Part shown: positions 1 through 64,000 of the stretch, one piece after another
Numbering within the stretch: position 1 is the stretch's first letter
Layout of the letters: every line of letters starts with the position of its first letter
Source of the DNA: Dasypus novemcinctus
Taxonomy: Eukaryota; Chordata; Mammalia; Cingulata; Dasypodidae
Direction of reading: 5' to 3'
Length of the DNA: 64,000 nt
NCBI RefSeq assembly: GCF_030445035.2
Contig: NC_080678.1
Span: forward strand, 66,789,087-66,853,086
Translations under genes and position numbers: made by a program
The notes under the pieces: model-generated
Databases searched by the model: none
What the model was told of the DNA's origin: nothing
Seen by the model: the letters and a program-made list of their open reading frames with translations, nothing else

Positions 1-629
1 ACCCTCCATAAGCCCTGCATAACTATTAATCTCATTTAATCTTTATGAATTGATTTATTTATACATTTTATATAAATGGAATCATACAGTATGCAGTACT
101 TTGTGTCTGAATTCTTTCATTTAGCATAATGTGGGTTTTTTTGTTTGATATTAATATAGTATAGTAACATATATTGGTTCAATTTCAAAGAAACAAGTCT
201 TATATGTACAATTTTACCCATATTCATATTTCACATATGGTTTTAGTATGCTATACATTTTTTTGTTACATTTTTAGCTTTCCATTTAGTAATATACATG
301 ACCTCAGACTCTCCCTTGAAACCACTTTCATACACACATAAGAGAGCTGCTAGTTACAGAAATTATGTTGGGCTTTCACCTTTTCTGTTCATTTCCAAAG
401 ATTAACCATATCCTTTTTACCAATTCTGTTAACACTCAGCTGTCCACTGTCTAACCTCATTCTTTATTCTGGTGACTTATTTTAAAGTTATTAACTCCAT
501 GAGGTTACACAGTATGTTTAGTTTATAGTAGTACCTTCATATAGAACTGATCATTTTGTGTCTGAATTGTTTTACTCAGTGTCTTCCAGGTTCATCCATG
601 TTGTCATATGCTTCACAAATTCATTTCTT

Positions 630-1065
630 CTTCTTTTTTTTTTTAAAGATTTATATATTTATTTCCCCCCTTCCCCTCCTCCCACCCTGCTGTTTTTGCT
701 GTCTGTGTTGTCTTCTTATTTCCTCTCCTCTAGGATTCATCGGGATTTGATCCTGGAGACTCCTCATGTGAAGAAAGGTTCCCTGTCAATTGCGCCACCT
801 CAGTTCCTGGTTTCTGCTGTGCTTCATCTTGACTCTCCTTTGTCTCTCTTTGGTGCGTCGTCATCTTGCTGATGACTCACCCCTGCAGGCACTGGCTCAC
901 CATGTGGGCACTTAGGATCACCACGCAGGCACTCGCGTGGGTACTGGCTCGTCACGCAGGCATACTCTCTCTTCTTCTTTTTCACTAGGAGGCTCCAGGG
1001 ATCGAACTTGGGTCCTCCCACATGGTAGGCGGAAGCTCTATCACTTGAGCCACATCTGCTTCCCT
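630..1065 (-). mobile_element. tRNA-derived DAS-type SINE, composite form
   Basis: An antisense SINE with its tail T-run at about 633 and its tRNA-like head at the right end ('GAGCCACATCTGCTTCCC'). It is flanked by a 13-bp target duplication AAATTCATTTCTT at 617-629 and 1066-1078. The middle holds short GC-rich direct repeats of the 'GCAGGCACTGGCTC' kind, unlike the DAS-III-like copies elsewhere in the window, so it is a different, older subfamily. Confidence 0.82.
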
Positions 1066-1844
1066 AAATTCATTTCTTTTTACATACTCCATAATATTCC
1101 ATCATGTGTATATACCACGATTTGTTTATCCATTCATTAGTTGATGGACACCTGGGTTTTCAACTTTTGGCAGTCATGAATAATGCCAATATGAACATTG
1201 GTGTGCACATGTCTGTTTGTGTTGCTGCTCTCAGTACTTTTGGGTGTATACCAAATAGTAGTATTGCTGGGTCACGTAACAAATCTATATTCACCTTCTT
1301 TAGGAACTGCCAAAAGTCCCCTACGGTGGCTGTACCATTCTACGTTCCAACCAAATAGTGAATAAGTGTCCCTATCTCTCTACATCCTCCCTGACACTTG
1401 TAGTTCTCTGCCTTTTTAATAGTGGCAATCCTAATAGGTGTGAAATGATATCTTATTGTAACTTTGATTTTCACTTCCCTAATCGCTAGTGACATTGAAC
1501 ATTTTTTCACTTCTTTTTTTTGCCGTTTTTATTTCTTCTTTGGACAAATGTCTTTTCAAGTCTTTTGCACATTTTAAAATCAGGTCCTTTGTCTTTTTAT
1601 TGTTGAATTGTAGCATCTCTGTATATATTATTGATGTTAAACCCTTATGGATTAACAAATATTTTCTCTCAGTGAGTTTGCTGCCTTTTCACCCTTTTGA
1701 CAAATTCCTTTGAGGTGCAGAAGCCTTTAATTTTGAGGATGTCCTATTTATCTAATTTTTCTTCTGTTGCTTGTGCTTTGGGTGTAAGGTTCAAGAAACT
1801 ACCACCTACCACAAGTTCTTTAAGATGTTTCCCTTCGTTTTCTT

Positions 1845-2281
1845 TTTTTTAAAGATTTATTTTTTATTCCTCTCCCCCCCCCCCCCCCGGTTGTCTGTTC
1901 TCTGTGTCCATTTGCTGTGTGTTCTTCTGTGACCGCTTCTATCCTTATCAGCGGCGGCACTGGGAATCTGTGTTTCTTTTTGTTGCATCATCTTGCTGTG
2001 TCAGCTCTCCTTGTGTGCGGCGCCATTCTTCGGCAGGCTGCACTTTCTTTCGCGCTGGGCGGCTCTCCTTACGGGGCACACTCCTTGTGCGTGGGGCTCC
2101 CCTACGTGGGGGACACCCCTAGTTGGCACGGCACTCCTTGTGCGCATCAGGACTGCGCATCAGGACTGCGCATCAGGACTGCGCATGGGCCAGCTCCACA
2201 CAGGTCAAGGAGGCTCAGGGTTTGAACCACAGACCTCCCATGTGGTAGGTGGATGCCCTATCCATTAGGCCAAGTCTGCTT
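1845..2281 (-). mobile_element. DAS-III-like SINE
   Basis: A full-length antisense armadillo SINE with a T-run and C-run tail, a GC-rich body and a tRNA-like head ending 'CAAGTCTGCTTCCC'. Target duplication CCCTTC(A/G)TTTTCTT at 1831-1844 and 2282-2295. The GC-rich body creates the spurious 70-100-codon open frames here. A short 'GACTGCGCATCAG' unit is repeated three times near 2143-2180, a local expansion within the SINE. Confidence 0.85.
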
Positions 2282-2683
2282 CCCTTCATTTTCTTCTAGT
2301 AGTACTGTGGTCTTAGCTTTTATATTTAGGTCTTTGATATATTTTAAGTTGATTCTTTTATAGGGAGTGAGATAGGGGTACTCTTCCTTTTTTTTTTTTG
2401 TTATGGATATTCAGTTCCCCCAGCATCATTTGTTCAAAAGACTGTTTTGTCCCATTAACTTGGCTCTGGTGGGTTTGTCGAAAACCAGTTGGCCATAAAG
2501 AGAAAGGTTTATTTCTGGACTCTCAGTTTTGTTCCACTGATAGATGTGTCCGTCTTTATGCGAATACCATCTTTCCTAGAGATTTAGTGGCAAGAGGCTC
2601 TGTGTTACTGCTTTTCTTTGATTCTTGGTTCAACTTGTTCTATTTGTTTTATTCATTCATTCATTCTGGGCTCTCCAACCCGG

Positions 2684-3495
2684 CTTTTTTTTTTTTTTAA
2701 TTGCCTTTTTTTTTTTAAAGATACATAGATCACAAAAAATGTTACATTAAAAAATATAAGAGGTTCCCACATACCCCATACCCCACACCCCCAACACACC
2801 CCCACTCCTCCCACATCAACAACCTCTTTCATCAGCGTGGCACATTCATTGCATTTGGTGAATACATTCGGAGCACTGCTGTTCCACATGGCTTATAGTT
2901 TACTTTGTAGTTTACACTCTCCCCCAGTACATTCAGTGGGTTATGGCAGGATATATAATGTCCAGCATCTGTCCCTGCAATATCATTTAGGACAACTCCA
3001 AGTCCTCAGCATTGTGGCAAGTATCTGTGAATCTGGTTTAAGCGGTGAAGATTGATTGTCACTGTGGGCCTTGAAGGGAGGGGGAGAGAAGAATAGAATA
3101 GATGGAAGCAGGGTAACTGGGGGGCAATGGAAGTGTTCCACAAGATTGTGCAATGATGGATATAGGGCATGTTAAATTACAGCAGAAATTTATAAAAGTC
3201 TATAGACTAAAATGTAAACCGTAATGTAAAACATAAGGTAACTAAAAATTTAGAAAATTGTACAGTCTAAAATGTAAACCATAATGTAAACCAAAATGGT
3301 ACCATGTTTGATAGCTCTGTTTCAATATCTGTACATCAGCTGCAGCAAATATAACATGAATATGTAAGAAGATCATTGCTGGGGAAGGGGGAAGAGGGTT
3401 TGATGCTGGATATATGAGAGTGCCCTACATTGTATATGTGACTTTACTGTGATCTAAAACTTTTTTGAAGACAAAATTTAAAATTAGAAGGAAAA
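2684..3495. repeat. Two family A repeats, head to head
   Basis: The left part (2684-about 3060) is family A on the minus strand: T-run, 'AATGTTACATTAAAAAATA', C-rich 'ACCCCATACCCCACACCC', then the 'CCTGCAATATCATTTAGGACAA' block. The right part (about 3061-3495) is the same family on the plus strand, ending in an A-run. Both poly(A) ends face outward, so this is not a simple 5' inversion of one insertion. No coding capacity is seen. Confidence 0.6.
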
Positions 3496-3754
3496 AAAAA
3501 GGATGTAGACTCATTTATCTTTAATTTCCTTGCCATCAACACATAGCACTCTTTGATAGCCCTCTCAGTTCAAAGCTTGGTCAGAGTATATGCCTCGACA
3601 GGGACCAGATCAGTGTAATCAAGGATCTTGCCTGGAGGCTAAGAGCTTTGGAATACAAACTTTTCAGAGGCAGTTCTCCAACTTGGCTGGAAGTCCACTC
3701 CCCACTGTGTCCCTATCAGTAGAGGGAGATTCAGAGGGCTGGATCTCCTTAGTC

Positions 3755-4080
3755 CAGGGGTTCTTAACCTCTTTTGTTCCACATACCCCTTTGCTAGTCA
3801 AGTGAGAACCATGGCCTGTCTCTCAGAATGTTGCAGCAGATAGTTTAATGACACTCACCTAGCATCAGGTCTAACAATACGGTAATTTCGAAGTATGGAT
3901 GAGTACATAAGCAATTTTTTTTGAGATATGCAACAACACTAATGTGATATGAAAAGAATATTGCTATAATTTATTGCCTACACATAAGTGAAGGAAATGC
4001 TAGATTTCAGTTAGAGGTCAGAGAAAATAAAGATAATAAGTTGATCTTTTTTAATTCAAGCTCACCGACCCCTGAAATCT
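3755..4080. mobile_element. Old hAT-like DNA transposon relic
   Basis: Starts 'CAGGGGTTCTTAACC' and continues with 'TTCCACATACCCCTTTG'. Near the right end is 'CACCGACCCCTGAAATC', which resembles the inverted end of the nonautonomous hAT-Charlie elements known across placental mammals. The right boundary is approximate and no clean 8-bp duplication is visible. It shares its terminal motif with the MITE at 39041. The surrounding 3496-3754 and 4081-4540 have no gene; the latter may be an L1 5' end in antisense. Confidence 0.45.
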
Positions 4081-4544
4081 TTTCTTCTGGTTACAAATCT
4101 CTGCCTTACTCCCTCACCAGCTTCTAGGGAAACAAGGGCATGGCCCTCCATGCCTGGAAGGGCTCCTGGGACGCAGCAGACCAGACTTGTGAGTCAGCCT
4201 GAGGCTTGTTCCTCTCTCTTCCATGTCCTGGGGAGGCGGGTCCCTGGGGTGCGGTTTATCTGTAGCTATCGGCTGCTGAGGCCTGAGAATCCAAAAGTGT
4301 CTAAAGGCTGGGGGTGGATGCTGACAGCTGCGGCTTTTAACTCATGGTTTTCACAGTTTTGCCATCATGATTCTTTTCCTTTGCCCCTCTCTCTTCTGGG
4401 CACTGTCCATCCTTCTCCTGGTGTCCTAAACCCTAGATGATTTTTTTTCTAGCCCGTTTCTGCCTCTTCTCTAGCGATTTTTCTGGGATAGAAGAGATTC
4501 CCCTGTCTTTCTAGTCTGTCATCTTCCTGGAAGTCTAAAGCAGT

Positions 4545-6255
4545 TTATTGAGACATATTCACTATCATACAGTTCATCCCAAGTATACAATCACTGGCTT
4601 TTAATATAATCACAGTATTTTGTATTCATCACCACAAAAATTTTTAGAACAATTTTATCACTCCAGAAAGAAAAACCCTGCCCCCCTTAACAGGCACCTC
4701 ACAATCCCTCTATCCTTACCTAGTCTTACATAACCTGTAATCTAACTCCATCTTCATAAATTGATATATATTTACATTTTATGTAAATAGAATCATAGAA
4801 CACTTAGTACTTTGTGACTGGTTTCTTTCACTTAGCATAATGTGTTTTTATTTTTTTGTCTGGTTATTAACATTTTGTTATTTTATTTTTTTTAGTTTTT
4901 GAAACATTCATACAGTATAAGCTTTCTGTTCTCAATTGCTTTGAAGCATACCATTCAGTGGAATTAATCACATTCTCAATATTATACTACCCTCACCACC
5001 ATCCATTACCAGAACTTTCTCATCACCCCAAACAGAAACCCTGCACCCATTATGTATTAATTCCCCATTCTCCCTTCCTCCTCATCTGCGGTTAACCTGA
5101 ATTGTATATTCTAGCTATTTTATATAAGTGCAATCATACAATATCTGTCCTTTGTCTCTGACTTCTTTCATTCAACATGATGTTAGTTAAGGTTTGTCCA
5201 TATAGTAGTGTGTATGAGAACTTCATTTTTAAGTATTGTTGCATACAGCACTGCTTTTTGTTTATCCATTCCTCTGTTGATGAACATTTGATTTGCTTCT
5301 ACTTTTCAGCTATTGTGAATAATGCTGCTCTGATTGAGTTCCTAAATTCACTTATTTTGGGTATATACCTAGAACATGGACTGCCAGGTCAAATGGTAGT
5401 TCTATGTTTGACTTTTTTTGAACATCTTCCCAAGCTGTTTTCCATACCACCTGCATCAGTACATTCTCACCAGCAATGTCCTAAGGTTTCTAGTTCTCTG
5501 ATCCTCACCAGCACTTGTACTTTCACATTTTTAATAGTAGCCATTCTAGTGGTTATGAGATGGTGTCTTATTGTGGATTTGATTTGTGTTTCCCTAATGG
5601 CTAATGATGTTGAACATTTTTTCATGTGCTCACTGACCATTTGTATATCTTGGAGAAATGTATATTCAACGTCCTGTGCCCATTTTTTTTTTTTTTAAAG
5701 ATTTATTTTATTTAATTCCCCCCCGCCCCGGGTTGTCTGTTCTCTGTGTCTATTTGGTGCGTCTTGTTTCTTTGTCCGCTTCTGTTGTCGTCAGCGGCAC
5801 GGGAAGTGTGGGTGGCGCCATTCCTGGGCAGGCTGCACTTTCTTTCACGCTGGGCGGCTCTCCTTATGGGTGCACTCCTTATGCGTTGGGCTCCCTTACG
5901 CGGGGGACACCCCTGCGTGGCAGGGCACTCCTTGCGCGCATCAGCACTGCGCATGCTGTGCTCATTTTTTAAATTGGATTGCTTGGTGTTTTTTTGTTGA
6001 CTTGTAGGAGTTTTTTTATATAGTCTGAGGATTAAACCCTTATGAGATATATGGCTTCCAAATATTTTCTCCCATTCTGTAGATTGTGTTTTTACTTTCC
6101 TGATAATGTCCTTTGATGTACAAAATATTTCAACTTTGGTGAAGTCCCATTTGTCTTACTGTTTTTGGTTTTTTTTTTTCTGTCTTACTGTTTTGGTGTT
6201 GCTTATGCTTTTGTAAAATCTAAGAATCCATTGTGTTTTGTCTTTTGAAAAAGAT
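4545..6255 (-). mobile_element. Older L1/HAL1-like 3' region, antisense
   Basis: Antisense LINE-1-type 3' sequence, with blocks that read on + as 'CATTTCCCT'-type text before 'AATGTTGAACATTTTTTCATG' and 'TTGTGAATAATGCTGCT'. It is interrupted by a truncated DAS SINE (5689-5956). The 173-codon open frame over 5177-5698 is antisense to this L1 and is not a gene. 6256-6532 is plain intron leading to the exon 5 acceptor. Confidence 0.65.
5689..5956 (-). mobile_element. DAS-III-like SINE, 5' truncated
   Basis: Antisense DAS SINE that stops inside its body at 'GCGCATCAGCACTGCGCATG', so the tRNA-like head is missing. Flanked by an imperfect target duplication TGTGC(C/T)CATTTTTT at 5675-5688 and 5957-5970. 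The truncation is original to the insertion because the duplication abuts it. Confidence 0.8.
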
Positions 6256-6532
6256 TTTGTGAATATGTGCTTGGTTATTCAGTTCAAGGCAACCATGAAA
6301 ATAAATATGTAAAGGAAATGTTCCATGGAAAATAACTCATCAAAGTTATTATAATTTTCAAAACTCAGTGCTATAAAAAAATCTATCCTCAAAAATATAA
6401 TAATAACATGTAATACAAGACTCATAACATTCACTTTAAGAAACCTTTTGTAAGTCATAGTACTGAATAAATTTCTGTAATTACAATTGTCATGGAATTT
6501 AAAACCGTTATCTCTTATATTTTGTTATTTAG

Positions 6533-6628
6533 GTGCTAACAATGCTTGGTAAACCGAAAAAACCTCGATCAGCTTTTAACATTTTTGTGTCTGAATGCTT
6601 CCAAGAAGCCAAGGAACATTCACCACAG
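6533..6628 (+). CDS. TFAM: TFAM exon 5 (start of HMG box B)
   Basis: TFAM is the mitochondrial HMG-box protein that compacts mtDNA and, by bending promoter DNA, recruits the transcription machinery. This 96-bp exon (phase 0 at both ends) is preceded by a T-rich tract and AG at 6531-6532 and followed by GTAATA. It encodes 32 codons (residues 148-179), beginning [16 protein letters not shown], the linker end and first helix of HMG box B. Human TFAM has Tyr162 where this has Phe; Asn163 is kept. There is no stop or frameshift. It is the first TFAM exon in the window, yet exons 1-4 lie 43-46 kb downstream on the same strand, so the gene appears permuted or duplicated here. An intronless pseudogene is excluded by the introns. 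Confidence 0.95.
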
Positions 6629-7744
6629 GTAATAGAACTGTATTTTTTTTTTCAATTTTTGTTTAGTTTTAAAAATATTTGACAGGAAGTTCCAAGGGTA
6701 CCATGTCATTTAAGATGGTGAAGAAAAGTAGCAAGGTACAGAAACTAAACTTTCTATAGGGTCCTCTTTAATGGAAATCTTTTAAAGAAAGGTCCTTTTT
6801 ATTTCATATGACATACAATTATTTTATATGCATTGTTGCCAGTACTACATACATTGTCAACTTTTCTAATTAAAAATCATGAAATTTTCTGATTCATAGG
6901 GATGGCAAAGTTCTTCTGGAGAGTTTTCTAATCCAGCAGTTTTTAATGGTTTTCCAGTCACTGAAACTGTGAGAGTAGAGGTGCAATGTTATATACTGGG
7001 AATTAAGGATCATCTATTGCTCCATATTGCTTCCTTTAATAAAATTTTGGTTAGGCCAGTTGGAATGTGTTATAAACATAAATATCCTCATACAAAAAGT
7101 GTCAAAGACTTAAAAAGCTTATAAATCATGGCTATGGCTTAGGCATTTCTTTTTTTAATTCTTAGAATGTCCAAATTATCATTGCATTTTTCCTTTTATG
7201 GTGTGGTAAAAGTGGAAGATCAGCACTCTAACCCTTGCCAATCAGAGATGAAGTTTTTTGGCACCCTGCCTTTTTGGGTTATTGGATCTGTAGTTCATTT
7301 CACAAAAACCTGTTTTATATACAATTTTTAAAATGTGTATATATGTGTATATATATATATATCATAATTTCCCTTTGCAGCATCCTTCTACTGATTTGCT
7401 CCCTTTGGGATTTTAAATTCAATTTCTGTGGCTTACATTACTGAAATGCATTTTTAAGTGGACAGTGCTCAGTTTTTATTAATTTGAATTCCTCTTATTG
7501 AAGCAAAAGGATTACCTATAAGAATGTGTTGTCCTACTATGTTATTAATTTAGTGTGGATTTAATTTTCTTGTCAATATAAAGATCATATGGTAGAAAAT
7601 CCTAAAACAGTGGTTTGTAACTTTGGCTGTGCCTTAGAATGATCAAGAGAAGATAATGGTTAGGTTTAACCTTAGAAATTCAGATATAACTCAACTATAT
7701 CATTTTTATTCATTGAAAAATGTTATATTAATACAAAATAATTT

Positions 7745-7935
7745 TTTAAACAAATCTGTTTTATTGATACATATTAATAAAGCATACAATTTGATTGAGG
7801 GGTGAGGAATTTTCTTGGTTTTTTTTGTTTATTATTGAAATAATGAAAATGCGCTAATAATTGAGGTGATGAATGCATAACTGTGATTATATCAGATACC
7901 ATTGATGATTCTATCTGGATGAATTGTACAAAATA
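7745..7935. mobile_element. L1 3'-end relic with inverted halves
   Basis: 7745-7800 matches the antisense L1 3' end (compare 40880-40925: 'TTTTATTGATACATATTAATAAAGCAT'-type text). 7836-7935 matches the sense 3' end (compare 58545-58640: 'AATAATGAAAATGC'-type text). The halves face each other, so this is a rearranged or twin fragment. Confidence 0.5.
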
Positions 7936-8820
7936 ATTTTTAAGCCTTGTTGTAAAATGTAGCAGTTTTCACTGCCCTGCCTTGTCTCCTATTCCACAAG
8001 CAGACACATTCTAATGTTTTAGCTGATTCTTATTTCCATATCTTTAATAATGCCCTTACATTATTATTTTCTCTAAAATTCATTGTCTTGTATTTTGTTA
8101 TTGTTTGTTCTTTTTTTCTTAGTAATTATCAATAATTTATCCTCAAACTCTTCAGTTTCATCGGCTTTGAATATATTTAAATGAATTTGATATTCATTAA
8201 TTTCACTCGAACCTCTGATTTTTTTCCAGTCTTATATGCCTAGTTTACAGGATAACATTCTGGGATCTTCCTTCATTCTCTTCCTTGTACTTTTGCTTGT
8301 GTTGTTGTCTTCTTTCTTTGTTTACTCATTCTATAATAGAATAGCATCTCACCCAGTAAAGGTGCATGGGAGATTAACTATTTTGAGTCTTGCTTGTCTG
8401 AAAATGTCTTTATCTTCATATTTGATAGTTTCACTGGGCATAGAATCCTAGGATAGAAATCATGTTACTTTTAAAAAAAGTGTTGCTTCTTTCTCCTCTT
8501 AGTCTTCTGTATTGCTTTTGAAAAATACAAAGCCATTTTGATGATTGGTTCTATGAATGTGATGTGGTCACTATTTTCTCTCACTCCCTGGATGCTCTTA
8601 GGATTGTCCCTATGTTTCCTATGTTCCTTAGTGTATTTGGTGTGAGTGTATTTTCATCCGTTTGGTACTAGGTGAGCCTTTTAATCTGGAAACCCTTATC
8701 CTGCAGTTCCAGGAAAGTGTCCTCCAATTTTCTTGTCTTTTTTCTACTGTTTTCTATCTCTTATCCCTTTTACTTTTCATTATAGGATATTGAGTAAGTT
8801 TGTACTAATCTCCCAGTTTT

Positions 8821-9364
8821 TTTTAAAATAGGAGATGTACTGGTCAGCCAAAGGGGTGCTGATGCAAAATACCAGAAATTGGTTGGTTTTTATAAAGGGT
8901 ATTTGTTTGGGGTAGGAGTTTACAGATACCAGGCCATAGAGCATAAGTTACCTCCCTCACCAAAGTCTATTTTCACATATTGGAGCAAGATGGCTGCCAA
9001 CATCTGACAGGGTTTAGCTTCCTGGGTTCCCCTGGGCTCAGCTCCTCTGTTTTCTCCACAAGGTCAGCCGTAGACTATGAGGCTCTTTAGGCTTTGTCTC
9101 TCTCCACAAGGTCAGCTGTAGACTATCAGGCAAACGGTTCTGTCTTTCTCCCTGGGGCTCCGGTTTCAGCATCAAACTCCAACATTAAAAGCCCTCAACT
9201 CTGTCCTTTGCCATGCCAATCAAAGCCCTAATCATAACTTAGTCACGCCCAGGTACAGACCAGATCATTTTTGGAATTCATAACTATATCAAACTGCTAC
9301 AGGGATTGAACCCAGGATGTCGTAGATGGGAAGCAAGTGCTTAACTACTGAGCTACACCCACTG
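8821..9364 (-). mobile_element. DAS-type SINE fragment interrupted by an LTR
   Basis: The right piece (9302-9364) is a tRNA-like SINE head in antisense ('GGGATTGAACCCAGG...GAGCTACACCCACTG'). A few tail bases remain at 8821-8835. The outer target duplication CTAATCTCCCA(A/G)TTTT is at 8805-8820 and 9365-9380. The 466 bp between is an LTR, listed separately. Confidence 0.65.
8836..9301 (-). mobile_element. MaLR/ERVL-like solo LTR, family 1
   Basis: Begins TG and ends CA on the + strand, and is the reverse complement of the family seen sense at 60839-61455 (shared block 'TCAGCCAAAGGGGTGCTGATG' against its inverse at the right end of that copy). No internal retroviral coding sequence is attached, so it is a solo LTR. 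It sits inside a SINE, so it arrived later than that SINE. Family assignment is by LTR shape and length only. Confidence 0.6.
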
Positions 9365-10164
9365 CTAATCTCCCAATTTTTAACATGGTATCATTGCCCT
9401 CAAATTACCCTGTTTTAGAGTGACTTTGTTTTACTCTCTTCAATATAAACATCCTAGAAACTGCCATGGTGGGGATTTACCCTTTTTAAAAATAGATTTT
9501 TAACCATCTCCTGTTTTTAGCTGACTCTTCACCTCTGCTTATAGGTACTTGGGATTCTAATTCCTGAGTTATTTGGAAGTTCTGAATTATAAATTAAGTT
9601 TCTTTTTTTGTTTGCCCACTTTCAGCTTCGGAATTGGGTTTTGTGGATCAAAGTTACTACTTGATTTACTTTGTAGCTTCCAGGATTTTTTGTTGCCTAT
9701 ACCCTCTCCTCTTCTCTTTGTCAGTGTAGATTTATGCCTTTTAAAAAAATTAGTTCAATGCCGTTGTCATGGGGTTGTTGGTGAGAGCAAACACAGACTT
9801 TTTATCTCTTTAGAGATGAGGAATCAAGCTTAAGGGAGATAAAATGACGTTTTCCAGCTGGGGACTGGTGTTGTATTATTCCTATGACTACCTAAACATG
9901 TTGATGCAGATTTTTGAGTAATCAATCAAGCTACAACAAAGAAATAAAAACACTTAGTCATTGAAGTAGTCTAGGACAGAATGTAGAGTATAATAGGTAT
10001 TAATACTTATGTATCTGAAAGATAAATACCTTCATTTGTTTCTGTAAATTTTAAGAGTTTAATAGTTTTTGTTTAAAGAGAGATGTTGTTAAGAATAATG
10101 AGGCTTTGCCTGTAATTATTTACATCTGAGTTTTTGTTTTTCAGACAATAGTAAAAACTTATTG

Positions 10165-10250
10165 GAAGCAAATGTAGCTCAGTTGTTTAATCGCCTGCTT
10201 CCCATATATAAGGTCCCAGGTTCAATTCCTGGTGCCACCTAAATAAAAAG
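10165..10250 (+). mobile_element. Short sense SINE (tRNA-like head only)
   Basis: Reads 'AAGCAAATGTAGCTCAGTTG', then a B-box-like 'GGTTCAATTCCTGGTGCC' and a short A-rich tail. This is the head of the DAS-type SINE without the GC-rich body. It lies 60 bp upstream of TFAM exon 6 but does not disturb the acceptor. Confidence 0.7.
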
Positions 10251-10309
10251 TTCTCTCTTTAATCACAGAAGTCCCCATATCTGCTACTTAAACATAGGTT
10301 GTTTTACAG

Positions 10310-10366
10310 GCAAAGATGAAGACTATAAATCAAAACTGGAAAGATCTGCCTGATTCTCAAAAGCAA
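10310..10366 (+). CDS. TFAM: TFAM exon 6 (HMG box B, second helix)
   Basis: 57 bp, phase 0, acceptor TTTTACAG and donor GTAAGT. Encodes 19 codons, AKMKTINQNWKDLPDSQKQ, residues 180-198. Human TFAM has Leu182, a residue that intercalates into DNA at one of the two kinks; here the aligned residue is Met182, a conservative hydrophobic change. The exon is intact. Confidence 0.94.
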
Positions 10367-10828
10367 GTAAGTAGTATGGTTTTTAGTCACAGGGGGCTGG
10401 TGAGAATGTCTGTGAGAGAACGTATTAGGGCAAGGCTGGATTTGTTTGAAAACAACCTTATGTTACTAATAACACAGTTTTAAAGTATGTTAAAGTAATT
10501 TTTATATTCTTAGAACCAATTTGGCTTTTATCTCTTGGTAGTTTTTGACTGAAAATAAAATTGATATATAAACTAAATTATATAAGCTTAGATTGTCCAC
10601 TTTATCCATCTCTTCTTTTAAGCCCTGAAATTATAACATCATTAATACTTATTTATTTCTTATTTTCCTTGCATCCAACTTTTAGTTGACAAAAACATTC
10701 CTTCTCCAATCCTGCTTTATGCAAATAGAGCAGTAATGTAAATTCCAGAATATACTGAGGCATTACAGAAATTAATTGCAAAGACACTTCTCTAAGGAAT
10801 TCATCTTAACAATTGTGCTTTTTCTTAG
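10367..10828 (+). other. TFAM: TFAM intron 6
   Basis: 462-bp GT-AG intron with no repeat or ORF that I can recognise. The acceptor tract TTTTTCTTAG is at 10819-10828. Confidence 0.85.
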
Positions 10829-10975
10829 GTATATGTTCAGCTTGCTAAAGATGATAAAATTCGTTATGATAATGAAATGAAATCATGGGAAGAGCAAATG
10901 ATTGAAATAGGACGAAATGATCTTATACGTCGCAAAATGAAGAACCCACCAAAAGATGCCACTGAGAAGTGTTAA
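10829..10975 (+). CDS. TFAM: TFAM exon 7 (end of HMG box B, C-terminal tail, stop)
   Basis: 147 bp giving 48 codons plus TAA. It encodes the third helix of HMG box B ([18 protein letters not shown]) and a basic tail that ends TEKC. The human protein also ends in Cys, at residue 246, and this one would also end at residue 246 when joined to the other six exons. The C-tail, which in TFAM supports promoter activation and specific binding, has diverged ([13 protein letters not shown]) but stays basic and the right length. There are no disabling changes. Confidence 0.94.
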
Positions 10976-11755
10976 AATATAAGATTGAATTATGTTCATA
11001 ATGGATAGGCTAAAGAAACCAATTAGGTCTCAGCACCTGAAACTGTTGTAAAATTAGAATGGGTAAAATTGGTAAACATTTTTTCTTTTTTTTTTTTTAA
11101 CCTATGGACTTCTGCCAATTTAATACATTATGTATTAGTGTCTTGTTTTAGAAAAGTCAAGCAAATATAAGTTCATGTTAAGTTTGTTTTTGTGTTTAGG
11201 AACTACTGAAGATCAAAATAATGTGTGTAAATGTAGTAGTGAATTATTTTACCTTTTGATAAAGGTAAAGGAGACTGTGAACTTTTTTTTTAAAACCAGA
11301 TGATGACTCTGAAAAGACTATCTTGTTTCCCTGTATTATGGAGGCAGGAGTTTGCTTTTCAAAATTATCCAAAATTTAGAAGCCAGTGTTCTATGATATA
11401 ATTGTATCTTTTTTAAAAAGCAGCCAGAACTCATCTAGGTAAAATTCCAGTTCCTATGTATAATTCATAAAAGGGACTGAGAGATTTATAGATGTTTTCC
11501 TCATTGTCTTCTTTTTCTTAACATAAAACGTAAAAAATTATGTACCAAATCTATGCATTGCATTTTATATTGTACAGAATTTAAAAAAATCCATCTTTAA
11601 TTTTATGTTTTTCCTAATTATGTATTTTAAGGTGAAACATTGGTTTTATAGTGTTTTTCTTTTTTTCATTTTTAAACTGGGGAATTTAAAAAAAAATTAT
11701 TTTCTCTTTGGTAGATGAGTACATTTATCCAAAATAAAGAGACCTTGTCTATGTT
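10976..11755 (+). other. TFAM: TFAM 3' UTR (proposed)
   Basis: AT-rich sequence directly after the TAA with no recognisable interspersed repeat until the SINE at 11770. Taken as the 3' UTR up to just past a canonical AATAAA. The true end could be further downstream, since alternative poly(A) sites cannot be excluded without transcripts. Confidence 0.55.
11733..11738 (+). terminator. TFAM: Candidate TFAM poly(A) signal
   Basis: AATAAA 758 bp after the stop codon, followed by the G/T-containing 'GACCTTGTCTATGTTTT'. It is the first canonical hexamer I see after the stop and lies just before a SINE. Confidence 0.5.
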
Positions 11756-11769
11756 TTAAAATGAGAGAT

Positions 11770-12138
11770 GTAGGGAAGCAGATGTGGCTTAAGTGATTGG
11801 GCTCCTGTCTACCATATGAGAGGTTCCGGGTTCGGTTCCCAGTCAGGGTGAGCTGGCCCAAGCTGAAGGCTTGTGTAACAAGATGATGCAACAAAAAAGA
11901 AATAGAGGAAAGACACTGAGAGGCACAACAAAACCAGGAGCTGAGGTGGCTCAAAGTGATTGAGTGCCTCTCTCCCTCATTAGAAGGTCCCAGGATCAGT
12001 TCCCAGTGCCTCCTAAAGAGAAGACAAGAAAAGAAGACAAGTAGACATAGAAGAATGCACAGCGAATGGACAGAGAGCAGACAGAGAGCGCAAGTGGCAA
12101 GAGGGACGGGAATAAATAAATTAAATGTTTAAAAAAAT
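11770..12138 (+). mobile_element. Dimeric sense SINE with two tRNA-like heads
   Basis: Two tRNA-like units in tandem: 'AGCAGATGTGGCTTAAGTG' at about 11777 and 'GCTGAGGTGGCTCAAAGTG' at about 11940. Each has its own B-box-like 'GGTTC' or 'GATCAGTTC' text, and one A-rich tail with AATAAATAAA follows. Target duplication AAAATGA(G/C)AGAT at 11758-11769 and 12139-12150. Confidence 0.8.
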
Positions 12139-12228
12139 AAAATGACAGATTTAAAAACAAAATTCTTTAGAATTGAACCATCTATTTCTAAATTTTCTAC
12201 AGAGCATCTGAAGGCCTGTATAAGGAGA

Positions 12229-12547
12229 GTCAGCTACAGCCCATGTGCCAGATCTGATCTGTGGGCCAAATCCAGCTGGCTGCCAACTATGCGTGGCCTG
12301 AATTGTGTTTACATTTTTTAAAGGTTAAAAAAGAACATTTCATGACATAAAAATAATAGAAATTTAAATTTCAGTGTTTATAAATAAAGTTTTATTGGAA
12401 TACTGTCATGCTAATTCTTTTCCTTATCATGTATGGATACTTTTATGCTACAACAATAGAGCTGAATAGTTGCTATAGAGTTTGTAGCCCAGAAGACTTA
12501 AAATGTTTATTATCTGGCTCTTTGCAAAAAGCATTTGCTAACCTATG
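12229..12547 (-). mobile_element. hAT-Charlie-type nonautonomous relic
   Basis: Carries the widespread mammalian text 'TGGGCCAAATCCAGC', 'AATAAAGTTTTATTGGAA' and 'TATTATCTGGCTCTTTGCA'. These are diverged forms of a placental-wide hAT nonautonomous element. The ends are eroded and no target duplication is resolved. Orientation is assigned by the usual consensus and is uncertain. Confidence 0.55.
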
Positions 12548-14071
12548 TTCTATAGTATAGCATAGTGTGACTGGTATGCCAGTGTACTGACGTGTTAAAT
12601 ATTGTTGTCAGCTCTTTCCAATATTCTTTTTATAGAATCATCTCCCTTAAGACAAAAAAGGTCAAGTCATTAAATAAGCTGGACAAACTTGCTTCTTGGT
12701 ATAGCAAAGAAAATAGCCCTTAGTCTCAAATTATGTTCCAAAATAATGAAAAAGATTCATATAGTGTGGAATGAGATTCTCTCATGTGGCTCAGTAAAAT
12801 GTATCTTAAAAGGGTTTTCCAGGTAGCATTTATTAAAATCTTACTGTTGTCAGGAAAGGAGCCATCTTTCTTTACCATTTGTTTATCCTCACAAGACAGA
12901 CAAGCAAAGATTTGCAAAATCCACATTACCTTTTTAAATAGAATAATTCGTTTTTCATAATCAGTTCACAGGTAGATTGTAGATCTCCATAAAGTTTTTG
13001 AAGATTTTTGTTATTTGATAAAACATCACAAAAAGATGACTTGTGACATACTGAGTTTTGTAAAGTAAGGACTGAAGAGAAAAATATGGCTTAAGAGGAA
13101 ACAAAGTTTAAATATTTAAAGGTGGGTATTTTCAAATAACTTGGGGGTGTGGATACAGAGTAAAGCCTTCTGTTGGTAAAATAGATACCAGGAGTCTGAT
13201 GTCAGAGTACTTTGAAGGGAGGGAGGAAGTGTACTGTGTCTACCAGTAGTCTTTCTCAACTGGTTTCCAGGAGAGAATTAATCCCTAATTTCCTATGGCA
13301 TCCATTGCCTTTTTGTAATGAATTAACTTTTGTGCATGTAGAATGGTAATAATTACCTAAAATCCTTTGGGGAATGGAGAAATTGTCACACATCATTTAC
13401 TGCATTCTGTCCTTCAAACGACCCCAGGGAGCCCATAGGAGTCAGTGTTTCTAATGACTTATAGAATGAGTGAGATAATGGATGAGTAATAATATCTTTC
13501 TTCGCAATTACCTTGCAGGGAAATTTCTCCCCTTTGAGCTCTTTTTGTATTTAATCACCTGCACCATTTTATAGGTAACAAATTCAAATTATATATAGTG
13601 AAGTTCATTAGTAGATTCTTAAGTGTTTACAACTTATGTTAATATAGGGAAAAACTATAAAACAGTGAAAAGGGCCAAAGCAAAATCATTTTATGATAAT
13701 AGTAAATTTTACTTCATTTTGTTTCTAAAGGATTATTTTTAATATTTTAAATAGGATAATCCAATTACAAGCCTTTTGTTAATAACTGCTACATGTGGAA
13801 GAATAGCATGCCATTACCAAATGCAATCCAATTGTAACAATGTAAACAAATTTTCTGTTAGAATAAGAACTCAACCCCAATAACCAGTGGCCACTCATAT
13901 AAAGCCTTACTAAGGGTTTTCTTAAATTAACCCAACAAAGCAGTTGATGTAGTCGCTTAAGAGAGTTAGGGGCAAAGATGCTGAAGAAAGAGAGTTTATG
14001 GTTTTGTGGTAAGTTCTGAGCAGTTACAATTTTTACATTTTTTTTTTCAAGTGCCAATATATATATTTTTT
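12548..14071. other. AT-rich intergenic stretch, nothing recognised
   Basis: No repeat, splice-flanked exon or credible ORF is recognised on either strand. The open frames of 66 and 92 codons at 12726 and 13779 on the minus strand have no recognisable motif. Confidence 0.6.
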
Positions 14072-14487
14072 ATTTTTTTAAAGATTTATTTTATTTGTTT
14101 CCCCTCCCCTCCCGCCCCCCGCCCGAGTTGTCTGTTCTTTGTGTCCATTTGCTGCATGTTCTTCTTTTGTCTGCTTCTGTTGTCAGCAGCATGGGAATCT
14201 GTGTCTCTTTTTGTTGCATCATCTTGTTGCGTCAGCTCTCCGTGTGTGCGGCGCCATTCTTGGACAGACTGAACTTTCTTTCCCGCTGGGTGGCTCTCCT
14301 TACGGGGTGCACGCCTTGGGAATGGGGCCCCCCTACATGGGGGCACCTCTGCATGGCACGGCATTCCTTGTGTGCATCAGCACTGCTCATGGGCCAGCTC
14401 CACATGGATCAACGAGGCCTGGGTTTGAATCACGGACCTCCCAAGTGGTAGACAGACTCCCTATCCACTGGGCCAAGTCCGCTTCCC
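14072..14487 (-). mobile_element. DAS-III-like SINE
   Basis: Full-length antisense copy with the C-run next to the T-rich tail and the tRNA-like head at the right ending 'CCAAGTCCGCTTCCC'. AT-rich target duplication TATATATTTTTT at 14060-14071 and 14488-14499. The overlapping 92-133-codon frames here are all SINE-derived. Confidence 0.84.
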
Positions 14488-14499
14488 TATATATTTTTT

Positions 14500-15854
14500 T
14501 AAATAATGGAGTAAAAGTAAAAAAAAAAATTACTTTCTGATGCTTACTTAAAGCATACGCTGTACAAATTAGCCTACTGTAATTATGTAACTTTGTGAGT
14601 GCTTTTGATTAAGTCCTTGTTTGAAGGTGTCATCTTTTACAAGGTATTAGAGAAACGGTGCTCACTGGAACACAGAGACTGATGATTGCAGGCAGCAAGA
14701 TCTCTCAGTGGAGAAGCTCTTTCAATGGACGGGGTCTGAAGAATAGATTCAGCCTGCTCATGGAAGGTGGATATGACTTTATACAGTACATCAATAGGTG
14801 GGGAAATGTTAGTCTGCATGGAGGGGGTTAGAGTCCCAAGTACAGCCTGGGCCAATAAGGGACTGTAAAAGTGAATTCTTTTGTGTATGGCTAGGGGGTA
14901 GTAGACTAGGAAGTAGGATATTCTTGGAATGCAGGAGGGTGTGATGGCGCCTGGGTCCCGAATGGGTGAGGGTCCTTATCTGCTCCATTCTCACTGTGAT
15001 ATGGCTCCTTTGTTTGTTCTTGGGAGATGCACTGCCTTTCTGCATGTAGGCTGTAGCTTGCTTAATTGATTGGAATTGTGTCACAGCTTGATGATCTGTT
15101 AATCATTGCAAACCTTATAAGTGGGAACCTCGAACACAAGGTAAATGTTTTTTTTTCTTAATGTGTGTGTTTAGATTTCTAAGTTTTAGAATTGATATTG
15201 ATGTACTACTGGAGAATTTAAAGTAACTAGAAAATTGTATTGATATTTCTGACACTATCTAAGAAACATCACTATCAGATTATGCTAAAACAAGAGAAAT
15301 AAGTTTTATATAGTTAGGTGAAGATATCAATTAGTTTCCCTTGATTTTTCCAATACTTATAAAATATTCTCTTCCTTTCCTCCCCTCCTAGTCACCCTAC
15401 TACCTTCTCTTCCTTGCACTAAGTGATCACAGACAAATTTAGAAATATTTTAAATACAGAAAGTGTTTGTGTTTTGAAATTTCGAATGACCTTCCTTTAT
15501 AAATTGAAACTCTGTGGTGATTCTAAAGAAATTTATTTACACCTTTGAACTTTAAAATTTTCCAAACAGAAAGTAAACTATATAAAGCAAGTAGCATCAG
15601 TTTCTCATATAGTTCACAAAGTACTTGTGGTAATTAATTAAATCACAGATTATATTTAATGGAAAAATATAAAGTACAATAGCATTCTCTAGTACCTTTT
15701 AACTGCACCATTGGCGAAAGAGCTAAATACTTAAATTTGACCCCATTCAAGAATTTTAGGTAAAAGACATTTTAAGAAATCACCCTTACCTAATGGTTTC
15801 TGATTTAATTTGTGATATGCAAGAAAATATTTGAATGTATCCTTTTTTCCCTTA
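14500..15854. other. Intergenic stretch with one unexplained GC-richer block
   Basis: Mostly AT-rich unique-looking sequence. A block at about 14640-15130 has a different texture (GC-richer, few A/T runs, 'TCCCAAGTACAGCCTGGGCC') and holds two minus-strand open frames of 72 and 91 codons. I do not recognise their products. The block could be the remains of an endogenous retrovirus, an unusual repeat or unique sequence. Confidence 0.5.
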
Positions 15855-18800
15855 CTGTTTCAGGCCAGGGTAGCCATAATGTCTGAGGCTCTCTTCTTTC
15901 ACCCAACCCCCACTCATGGGGTGGAAGTTCCTACCTCAGGTACAGCAGGCCAAGAATACTGGGCACTGGTAGGGTGGAGGTCCCATGCTGGGAGAAACAA
16001 GCTGAGAAAACAAGGGACTACCAATCTCACCCAGTGGCCCACACATAGAATGGGGGTATCAGTGTAAGACAAGGGGTCTACTGTCTCTGCAGCTCCAGAG
16101 CAATGGCACATGACTCTGCCAAAGAGAAGAGGCAAGCATAAAAATAGCACTGTAATAATAGTTCTCTCTAAGAAGACTCACTTTATTTGGAAAAAATTAT
16201 GGGTAAGTTTAGTAGGACTAAGGACTCTCTGTCGGAAATAATGGAGAAGGTCTTGGTGGTGTTCTAGTCTTCTAAATCTGCCAGTGCAAAATATAAAAAA
16301 TGGGTTGGCTTTTATAAAGGGAATTTAATAGGGTAACAGCTTATAGCTCTCAGACTGCAAAAATGTCCAAATCAAGGCATCATCATACTTCCTCACCAAA
16401 GTTCGGCTACTGGTCAGATACTGGGCTCCTGCCATGTGCCAAGGCAAAATAGCGGCTCTGGCTTCTCCAGGTTGCATTCTCTTCAGGTTCAGCTGCGGGG
16501 AATCAAGCACATGGAAAGGCTCATCTCTTCAGTTCTGAGCTGCTCTGTGGGTCTAGCCTCTGAAGGCTTCTTTGTCTTTATGCGACTTCGGTGTTTCTCA
16601 TGTGGCAGGGTCAAAAAGGCGGCTTCTGTTCTCTCTGTGTTTCTGTTTTCATTGCTCAGTTTATAAGTCTCAGAAGAGGGTGGAGGCTTAACCTGGGTCA
16701 TGCCTCACTCAAGCAGGCTAATCAAAGGCCTTCACACCCACTGGAATGGATTAGTTTAAGAAAAAGTATCTTTTCTGGGAGTCAAACACACCCAAAAACC
16801 TTCAAACTGTCACTGCAGTTAAGAGACTGGTAGTTACATGATCACAATAAAGGAAAGGTACACCAGCTAGAAGTTTAATGGAAACAAGGGAAGAAAGAGG
16901 GAAAGAAAAGCTGTTTTGGGATTAGAACAAGTATTAAAAACTGCACTCGTGGGGTTAAGACTGCTACTGCAAAGGGACTTGTCTTCCATTGGATTGGACT
17001 GTGGAGCAATTTTAGCTCTAGAATGTCAACAATAGAGCAATAAGGTAACAATTAGTGAAGGCTGCTGCCTGTGATACCAGTAGAGGCAGATGAGTCACAA
17101 GCTTAGCAGGTTGATCAGGGAAAGAGATGAGCACAATCATCATGGGAAGAAGAGGAGTCAGGGTGACAGCATACCAAGATATCTCTCAAGAGGGTGGGAT
17201 CAGGCTGCACATGGGGAAATTGACTTCACTGAACCAATTCAGCCTAAAATTGACAAAAAGCCCCAGTTAGGAAGCTCAGTATGCAGAGTTGCTACATTAT
17301 ATTATGTAAAATATTGGCTTAAAATCAAAGTGTGATCCATACTTGAGGCAAAAGCCACGCAATAAACTGCTTTGAGAGGACCCAGTTGTTGGACTTAGCA
17401 CCAAAGACTTAACAGCAGCTACTATAAATATGCCCAAAGAACTAAATGAAATGATTAAAGTCTTAGAGGAAGATTTGAAAATGTCTCATCAAGAGAATAT
17501 CAATAATGAAACAAATTACAAAGAACCATGTGGAAATTCTGGATTAAAAAAGTGCAATGAAAAATTAACTAGAGGGCTCAAAAGTAGGTTTTAATTGTCA
17601 GAAGAATATCAATGAACTTGAAGATAAATAGATGTTAGGCATTCTGAAGCCTAGAGAGGAAAAAATAAGGAAAATGAACAGAGCCTCAGAGAAATGCTGG
17701 ACACCAATAAGCTCACCAACATAAATATAAAGCATGTACTATAAGGAAAGGAGAAAAAGGAAGTGGCAGGAAAAAATAGCCAAAGGAGGAATCATTAAAA
17801 ACGTCCAGATTAATGGAAAAACATTAATCTGCACATTTAAGAAGCACAACAAATTCCACATAGGATAAATGACCAAGAGGTCCACACAGATATACATCAT
17901 ATTGAAAATGGTGTTGGACAATGAGATAATCTTATGGGCAGCAAGAGATTCATCATCAGATACAAGAGAACTCCAATAAGAAACAGAGTTCTCATCAGAA
18001 ACAATGAAGGGCAGAAGGGATCAGGATGACAGGAACGGTGCACAAAGAAAAACTATCAACCAAAAACCTTATATCCAGCAAAACTTCAAAGATGAAGGCA
18101 AAATAAAGACATTTCAAGATAAAGATGGAGAGAATCATTGCTGGTAGACCCACCTTACATGAAATACTAAAGGAAGTTCTTCAAGTTTAGAGGAAGTGGT
18201 GCCATAAAATAATTTGAATCCATTTAAAGTGAAAACTCACCAAAGGAATTCCTCTAGAAAATATTTACTGTGTGCAGAAGAAAGCAGTAAAGGCAGAACA
18301 GAGGAGTGAGAAGGATGTGAGACATATGCAAAATGTAAAATGGAAGGTGTAAATATATCTGTATCAGTAACAGCATTAAATGTTAGTGCCAGTCAAAAGG
18401 CAGATTGTCATATTAGATTTAAAAAAAAATTCAATCATATGCTGGCTACAGGAGCTATACTTTAGACTCAAGATACAAAAAAGATTGAAAGTAAAATAAT
18501 GGAAAGAGATATACCACATAAAGGGATTCTTAAAAGAGCTGGAGTAGCTATGTTGATATCAGATAAAAATGAATTTTAAAATAAAATATGAGAGATAAAG
18601 AGGGTCATTTTATAATGGTACAAAGGCCAATCTATCAGAAAGATATAACAATTATAAGTATATGCACTTAACAGATCACCAAATACATGAAGCAAAAAGT
18701 GGTAGAATTTAAGGAAGAAATATTTGCTCAGTAATAGCTAGAGATTTCAGTTCCCCATTTTCAGTAATGGATAGAACTCCAAAAGGCAGAAGACCAACAA

Positions 18801-19611
18801 AGCCTTGACCAACAGCATAAACCAATTAGACATAATAGATACCTAAAAAAATACTCTACCCAACAACAATAAAATATGTTTTCAAGAGCACGTGGAACAT
18901 TCTCCAGGGTAGATCATGTGTTAGGTCAGAAAACATCTCAATAAATTTAAAAAGCTTGATAGCATACAAAATCACAATAAAATTAGAAATCAATAATAGA
19001 AGAGATGAAAATTTCCAAAAGATGTGGAAATAAAATTCACACTCCTAAATAGCCAGTGTATCAATAAAATCACAAAAGTTTAGAAAATGCATCAGAATAA
19101 ACAAAAATGACACAACATACCACGCATGTGGGCTACAGCTAAAGCAGAGCTTAGAGACACATTTATAGTTCTTAACACCTACTCAAAAGAAAAAAAAAGT
19201 TATTGAAACAGTCTAAACTTCCACCTTAAAGCAGTGGAAAAAGAAGAGGACAATAAATACAAAGCAAGCATATGGTATAAAATATTGATTAGAGCATAAA
19301 TTAGTGAAATTGATTAAAAATAATGAAAATCAATGAAATCAAAAGTTTTTTATTTGAAATTAACAAAAATTTAGTAGATTGACCAAGAATTAGACAAGAC
19401 CCATAATACTAGAATGAAAACTGAAAGAAATAAAAAGTGTAGGGAGTACTGTGAACAAGGGTATACCTGCAACTTAGACAACCTGGACGAAATGAAAAAA
19501 TTCCTAGAAAGACAAAAATGCCTGAAATAGTTTTAAGAAAATAGTGAAAATCCAAAAGGGTCTATAACAAATAAAGAGATTGAATTAGTGATGAAAAAAC
19601 ATCCCTCATAA
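15855..19611 (+). mobile_element. Decayed sense L1 (HAL1/L1M-like), with an LTR insertion
   Basis: 16813-19611 reads as degraded ORF1 and 5' ORF2: 'AACCAAAAACCTTATATCCAGC', 'GATATCAGATAAAAATGAATTTTA', and an endonuclease-region echo near 18740-18960. 15855-16259 is probably its 5' part, separated by the LTR at 16260-16812. There are many stops. It is clearly older than the L1s at 30.9-40 kb. Confidence 0.6.
16260..16812 (-). mobile_element. MaLR-like LTR, family 2
   Basis: About 550 bp that shares with 43555-44003 the blocks 'AAAATGTCCAAATCAAGGCATCATCA' in part, 'GGGTTGGCTTTTATAAAGGG' against 'GGGTTTGCTTAAACAGTGGG', and the ending 'CTTCAAAC...CA'. Starts TG. No retroviral genes are attached. 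Boundaries are good to a few bases. Confidence 0.55.
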
Positions 19612-20216
19612 GATCATAGGACGATGGTGGAGAAGTAAGCTCTAGGAATCAGTACGTCTACCAAAACAACTATTGACCTGGCAAGAACAGTCTGAATCAA
19701 CTATTTTGAAATTCTGGCGTCTACAGAACACTGCAGCATCCATAGAAAAGCTGGAAGAAGAGGCTGGTGAAGTGCCAATACTAGATACTACTAAATACTA
19801 GTGAATTTCACCGCCCTGCCAGCAGCTACCACCGCTATCCCTGGGACTCCTAGAGTAGCTTGCTGGTACAAGGGTAGGCTAAAAGGATGTAGTCCTCCAA
19901 ACTTCAAGGGTGTATGGTCTGATGGTTGACCACTGCTTTTGATCAGCTAATTTCTGATTGCTAGCGACCAGCACTGTGGCAGCCATTGTTCCAACCCTCC
20001 TCACGCAAAACTGGCAGGGGAATTGTAATGACAGTGCCCTTAAAACTATGGAGGAGAAAGGGAGAAAAAGGAGAGCACTAGGAATCACCACCACCGCCTC
20101 CAACAGCACAGCTGTGACGAAACAGAGGAGACCACAGGCCCCACTGCCAAGCCTCTTCTCCCTCCTTTGTCTGGCTGCCAATCTCCTCAGGACTTGTTTC
20201 AATAATCTGTTAAAAT

Positions 20217-20939
20217 ATGGTGGATTACTATGAAGTTCTAGATGGGCGCAGACATGCCTCATCTGGGGATATTAAAAAGGCATATCATAAATTGGTACTG
20301 AAGTGGCACCCTGATAAAAATCCTGAGACTAAAGAAAAAGCACAAAGAAAATTCAAACAAGTACCTGAGGCATATGAGGTGTTATCGGATGCTAAAAAAT
20401 GGGACATCTATGACAAATATGGTTAAGAAGGATTAAATAGTGGTGGTGGAAGTGGAAGTCATTTTGACAATCCATTTGAGTTTGACTTTACATTCCAAAA
20501 TCCAGATGATGTCTTCAGGGAATTTTTTGTTGGAAGGGACCCATTTTCCTCTGACTTCTCAAAGACCCATTTGAGGAGCTTTTTGGAAATCGAAGAGGAC
20601 TCTGTGGAGCCAGAAGCAGTGGTATGGGATCATTTCTCTCTGCCTTTGGTGGGTTTCATCTTTTGGAGGTGGATTTTCTTCTTTTGATACAGGTTTACTT
20701 CATTTGTTTCACTGGGGCTCAGGGGTCTTACTTGATATTCTTCAACGTCTTTTGGTAGTAATAGGATGGGCAACTTCAAATCTGTGTCAACTTATACTAA
20801 AATAGTTAATGGCAGAAAAATCACAACAAAGAGAATTATTGAGAATGGTCGAGGAGGAAGAGAAGTTGAAAAAGATGGCCAGTTAAAGTCCTTACCAATA
20901 AATGGTAAGGAGCAGCTGCTACGTTCGGATAACAAGTAA
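20217..20939 (+). pseudogene. DNAJB6: DNAJB6 processed pseudogene
   Basis: An intronless copy of the short isoform of DNAJB6, a cytosolic/nuclear Hsp40 co-chaperone. The J domain is clear ([15 protein letters not shown]..., with HPD in [10 protein letters not shown]). The Lys codon after DKYG has become TAA at 20424-20426. The Gly/Phe-rich region follows with at least one frameshift near 20555-20575, where the frame giving [12 protein letters not shown] is no longer in line. The C-terminus ([15 protein letters not shown] at 20937-20939) is recognisable. It lies inside L1 5' UTR-like sequence. No poly(A) tail or target duplication is resolved. Dead copy; the parent gene is elsewhere. Confidence 0.93.
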
Positions 20940-21384
20940 TTCAACACATGCATTTAACAGAAATGTTAAACTATAACAAGCAGGGGAACTTGTCTTGGGC
21001 TCACCCTCCCAGAATTTGTCCTGAAGATAGAGAAGGGCCTTGCAGACCATTGAGGCAGTATGAGAAACAAGGCTAAAGAGTCTGGGCAAAGGACTACCTG
21101 TGTTGTCACACACCAGAACACCCTGTTGGGGGTGAAAGTCTATTTCAAAGGGATTTGAGGGGGCATTCGAACTCCTGTAAACTGTAAATGAGGGATTTCC
21201 TAAGGCCATGAGCAGGCCCAGGCCCAGGAAATGAAACAGTGTCCATGGCTCCACATGGGATCAGAAATACAAGAAGATACTGCCCTTCACCTTTGCCTGG
21301 GGCTGATCTTTATAGGAGGGCTGACCTCTGAAGGGAACCACCAACCAAAGCAGAGGCAATTGCAAAGACTGTGAATGGTGCTTT

Positions 21385-22122
21385 TTTTTTTCCTTTTTTT
21401 TAAAAGAAGTTTTAGATTACATAAATGTTACATTGAAAATATAGGGGATTCCCATATACCCCACCCTCTCCCCCTTACACACTTTCCCCAATCAATGACA
21501 TCTTTCACTAGTATATTTGTTACAATTGATGAACACATATTGAAGCATTGCTACTAACCATAGTCTATAGTTTGTATTATGGTTTACACTTAGCACAGCA
21601 CAATTTTATATTTCTTTCTTTCTTTCTTTCTTTCTTCCCACTCCCCCCTCCCCCACTATCTGCTTTCTGTGTCGATTTGCTTTGTGTTCTTCTGTGTCTA
21701 CTTGTATTCTCATTTAGGCAGCTCCAGGATCCGATCCCGGGACCTTCTGGAGTGGGAGAGAGGCAGTGATTCTCTTACATGACCATAGCTCCCTGATCTG
21801 CTATGTCTGTTATTGTCTCTCCTCTGTGTCACTTTTTGTTGCATCATCTTGCTGCACCAGCTCTCCACATGGGCCACCACTCCTGCCTGGGGCAGCACTC
21901 CCGTGCAGGGCAGCACTCCACATGGGCCAGCTTCCCTTAACCAGGAGGCCCTGGGCATCGAAACCTGGACTTTCTATATGGTAGATGGGAACCCAATTGC
22001 TTAAGCCACATCTGCTTCCCACAATTTTATAGATTATGACAAAATGTATAATGCCTTATATCCATCGATGCAGTATCATGCAGAAAATTTCCAGTGTCCC
22101 AGAAATGTCCCATATTAAACCT
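21385..22122 (-). repeat. Family A repeat with a nested SINE
   Basis: Antisense family A: T-run, 'AATGTTACATTGAAAATA', 'CCCATATACCCCACCC', 'ACCATAGTCTATAG' and, after the SINE, 'GATGCAGTATCATGCAG'. Flanked by a 13-bp target duplication TGAATGGTGCTTT at 21372-21384 and 22123-22135, so it moved as a unit with a poly(A) end. Confidence 0.75.
21611..22019 (-). mobile_element. Composite dimeric SINE with TTTC tail repeat
   Basis: Antisense SINE inserted into family A with target duplication CACAATTTTATA at 21599-21610 and 22020-22031. The tail has become a (TTTC)n microsatellite at 21612-21636. Two tRNA-like heads are visible (one near 21720-21790, one at 21935-22019), with short 'CAGCACTCC' repeats between them. 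Confidence 0.8.
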
Positions 22123-22654
22123 TGAATGGTGCTTTCTGCTTTGGATTGTTTTGGTTTGTTCCTGGCACTCAAGAAAATGTCATATTACTAGATGGATACA
22201 AAGGAACAGAGAGCTCAGGGACTAAATCTCAGAGTTACCCACTTAAAAATATTAAAATGCACAGTGTGCAGCAAAAGATTACAAGATAAACAAAGACATA
22301 GGAAATGACGTCCCATCTAAAGAAACAAGATAAAAAATCCACAAACCAACCAATGAAGAGGTCCAGATTTGGACATATCAGAAAAAGACTTAAAAAAAAT
22401 CCTTAATATGCTCAAGGTGATAAAGGAAAATATGGAAAAAGAACACTACAGAACACTATGGAATCTTTTTGAGATTCTCAAAGGAACCAAAGATAAATAA
22501 TGGAGATGAAGAACACAATCATGGGAATGAAAAATTCCCTAGGATTTCAACAGCAAATTGAAGCAGGACGAAGAAAGAATCAGTGGAATTTATGACAAGA
22601 CACTTGAAATACGTCAAGCTGAGAAGAAAGAAAGAAAAAAAATTTTAAAAATGA

Positions 22655-23126
22655 GCAGGGAGCAGACATGGCTTAAGCAGTTGGGCACCCACTTCCCACA
22701 CGGGAAGTCCCAGATTCAGTTCCCAGTGCCTCCTAAAGAAGCTAAGCAGATGCTGCGACCAGCAGACACTACAACCAGCAGATCCCACAACCAGCAGATG
22801 CTGCAACCAGCAGACACTGAAACTGCCACAACCAGCAGATGCCTCAACCAGCAAATGCCACAATGAGCGGATGCTGCAACTGTCACAACCAGCAGATGCT
22901 GCAACTAGCAGATGCCATAACCAGCAGACGACACAACCAACATATGCCACAACCAGCAGATGCTGTAACCAGCTGGGAGCAGAAGTGGCTCAAGTGATTG
23001 GGCAGCACTCACCTCCCATGTGGGAGATCCCAGATTCAGTTCCTGGTGCCTCCTAAAGAAGACAAGTGGACAATGAGCAGACAGAGAGGGAGCCATCTTG
23101 GGGAGGTGGGGGGAAGTTTGAAAAAC
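22655..23126 (+). mobile_element. Sense SINE expanded by an internal minisatellite
   Basis: Starts with a tRNA-like head ('GGGAGCAGACATGGCTTAAGC'-type text, about 22657) and ends with a second head ('GGGAGCAGAAGTGGCTCAAG', about 22975) plus 'GACAAGTGGACAATGAGCAGAC' text and a G-rich tail. An approximate target duplication TTTTAAAAA(T)TGA is seen on both sides. Between the heads lies a 16-bp tandem repeat, listed separately. Confidence 0.7.
22746..22972 (+). repeat. 16-bp minisatellite inside a SINE
   Basis: About 13 units of the form AACCAGCAGATGC(T/C)(G/A)C. The unit starts recur every 16 bp with two irregular spacers (9 extra bases near 22822 and again near 22880). Because 16 is not a multiple of 3, the array gives a Gln/Ala/Thr-rich open frame on + and a Cys/Leu/Ser-rich one on -; neither is a gene. 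Confidence 0.85.
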
Positions 23127-24329
23127 TTTTAAAAAATTGAACAGAGCCCAAGAGACATGTGGGAAACCATCAAGCATATCAATATATGCTTATGACAATC
23201 CCAGAAGAAGAAGAAAAAGAGAATGGAGCAGAAGAATATTCAAAGAAATAGTGATAGAAATCTTTCTCCCTAATATGAACATGCACATTCAAAAAACCCA
23301 AGGAACCCCAAGCAGAATAAACACAAGGAGAACCATGCCAAGACACATTGTAATCAAACTCTCCAATGACAAAGACAAAGACAAAGGAGAGAATTCTAAA
23401 AGCTACAAGAGAAAATAAAGTGTTACATGCACGGGAATCTCAATAACATTGAATGGCAATATCTCATCAGAAACCATGGAGGCAAGAAGGCTAGTGGGTT
23501 GAAATATTTAAAGAGTTGTAGGAAAAAACTGCCAGCCAAGAATTTTATATCTGGCAAGATTCTCTTTCAAAAAGAAGGAAGAGATTAAGACAATCTCAGA
23601 CAAACAAATGCTGTGGGAGCACATCACCACTAAACCTGCCCTACAAGCAATGCTAAAGGGAGTTCTTCAGACTGAAACGAAAGGACACTTGACAGTGGTT
23701 GAAAGCAGCATAAAGAAATAGAGACCTGTGGTAAAGGTAACAATTTAGGTAATTACAAATGCCAGTATTATTGGATTGGATTGTTTAGTATGAAACTCCA
23801 CTAATTTCTTCCTACAGGTGTTAAAATGCAAATGCATAAAAACTAATGATAAATCTAGGTTTTTGGACATATAATGTACAAAGATATAAGTTGTAATAAC
23901 TACAAAAAGTGCTGTGAGTCAGGGAGTATGGGAAAAGTACATGTGCATGCTATTGAAATTAAATTGATATGAAGCCAAATATTATTGTTATATATTTAAA
24001 ATGTTAATTTTTAACCCAATGGTAAATACAAGGAAAACAGATTAAAACTATATCCAGATAGAAATGAGAAGGCACTCAATACCATATAACACAAAAAAGC
24101 AAGTAATTGTAAAAATATGCTTTAATGGAAATAAGGGAAAAGAGCTAGAATAAGACTTACAAAGGCTAAATAGCAAATTGGCAGAAGAAAGACCTGTATT
24201 ATCAGTGGTGAGTTTAAATGTAAATAGATTAAACACTCTAGTCAAAAGGTAGAGATTGGCAGAATGGTAAAAAAAAGCATGACCCAACTATACTGTCTGC
24301 AAGAAACTCATGTTAAAATCAAAGACACA

Positions 24330-24526
24330 GGAGAGCAGATGTGGCTTAAGCAGTTGAGTGCCACCTCCCATATGGGAGGTCCTGGGTTCAGTTCCTGATG
24401 CCTCCTAAAGAAACAAACAGACAATGAGCAAAAAACAATGAGCAGATGAGTGCAAACAGCAAGGAAAACAATGAGCAAAAACAAGGAGCAAACAGATGAG
24501 GTAGCCATCACAGGGAGGGGAAAAAG
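24330..24526 (+). mobile_element. Sense SINE, short body
   Basis: tRNA-like head 'GAGCAGATGTGGCTTAAGC', B-box-like 'GGTTCAGTTCCTGATGCC', then a body of 'AACAATGAGCAAA' repeats. Imperfect target duplication TCAAAG(AC/TT)ACA at 24319-24329 and 24527-24537. Confidence 0.75.
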
Positions 24527-26004
24527 TCAAAGTTACAAGTAGGTTGATAGTGAAAGAATGGAAAATAATATATACCATGCAAGTAGTAACCAAAAGAGAG
24601 CTGGGGTGGTTACATTAATATCAGATAAAATAAATGAATTCAGAAACAATTACAAGGGACAAAGTGGTCATTACATATTGATAAAGGGTACAATTCACCA
24701 GGAAGATGTAGCAATTATAAATATATATATATCTAACAACAGAGCCCCAAAATAGATGAAGTAAGTACTGACAGATTTGAAGGGTGAACTGGGCAGTTTT
24801 ACACCAATAACCCACCACTCTCGATAACGCATAGAAAATCTAGTCAGAAGATCAATAAGGAACTATAGGACTTGAATAATATACTAAAGCCAACAAGACC
24901 TAACATATATAGAACACTGCACTCATTAAAAATAATACACATTTTTCTTGAGTGTATATGGATCATTCTCCTGGGTAGATCATATGTTTGTTCATAAAAC
25001 AAGTCTCAATAAATATAAAAACATTAAAATCATATTATATATATTCTCTAACCACAAAAAAATGAAACTAGGAATCAATAACAGAGGGAGAAAGGGAAAA
25101 TTCACAAATATGTGGAGTTAAATAACATACTTTTAAGCAATCAATGGGTTAAGGAGGAAATCAGAAGTGTAATTGGGAAATATGTTGAGAGGAATGCAAA
25201 TGAAAGTACAATATACCAAAACTTATGGGATACAGTGAAGGTAGTACTGAGAGGGAAATTTATAGCTTTAATTGCTTACATTATAAAAAGAAGAAAGACT
25301 TCAGGCACCTAATCTCAAAACTGGAAGAACTAGATAAAGAAGAGCAAATTAAACCCAAAGCAATCTGAGGGAAGGAAATAAAGATTAGAGTGGAGATAAA
25401 TGAAAAAAAACAAAACAAAAAACCATCCCACAACAATAGAATCAACAAAACCAAAATAGTTTCCTTGAAAAGACCAATAAAATCAACAAACCTTAAGCTA
25501 TAATGACAAAGAAAAAGCATGAAAATACAAATAATATCAGTCAGAAATGAAAAGGGAAATATTACTGCTGACCTGACCTAAATAAAAAGGACTATAAGTG
25601 GATACTATGGGCAACTGCATGCCAATAAATTAGATAACCTAGATGAAATGGACAAATTCTTAGAAACACACAAACTACCTACAATGACTCAAGAAGAAAT
25701 AGAAGAGCTCAAGAAACAAATTACTATTAAAGAGAATTAATCAGTAATCAAAATCTCCAGAAAGTAAAGCCCAGGACCAGATGGTTCATAGGGGACTTCT
25801 ACCAAACATTCCAGGAAGATTTAACTCTAATTCTGCTCAATCTCTTCCAAAAAACTGAAGAGGAGGGAACACTCCCTAACTCATTCTATGAGGCCAACAT
25901 CACCCTCATACCAAAGCCAGATAAAGATACAAGAAAAGATAACTACATACATATATCTCTTAATGAATATAGATGCAAAAATCCTCAATAAAATACTAGT
26001 AAAC

Positions 26005-27232
26005 GGGGAAGCAGACTTGGCCCAGTAGTTAGGGCATCGTCTACCACATGGGAGGTCCGCGGTTCAAACCCCAGGCCTCCTTGACCCGTGTGGAGCTGGC
26101 CCACGCACAGTGCTGATGCATGCAAGGAGTGCCCTGCGGTCGCCCCTCGGGCTGAAGTGTGGTTTGCTGACTTGGCGGGGGGCGGCGGCCGTGGTAGGCC
26201 TATTCCAAACCGCTGCCCCTGTAATAGGGTGGTTGGTCGGGCCCACCGCCACCCCTGAAGGAAGCTCAGCATGGGCGCAGATTGCCCTCGGGTCTCCCCT
26301 TCTTGGCAGCCATGCTTCCGTGGCCGCCCCTCCTCCCAGATAGCGCCGCAGGATGCCTTCTTTCTCCCTGCGCAGGCGCAGGGCAGAAAATTCCAGTCTG
26401 CCCTCTTCCCTCCCCCCGACAGCAGCAACAGCCAGGCGTGGGTGGGAAACTCAAGTCTGCCCTCTACCCCAGCAACAGCAGCCACCAATCACTAAACCCT
26501 GCCACTTCCCCCAGCAACAGCAACAGCCAATCCCTAATCACCACCCCTCCCCCATCCAGTACCTCCCACTGACCTTTCTCCGGCAACCAATCAGAACAGG
26601 GCGTGGCTTCGACCAATCAGCTTTCCCCAGCCCCTATAAAACTGTTGCCTCTCCCTCAATAAAGTTGGACTTGCGTGTTTACATCATCTCCGCGGTAGTT
26701 CTTCTGCCGTGCGCCCTCCAGTCCTGAGAGCCCCCGACAAGGGCCTGGCCTCCCTTGTCCCCAGTTCATCACCTGATTCTCCGGGCGACCCCCTCATCGC
26801 CGGCTTCGCTGGGCGACCCTGTCAGCCGAACCGCACAACCCCTGTGAGACCGACCCCTCGTCCCAAGTGGGACCAACCCTCGTCCAAAGCTGGACCGACC
26901 CCTCGTCCGCAGCCAGACCCCACCTCTACCGACCGAGCAAGCCGCCACAGTGCCCTGCCCTGCAGGGATGTCCCCACATAGGGGAGCCCCATGTGCAAGG
27001 AGTGCGCCCCGTAAGGAGAGCTGCCCAGCGTGAAAGAAAGTGCAGCCTGAATAGGAGTGGCACTGCACACACAGAGAACTGACGCAACAAGATGACGCAA
27101 CTAAAAGAGACACAGATTCCTGTGCCACTGACAACAACAGAAGCGGACAAAAAAGAACACGCAGCAAATGGACAGAGAACAGACAACTGAGGGAAAGGGG
27201 AGAGAAATAAATAAAAATAAATCTTAAAAAAT
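26005..27232 (+). mobile_element. DAS-III-like SINE split by an LTR
   Basis: A sense copy: head 'GGGGAAGCAGACTTGGCCCAG' (26005-26128), resuming at 26956 with 'TGCCCTGCAGGGATGTCCCC', the GC-rich body, and the tail at 27190-27232. Target duplication ATACTAGTAAAC at 25993-26004 and 27233-27244 lies within the sense L1. The SINE is the middle layer of a three-layer nest: L1, SINE, LTR. Confidence 0.9.
26135..26949 (+). mobile_element. 815-bp solo endogenous-retrovirus LTR
   Basis: Bounded by TG at 26135 and CA at 26949, with a perfect 6-bp target duplication GTGCCC (26129-26134 and 26950-26955). The SINE body reads straight through when the LTR is set aside. Promoter-like parts are seen in order: two CCAAT boxes (near 26587 and 26612), TATAAA at 26635-26640 and AATAAA at 26658-26663, giving a short R region in sense orientation. 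A CAG-rich U3 stretch ('AGCAACAGC' type) is at 26420-26530. The GC content is far above the surroundings. A 6-bp duplication fits class II (beta-type) retroviruses better than gamma-type (4 bp). No viral genes are present. Confidence 0.85.
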
Positions 27233-27275
27233 ATACTAGTAAACTGAATCCTGCAGCATATTAAAGGAATTATAC

Positions 27276-29802
27276 TGGGGAAGGGTTGGAGGAAAGAGTA
27301 GGTGAACTCTGGGGATTTGCACATTGTGGTTAAGAACTATAATGGTGGGAATGTTCTTTTGAAATATATGGTACAGGGCGTTGGGGGATATGCAGGATAA
27401 AGTATACCTGGAGCATGCCTCCATGGCATATGAACGTGTTCATCTTGTCATAGTGTGTTATCTCAGTGGGTGGAGACCCACACAATAAACAAGAAAATAT
27501 TAAACTCCCATCCTGGGGAGTCCTGCTATGTTCTCAGAGGGGGAAAGAATCTCTTGAGAACATAGGCAGTGCCTAATAAAAGAGAACAGACCAAAACATC
27601 AAGCCCTCAATATTGCATGTAACTATGAACCTTATTTTTAAAAAATTGAAACTTAGTGGTTACCATAGGTTCTGAGGGGAGGAGGATGGAAGAATAGAAT
27701 AGATGGAACATAGGGCATTTTTAGGACATTGGAATTGTTCTGCATGATCTTGCAGTGATGGCTACAGGTCATTTTAAATTTTATCAAAATCTGTAAAAGT
27801 GTATAGTGCAAAATGTAAACCATTGGCCATGGTTAGTAGCAATGCTTCAATATTTGTACATTAATTGTAACAAATGTACCATCCACATGTAAAATGTTAT
27901 TAATGGGGAGAGTGGGAGAGGTGGAGGGGGTTGGGTTTATGGGAATCCCCTATATTTCCTATGTGACTTTTCTGTAAGCAAAAGCTTCTTTGAAGATAAA
28001 GTGAAAAAAATAAGACACTGGGGAACATACAGAAGAAATTGTCACTGTACATAAAGATAACAGATCAAATGGAGATGAAAGACCCAATGAAAAGAATTTT
28101 AATTTTTAGTTTTTAATTTTTGTTAATTTTTAGTTTTTAATTTTTGTATTTTATTAGTTATTTTATTTTCTTATTTTTATTTGTTTATTATTTTGGCTTT
28201 GTGTTTGGGGAGTTTTGGATCACAGAAGGGTCACAACTATGGCAGGGGAGGATCCCTGGTGCAGGGTGTCAGTGATGGGGGGATGTGTGGGGCATGCTTC
28301 TATGGCATATGAACATGCTCAGTGGTCGTGGGGCATTTTCTTGGTGGACACCCATACAATAACTGAAAGAATGAATATTGAATTCCCATCCTGAGAAGTC
28401 CTCCTACATTTGCTAATAGAGCAGGAAAGAATCCTCTAAGCACATGGGCAATGTCTAGTGCAGGAGGACAGACATTATGCCAGGTCCTTGATACTGATGG
28501 TTGTACATATGAACCTTTTGTTTTGAAATTGCAACTTAGCCTAGTATTGTATATTACCTAAGTTTTATCTCCTGATAGCTTCCTTGTTGCTCAAATGTGG
28601 TCTTTCTCTAAGCCAAACTCAGCATATAAATGCACTACTATCCCCCCAGTAACTCCTGGGACTGAACCTCCCTGGCACTGAGGGATTATTACAAAGCCCT
28701 GACTAGTGCTGCATCTGGAAAAAGACCTTGAACAAAAGGAGGAAATATTAAATATAAATGAGTTTTTATGGCTAAGAGGTTTCAAAGTGAGTCAGAAAGT
28801 CATTCCAGAGTTTATGCTTATGCACATCTGCAGGAGATCTCATTGACTGCAACAGTAAATGATACCTCGAACATCAGGACCCCTGAGGACTTTAGAGACA
28901 TCTAGACACTAAACGCAAAGCAGATAATCTCAGGAATTCAGCACCCTGTCAGTGGGCCTTACTTTGGAATATATGCTCCCCAATGTAACAACATTAGACT
29001 CATTTATAATTTCCATACATATGGCTCATCTGCCCCTTTTATTTGAACCTATAATTGGCATTATACTTGTTAAATACATGTCCCAGAGACTTAAATCCTC
29101 AGTTCTGTTCATATGCTGGTTGAGCCCTGAATCTCAGCAGAGTTGCAAAACCTACTGTCTAGTTCATAGGAATCACCCAGGACAACTAACAAAAGGATGA
29201 TGATGGACAATGCCCATCCCAAAAAACTGCAAGCAAGACAGTTCCATCCATCTGCCCCATGGGATCTAAATCCCCCCTCAATCACAGAGTGTGCATCACT
29301 ATCCCCAAATCCTCAAGTTTGAGGCATGAACAAACATAAGGGGGGGGGGAGGGGGGATGCAATATGAACTAAAGTAGACTTATTATTCTAGCAATTGTAG
29401 AACTTGTATCATGATATAAAGGCAGTGGCCATCAGATGTTCTGAGGGGAGGGAGAGGGAAGAATGGGTGTAACATGGAGGCATTTTGGGGATATTAGAAT
29501 TGTCCTGCATGACATTGCAATGACAGATACAGGCCATTCTATATTTTGCCAAAACCTATAAAATAGTGTGTGGCAAAGTGTAAACAATAATGTCAACTAT
29601 AGTCCATGGTTAGTAGCAATGCTTCAATATGTGTTCATCAGTTGTAACAAATGTACCACACTTATGAAAGATGTTAGTGTGGGAAAGTGTGGGAGGGGGA
29701 GGGAGTGGGGTATATGGGAATCCCCGTATATTTTTGATGTATCATTTATGTAATCTAAATCTCCTTTTAAAAAAAACAAACAAACCCTAAAAAGTTTTAA
29801 AA
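27276..29802 (+). repeat. Double family A insertion
   Basis: Two diverged sense copies in tandem: 27276-about 28017, and about 28190-29790. They share a long 5' block ('CTATGGCATATGAAC', 'ACACAATAA', 'TCCCATCCTG'). They also share a 3' block ('TTCTGAGGGGAGG...', 'TGGGAATCCCC') and A-rich ends. The first lacks about 0.85 kb that the second has in the middle (roughly 28560-29430). The spacer at 28097-28195 is AT-rich low complexity. The whole is flanked by target duplication AATTATAC (27268-27275, 29803-29810) within the L1. Open frames inside have no recognisable domain. Confidence 0.65.
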
Positions 29803-30135
29803 AATTATACTCCATGATCAAATGAGATTTATCCCTGGTATGCAAGGTTGGTTCAACATAAGAAAATTAATAATGTCATACACCAAATTAACAGAATGAA
29901 GCAAACAAAGCACATAATCATTTTAATCAATGCAGAGAAGGCATTTGACAAAAACAAAAACATTTAGACCACTAGGAATAGAAGGAAACTTTCTCACCAT
30001 GATAAAGGGCATATAAGAAAAACCCACAGCTAACATCATACTTAGTGGTGAAAGACTGAAAGCTTTCTCTCTAAGATGGAACAAGACAGGATGCTCACTG
30101 TCACCACTGTTATTCCATATTGTACTGGAAGTTCT

Positions 30136-30208
30136 ATTTATTTATTTATTTATTGTCTTTTTTTTTTTCTTTCTCTTTTTCTTTTTTTATTTCTATTTTT
30201 CCCTTTGC
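30136..30208 (-). mobile_element. Tail-only retroposition: 73-bp T-rich insert
   Basis: A pyrimidine-rich insert of TTTA repeats and T-runs sits between two copies of ACTGGAAGTTCT (30124-30135 and 30209-30220), interrupting the L1 ORF2. It has the duplication of a retroposed element but only tail-like sequence, with no head or body. Confidence 0.7.
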
Positions 30209-32680
30209 ACTGGAAGTTCTTGCCAAAGCAATTAGGCAAGAAAAAGAAATAAAAAGCATCAAAATTTGAAAGGAAGAAGTAAAACTTTACCCATTTGTGT
30301 AGGTTATGATCCTGTGTATAGAAAATCCTGAAAAACTCACAGAAAACTATTAATACCAGAGCTAAAAAATGAATTCATTGAAGTGGCAGTGTACAAAATA
30401 CATACCCAATAATCAGTAGTGTTTCTATACACAAGCAATGAAAAACTGGAAAGGAAATCAAGAAAACAATTCCATTCACAATAGCAACTAAAAGAATCCA
30501 ATCTCTAGGAATAAATCTTACTAAGAATGGAAAGTATTTGTAGAAAGAAAACTAAAACATTTCTAAAAGAAAATAAAGAAGACTTAAATAAATGGATGAT
30601 ATTCCATGTTCATGGATTGGAATATCAAATATAATTTAAGATATCAATATTACCCAAACAATTTATAGATTTAGTACAATCCCAATCAAAATCCCAACAA
30701 TCTTCATTGCAGAAATGGAAAAACCAGACATCAAATTTATAAGGAAGTACAAGGGGCCCTGAATAGCAAAATTAACCTTGAGAAAGAAGAATGAAGTTGG
30801 AGGACTCACTTCCCAATCGTAAAACTTACTACAAAGTCACAGTAATCAAAACAGGATGGTACTGGAACAAGGAAAAGACATACAAATTAATGAAATAGGA
30901 ATTGAGATCTCAGACATCAACCTCCACACTTATGGTCAACTGGTTTTTCTTTTTTGATTTTAAAATCAAATTTATTGCTACATAGTAATAAAACATTCAG
31001 TGCATCAAAAGTGTACAATCAACAGTATTTGGTATAATCACATAGTTGTACATTCATCACTTGATCATTATTACAGCATGTTCATCATTCTAATAATAAT
31101 AATAATAATAATAAAAATATATATATATAAACCCAAAGAGAGAGAGAAAAAAACAACTCTCTCTGTATTTCCCCTGCTGAACATAACTGCTATTCTGTTT
31201 CCCTCTCTGTAATTTATTTGTATGTACATTTTGTATAGATGGAGTCAAACAATATTTAGTACTTCTTGTCTTGTTTCTTTCACTTAGTATACTTTTTTTT
31301 AACCCTTAATGGAAGATTATTATTATATTACTATACACTACTGTCCATATTTTGCTTTGTTTGTATTTTTGCCTGATACTAACCCCTTTTATATTAACAC
31401 ACCTTTGTTCAGTTTCAAAGAAAAACAGCCTTATATATGCAATATATATTCTATATATATATATACCCATACTCATATTTCACCTGAGATTTCATGATGC
31501 TATATAGTCCCATGTTACATTTTTTAGCTTTCCTTCTACCAATATACTTGACCTTAGACTTTCCCTTTCAACCACTGTTGTACCCACATATTAGCACTGC
31601 TAGTTAAACACTGTGATGTGCTTTCAGCATTTCTATTCATTTCCAATGACTGATGAACAACCTTCTTACCAATTCTGCAAGCTTAACCATCAGCTTTCCA
31701 TTTTCTACCCTCATTCTATTTTCTGGTGACCTATATGCTAATTATTAACAACATGAGTTTACACAATATATTTAGTTCAAAATAGCACAGTCATACAGTA
31801 TTTGTCCTTTTGTGCCTGGCTTGCTTCACTAAACATAATGTCCTCCAGTTTCATCCATGCTGTCAAATGCTTCATGACTTCATTTCTTCTTACTGCTGCA
31901 TAATATTCCATCGTGTGTATACATCACAATTTGTTTTTCCATTCATTGGTTGGTGGACACCTGGGTTGTTTCCATCTTTTGGCAATTGTGAATAACACCA
32001 CTATGAACATCAGTTTGCAGATGTCTGTTTGTGTCACTGCTCTTAGTTCTTCTGGGTATATACCTAGTAATGGTATTGCCAGGTCACATGGCAAGTCTAT
32101 ATTCAACTCCCTTAGGAACTGAAAAACAATTCTCCACAGTAACGGTACCATTATACATTCCCACCAACAGTGAATGAGCATTCCTATTTCTCCATATCCT
32201 CTCTAACCCTTGTAGTTTTCCAGCTTTTCAATAGTGGTCATCCTAATAGGTGTGAAATGATATCATTGTAGTTTTGATTTGCATTTCCCTAATTTCTAGT
32301 GATATTGAACCTTTTTTCACTTTTTGTTTTTGTTTTTGCTTTTTTTGACATTTGAATTTCTTCTTTGGACAATTGTCTTTTCAACGTTTTGCCCACTTTT
32401 TAATTGGGTAGTTTTTCTTTTATTGTTGAGTTGTTGTATCTCTTTTTATATTTATGGATATTAAACCTTTATCAGATTTCCAAATATTTTCTCCCATTGA
32501 CTTGGCTACCTTTTCACCGTTTTCACAAATGTTGTTTGAGAGGCAAAAGTGATTAATTTTGAGGAGTTCCATTTATCAATTTTTTGTTGTTGTTTGTGCT
32601 TGTGGTGTAAGTTTTTTAAGTTACTGCCTATCACAAGATGTTTTCCTACATTGTCTTCTAGGGGTTCTTTGGTTGTCACT

Positions 32681-32927
32681 GGTTTGTTTTTTCTTTCTTT
32701 CTTTGTCTTTTTTTTTTTAGGAGGTTCATGGGATTGAACATAGGGCCTTGTCATGGTAAGCAGGTACTCAACTACTAAGCTACATACACTCCCCCTGAGA
32801 GTATGTTTATTCATTTGTTTGTTTGCTTTTCTTTGTTGTTGTTTTTTTTAAGTAGGTATTGGAGATCAATCTGGGACCTTGTATGTGGGAAGCAAGCACT
32901 CACCAACTTGAGCTACATCTGCTTCCT
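32681..32927 (-). mobile_element. Dimeric antisense SINE
   Basis: Two antisense tRNA-like heads, at about 32725-32795 ('GGGATTGAACATAGGGCC') and about 32855-32927 ('GGAGATCAATCTGGGACC'), each with its own T-run. Target duplication GGTTGTC(A/G)CT at 32671-32680 and 32928-32937. Confidence 0.78.
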
Positions 32928-33648
32928 GGTTGTCGCTTTTATATTCAGGTTCCTTGATCCATTTTGAGTTAATTATTGTATAAGGTGTGAAATAGGAGCC
33001 CTCTTTCTTTCTTTTGGATATGAATATCCAGTTCTGCTAACACCATTTGTTGGATATACACTGTTCTGGCCCAGCAGGGAGGGCTTGACAGCCTTGTCAA
33101 AAGTCTCTTGACTGTAGAGTCTATTTCTACAGACTCAGAGTCTATTTCTGAGTTCTCAGATTGGTTCCACTGGTCAATCTGTCTGTCTTTATTCCAGTGC
33201 CGTGCTGTTTTTACCACAGTAACTAAGTAATATGCTTTAAAGTCAGGAAGTGAGACTCCTCCAACTTTCTTCTCTTTTAAGACATTTTTGGCTATTTGGG
33301 GCCCCTTACTTTCCAAATAAATTTGATAATGGGCTTTTCCATTTCTGCAGAAAAGGCTGTTGGGATTTTTATTGGGGTTGTGTTGAATCTGTTCATCAGT
33401 TTGGGTAGAATTGACATCTTAAGTGATATTTAGTCTCCTGTCCCTGATTACAGAATGCCCTTCCATTTATTAAGTATTCTTTGGTTTCTTTGAACAATGT
33501 TTTGAGTTTTCTGAATACTGATCCTTTATTCTTGGTTAGGTTTATTCCTAAATATTTGATTCTTTTAGTCACTATTAATGGAGTATTTTTTTTCTGATTT
33601 CTTTCTCAGATTGCTCATCAGTAGTGTACAGAAAAGCTATTGATATTT

Positions 33649-34024
33649 TAAAATATTTAATTCTTTTATTTACTTTATTTTTCTTTATTTATCCCCCCTC
33701 CTCCCAGATGATTCATTCATCTGTCTCCTCACTGTTTACTCGCTTTCTTCAGGAGGAATCAGGACCCAAACCTGGGACCTCCCACCTGAGAGTGAGTGCT
33801 GAACAGACTGAGGCACATCCACTCTCCACGAGCTGTGGTGTCTGCTACCTTGTGGCCTCTGCTTGTTGTAGCAGGGGTGGAGTCTAGCTCTGTTGAGGTG
33901 GCATCTATCTCTTGTGGCAGGGATGGTGTCTGGTTCTGTTGAGGTGGGAAGCACTAGGACCTAAACCCGTGACCTTCCATGTGGTAAGTGGGCACCTAAG
34001 TGGTTAAGCCACATCTGCTTCCCA
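33649..34024 (-). mobile_element. Antisense dimeric SINE
   Basis: C-rich tail 'TATCCCCCCTCCTCCC', a first head-like 'CCCAAACCTGGGACC' near 33770, direct repeats of 'GCTCTGTTGAGGTGG' in the middle, and a final head 'GTTAAGCCACATCTGCTTCCC'. Target duplication AAAAG(C/T)TATTGAT(A/T)TTT at 33632-33648 and 34025-34041. Confidence 0.8.
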
Positions 34025-34829
34025 AAAAGTTATTGATTTTTACATATTAATCTTGTAATCTGCCACTGTGCTGAACTTGTCTATTAGTTCTAGTAATTGT
34101 GTTGTGGATTTTTCATGAGTTCTAGTTATAGGATCATATCATCAGCAAACAGTGTTTTATTTCTTCCTTTCCTATTTGGGTGCATTTTCTTTCTTTATCT
34201 AGCCTAATTGTTCTATCTAGAATGCCTAGCATAATATTGAAAAACAATGACAATGAGCATCCTTGTCTTGTTCCTGACATTTCAGTAGAGAAGATTGAAA
34301 TCTTTCACCATTGAGCACAATGCTCACTGTAGGTTTTTCATATATACTCATTAGCATATCAAGAAAGCTTCCTTCTATTCCCATCATCAAGTGTTTTTAT
34401 CAAGAAAGGATGTTGTATTTTGTCAAATGCCTTTTCTGCATCAATCAAGAGGATCATGTGATTTTGTCATATGTGGTTTATCACACTAATTGATATTCTT
34501 GTGTTGAACTATCTTTGCATAACTGGGATAAAACCCACTTGATTATGGTGTGTAATTCTTTTAGTGTGCTTTTGGATTCAGTTCGCTAGTGTTTTGCTGA
34601 TGATTTTTTAATCTATCTTCATTAGAGATTTTGGTCTGTAATTTTCTTTTTCCATAGTATCTTTATCTGGTTTAGGTCTTAGGGTGATGTTGGCTTCATA
34701 GAATAAGTTTGATAGAGAACTCTCCAGTTCAATTTTCTTTCAATTTTTAGATCATCTTTGAATGATTGGTAGAATTCATCTGTGAAGCCATCTGGTCCTG
34801 AGCTTTTCATCTTTTGGAACTTTTTTTTT

Positions 34830-35281
34830 TCCCTATTTATTCTTTATTTTATTTTATTTTTTAAAATTTTTAAATTTTTATTATTTATTTATTTCTCTCC
34901 CCCCCCCCCCCGTTGTCTGCTTGCTGTGTCCATTTGCTGTGTGTTCTTCTGTGATCACTTCTATCCTTATTAGCGGCACCAGGAATCTGGGTTTCTTTTT
35001 GTTGCACCATCCTGTTGTGTCAGATCTCTGTGTGTGCGGTACCATTCTTGGGTAGGCTGCATTTTCTTTCACACTGGGAAGCTCTCCTCTCCTTATGGGG
35101 CATACTCCTTGTGCATGGGGCTCCCCTACGTGGGGAACACCCCTGCATGGCACGGCACTCCTTGCATGCATCAGCACCGTGCATGGGCCAGCTCCACACG
35201 GGTTGAGGAGGCCCAGAGTTTGAACTGCGGACCTCCCATGTGGTAGGCAGACACCTTATCCATTGGGCCAAGTCTGCTTCC
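34830..35281 (-). mobile_element. DAS-III-like SINE
   Basis: Antisense DAS copy with a long T/A-rich tail (34830-34895), a C-run, a GC-rich body and the head ending 'CAAGTCTGCTTCCC'. It lies at the edge of a family A repeat within the antisense L1. The target duplication is not cleanly resolved because both flanks are T-rich. Confidence 0.8.
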
Positions 35282-35297
35282 CAACATTTGGTATTTT

Positions 35298-36717
35298 TTT
35301 TGTCTTTCTTTTTTTAATGTTACATTTAAAAAAAATGAGGTCCCATATACCCCCCACCCCCCTCACCCTGCTCCTCCACCCATAACAACAACCTCCTCCA
35401 TCATCATGAGACATTCACTGCATTTGGCGAATACATCTCTGAGCACCGCTGCACCTCATGACAAATGGTTCACACGATAGCCCACACTCTCCCACAGTCC
35501 ACCCAGTGGGCCAGGGGAGGACATACGATGTCTGGTAACTGTCCCTGCAGCACCACCCAGGACAACTCCAACTCCTGAAAATGCCCCCATATCACATCTC
35601 TTCCTCCCACTCCCTATCCCCAGCAGCCACCATGGCCACTTTCTCCACACCATTGCCACATTTTCCTCGATTACTAATCACAATAGTTCATGAATAGAAT
35701 ATTAGTAAGTTCACTCTAATCCATATTCTATTCCTCCATCCTGTGGACCTTAGAATGTCCACTCCACATCTATATCAAGAGGGTACTTAAATTCCACATG
35801 GATGCTGAATGCAATTCTCCTGCTTTCAGTTGTAGGCTCCCTGGTGTGGTGGTTGACCTTCTTCACCTCCATGTTAGCTGAGTCAGGTAAGTCCAATAAA
35901 CCAGAGTGTAGGAGCTGCAAGTCTGTTGAGGTCCAGGGCCTGGCTATCACATGGTCAGTCCAGAGATTCAGGTCTCCTGGGTATACACTAAACCCCAGCA
36001 CCAACTACAGTTCTGGTAAAAGTAACAGGAGAGGCTTGTGGACAAAGATCACATCTGAGTCCAGCTCCATCACACAGAAACACAGACTCCAAAGTAGGGC
36101 CAACTGACATGGCACTGAACTCCATCTGCCATGACCATGGAACCTGTGGGTCTCTGTAGCCCTCAGAAGAACCAATATCTGGGGTTGCATCTACTTTTAC
36201 CTGTCTCTGGGACTGCTCAGGTGTGCATAAGGGCAACCCCTCTGATAACCTCCTGGCTCCTTTTGGGGACTTATAGTCATATAAACTCATTTGTCCTTTC
36301 CATTTCCCCCTTTTATTCAGGTCAAAAGCATTTTTAACTCCTGGTATTATATGTAGACTGAGATATTCTGCTGGTCCAAATTGACTCTTTTATTCAAGGT
36401 CATTTTCTAGTTACATCATCAGCTGGTACTTGGTAATGATCCCTCAGCTCCAGGGAGGCTCATCCCCAGGAGTCATGTCCCATGCTGGGGGGAAGGCAGC
36501 ACATTTATATGCTGAGTTTGGCTTCGAGACTGGCCACATTTGAGCAACACAGAGGCTCTCAGGAGGCAACTCTTAGGCACCCTGCAGCTCTAGGCCTTGT
36601 TCTTATTTCAGGTGCACAGGCTCACAAGCATAGTCATTAGTATCAAGGGCTCATTGTTGGACCTTCCTTCTTTTTTGCACTTGGGGGATTGTTGCTATTC
36701 TATCTTTGGGAGCTTTT
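35298..36717 (-). repeat. Longest family A copy, antisense
   Basis: About 1.4 kb: T-rich start, 'AATGTTACATTTAAAAAAAATG', C-rich 'CCCATATACCCCCC', 'TGCAGCACCACCCAGGACAA', then a long 5' part with 'GGAGGCTCATCCCCAGG' and 'TTTGAGCAACACAGAGGC'. It interrupts the L1 ORF2 text, which resumes with 'GGAGCTTTTTGATGAC' at 36731. It matches the middle region of the second copy at 28190-29790 in inverse. Confidence 0.7.
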
Positions 36718-39040
36718 TTTTTGGGGGGGGGGAGCTTTTTGATGACTATTTCAAATCTCTTTATTTGTAATTCATTTTTGAGGTCTTCTATTCTAGATTC
36801 AGGGTAGGTTGTTCACATTTTCTAGTAATTTATCTATATTGTCTACATGTCTAATTTTATGGCATACACTTGTTCATAGTATCCTTTTATGATCTCTTAT
36901 TTATGTGGGGTCATTGGTAATGCCTTTGCTCTCCTTTTTTATTTTATTTATTTGAGTCTTCTCCTCTTTTCTCTTTGTCAGTCCAGATAAGGTTTTGTTG
37001 ATTTTGTTGATCTTCTTGAAGAACCAACTTTGGGTTTTATTGATTCTCTCTATTGTGATTTTGTTCTCAATTTCATTTATTCTGCTGTGATCTTTACCAT
37101 TTCTTTCCTTTGGCTTGGTTTGGGATTAATTTGCTGTTCTTTTTCTAGTTCCCCCAGGTGTGAAGTTAGGTCTTTGAATTTAGCTCTTTCTTGTTGCTTC
37201 ATAAAAGCATTGAGGGCTATAAATTTCCCTCTCAGCACTGCCTTTGTGGAGTCCTATAGGTTTTGATATGTTGTATTCTTATTTTCATTCATCTCAAATA
37301 TTTATTGAATTCTCTTGCAATTTCTTTTTTGACCAACTGATTATTTAAGAGCATGTTGTTTAATCTCCCTATGTTTATGAATTTTTCCCTTCTCTGTCCA
37401 TTATTCATTTCCAACTTCATTTTGCTATGATCAGAGAAAGTGTTTTATATAATTTAAACCTTTTAAAATTTATTGAGACCTGTCTTGTGACCCAATATAT
37501 GGTCTATCCTGGAGAAGGATCCATGAGTGCTTGAAAAGAATGTAAATCCTGCTGTTTTGGGTGGCAGTGCACTATAAAACTCTATTAGGTCTAGTTCATT
37601 TATCATATTATTCAAGCTCTCTGTCTCTTTATTTATCCTCTGTCCAGATGTTCTATCCAAAACTGAGAGTGGTGTATTGAAGTCTGCAACTACTATTGTA
37701 GAGTCATCTATTTCTTCCTTCAGTTTTGCCATGTGAGCCTCATATATCTGGAGTCACCCAGATTAGCTGCATAAATATTTAATATAGTTATTTCTTCTTG
37801 TTGAATTGCCTCTTTTATTAATATACAATGAACTTCTTCATCCCTTACAACAGTTTTGCACTTAAAACTATTTTATCTGATATTAGTATCCCTACTCCAG
37901 CTCTTTTTTGTTTATTATTTGCATGGAATATCTTTCTCAAACTTTTCACTTTCAACCTGGTTGTGTCTTTACATCTGTGGTGAGTCTCCTTTAGGCAGCA
38001 TATAAATGCCTCATTTTTAAAAAATCCATTCTATCAGTTTATGTCTTTTGACGGGGTAATTCAAGTCATTAACATTTTATGTTATTAATGTAAAGTCACT
38101 AATTACTTCATCTATTTTGTTCTTTGATTTCCCATTGTCATATCTTACTATTGTCTGTCTTTTTACACTTTAATTTACCCTTCCTAATAATATTCATTTC
38201 TATACTCTTCTTCAAATCTCTTGGTCTTGTTTTTTCCTTTCAAGTTGCAGCACTCCTTTTAATATCTCTTGGAATTCTGGTCTTTTGGTAACATACTATC
38301 TCAATATTTGTTTGTCTCTGAACACTTGAATTCACCCTCAATTTTGAAGGACAGTTTTGCCAGATACAGAATTTTTGGCTGGCAGTTTTTCTCTTTTGGT
38401 AGCTGAAACACATTATAAGACTTTCTACTCACTTCCATGGTTTCTGATGAGAGGTCTGCACTTAATCTTATTGGTATTCACTTGTATGTGATAATTTGCT
38501 TTTCTCTTGCTGCTTTCAGAATACTCTATCATGGATGTTTGTCATTCTGAATAGTAGGTATCTTGGGTAGGTCTATTCAGACTTATTCTGTTTGGGGTGT
38601 ATTATCCTTCTTGGATATTTATGTCTTTTGTATGGGTTGGAATGTTTGGGCCCATTATTTACTGAAATATTCTTACTGCCCCTTTCCCATTCTCTTCTCC
38701 TTCTAGGACACCAAAAGTATGCATGTACTTGTGCATTTCACATTGTCGTTCAATTCCCTGAGATCCTGTTCCTTTTTTTCCATTCTTTTCTTTCTGATCT
38801 CCTGTCTTTTCCAGTTTGGATGTCCTGTCCTCAAAATAACTAATTCTGCATTCAAACAATTCAAATCTGCTCTTATGTGCCTCTAATATATTTTTAATCT
38901 CATCCATCAAGTCTTTCATGCCTATAATTTCTGTTCCTTTTCTTTGCAGGCTTTCAAACTGTTCTTTATGCTCATTCAATGTCTCCTTAGTGTTTTTTCA
39001 TCTCTTTAGTCATACAATCCTCCAATTCTTTGATTTAGGA

Positions 39041-39228
39041 CAGGGGTTCTTAATAAGGGGTCGATGAGCCTCAATGGAAATTCAAAAAAACATTATTCTT
39101 GTGGGGACATATTGGTGTGGGTATGGTATATTTATTAAATAATACACAGGATACTGTGGATTTCATAAGGGTTCATGTTTTTTTCCTATCAAGGGGGTCC
39201 ATGGAACAAAAAAGGTTAAGAACTCTTG
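39041..39228. mobile_element. 188-bp hAT MITE
   Basis: Terminal inverted repeats CAGGGGTTCTTAA and, at the right, the inverse of CAAGAGTTCTTAACC, with inner similarity (GGGGTC near each end). A perfect 8-bp target duplication ATTTAGGA at 39033-39040 and 39229-39236 is the hAT signature. It lies in the 5' region of the antisense L1 and has no coding capacity. Confidence 0.82.
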
Positions 39229-40075
39229 ATTTAGGAGATTTGTGTGATTATCATTGATTACTTGTCTTAAATCCTGTATCTCTTCAGGATATTTGGTTTA
39301 TTCCTTTGACTGGGCCATCTCTTCCTGTTTCCTAGTATGGCTTTTAATTTTTTGTTGATGTCTATGCATCTCAATATGTTGGTAGATTTATTCTGAGGAT
39401 TATATCTCTGTCTTGCCTAGTGTTTTCTTTTCATAGCTCTTCTTTGATTTTTAAAAAATTCTAAGTCTTTAAATTGCCCAGCTTAATTATCAAAATCAAA
39501 CCAGGGACTCACTAAAAGGGTACAGATTTTCTCTCAGGGGTTTTCAGAGAGACCTTAAAGTAGTTTTTCTCCATGCAATTTCCTGAGTGGTCAGTCAGCA
39601 GATGGCCCTCCTTGGTGAACCTTCTTTCTACAGGGTGTTTCCTTCAATATCAGCTTTCCAGTGATTCTTGTCTGGCTGGAGCTGAGATTCAAAGAGTGCT
39701 GGCTGAATTCATTCAAGAGAAGCCCTCCAACTCACCCTCCCTTGTAACAGCCTACAGGGAGGAAGACATCTGTTTTCCCATCAGCTGGCTGCAGTGAGCC
39801 AGGGGCTTTATACAGGCTTAATGTCTTGTGGGTGAGGAATGGAAACCCTTCCTGGTTGCCAAGCAGGTTTAGTAACTCACGTTTTTTATTTTTTCATTTG
39901 TTTGCTTGCTTGTTTTTGTCTTTCTGTCTTTCCTTTGCTTTCCTGGGAGATGCACAACACTATCCTGGTCGACTGACCCCCAAAGCAGGTCCCTTGGACA
40001 GCTTTTGGACCTTTCTTCACTTTTTTTTTGTAAGAGTTGAGCCCTGCCTGACTACTCTGATGTCATCTTCCTAGA

Positions 40076-40879
40076 ACCACCCCCTCCTCATGTTTTGTTG
40101 GTACTACTACAACCTTTTATCTTTTCCTTATATCCTTGAGGATACTTGTATCCTCAAGTTCATCATTATATAGAAGTGACAAAGTATTCAGTTTAAAACC
40201 CAAATCAGATCTTCTACATTCTCAGCCTTAAAAGGTTTAAATAGTTCCCCACAGCCTCAGCAGGGGTTTTGCAGAGGAGCCTGAGGAAGAGAAGGGAGAT
40301 GCTAATGGATTAGTCTTTGAACTTCTACTTCAAACAGCACAGTGCAGCTCATTTTTATCTGATTCATATATCAGGGTCCTGTGGTTTTCAGGTTCTTCCA
40401 CCCCTTCACCCCCCCAGAGTTAAACCATCAACCAACAGAATGACATGCTAAGTCCTTACAGTCTTCTTGTACTGACTCTGGCTTACATTTTCAGACATCT
40501 GCCACTCCCTGCCTCCCACAAAACTTCCTGCATTCCCCAGTAGCTCCCAACTTCTCCCTACTTCCCGTATAGAGAATATTTCTCACTCTCAAACTTTGAC
40601 CAAACTGTCCATTCTACCTAATGCCCTCTGTCCCTTGTCCTTTAAATCTCTAATCCCATGCCACTTCTGTCTTCTCTGTTGAGGAAATAAGTAACCCTCA
40701 TCAGTGCTACCAGAATGCCCAGTGTGCATCTTTATAACTGTCCTTACTACTCTTAGTATCACTGTGAGTTTTGATATTTCTTTCCCATTTTTGGCACCCT
40801 AGCACCTAGTACATTGTCTGGCACATAAATACTCAAACATTGAATCAATGAATTACCTGAGCTTTGGATGACATACAGA
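40076..40879. other. Intergenic, no gene recognised
   Basis: Unique-looking sequence. A short ancient L2/MIR-like tail is suggested at 40795-40856 by 'TAGTACATTGTCTGGCACATA' and the following 'TCAAACATTGAATCAATGAA'. Nothing else is supported. Confidence 0.5.
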
Positions 40880-42305
40880 CTTTTTAACAAATCAATTTTA
40901 TTGATACATATTAATAAAGCATAAATCCATCCAAAGTGTACAATCAATTGAATTTGGTATAATCACATATTTGGGCATTCAATACTTCAATCATTCTTAG
41001 AGCATTTTCATTATTTCAATAATAATAAAAAACAAACAAGATTCATCGCCTCTCAATCTCTCTATGCGTCCCCTGCCATACATAGCTGCTATTCTTTTTC
41101 CTTTTCTCTAGTATATTTGTATTTATATTTTGTAAAAACAGTCTCATATATGCAATATCACCCATATTTGTGTTTTACATGAGGTTTACTATCTTATACA
41201 GTCCTTGGTTACAGTTTTGGGCTTTCCTTCTAGCAGTATACATAACCACTGTCATGCCCATATGTTAGCATTGCTAGTTACAAACACCATCATATGCTTT
41301 AACCCTATTTCTATTCATTTAAAAAAATTTACTTAAAATCTTTTTACCAATTTTGCAGAGATTAAACCTCAGTTCTCCATTGTCTAACCACATTCTTTTC
41401 TCTGGTGACTTATATTCAATCTATTAACTCCATGGGTTTGCTAATTATATTTAGTTCACAAAAGCAAAGCCATATAATATTTTCCTTTTGTGCCTGGCTT
41501 GCTTCTCTCAACATAATGTCCTCCAGGTTCATCCACATTGTCATATGCTTCACAATTTCATTTCTTCTTACAGATGAATAATATACTATCGTGTGTATAT
41601 GCCACAGTTTGTTTATCCACTCTTCAGTTGATGGACACCTGGGTGTTTCCACCTCTTGGCAATTGTGAATAATGTCGCTAAAAACATCACTATGCAGATG
41701 TCTGCTCATGTCACTCTTTTCAGTTCTTCTGGGTATATACCTAGCAGCTGTATTGCCAGTTTGTGGAAATATATCTAACTTCCTTAGGAACTACCAAACA
41801 TACTTCCACAGTGGCTGTACCACTCTACATTGAATAAGAGTTGCTATGTCTCCACACTTTCTCCAACTCTTGTAGTTTTCTGTTAACAAAACAGAAAACT
41901 AGTGGCCATTCTAGTAGGGGTGAAATGATACCTCATTGTAGGTTTGATTTGCATTTCCCTAATAGCTAACAATGTTGAGCATTTTTCATGTATTTTTTTT
42001 CTTTTTTTCTTTTTGCCATTTGTATGTCTTCTTTAGAAAAATGCCTATTCAGGTTTTCTGCCTATTTTTAAATTGGGTCGTTTTTCTTTTTATTGTTGAG
42101 TTGTAGGATCTCTTTATATATCATGCATATTAGACCCTAGTTAAATGTGATTTCCAAATATTTTCTCCCATTGAGTAGGCTACCTTTTTACCCTCTTCAC
42201 AAAGTCCTTTGAGGTGCAGATGTGTTTAATTTTGAGGGGTCCCATTTATCTATTTTTTTCTTTTGTTGCTCATGCTTTGAGTGTAGTGCCTGCTGACCCA
42301 TATAA
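40880..42305 (-). mobile_element. L1 3' region, antisense fragment
   Basis: Begins with the antisense L1 3' end ('ATCAATTTTATTGATACATA') and runs through the 3' UTR to ORF2 C-terminal text ('TGAGGTGCAGATGTGTTTAATTTTGAGG'-type, in parts). 5' truncated at about 42305. Confidence 0.75.
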
Positions 42306-42386
42306 TCCATTTTAAAATAGAATAGCTATATTTATTTCATATAATGCTGCTTCAGTAATTGCTAAAAATAATTCTGATAGGCTCTT

Positions 42387-42813
42387 TTTTTTTTAATATT
42401 TATTTATTTTTAATTTATTTCTCTCCCCTTCCCTCCCCCGCCTACCCAGTTGTCTGCTCTCTGTGTCCATTCACTGTGAGTTCTTCTGTGACCGCTTCTA
42501 TCCTTATCAGTGGCACAGGGAGTCTGTGTTTCTTTTCGTTGCGTCATCTTGTTGTGTCAGCTCTCCGTGTGTGTGGCACCATTCTTGGGCAGGCTGTACT
42601 TTCGTTCGCGCTGGGTGGCTCTCCTTACTGGGCGCACTCCTTGCGAGTGGGGCTCCCCTATGTGGGGGACACCCCTATGTGGCAGGGCACTCCTTGTGTG
42701 CATCAGCACTGTGCATGGGCCAGCTCTGCACGAATCAAGGAGGCCCAGGGTTTGAACCATGGACCTCCCATGTGGTAGGCGAATACCCTATCCATTGGGC
42801 CAAGTCTGCTTCC
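42387..42813 (-). mobile_element. DAS-III-like SINE
   Basis: Full-length antisense copy. Perfect 13-bp target duplication CTGATAGGCTCTT at 42374-42386 and 42814-42826. The 139- and 121-codon frames over it are SINE-derived and not genes. Confidence 0.88.
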
Positions 42814-43089
42814 CTGATAGGCTCTTAATAATTAGGACTACACGCAGACTTTGTTCTAATTTGAAATCATTCATAAACTAGTTTGGATAGCTGGGAACTC
42901 TTAACAAGCTATGAATAGCTCTATTTCTCTTTCTGTCTCTTTTTGTAGTAGCCCTTCCTCCTTTCCTTTTATATACTGATTTTAAAGGTAAACTCTGTTG
43001 ATGTGATTAGATCTCAATGAAATCTTACTATCTATCATCTATCTACCATGCTATCTGTACTGCCCTCAAGTAGCTTTGAACCTATTGAG

Positions 43090-43345
43090 GGAAAATATGC
43101 ATACATAAAAAATATGGTTAAGAACCACAGCGGTCACCATTGGCCCCTACCATTGGTGGAGTAACCAAGCACAGTTGGGGGCCCCTCCCCTTAGCATTAG
43201 CAAGGGGGAGGAATAATTAACAGTTTAAAAGGTAAGCAGCACCACACAAGGCAGAGCTCACTCTCTGTGCACCAAATCTTGGTGTGTATTTCTGTCCTTC
43301 TCTCCTATTTCTTAGCAAGCTCTGTTCTTTTTACTGGTTTAAAAC
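43090..43345 (+). mobile_element. Possible LTR fragment
   Basis: GC-richer block with a TATA-like TTTAAAAGG near 43225. It is followed by R/U5-like text ('GCAGAGCTCACTCTCTGTGC', 'GGTGTGTATTTCTGTCC'). No TG...CA ends or duplication are resolved, so this is a suggestion only. The surrounding 42827-43554 has no gene. Confidence 0.35.
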
Positions 43346-43371
43346 AAAACAAAACAAAACAAAACAAAACA
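43345..43371 (+). repeat. (AAAAC)n microsatellite
   Basis: About six head-to-tail AAAAC units. Confidence 0.85.
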
Positions 43372-43554
43372 CCAGAATAGTATATGATAAGTCCCTAGTA
43401 AGTGATGATACATACAGGCTCGCACACTACAAAAGAATCCAATGAAGATGTTTTGAGCTGGAATGATGTAGTGCATTCTGAGGGATGGTCCAGTATCATC
43501 GGAAAAGCACAGGACAATGAATTGAAAGACCAGGTGTTCACCTCCACAACTTAC

Positions 43555-44003
43555 TGTTTTAGTTTCCTAGTTGCTTCAAACAAAAACCATTAAATGGGTT
43601 TGCTTAAACAGTGGGAATGTATTAGCTTAGAGTTCTGAGGCAGTGAAAATGTCCAAATCAAGGCATCATCAAGGCAACACTTTCTTCCTGAAAAAGCAGC
43701 TGCTAGCAATCCTTGGCTCCTGTCACAGGGCAAAACAAATGGCAGAGTCTGCTGGTCTCTCCCTTCTCTTCCAGGTTCTGTTGATTTCAGTTTCTTGCTT
43801 ACGTGGCTTTTGTTTTTTTTTTAATCTCTCTATATTCATTCAGTTTATAAAGGACTCCAGTAAAAGGATTAAGACCCATCATGAATGAGGTGGGTCAAAC
43901 TTTAACTGTAGTAGCCTCCTCAAAATGTCCTCCTTATAATGGGTTTACACCCAGAAGAATGGATTAAAGAACATGTTTTTGTACACAGCTTCAAACCACC
44001 ACA
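43555..44003 (-). mobile_element. MaLR-like LTR, family 2
   Basis: Starts TG ('TGTTTTAGTTTCCTAG'), contains 'AAAATGTCCAAATCAAGGCA', and ends 'CTTCAAACCACCACA'. It is the same family as 16260-16812, about 100 bp shorter. No internal viral sequence is attached. Confidence 0.6.
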
Positions 44004-44227
44004 CTAATTATTGCCACACTATGACTTGGGCTTTCTGAACCTCATTTTTCATTTGTAAATTGGGAACCATGATGATGATAAATCAATTTGTGAATCATAT
44101 AATTAAGTTAACTTATTTAAAAGTGTTTTGAAAACATTAAAATGTGATTCAGATCTAAGGTCATGTTGTTTTACTTTTTCATCACCTACTAGTGTTTATG
44201 CTCAAAAACAAATTTAAGAAATGTTAG

Positions 44228-44725
44228 TCGAAAATGGGAGGATTGCATCCAGCATCCATGTGGAATCTGAGCCTCCTCTTGACATAGAGGTGCAATGGAC
44301 ACTACCAATCCAATGTCCACAAAGAAGAGGTGGCATTGGATTGGGAAAAGTGGACATGGTGGAAGATGGGTGTGGGGAAAGGCAGGAAGAGATGAGAGGT
44401 GGAGGCGTCTTTGGGTCATGGAGCTGCCCTGGATGGTGCCTCAGAGGTAATCACCGGACATTGTAAATCCTCACAGGGTCCACTGGATGGAATGGAGGAG
44501 AGTATGGACCATGATGTGGACCATTGTCTATGGGGTGCAGAGGTGCCCAAAGATGTACTTACCAAATCCGATGGATATGTCATGATGATGGGAACGAGTG
44601 TTGTTGGGGGGGGAGAGGGAGTGGGGGTGGGGATGAATGGGACCTCACATATATATTTTTAATGTAATATTATTACAAAGTCAATAATAAAATAAAATAA
44701 AAAAAAATTAAAAAAAAAAAAAAAA
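44228..44725 (+). repeat. Family A repeat, 5' truncated
   Basis: Sense copy of the 3' part of family A ('GTGGGGAAAGGCAGGAAGAG', 'TCATGATGATGG', 'GGACCTCA', 'TTTTTAATGTAA'), with an A-rich tail at 44690-44725. Target duplication AAATGTTAG at 44219-44227 and 44726-44734 shows it was retroposed already truncated. Confidence 0.75.
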
Positions 44726-44924
44726 AAATGTTAGAAGTTCAGTAGGAACAGGGGAGCAATATTGGTTATTTAATATATGCCGATATTATTTATCAGGGAG
44801 AGGAGATGACAAAGAAGTAATAGGACCTTGTTACAAATCTTTTTGTTTGGGAATATATACACTAAACCAATAATTATTAAGATGCTAATAATAATTAATA
44901 ATAATATAAGGATACAATAGCCAC

Positions 44925-45165
44925 CATTTTTGAGCTTTTACTATGTGCCAGGGACTCTGATTAAGAACTTCTTGTACATTATCTAATGTATTTTTCACAA
45001 AAATCCTAAAAGTTCAACCATTATTGTCCCCATTTTACAGAAGAGAAAATTTTGGGTCAGAAAAATTATTTGGCAACATCACAAAGCTAATAAAAAACAA
45101 AAGCTGGATTTGAACCCATACCTGTCTTACTTTTAAGCCTATATCTTACCCAGTAACCCATAATG
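44925..45165 (+). mobile_element. MIR SINE
   Basis: Carries the MIR core: 'TACTATGTGCCAGGGACTCT', 'CATTATTGTCCCCATTTTACAG', 'TGGATTTGAACCCA'. Ancient mammalian SINE in sense orientation. A further L2/MIR-like tail ('GCCTGGCATAGAGTTGGTACTC' type) is near 45404-45460. Confidence 0.85.
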
Positions 45166-46088
45166 TTCACAAGTCAGACAAAAAGCAAGTGTAAACTCAG
45201 AGCCAAATGAAGTGATTTTATCTATCTATTAAATCAGAAGAAGAAAGATGTAAATAAAATTTATTTCAAGAAAGGGTGAAGTGAGACATGAAGTCAGAGT
45301 GGAAGTAGAAGGGCCATTTCTTGTATATTATGATATGAGAATTTGGACTTGTTTCTGTGGGTAATCAGGAGCCACTGAAAGTTTCTTGTACAGGAATATA
45401 ATTGCCTGCCTGGCATAGAGTTGGTACTCAAGCCATACAAAAAAACCCACAAATGAATGGATTTGCTTTTAAGAAAGATTGATCCAGGGATAGTGTGGAA
45501 TATGGTTGGGAAGGAAATATGACTGAAGTAGGGAAACTACTATAAGCTCAAGAAAAGACAGTGGAGATCAAACCAGTGACATGCAGGAGCAGGCTATATT
45601 GGCTTGGAGAACCAAATATGCACATCTGTTCCTAACTTCAGGATCACTGACATGTTGATAGCTTTCTTTTAGAACAGTCAGTTTACCAGCATATCACTGA
45701 CCTGAACTAAAGCATCAGTAGTGGGGATGGAGAGGAGGGAGTGCATACGAGAGGGATCAATTGGATAGAATGAGCAATACTCATTCATCAGTTGGCTCAA
45801 AAAGGAGGAATGTCAATGGGAAGATTCTAAGATGGTTTATCAAGTTATTGACTTGGTGACTGGTGGGATATTGACACCTCTTATGGAGAAGATGAGTTCA
45901 AGATAAGGGAAAGATAATGAATTCTGTTCAGAGCATTTTGAAATTGATTGCCTGAGGGAGGTGATGGTAGAGAGGTCCAGCAGGCATTTCAGTTACACGG
46001 ATATGGAATTGAAAAGAAGGCAAGGATTCAATGATATAAGAATCATGAGGATATAACTGAGAGTTAAATTCAAAGTAGATGAACTTTT
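45166..46088. other. Intergenic, little recognised
   Basis: Apart from the short L2/MIR-like tail near 45404-45460, no repeat or coding feature is recognised. Confidence 0.55.
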
Positions 46089-46926
46089 TAAAAAATTTTA
46101 AAGATTTTATTTATTTCCTCCCCACCTCTCCCACCCCTCATTGTTTGGCATTCCCTATCTGCTCTTTGTGTACTTCTGTGTCTGCTTGTCTTCTCTTTAG
46201 TCGGCACCAGGAACCAATCCTGGGACCTTCTAGAGTGGGAGAGAGACACTCAATCTCTTCTTGCTACCTCAGCTCCCTGGTCTGCTGCGTCTCTTATTGT
46301 CTTTCCTCTGTGTCTTTTTTTTTTTTTAAGATTTATTTATTTATTTATTTCTCTTCCTTCCCCCCCCCCACCCCGGTTGTCTGTTCTCTGTGTCTATTTG
46401 TTGCGTCTTTGTCAGCTTCTGTTGTTGTCAGCGGCAAGGGAATCTGTGTTTCTTTTTTGTTGCATCATCTTGTTGTGTTAGCTCTCTGTGTGTGCAGTGC
46501 CATTCCTGGGCAGGCTGCACTTTCTTTTGCGCTGTGCAGTTCTCCTTACGGGGCACACTCCTTGCCCGTGGGGCTCCCCTACATGGGGGACACCCCTGCG
46601 TGGTAGGGCACTCCTTGTGCACATCAGCACTGTGCATGGGCCAGGAGGCCCGGGGTTTGAAACGCAGACTTCCCATGTGGTAGACGGACACCCTAACCAC
46701 TGGGCCAAGTCCGCCACCCTCTGTGTCTTTTTTTGTTGTGTCATCTTGCTGCGCCAGCTTTCCATGCAGGCCAGCACTCCTGCATGGGCCAGCACTCAGC
46801 TCAAGTCAGCTCTCTGCTCAGTCCAGATCGCTGTGCAGGCCAGCTTGCCTTTCACCAGGAGGATCCGGGGATCGAACCCTGGACCTCCAAATGGTAGACG
46901 GGAGCCCAATCACTTGAGTCATATCC
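46089..46926 (-). mobile_element. Dimeric SINE interrupted by another SINE
   Basis: The outer composite SINE (46089-46320 and 46718-46926) resembles the copy at 21611-22019, with two heads ('CCAATCCTGGGACC' and 'GGGATCGAACCCTGGACC'). Target duplication GATGAACTTTT at 46078-46088 and 46927-46937. The inner SINE splits its body. Confidence 0.82.
46321..46717 (-). mobile_element. DAS-III-like SINE nested in a SINE
   Basis: Antisense copy inserted in the outer SINE with target duplication CCTCTGTGTCTTTTTT at 46305-46320 and 46718-46733. Part of the usual body between 'GCATGGGCCAG' and 'GAGGCCCGGGG' is missing, a small internal deletion. The 147- and 175-codon frames across this region are SINE-derived. 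Confidence 0.85.
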
Positions 46927-46937
46927 GATGAACTTTT

Positions 46938-48130
46938 AATGAAGTAAAGGGAAAGGCTGTAGTAAATCTTTATGTTTTAAATAGTAAAAATAAGTGAAAC
47001 CATATGTGTTTTTGATCAAAGATAGTCTGAGTAAGTAGGTAGAATTACGTTTTCTTTGCAAATAATGCATTTAAAATAAAATTACCATTGCAGTGTAAAT
47101 GAAACTTAAGGAGGATTGCTATCTGATGAAAATAGAAATGTTATAGATCAGATTTATAAAAGCTTTATAGAAAGATTTATCAAAAAGTCAATTAAAACAA
47201 TGAAAATTTAAAAAATATATATCCAAAAGAAGTTATAAAATATCAAACATATGGAAAAATAGACATTCTAGAAAAATAGAGGGAAAGCAAGTTATTTTAG
47301 AATTTAGCTAAAATGTAATGGTAAGGAATTCTATCCCATATACTACCTCCATCTTGGCACTGTATTGTAGTTGTTTTCTTCTTTGCCTCTGCCACTAGAC
47401 TTTATTCTCAGAAAGAGAGACAGAGGATAGACAGAGAGAATGAGGGAAAGGGCAAGCTCTGTCCATTCTCTCTCTCTCTTTAGGGATTTGTACCTAAAAT
47501 GTACTCATGGGAAAAAAAGAAAAGAAAAAAACAACCTAAAACTGTTTCTTCCATGAAACGACGGGAAGTTTGAACAGATGACCAGGAAGATCACTTTCAA
47601 TCATGAGATTCTATGCAAAGGGAAGTTGTGATAATTGTTTACCACTTAAAAGTAAAAGTGGGCTAAGACCTTTGTGGCTCCAAGGGTAATGTTTCAAAAT
47701 GACAGAAAAGCAACATATTCTTAGCCCCTATTTCACTCCTAAGAATTTTTAAAAACAATTACAGGTATTCAGCAGAAGGTAAAGGTTGTCTCAGGAAGAA
47801 GCTATCTTTGAAATAATCGGAATTGAAAAACTGGAAGGGACCTTAGATATCTTTAGTTTGTCTTCCCGATTGTTTTCATGTCATGGCCCATAAAAGAAAT
47901 GCTATTTTTACAATACAATGGAGTAAACTGGAGGGGATTTGGTAATGACATGGGGCTTGAAAAAATAGTGTTTATACTAAGTAAAACTGAGAAAAAAAAT
48001 TTAAGTAGGTTATTAAATAATATGTCTGAAATTTCCCAATTATTTCAATGGAAATAAATGTATATCAATCAATATCTCAAGGCATACTGTCATACATTCT
48101 CAGGGCTTTGGTTGGGAGAACTTTGTAGGT
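46938..48130. other. Intergenic, no gene recognised
   Basis: AT-rich sequence. A short piece near 47825-47860 ('CTGGAAGGGACCTTAGATAT') resembles an ancient mammalian repeat. Nothing further is supported. Confidence 0.5.
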
Positions 48131-48132
48131 TG

Positions 48133-48620
48133 TGTTGGTCAAGGTTCTCCAGAGAATCTGAACCAACCGGATATATGTGTATAGATATAGATGTAAAACT
48201 ATATATGTGTGTGTGTGTATATATATATATAAAGAGATTTATTAAAAGGAATTGGCCCATGTGTTTGGGGGTCTGGCAAGTCCTGATTCCTTATGACAGG
48301 TTGGAAGCTGGAAATCCCAGAAAGATGATGTTGAAGTCTTTACTCTGAATCTGTAGGAAAAGCCAAGGAGGAAGGGAGGTTGTAGTGTCAAGGCAGAATT
48401 CCTACACATTTTTGCAACCCTCAGTTCTGGCTTCTAAGACCTCCAACTGACTGGAAAAGCCCTACCCACATTTCTGAGAATAACCTCTTTTAATTAAAGT
48501 CAGCTAACGGTAGATGTCGTTCCTATCTACAAAAATCCTCCACAGTCACAACTAGGCCTGTATTCGACCAAATAATTGGACACCATAATCTAGTTAAGCT
48601 GACACAAAACAACAACCACA
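48133..48620. mobile_element. MaLR/MLT-like LTR
   Basis: Carries 'GGTTCTCCAGAGAATCTGAACC', 'GAGATTTATTAAAAGGAATTG' and ends 'AAGCTGACACAAAACAACAACC', the text of a widespread mammalian MaLR-type repeat. A (TG)n/(TA)n microsatellite at 48200-48232 sits at the variable site typical of this repeat. Orientation is not assigned. Confidence 0.5.
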
Positions 48621-48949
48621 TTTGCAGAGAAGGACGCCCTATCTTTGTGTCAAGATTTTAATGTCAGTGCAGGCATGAGAACTCTAGACTTCGGCTAAGT
48701 ACTCCAAGTCTCCTCCGCCCAAATTAAATAGGGCTGGATGTCAGACTTGAGACTGCCAGGGATACCTGCAGTGGATGGGACGATAGTCTGAATTACTATT
48801 GCTTTAAATTGGTCCCAAGACTACCTACATTAGACCTTGTTAAAATCTAGGGAACTTGTTAAAAACGCAGATTTATAGGTCCCAAATAGACATATTGAAT
48901 CGGGCTCTGGTTAAGGCCCGGAACTCTGCATGTTCAGGTTTGAGAACAA

Positions 48950-49517
48950 GGGTTTTAAGCGCTCTCTGCTCTATCTTTGAACTCGGAGCTCTAGCCCTCA
49001 CTTGAGAGGAAGGGCTTTGGTGGCGCGCAGGAGTCGCTACGTTAACCTCTGAGCAGCGCTGGCGCTCAGCCATCCCGCGTCCTCGGCGTAAAATCGTCTG
49101 TTACGCACTAGCCATTTGTGACGTCACGGCAAGACGTCAGCCAGTGCCCAGTAGGGTGAGGCCGCCGCCGTCCCCCCAGCAGCCAGCCGGCCCCGCTGAA
49201 GAACCGACTGCAGGGGCTCGAGGGCCAAGGCGGCTCTGCAGCGCCCCTTCGAGACCAAGGCCCTTTCGGGGGAGACTCAGGCTGCCCTGTACTTACACCG
49301 CACGAAGCCCCTCATCTTCTTTAGCAGTCGCTGCCGCGGCCCACTCCGTTTACCAAGCGGATGTTAACTGCTTCCCAAAGCTCCTTGCGAGAGGCGGGCA
49401 TGATCACATACTCGCGTGTGTCGCGCGAGGGCTCCGGTTGTGGTTGTTCGGACTGTGTTTCTGAGCCAGGAGACTCCACGAGATTGGAGCCCTGCCACTG
49501 CGCTGTCCGCAGGTGCG
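48950..49517 (+). promoter_or_regulatory. TFAM: TFAM CpG-rich promoter and 5' UTR
   Basis: The window turns sharply GC- and CpG-rich from about 48950 to 49640, with no interspersed repeats, as expected of a CpG-island promoter. A palindromic CRE, TGACGTCA, is at 49119-49126, with a second half-type GACGTCA at 49133-49139. A GC-box-like GAGGCGGGC is at 49391. There is no TATA box. I do not see a convincing NRF-1 palindrome. The transcription start is not fixed by the sequence; the 5' UTR would end at 49517. Small open frames here (65-106 codons on both strands) are typical of CpG islands. Confidence 0.8.
49119..49139 (+). promoter_or_regulatory. Paired CRE-like sites
   Basis: Full palindromic CRE TGACGTCA followed 13 bp later by GACGTCA, about 390 bp upstream of the TFAM start codon. 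Sites of this kind bind CREB/ATF factors. Function here is inferred from the motif and its position in the CpG island. Confidence 0.6.
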
Positions 49518-49618
49518 ATGGCGCTTTTCCGGGGCGTGTGGGGCTTGCTGAGTTCCCTGGGAAAGTCGGGAGCCCAGCTCTACTCCGGCTGTGGAAATCG
49601 CCTGCGCTTTTCCCTTAG
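49518..49618 (+). CDS. TFAM: TFAM exon 1 (mitochondrial targeting sequence)
   Basis: ATG at 49518 in GTGCGATGG (good +4 G). The exon encodes MALFRGVWGLLSSLGKSGAQ and then LYSGCGNRLRFSL, ending in phase 2 at AG|GTAGGA. The N-terminus has Arg/Lys and hydrophobic/Ser residues with no acidic residue, as in a cleavable matrix-targeting presequence; human TFAM starts MAFLRSMWGVLSALG. This start is preferred because of the match, the CpG island and the presequence. In the window this exon follows, rather than precedes, TFAM exons 5-7 by 38 kb. Confidence 0.95.
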
Positions 49619-50174
49619 GTAGGATGTCTCTCTGCCTTCTCAGGAGGCGGCAAGGCCCAGGTCGCTCTGGGGCCAGAATGTGGACGCTCTCCTCCACTTC
49701 TTGCACCTATAGGAGGTCAGGGCCAGGGTGGCCCTTTGATCCAGACCTCGACCTTGCCAAGTGATGATGGCTTTGACACAAGGCCTTACTCGAGTAGTAG
49801 TCAGTGCTTCCTGCCGCCTCCCACCCCTCTCCTCCCGGCCCTATCCACCGGATAGCCAGCGAGCACCCTTCGGTGTCCTCGGTGAAGTCGCTCCAAGTCT
49901 CAGAACTTTTCTGTTGAGTAGGCGGGTCCAGGAGCTAGAGTCTAGATGCTTTCCTCCAATCTGCCCTTGCTCGGAGGTAAGGGCTTTGAGATTCAGTTTT
50001 GCAAGGCTCTGCCCTTGGTTAGTACAGGACTTCAAATAAGTCGCTAGTTTTCTTGTTGAAGATGTTAAAAATATTGCACCTTAATGACATCTTATTTGAA
50101 ATTTGTGTTCATATATATATATGAGTATTGGCAGTTAAATACCTGACACTGGGTTTCTTTTAATTTATGTATAG
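49619..50174 (+). other. TFAM: TFAM intron 1
   Basis: 556-bp GT-AG intron, GC-rich in its first part. It holds open frames on both strands (92 and 64 codons) with no recognisable domain. Confidence 0.85.
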
Positions 50175-50293
50175 TTTTGCGCGTACACGGAGATGGATAT
50201 CATCCACCCTGGGTAGTTATCCAAAGAAGCCTTTGAGTTCATACCTTCGCTTCACTAAAGAACAGCTACCCATAATTAAAGCTCAGAATCCAG
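50175..50293 (+). CDS. TFAM: TFAM exon 2 (start of HMG box A)
   Basis: 119 bp with acceptor TGTATAG and donor GTAAGC, completing a Ser codon from exon 1. Encodes [19 protein letters not shown] and then [23 protein letters not shown] box A begins at about residue 50. Ser55-Ser56 (phosphorylated in human TFAM) and the intercalating Leu58 are conserved. It ends in phase 1. Confidence 0.95.
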
Positions 50294-51856
50294 GTAAGCA
50301 GTTGGGAGCTTTTCTCTGATATGCAAATAAAAAGGGCACAAAGCAGTTAAACCGCAAATCAGATTTATCCTGCCGTAGAGTCTAGTCACTGCAGAAACAT
50401 AAATATTAATCATTCTTTGTTTGCTTTTCTGTAAAATAGGAAGCATAACATATTTTATACCAAAAATGTGCTTTAAATGTATGTAAACTAGAGATAAAAC
50501 TTTATATTTAATATAAGATAACATATATATGCATAAATAAGCAAATTTTATTTATAGAAATATATAAATGAGAGCTAATGAAAGGTATTTTTAAAATAGC
50601 AGCATGTAGAATGAAAAGTGCCCAGAGAAGAGGATGAAAATGAGTTTTGGGCCTAGTTGCCATTGGTATAGAGGACCATTGTAATCATTTCATCTCTGAT
50701 TCCCTTTCTTTTCTGTCTCAGGGAATTTGTTAATGAAGTTGCAATAAAATAATTTATGTGAAAATGTTTTGTAAGTTATAAAGCTTTTTGCAAATTCCTG
50801 CTAATTTCAGGAGTGCTTTGTGTGTGTGTGTGTGTGTTTTAACCAGTATAAGGATTCTTGTCTTGATTTTCTGAAAAAAGATTTCTAGTTAGGATGTTCA
50901 TTGAATCCGTAGAAAGACTGTGGAGCCCTCATTTTGGGTTATAGTGTAAAGGTAAAAACTAATAATAGCCAACTTTTGTTTATGAATTCTAAAACCCTTT
51001 CACATGCAGTATATCATAGGGCACTTGTTAAAATCAAAGGAGCCATTATAAAAATACTGATATTATAAAGGATTAGTTTAAAGAAGTGGGGAATAATGGG
51101 TTGATTTTAGAATAACTTGGTAGGTTTCTAAATGGTATTTCTGTAATTGAAATACAGGGTGGTGTATATGAGTCAAGACTACATTTTATTTTTCAGTTAG
51201 TTTTTATGGACTTAAAAATTCCAGAAAGACTTGAAAGAAATGCTTTGGTTAAAATACAATGCAAAAAACTTGAAGCAGTTGGATCACCCAACTACTTAAG
51301 GTAGTAATCAATTTCGAAGGACTGTTTTTCCTACATGATGTATTCCTTCTTTTTTTTTTCAAAAAAAAAAAGGCACTGGGCACAGAACCTAGGCCCTCCC
51401 ATGTGGTAGGCAGGAGCTCAATTGCTTGAGCCACATCTGCTTCCCAAAGATTTATTCTTCATTTATTTATATCTCCCTCCTTCATTGTTTGTGCTCACTC
51501 TCTGCTCTCTGTATCTGTTTGTTATGTGCTATGTCTGCTCATCTTTTTAGGAGGTGCTGAGAATTGAATCTGGAACCTCCCTTGTGGGAGGGAGGCACCC
51601 AATTGTTTGAGCCACATCTACTTCCTTATTCCTTCTTAATTATTACATAATGGACTTAAAAATATTGATAATCATATTTCAATTATTTGGATAAGGAAAA
51701 GTTAAATCACTGCTTTATATTGTGTATGGTATAGATGTGTCTATGATGTAACTTGCTCCGAGAGCTGTTGGATTGTACATTCCTGGAAGTTTTTCAAAAT
51801 TAATCCTGAGACAAATAAAATTGTGAGATCTTTTTTCATTTTATTCTAATCCACAG
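50294..51856 (+). other. TFAM: TFAM intron 2
   Basis: 1.56-kb GT-AG intron. It contains a short (GT)n run at 50816-50838 and one dimeric SINE at 51352-51626. The rest is AT-rich with nothing recognised. Confidence 0.85.
51352..51626 (-). mobile_element. Dimeric antisense SINE
   Basis: Two antisense tRNA-like heads (ending about 51447 and at 51626, both with 'GAGCCACATCTRCTTCC'). Target duplication TATTCCTTCTT at 51341-51351 and 51627-51637. It lies in TFAM intron 2, 230 bp before exon 3. Confidence 0.82.
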
Positions 51857-51927
51857 ATGCAAAAATCCCAGAAATAATTCAAAAAATTGCCCAGCAATGG
51901 AGGGAACTTCCTGATTCACAGAAAAAA
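51857..51927 (+). CDS. TFAM: TFAM exon 3 (HMG box A)
   Basis: 71 bp, acceptor ATCCACAG and donor GTAAGC. Completes the Asp codon from exon 2 and encodes AKIPEIIQKIAQQWRELPD and then SQKK, the second helix of HMG box A with its conserved Trp. It ends in phase 0 at residue 97. Confidence 0.95.
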
Positions 51928-52329
51928 GTAAGCACACAGGTTTTCAACTTTGCTGACCAGCTTTTTTGCTGTTAGGGATAATTGTCATATCTTTGAAGGG
52001 ATGAGGTAACAGACTTTTTTTTTAACATCCATTATATTTTGACCTATATAAATGATGAGAAGAATACTGATATATAGGATATGGAGGTAAAGGGTTGGCA
52101 GCATTTTGAAATTGGAAGCTAATTACTGGACTATGATCTTGCTTAGCATGTGTATTAAAAATATATGTTTTTAATCCATATACATGTGATCCCAAGGCAT
52201 ATTTTCCATCCGGTGGTTTAGTCTCTTGATCTGAAGTCCTGCCATTGTCTTTCCCTAGCAAGTATACTAAGTTAAATTTCCTGGCAATAGTTTGACTTTT
52301 AAAAATTTTATTTTATTTTTTATTTCTAG
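51928..52329 (+). other. TFAM: TFAM intron 3
   Basis: 402-bp GT-AG intron with a T-rich tract before the acceptor TTTCTAG. No repeat is recognised. Confidence 0.85.
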
Positions 52330-52479
52330 ATATATGAAGATGCTTACAGGGCAGACTGGCAGGCATACAAAGAAGAAATAAACAGAATTCAAGAACAGCT
52401 AACTCCAAGTCAGATCCTATCTTTAGAAAAAGAAATCATGCAAAAACGTTTAAAAAAGAAAGCGTTAATTAAAAAAAGA
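52330..52479 (+). CDS. TFAM: TFAM exon 4 (end of HMG box A and basic linker)
   Basis: 150 bp, phase 0 at both ends, donor GTAAGT. Encodes [20 protein letters not shown], then [20 protein letters not shown] and [10 protein letters not shown]: the third helix of HMG box A and the highly basic linker (residues 98-147). Joined to the phase-0 exon at 6533 it would continue exactly as human TFAM does. No exon 5 is recognisable in the remaining 11.5 kb of the window. Confidence 0.95.
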
Positions 52480-54047
52480 GTAAGTATTATTGAAAAGTTC
52501 CTTTGGTGAAGAACTGAAATTTACTGGAGTATATGTAGTGTTCTTTTATTTTGATGATATATGTGGATATATTGCAGAGTGTCATTAGAAGTACTGCATT
52601 TAGGCAAAAATGGGGTAGCTCATATTCTGCCATTATAACCATAGGTCATTTTTTCTGTCTTGCTACTTTTGGCAAATTTGGCTATATGCTTAATAAGATT
52701 AGCATGAAAGCAAAAACAGAGTTACAAAATAGCCAAACCAGGAATAGCAAGAATCTTTGTTTTTGTTCCTTATTTAGAATAACCTACTGATTTGAATTGT
52801 GTAGCAATGGTGAGTTTGATTCTGAATATTACTGAATAGACTTAATTCATTCACTAATAACATCACAGAAAACTGCTTGTATCTAATCAAATAAAAAGTG
52901 CCTTTAGAATGGAACTCTGTTCCTCAAAGAAATAACTTTTCAAAACTCCACCTGGTTCATAATGTATAGTTCCTAACTTAAGGTATTAATGCACTGTTTG
53001 AAAGTTAGACTACATTTTCCTATTAACAGTGTTAGTTGTGAGGTGGTCAGCTTGCTAATCCAGTTCATATACTAGAGAAAATGGTTGTCAGTGTTAATTA
53101 TCTTTCTCTGAAAAAACTGATTCCAGCCTTTAATGTAAGGTGCCAAGACATCTCTCCTTAACCCTAATGTCTCAAGCTATTCTAGCACTAGGATTGAGAG
53201 ACCTACCCAATTTCAAGTCAATGTTGCGATCTAGGGCTGCTGTTCCAATTAGTAAAAGGGAGCCAGAAGAGATACTAAAAGTGAGAAATAGGGTCTCTGT
53301 ATAAGTCTGGTATTTGGAGTGGTGAATACTGAGGTTTATTCTCCTTTTTTTTTTTTTTTAAATATTCCCAGTCAGGGCCAAGAGTGGAGAGTGATGATTT
53401 GGGCAGATTTGAGGGTAGTCCCTTTCCATTGTCACTCTCTATTTGGACCCATTTCACTAAAGATTCCCTTTGCTAACTAATTCAGATGTCAGGTGGGAAG
53501 TGTGGGGAATGGGAAGTTATAAGTCTGAAAAACTGGGGAGAGAATTCCTAGCAGTAGGTCTAGAATCATATGGAAACAGTTAAGTTGTAAAGTGCCTGAA
53601 GTATAGTAGTTTTATTGCTAATTGACTGAAATTCGGGAAGAAGGAAGTGATTTCTAGGTGAAAATTAGAGGAGCCCTCCATATGAATAAGAATTGTACTT
53701 GTCATTGACCATAACCAAATTGCCATTATAAGCCACTGAATTTTGTAAATTCACTATCCACATTCAGAAACAAAAAAGGTTAGGATTATAACACTATCCC
53801 TTACTGTATGTACGCAGGAACTAAATATATTTAATTGCAGAGAATATTCATATTCTTTTCCATATTTTCTTTTTCCTTTTAAGTACCTAGTAAAATAAAT
53901 TGAATTTAACATGTTTTGCAGGGAAGGGAATGATATAAAAGTTTGTCAGATAGACAGTGTTCATGAGTTGATGTCTGAGCATAACTTCACATGTTTTTGT
54001 CAATTTGATTGTTGTATCTTGCAACGATGGAACTAGAATTGTTTCAT
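52480..54047 (+). other. TFAM: Start of TFAM intron 4
   Basis: AT-rich sequence after the exon 4 donor. I see no repeat with confidence and no exon. The intron would continue through the L1-rich region to at least the window end. Confidence 0.7.
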
Positions 54048-57000
54048 CTTTTTTTTTTTTAAACAAAATAAAACTTTTTATTTTGAAATAATTTCAAACT
54101 TAGAGGACAGTTAAATAATACAAAACCCATACAGATGGCTCCAACGTACCCCCGACTCCAATACCAATATTTACCAACTTTTATTATTTTGAGTCCTTTT
54201 CCAAATCTTCTTTCATTCTATTATCTCTCTATTTTCTAAACATTTGAGAGTAGGTTGTATACATCCTTATCTTTGAACACTGAATGTTTCCATGTACATT
54301 TTCTAAGAACAAGGATATTCACTTATATATTCTTATTTCACAATAATGTCCTTTTGGTCCTTTTTACCATCATTAGATCAGATTAAGATCATGTCTCTCT
54401 CTCTCTCTCTTTTCTTTTTTTCTTTTAACCATTCAATCCACCTAGAGTATATTCAGTGGCTTGTGGTATAATCAGAGTTGTGTATTCATCACCAAAATCG
54501 ATATTAGGCCATTTTCATTACTCCAAAAAGAAAAGCCCTCTATCCCTTTGCAGTCATCTCTCAATTCCTCTATCCCTCCCCTGCTAATCCAATTCTGTCT
54601 CTATAAATTTATTAATTTACATTATATTTATCTGGAATCACACAATATGTAATACTTTGTGCCTGGTTTCTTTCACTTAGCATAATTCTTTTTTTTATTT
54701 TTACAGTTGATGGAAAAAGATTAATATATTGCTATTCACTACAGACTATAGTTTGCTTTAGGTGTATTTTTGCCAAATACCACCCTATGATTAACATCTT
54801 GTACTATTAAGTTATGTTCTGATTCATGAAAAAAACATTCTTTTATTTGTATTATTAACCACAATCATTGTCCACAAGGGGGCACTATGCTATACAGTCC
54901 CATAGTTCAACCTTTCATTTTCTTTCTACTGATATAAACAACCCTAAACTTTCCCTTTCAGCCACTATCATACACATATATCAGCGCTGCTAATTATGTT
55001 CCCTAAAATGTGCTATCATCACCTTTACATTTCCAAATATTTACAATCGACCTTATTACAAATTCTATACAAATTAAACCTCAGCTCCCCCTTCTCTATA
55101 TTCATTCTATCTTCTGGTGATACTATATATTTTAGCTATTAACTTCTTAAGTTTGTTCATTATATTTTATTTATATCAGTGAAGTTATACAATGTTTGTC
55201 CTTTTGTCTGACTTGTTTCATTCAGCATGTCCTCAAGGTTCATCCATGTTGTTGTATGTATTAAGGATTTATTTCTTTTTAAAACTGAGTAACATTTTAT
55301 CATATGTATATACCACATTCTGTTTATCCATTCATCAGTTAATTGATAACTGGGTTTCCATCCTTAGGCAATTGTGAACAATGCCACCATGAATACCATT
55401 CTGCAAATATCTGTTCATATCCCTACTTTCAGTTCTTACTGAATATATACCCAGTAGGGGGATTGCTGGGTCATATGGCAGATTTATATTTAACTTCATG
55501 AGGACTGTCTTCCACAGTGCCTACACCATTCTATACTCTGACCCACAGTGAATAAGTGTTCTTATTTCTCCAACACTTGTAGTTTTCTGTCTTTTTAATA
55601 GTGGCCATTCTAAGGTGTAAAATGATGTCTATTGTAGCTTTGATTTGCATTTTCTCTAATAGCTAGTTCTGTTAAATATCTTTCATGAGCTTTTTTTTTT
55701 GCCATTTGTATTTCCTCTCTGGAAAAATGTCAGTTCAAGTTTTTTGCCCATTTTTTATTTGGGTTGTTTGTCTTTTTATTGTTGAGTTGTAGCATCTCCT
55801 TATATACCATGGATATTAAGCCCTAATTGGATACATGGCTTCCAAATACTTTCTTCCATTAACTAGGCTGTCTTTTTACCTTCTCAACAAAGTCCTTTTA
55901 AAGCACAGACATATTTAGTTTTGAAGAGGTCCCATTTACCTATTTTTCCTTTTATTGCTCATGCTTTGGGTATAAGGTCTAAGAAATGACCTCCTACCAC
56001 TAGATCTTGAAGATGCTTTCCTACATTTTCTTCTAGGATCTTTATGGTCCTTGTTTTTATTTTTAGGTCTTTGATCCATTTTGAGATAATTTGTGTATTG
56101 TATGTGAGTTAGGGGTCCTCTTTCATTCTTTTGAATATGGATATCCTTTTCTCCCAGCACCACTTGTTGAAAAGACTGTTCTGTCCCAACTGAGTGGACT
56201 TGGTGTCTTTGTCAAAAATCAGTTGAATACACAGGTGTGGATCTATTTTTGAAATCTCAATTTGATTCCATTGGTCAGTATGTCTATCTTTATGCCAATA
56301 CCGTGCTGCTTTGACCACTATGGCTTTGTAATATGCTTTAAAGTTAGCATGTAAAAGCCCTCCAACTTCATTCTTCTTTTTAAAGATATTTTTGACTATT
56401 TGGGGCTCCTTTTCCAGCCAAATAAATTTAGTAATTGCATTTGCCATTTCTGTAAAGTAGGCTGTTGGAATTTTGATTGGGTTGGCTTTGAATATGTAAA
56501 CCAATTTGGGTAGAATTGATATCTTAATGATATTTAATCTTACAATGTTTAGGTCGTCTTTGATTTATTTTAGCAATATTTTGTTTTTTTCTGAGTATTG
56601 ATCCTTTTCATCCTAGATATTTGATTCTTTTAGTTGCTGTTGTAAACGGATTTTTTTTCTTGATTTTCTCCTCAGATTATTCATTATTAGCGTATAAAAA
56701 CACTACTAAATGTTGTGTGTTGCACTTCTATCCTGCCACTTTGCTGAACTAATTTATTAGCTCTGGTAGCTTTGTTGTCAATATTTTGGGATTTTCTAAA
56801 AATAGGATCATGCCATCCATGAATAGTAAGAGTTTTACTTTTTTTCATATTTGAGTATCTTTTATTTCTTTTTCCTGTGTATTTGATTTATCTAAAACTT
56901 CTAGTACAATGTGGAATAACAGTGGGGACAGTGGCATGCTTGTCTGGTTCCCGATCTTAGAGGGAAAGCTTTCAGCCTTTCCCCATTATGATGTTGGCTG

Positions 57001-58490
57001 TGGGCTTTTCATATATACCCTGTGTCATGTTGAGGAAGTTTCTTTTATTTCTGTCTCTCAAAGTTAGTTTTTATCAAGAAAGGATGCTGGGAGCCAATGT
57101 GGCCCAGTGGTTGAGTGCCAGCTTTCCAAATACTAGGTCCCAGGTTCAATCCCCATCCCCACTACCTTAAAAATAAAGAAAGTTGTTTGGGGAGTAGATG
57201 TGGCTTAAGCACTTGAGTGCCAGCTTCCCACATGGTAGGTCCCAGGTTTGGTTCCTAGTACCTCCTAAAAATAAAAAACAACAAGCAAACAGGCGAGGGT
57301 GCCAACTCAGGGGAGCCAACTAATGTTGCTCAGTGATTGAGTGTCAGCTACCTACGTGAAAGGTTTGAGTTCAGTCCCTGGCTCTGGTGCTTAAAAAAAA
57401 AAAAAAAAAGGAAAAGTCAGGTCAAATGCCTTCCTGTGTGAATAGAGATGATCTTATGGTTTTTTGGCCTTCAATTTGTTAATGTAGTCTATTACATTAA
57501 TTGATTTTTTTGTGTTGAACCACCCTTGCCTACCAGGAATAAAACCCTCTTGATCATGCATGGAGTATGATTCTTTTAACCTGGTGTTGGGTTTGATTTT
57601 CAAGTATTTTGTTGAGAATTTTTGTATTTATATTAATTAGAGAGATTGGTCTGTAATTTTCTTTTCTTACAGCATCTTTTTCTGGCTTTGGAATTAGGGT
57701 GATGTAGGCCTCATAAAATCAGTTAAGTAGTGTTCCCTCCTCCTCTTTTTTTTTTGAAAGAATTTTAGCAGGATTGGTATTGACCCTTCTCAAAATGATC
57801 GGTGGAATTCTCTTGTGAAGCATTTTGGCCCTGGGCTTTTCTTTGTTACAAGATTTTTGATTACTGATTCAATCTCTTTAAATGTAATTGGTTTGTGGAG
57901 GTCTTATAATTCTTATAGAGTCAGTATGTGTTTCTAGGAATTTGTCCATTTCATCTGCGTTGTCTAATTTGTTGGCATACAGTTTTTCATAATAGTCTAG
58001 TATGATTCTTTTTATTTCTGTGGTGTTCTCACTCTCATTTTTTACTTATTTGCATCTTCTTTCTGTTTTTCTTTATCAGTTTAACTAAGAGTTTGTCAAT
58101 TTTATTGAGTTTCTCAAATAGCTAGCTTTTAGTTTTCTTGGTTCCATTTCTGCCCCCTCATATTTTCTCCTCTAATATTTATTTCTTCCCTTCTGCTTGG
58201 TTTGGGATTGGTTTAATGTTCTTTTGTATTTTCTCCAGGAGTGCAATTAGGTTTATAATTTCAGCTCTTTTTTCCTTTTTCATGTAGATGTTTAGGGCTA
58301 TAAATTTCCATCTCAGCACAGCCTTCACTGCATCCATGAATTTTCATGTTTTGTTCTCATTTTCATTCTTAAGATATTTACTGATTCTCTTGCAATTTCT
58401 TCTTAGACCCACCGATTGTTTGAGTGTTGTTTAACCTCCATATATTTGCAAATTTTCCTGTCCTCTGCCTACTTTTGATTTCCACTTTCA
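54048..58490 (-). mobile_element. Antisense L1 material, with a SINE cluster
   Basis: Starts with an L1-type 3' UTR in antisense (54048-54420, with a (CT)n run near 54393), then a second, better preserved antisense L1 3' end from about 54430. This runs into ORF2 (minus frame at 56109-56504 with LEKEPQIVKN and VVKAARYWHKDRHTDQWNQIE). It is interrupted at 57080-57410 by SINE units and ends at about 58490. All frames are broken. Confidence 0.7.
57080..57410 (+). mobile_element. Three tRNA-like SINE units in tandem
   Basis: Three sense heads follow each other: about 57088 ('GGAGCCAATGTGGCCCAG'), about 57190 ('GGGGAGTAGATGTGGCTTAAG') and about 57309 ('GGGAGCCAACTAATGTTGCTC'). Each has its own B-box-like 'GGTTC' or 'GAGTTC' text, with A-rich spacers between and a final A-run at 57394-57410. 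The outer target duplication is not cleanly resolved. Confidence 0.65.
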
Positions 58491-58521
58491 AATAATTAGA
58501 GAGATTGAAAGTCGATGACAT

Positions 58522-60680
<2,159 letters not shown>

Positions 60681-60838
60681 GTTTAAAATAGTCACAGATA
60701 ACCAGAAACTAAGAGATGTTATTAACAAGAGGCTGGCGCTCCAAGAAATACTAAAGGGAGTTGTGCAGCCAGAAAGGAAAAGACAGGAGAGAGAGGCTTG
60801 GAAGAGAGTGTAGAAATGAAGAGCATCAGAAAGTTAAC

Positions 60839-61455
60839 TGTGGCAGTTTGATTTTATTTATGAATTCCAAAAAAGATATTTGATTATGTTTGTAAACTGG
60901 CCTGTTCCTCTGGGTGTGATAACCCTTTGATTATATTATTCAGCTGAGATAAATTATGTTAAATTAGGGCTTTGATTTGACCATGTCATTAGGGCATGCA
61001 GAGTTGAGTCCTCAATAAAACAGACTCTCACATGAAAGTAGAAACTCAGAGAAACAGATATGTGAGGAAAGAGAGAAGGCTCCATTAGACATGGAAGAGA
61101 CCCCAGGAAGAAAGATGAGCCTGATAGTCTATAGGTGACCTTGTGGAGAGAATAGAGCAGCTAAGCCCAGAAAGAGAAGAGCCCCAGGGAGAGAGATGAA
61201 CCTTATGCCAGCCTACAGCTGAGACTGAAGAGGCTGGGACCATGGAGCTTAAGAGGAAGAAGGAAGAAGGAAAACTGCACCCTAACAGACATTGCCTGCC
61301 ATCCTGCTTCAACACTTGGCAAATGATTTATGGTGGCTTGTTGGACTCTTGGGGGCTTTGTGACTGTAAGCTTCTACCCCAAATAAATACCTTTTATGAA
61401 AGCCAACAGATATCTGGTACTTTGCATCAGTGTACCCCTTTGACTAATTAATACA
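60839..61455 (+). mobile_element. MaLR/ERVL-like solo LTR, family 1, most complete copy
   Basis: Bounded by TG (TGTGGCAGTTTGA) and CA (TTAATACA), 617 bp, with a 5-bp target duplication (T/G)TAAC at 60834-60838 and 61456-61460, as expected for ERVL/MaLR. An AATAAA lies near its 3' end (about 61382). It is inserted in the sense L1. It is the sense counterpart of 8836-9301. No internal viral genes. Confidence 0.75.
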
Positions 61456-62846
61456 GTAACTAAAAGGGTAAAAAGAAAGACAAAAATAACTTATGACATA
61501 TGAATGCCAAACAATAAAATGGGTGAAGTAAGTAATGCCTTTACAGTAATAATATTGAATGTTAATGGATTAAACTTCCCAATCAAAAGACACAGGCAGA
61601 ATGGATTAAAAAAAAAACACAAAACCCAAGCCATCTCAATGCTGCTGACAAGAGACTCAACTTACATTGAGGTATACAAATAGGTTGGAAATGCAGACCG
61701 TAATAAAAAAAAAAAAGACCATGAGTAGGTATACTAATATTGGGCAAATCAGACTTTCTAAGCGCAAAGCAGTCATAGAAGACAAGAAGGACGTTATACA
61801 TTAGTAAAAGAGCAATCCACCAAGAAGAAATAACAATTATAAATATTTATGTACCTAAACAGGTTCCCCAAAATATATGAGGCAAACACTGGCAAAACTG
61901 AAGGGAGAAACAGACATCTCTACAATTATAGTTGGAGACTTCACCACTCATTGATAGAACATCTACACAGAGGATCAATCAGGAATCAGAGAACCTGAAA
62001 AATAATGATAAATGAACTGGACCTCACAGAAATTTATAGAGAATTACACCCAGAAATAGCAGGATATACATTCTTCTCAAGAACTCATGAATCCTTCTCT
62101 AGGATAGACCACATGTTGAGTCACATGACAGGTCTCAATAAATTTGAAAAGATTAAAATTATGCAAAACACTTTCTCTGAACATAACAGAATTAAACTGG
62201 GAATCAATAATGGATGTAAAAATGGAAAATTCATAAATATATAGAGATTAAACAGCATACTCTTAAATAATCAATGGGTCAAAGAAGAAATTGCAAGAGA
62301 ATTCAAGAAATATATTGAGATGAATGAAAATGAGAAACAGCATACCAAAACCTATAGGACACTGCAAAAGCACTGCTGAGAGGGAATTTATAGCCCCCAA
62401 TACTTACATCAAAGAAGAAGAAAGAGCTAAAATCGAAGACATCATACCTGGGGGAACTAGGAAAGAACGATAAACAAATCCCAAACCAAGCCAAAGGAAA
62501 GAAATAGTATAGATCAGAGCAGAAATAAGTGAAAATGAAAACAAAAGCCCAGTAGAGAGAATCACCAAAACCAAAAGTTGGTTCTTCGAGAAAAAAAGAG
62601 AAAAGATGCAAATAAATGAATAAAACCAGAAATGGGAAGGGGGACATTACCACTGAACCCATAGAAATAAGAGAGATCATAAGAGTATACTATGAACAAT
62701 TGTAGGCCAAAAACATAGATAACATAGATGAGATGGACAAATAGAAAGACATTGAAAAACTTAAACTGACCCTCGAAGAAATAGAAGATCTCAACAAACC
62801 AATCATAAGTAAAGAGATCAAAACAGTCATCAAAAACCTCCCAAAA

Positions 62847-63178
62847 AGGGACAAAGAAGTATAATATGGGGGCATTTTCAGGTCTTGGAATTGCCCTGAG
62901 TGACGTTGCAACAATAAGAATGGATCATTATGTATATGGCGATAATCTACAGAATTGAGTGGGAGAGAGTGTAAACTACAGTCCATGCATAGTGGCAATG
63001 TTCCAAAATGTGTTCATCAATTGCAATGAATGTACCACACTGATGAAAGAAGTTTTTAATGTGGGGAAAAGTGGGAGATGTGGGGAGTGAGGTGGCATAT
63101 GGGAATCCATTATTTTTTTAATGTAACATTTTATGTACTCTAAGTATCTTTTAAAAGTAAACAAAAAATATATTTTTA
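62847..63178 (+). repeat. Family A repeat, short 3' part
   Basis: Sense copy: 'GGGGGCATTTTCAGGTCTTGG', 'CCATGCATAGTGGCAATG', 'TGGGAATCCATT', 'TTTAATGTAACATTTTATG' and an A-rich end. Target duplication AAAAACCTCCCAAA at 62833-62846 and 63179-63192 interrupts the L1 ORF2. Confidence 0.78.
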
Positions 63179-64000
63179 AAAAACCTCCCAAAGATGAAAA
63201 TCCCAGGACCACATGGCTTCACAGGCCAATTCTACCAATCATTCAAAGATGATCTAAGGTCAGTCTTACTCAAGCTGTTCCAAAAAATTGAACAGGAAAG
63301 GATGCTGCCACACTCATTATATGAAGCCAGCATCACCCGAATTCCCAATCCACATTAAAAAAATACTATGAAGAAAGAAAATTACAGACCAATATCTCTA
63401 ATGAATATAGATGCAAAATCCTCAACAAATTACTTTAAAACCAAATCCAAAAGCACATTAAAAGAATTATACACCACAATCAAGTAGGTTTTATCCCAGG
63501 TATACAAGGGTTTTTCAACACAAGAAAATCAGTGTAATAAACCACATTAATAAATTGAAAAGGAAAAACCACATGATCTTCTCTATTGATGCAGAAAAGG
63601 CATTTGACAAAATACAGCATCTTTTTAAAATAAAAGCACTCCAAAAGATAGGAATAGAAGGATGCTTTCTCAATGTGTTAACATGCATATATGAAAAACC
63701 TACAACAAGCATTGAACTCAATGGTGAAAGACTGAAAACTTTCCCACTGAGATCAGGAACAAGATTAGGATGCCCAGTGTCACTGCTGTTATTCAATATT
63801 GTGCTAGAAGTTCTAGTTACAGCAATTAGGCTAGATAAAGAAATAAAAGGCACCCAAATAGGAAAGGATGAAGTAAAACTGTTGCTATTTTGCTGAAGAT
63901 ATGAGCCTATGTCTAGAAAATCCTGAAAACTCCAAAACAAGGCTAATAGAACTAGTGCATGAGTTCAGCAAAGTGGTGGGATAAAAGATTAATATGCAAA

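Follow-up and report, generated by a model that had tools for sequence, protein, structure and literature searches.

Permuted TFAM exons in a nine-banded armadillo sequence very probably mark the middle of a head-to-tail gene pair

How can the seven coding exons of TFAM (transcription factor A, mitochondrial) stand intact on one strand and in the order 5-6-7, then 1-2-3-4? This question is raised by the stretch of nine-banded armadillo (Dasypus novemcinctus) DNA analysed here in its full length of 64,000 bases, hereafter the window. The first-pass annotation had described this exon order, with good splice sites throughout, and its coordinates were confirmed: exons 5-6-7 occupy 6533-10975 and exons 1-2-3-4 occupy 49518-52479, all on the + strand, with AG at 6/6 acceptor ends and GT at 6/6 donor starts. 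Its remark that no N run marks a gap also holds, the N count being 0 over the 64,000 bases. Spliced in gene order, the exons yield 741 nucleotides, that is 246 amino acids and a stop codon, and in the PDB the joined product aligns with human TFAM over its full length, residues 1-246, with an E value of 2.5e-109, which excludes a chance resemblance. A tblastn search of the window with the joined protein recovered the seven exons, each a single time; the remaining matches were the HMG boxes matching each other (E 0.018 and 0.033) or had E values of at least 0.65. We give a probability of about 0.96 to the reading that two TFAM genes stand head to tail on one chromosome and that the window covers the middle of this pair. 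The exons are listed below with the annotated armadillo protein, P0002 (copy A) or P0001 (copy B), that each encodes.

6533..6628, + strand: coding exon 5 of TFAM copy A (P0002); differences 0/32 vs P0002, 1/32 vs P0001
10310..10366, + strand: coding exon 6 of TFAM copy A (P0002); differences 0/19 vs P0002, 5/19 vs P0001
10829..10975, + strand: coding exon 7 and stop codon of TFAM copy A (P0002); differences 0/48 vs P0002, 9/48 vs P0001
49518..49618, + strand: coding exon 1 and start codon of TFAM copy B (P0001); differences 0/34 vs P0001, 1/34 vs P0002
50175..50293, + strand: coding exon 2 of TFAM copy B; differences 0/39 vs P0001, 8/39 vs P0002
51857..51927, + strand: coding exon 3 of TFAM copy B; differences 0/24 vs P0001, 5/24 vs P0002
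52330..52479, + strand: coding exon 4 of TFAM copy B; differences 0/50 vs P0001, 8/50 vs P0002

The two proteins were retrieved by a protein search with the joined window sequence. P0001, named 'transcription factor A, mitochondrial-like isoform X2' (copy B, TFAM-like), has 246 residues and 94% identity to the joined query; P0002, named 'transcription factor A, mitochondrial' (copy A, TFAM), has 245 residues and 91% identity, and lacks one residue in exon 4 (residue 133) relative to copy B. Window exons 5-7 (residues 148-246) show 0/99 differences from P0002 and 15/99 from P0001, whereas exons 1-4 (residues 1-147) show 0/147 differences from P0001 and 22/147 from P0002. Because each half matches a different annotated protein exactly, the two halves do not belong to one gene. 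Of the three options put forward by the first-pass annotation, the one in which the window spans the junction of two tandemly duplicated TFAM genes is thus borne out, and the other two, a broken gene and contigs joined in the wrong order, fail on their shared prediction of a single protein for both halves. Its sum of 246 codons survives in part: the boundary between exons 4 and 5 is in phase 0 and the total is correct, but a single TFAM of 246 residues is not what the sum describes, since 147 of the codons come from copy B and 99 from copy A. Neither annotated armadillo protein equals such a hybrid, copy A having 245 residues.

For each of the two proteins the longest contig given is 138,290,767 bases; their placement on the same contig rests on this equality of sizes, and as they were possibly annotated from the assembly that holds the window, they are not independent evidence of its contiguity. 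Copy A exons 1-4 and copy B exons 5-7 are known here from the annotated proteins. Both proteins are full length, and PF00505 (HMG box) was found in two stretches of P0001 and two of P0002; with two HMG boxes, a linker, a C-terminal tail and a length near 246 residues, they have the make-up of TFAM. Their N-terminal 42 residues, where a mitochondrial targeting signal would be expected, carry a net charge of +5 (A) and +7 (B), and acidic residues are absent from this segment in both. When P0002 served as the query of a second search, the same pair of armadillo proteins came up. No third named armadillo TFAM appeared among the best 120 of 239 matches to P0002 or the best 120 of 287 matches to the joined query, some rows of which are unnamed.

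This assignment bears on each of the readings that keep to a single gene. A genuine rearrangement that broke the animal's sole TFAM gene would account for the exon order taken within the window alone, but is opposed by the exact assignment to two proteins and by their full length; moreover, loss of Tfam is lethal in mice, and we give this reading almost no weight. The placing of two haplotypes of one gene end to end is a frequent fault of diploid assemblies. Here, however, copies A and B are 85% identical, and a protein divergence of about 15% (37/246 columns), together with the residue missing from one copy, is far beyond the allelic range; this divergence is too large for two haplotypes, and false duplication can be set aside with near certainty. 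Very improbable, too, is a misordering of contigs from one single TFAM gene. The many old repeats that flank both sides might mislead an assembler, but a single gene predicts one matching protein, and the match of the halves to two proteins, with crossed differences of 22/147 and 15/99, in effect excludes the misordering; furthermore, PMC9316749, published in 2022, already lists two armadillo TFAMs in its accessible text.

In the tandem reading, copy A would begin to the left of the window and end at 10975, and copy B would begin at 49518 and end to the right of the window. The two halves lie on the same strand, 38.5 kb apart, with no TFAM exon found between them, and the exons appear permuted because the window edges cut two neighbouring gene copies, a layout that is unremarkable for a pair of genes. 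Introns 1-3 are present in copy B and introns 5-6 in copy A, and a CpG island precedes copy B; since introns 1-3 and the island are kept, copy B is no retrocopy. The pair would instead have been produced in the armadillo line by duplication at the DNA level, with introns and promoter island retained, probably through unequal exchange between repeats, and the copies may since have diverged, partly in complementary places. The TFAM made from each copy would be imported into mitochondria and coat mtDNA through its two HMG boxes.

The non-coding parts of the window are then assigned as follows.

1..6532, + strand: intron 4 of copy A, 3' part (6.5 kb or more); old interspersed repeats, no exon 4 by tblastn
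10976..49517 (38,542 bases), no strand: spacer from copy A to copy B; no TFAM exon found, diverged repeats
52480..64000, + strand: intron 4 of copy B, 5' part (11.5 kb or more); no copy of exons 5-7 found

The spacer would comprise the 3' UTR and flank of copy A, the putative duplication junction and the 5' flank of copy B. As no copy of exons 5-7 was found in 52480..64000, copy B exon 5 must lie outside the window. The repeats in intron 4 of copy A are of types that we take to be L1-like and SINE-like. The window was also aligned with itself in search of a recent duplication, which gave 133 pairs with identities of 63.8-93.0%. None of the 87 pairs that span 150 bases or more exceeds 86.1%, and a recent duplication within the window was rejected on this ground; the four pairs at or above 87% measure 43 to 133 bases. 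A repeat finder returned short families with identity up to 91%. The intron 4 parts of copies A and B have eight pairs in common (67-73% identity), six of which are repeats, because each side has a match elsewhere in the window over at least 98% of its length. For the other two, 2277-2568 / 56014-56302 and 4591-4855 / 54453-54702 (both 72-73%), the left side is matched elsewhere in the window over 58% and 48%, respectively, and these pairs could be remnants of a common intron 4 or old repeats.

Several further features of the window may be recorded. Within the spacer, 25900-27300 is GC-rich (GC 0.60 and CpG o/e 0.56 over 25900-27000) and consists partly of repeats occurring elsewhere in the window. 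On the - strand, a fragmentary reading frame at 59933-60277 resembles GABARAPL2 (E 1.8e-19 in the PDB, across some 50 residues; ATG8 in Pfam), with a likeness that weakens after roughly the first 40 residues; it is probably a truncated retrocopy within intron 4 of TFAM copy B. An open frame on the + strand at 63462-63893, at the window edge, carries a reverse transcriptase domain (RVT_1, E 6e-14) and is part of an L1-like element. No convincing UBE2D1 exon was found in the whole window, the best match to an approximate query sequence having an E value of 1.1. Rfam matches and the tRNA scan of the window both came to 0.

Upstream of copy B lie the following elements.

48900..49700, + strand: CpG island and presumed promoter region of copy B; GC 0.61, CpG o/e 0.79
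49119-49126: perfect CRE (TGACGTCA), from the motif scan

The CpG o/e ratio reaches 0.84 over 49001-49650; the value for the window as a whole is 0.21. The preservation of the island over such a time suggests that copy B may be unmethylated in the germ line and active. The promoter of copy A falls outside the window. The motif scan of 48900-49600 returned this one CRE and CRE half-sites, and no strict NRF-1, ets, Sp1 or YY1 pattern was found in that interval; the absence of these patterns disfavours a simple likeness to the human TFAM promoter.

In a tree of 22 rows, copies A and B are sisters (support 100/99) inside the xenarthran group (99/96). The branch common to the two armadillo copies measures 0.107 changes per column, copy A's own branch 0.084 and copy B's 0.110, which, under even rates, would date the duplication to about the midpoint of the armadillo stem. 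The split of sloths and armadillos lies near 65 million years. The TFAM duplication would accordingly be roughly 30 million years old at even rates, and younger if the copies accelerated.

When the 37 differing columns were polarized with sloth, anteater and elephant, 27 proved to have changed in a single copy (13 in B and 14 in A); seven had changed in both and three were without a majority. The changes unique to one copy number 7, 0 and 6 for B and 2, 8 and 4 for A in exons 1-3, exon 4 and exons 5-7, respectively. This uneven distribution has a permutation p of 0.003 for the three parts, a grouping picked after the data were seen, and of 0.008 for all seven exons. The changes unique to copy A thus cluster in exon 4, which encodes the end of HMG box A and the linker. 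Exon 5 (6533-6628; residues 148-179 of P0001) differs between the copies at 1/32 residues, and six changes in it are common to A and B and absent in sloth, anteater and elephant, although most of these six residues occur in some other mammals. The contrast of six shared changes with one difference gives a Fisher p of 0.0027 before correction for seven exons, and it is possible that exon 5 was evened out by gene conversion after the duplication. At highly conserved columns, A and B depart more than most of the 54 compared rows (those of 240-253 residues, out of 120), but modestly. Of the 71 columns conserved in at least 95% of the 53 other rows, five show a departure in B and four in A, two being common to both, a comparison biased against the two copies because both were excluded when the columns were chosen. 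Among the 54 rows, 32 show no departure and three besides A and B show at least four; Tamandua P0033, which has another start and was aligned outside the 54, departs at eight.

In mammals, the copy number and compaction of mtDNA are governed by the dose of TFAM. Because of this dose sensitivity, and because the two copies behave differently in human cells, the armadillo pair is of some interest. Two diverged, full-length and adjacent TFAM genes constitute a natural test of which parts of the protein serve packaging, transcription and species fit. They also call for caution: the window may be misread as a broken gene, and a hybrid of both halves may be mistaken for one protein.

That two copies exist and differ in function in human cells is already known, at least from the accessible text of a 2022 paper in Cells (PMC9316749), which ascribes two TFAM orthologs to the armadillo genome, one functional in human cells and the other not. 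There, the 'armadillo-like' TFAM XP_004473261 supports human mtDNA replication, and XP_004473258, which carries a one-residue linker deletion, does not; an armadillo-human chimera with this deletion was still functional in human cells. As far as that text goes, the linker deletion alone is therefore no explanation for the failure of XP_004473258. The identities to mature human TFAM printed there are 69.5% for XP_004473261, 64% for XP_004473258 and 70.1 for pika, and we computed identities to human of 69.5% for copy B and 65.0% for copy A, with 70.1 for the pika control. Judging from this shared value of 69.5%, we infer that XP_004473261 is P0001, of which the window encodes the first 147 residues only. 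XP_004473258 and P0002 both have a one-residue linker deletion, at residue 133 of P0002 and hence in copy A's exon 4, outside the window; their identity is likely and not proven, since 64% is printed and 65.0% computed. A search of literature listings, mostly of openly available papers, turned up neither the tandem layout nor the complementary changes. It is conceivable, though in our judgement unlikely, that the tandem armadillo genes have divided the tasks of TFAM, one serving mainly packaging and the other promoter-bound initiation, with exon 5 gene-converted; the function retained by the chimera argues against such a division (PMC9316749, accessible text).

TFAM-like proteins are also annotated in Choloepus (P0041), Tamandua (P0033 and P0124) and Carlito (P0031 and P0098). 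The Choloepus protein, named 'low quality', is so close to Choloepus TFAM (branch 0.024) that it represents a separate, younger copy. The two TFAM-like proteins of Tamandua are listed with differently sized contigs; so are the TFAM and TFAM-like proteins of Choloepus and of Carlito, unlike the armadillo pair.
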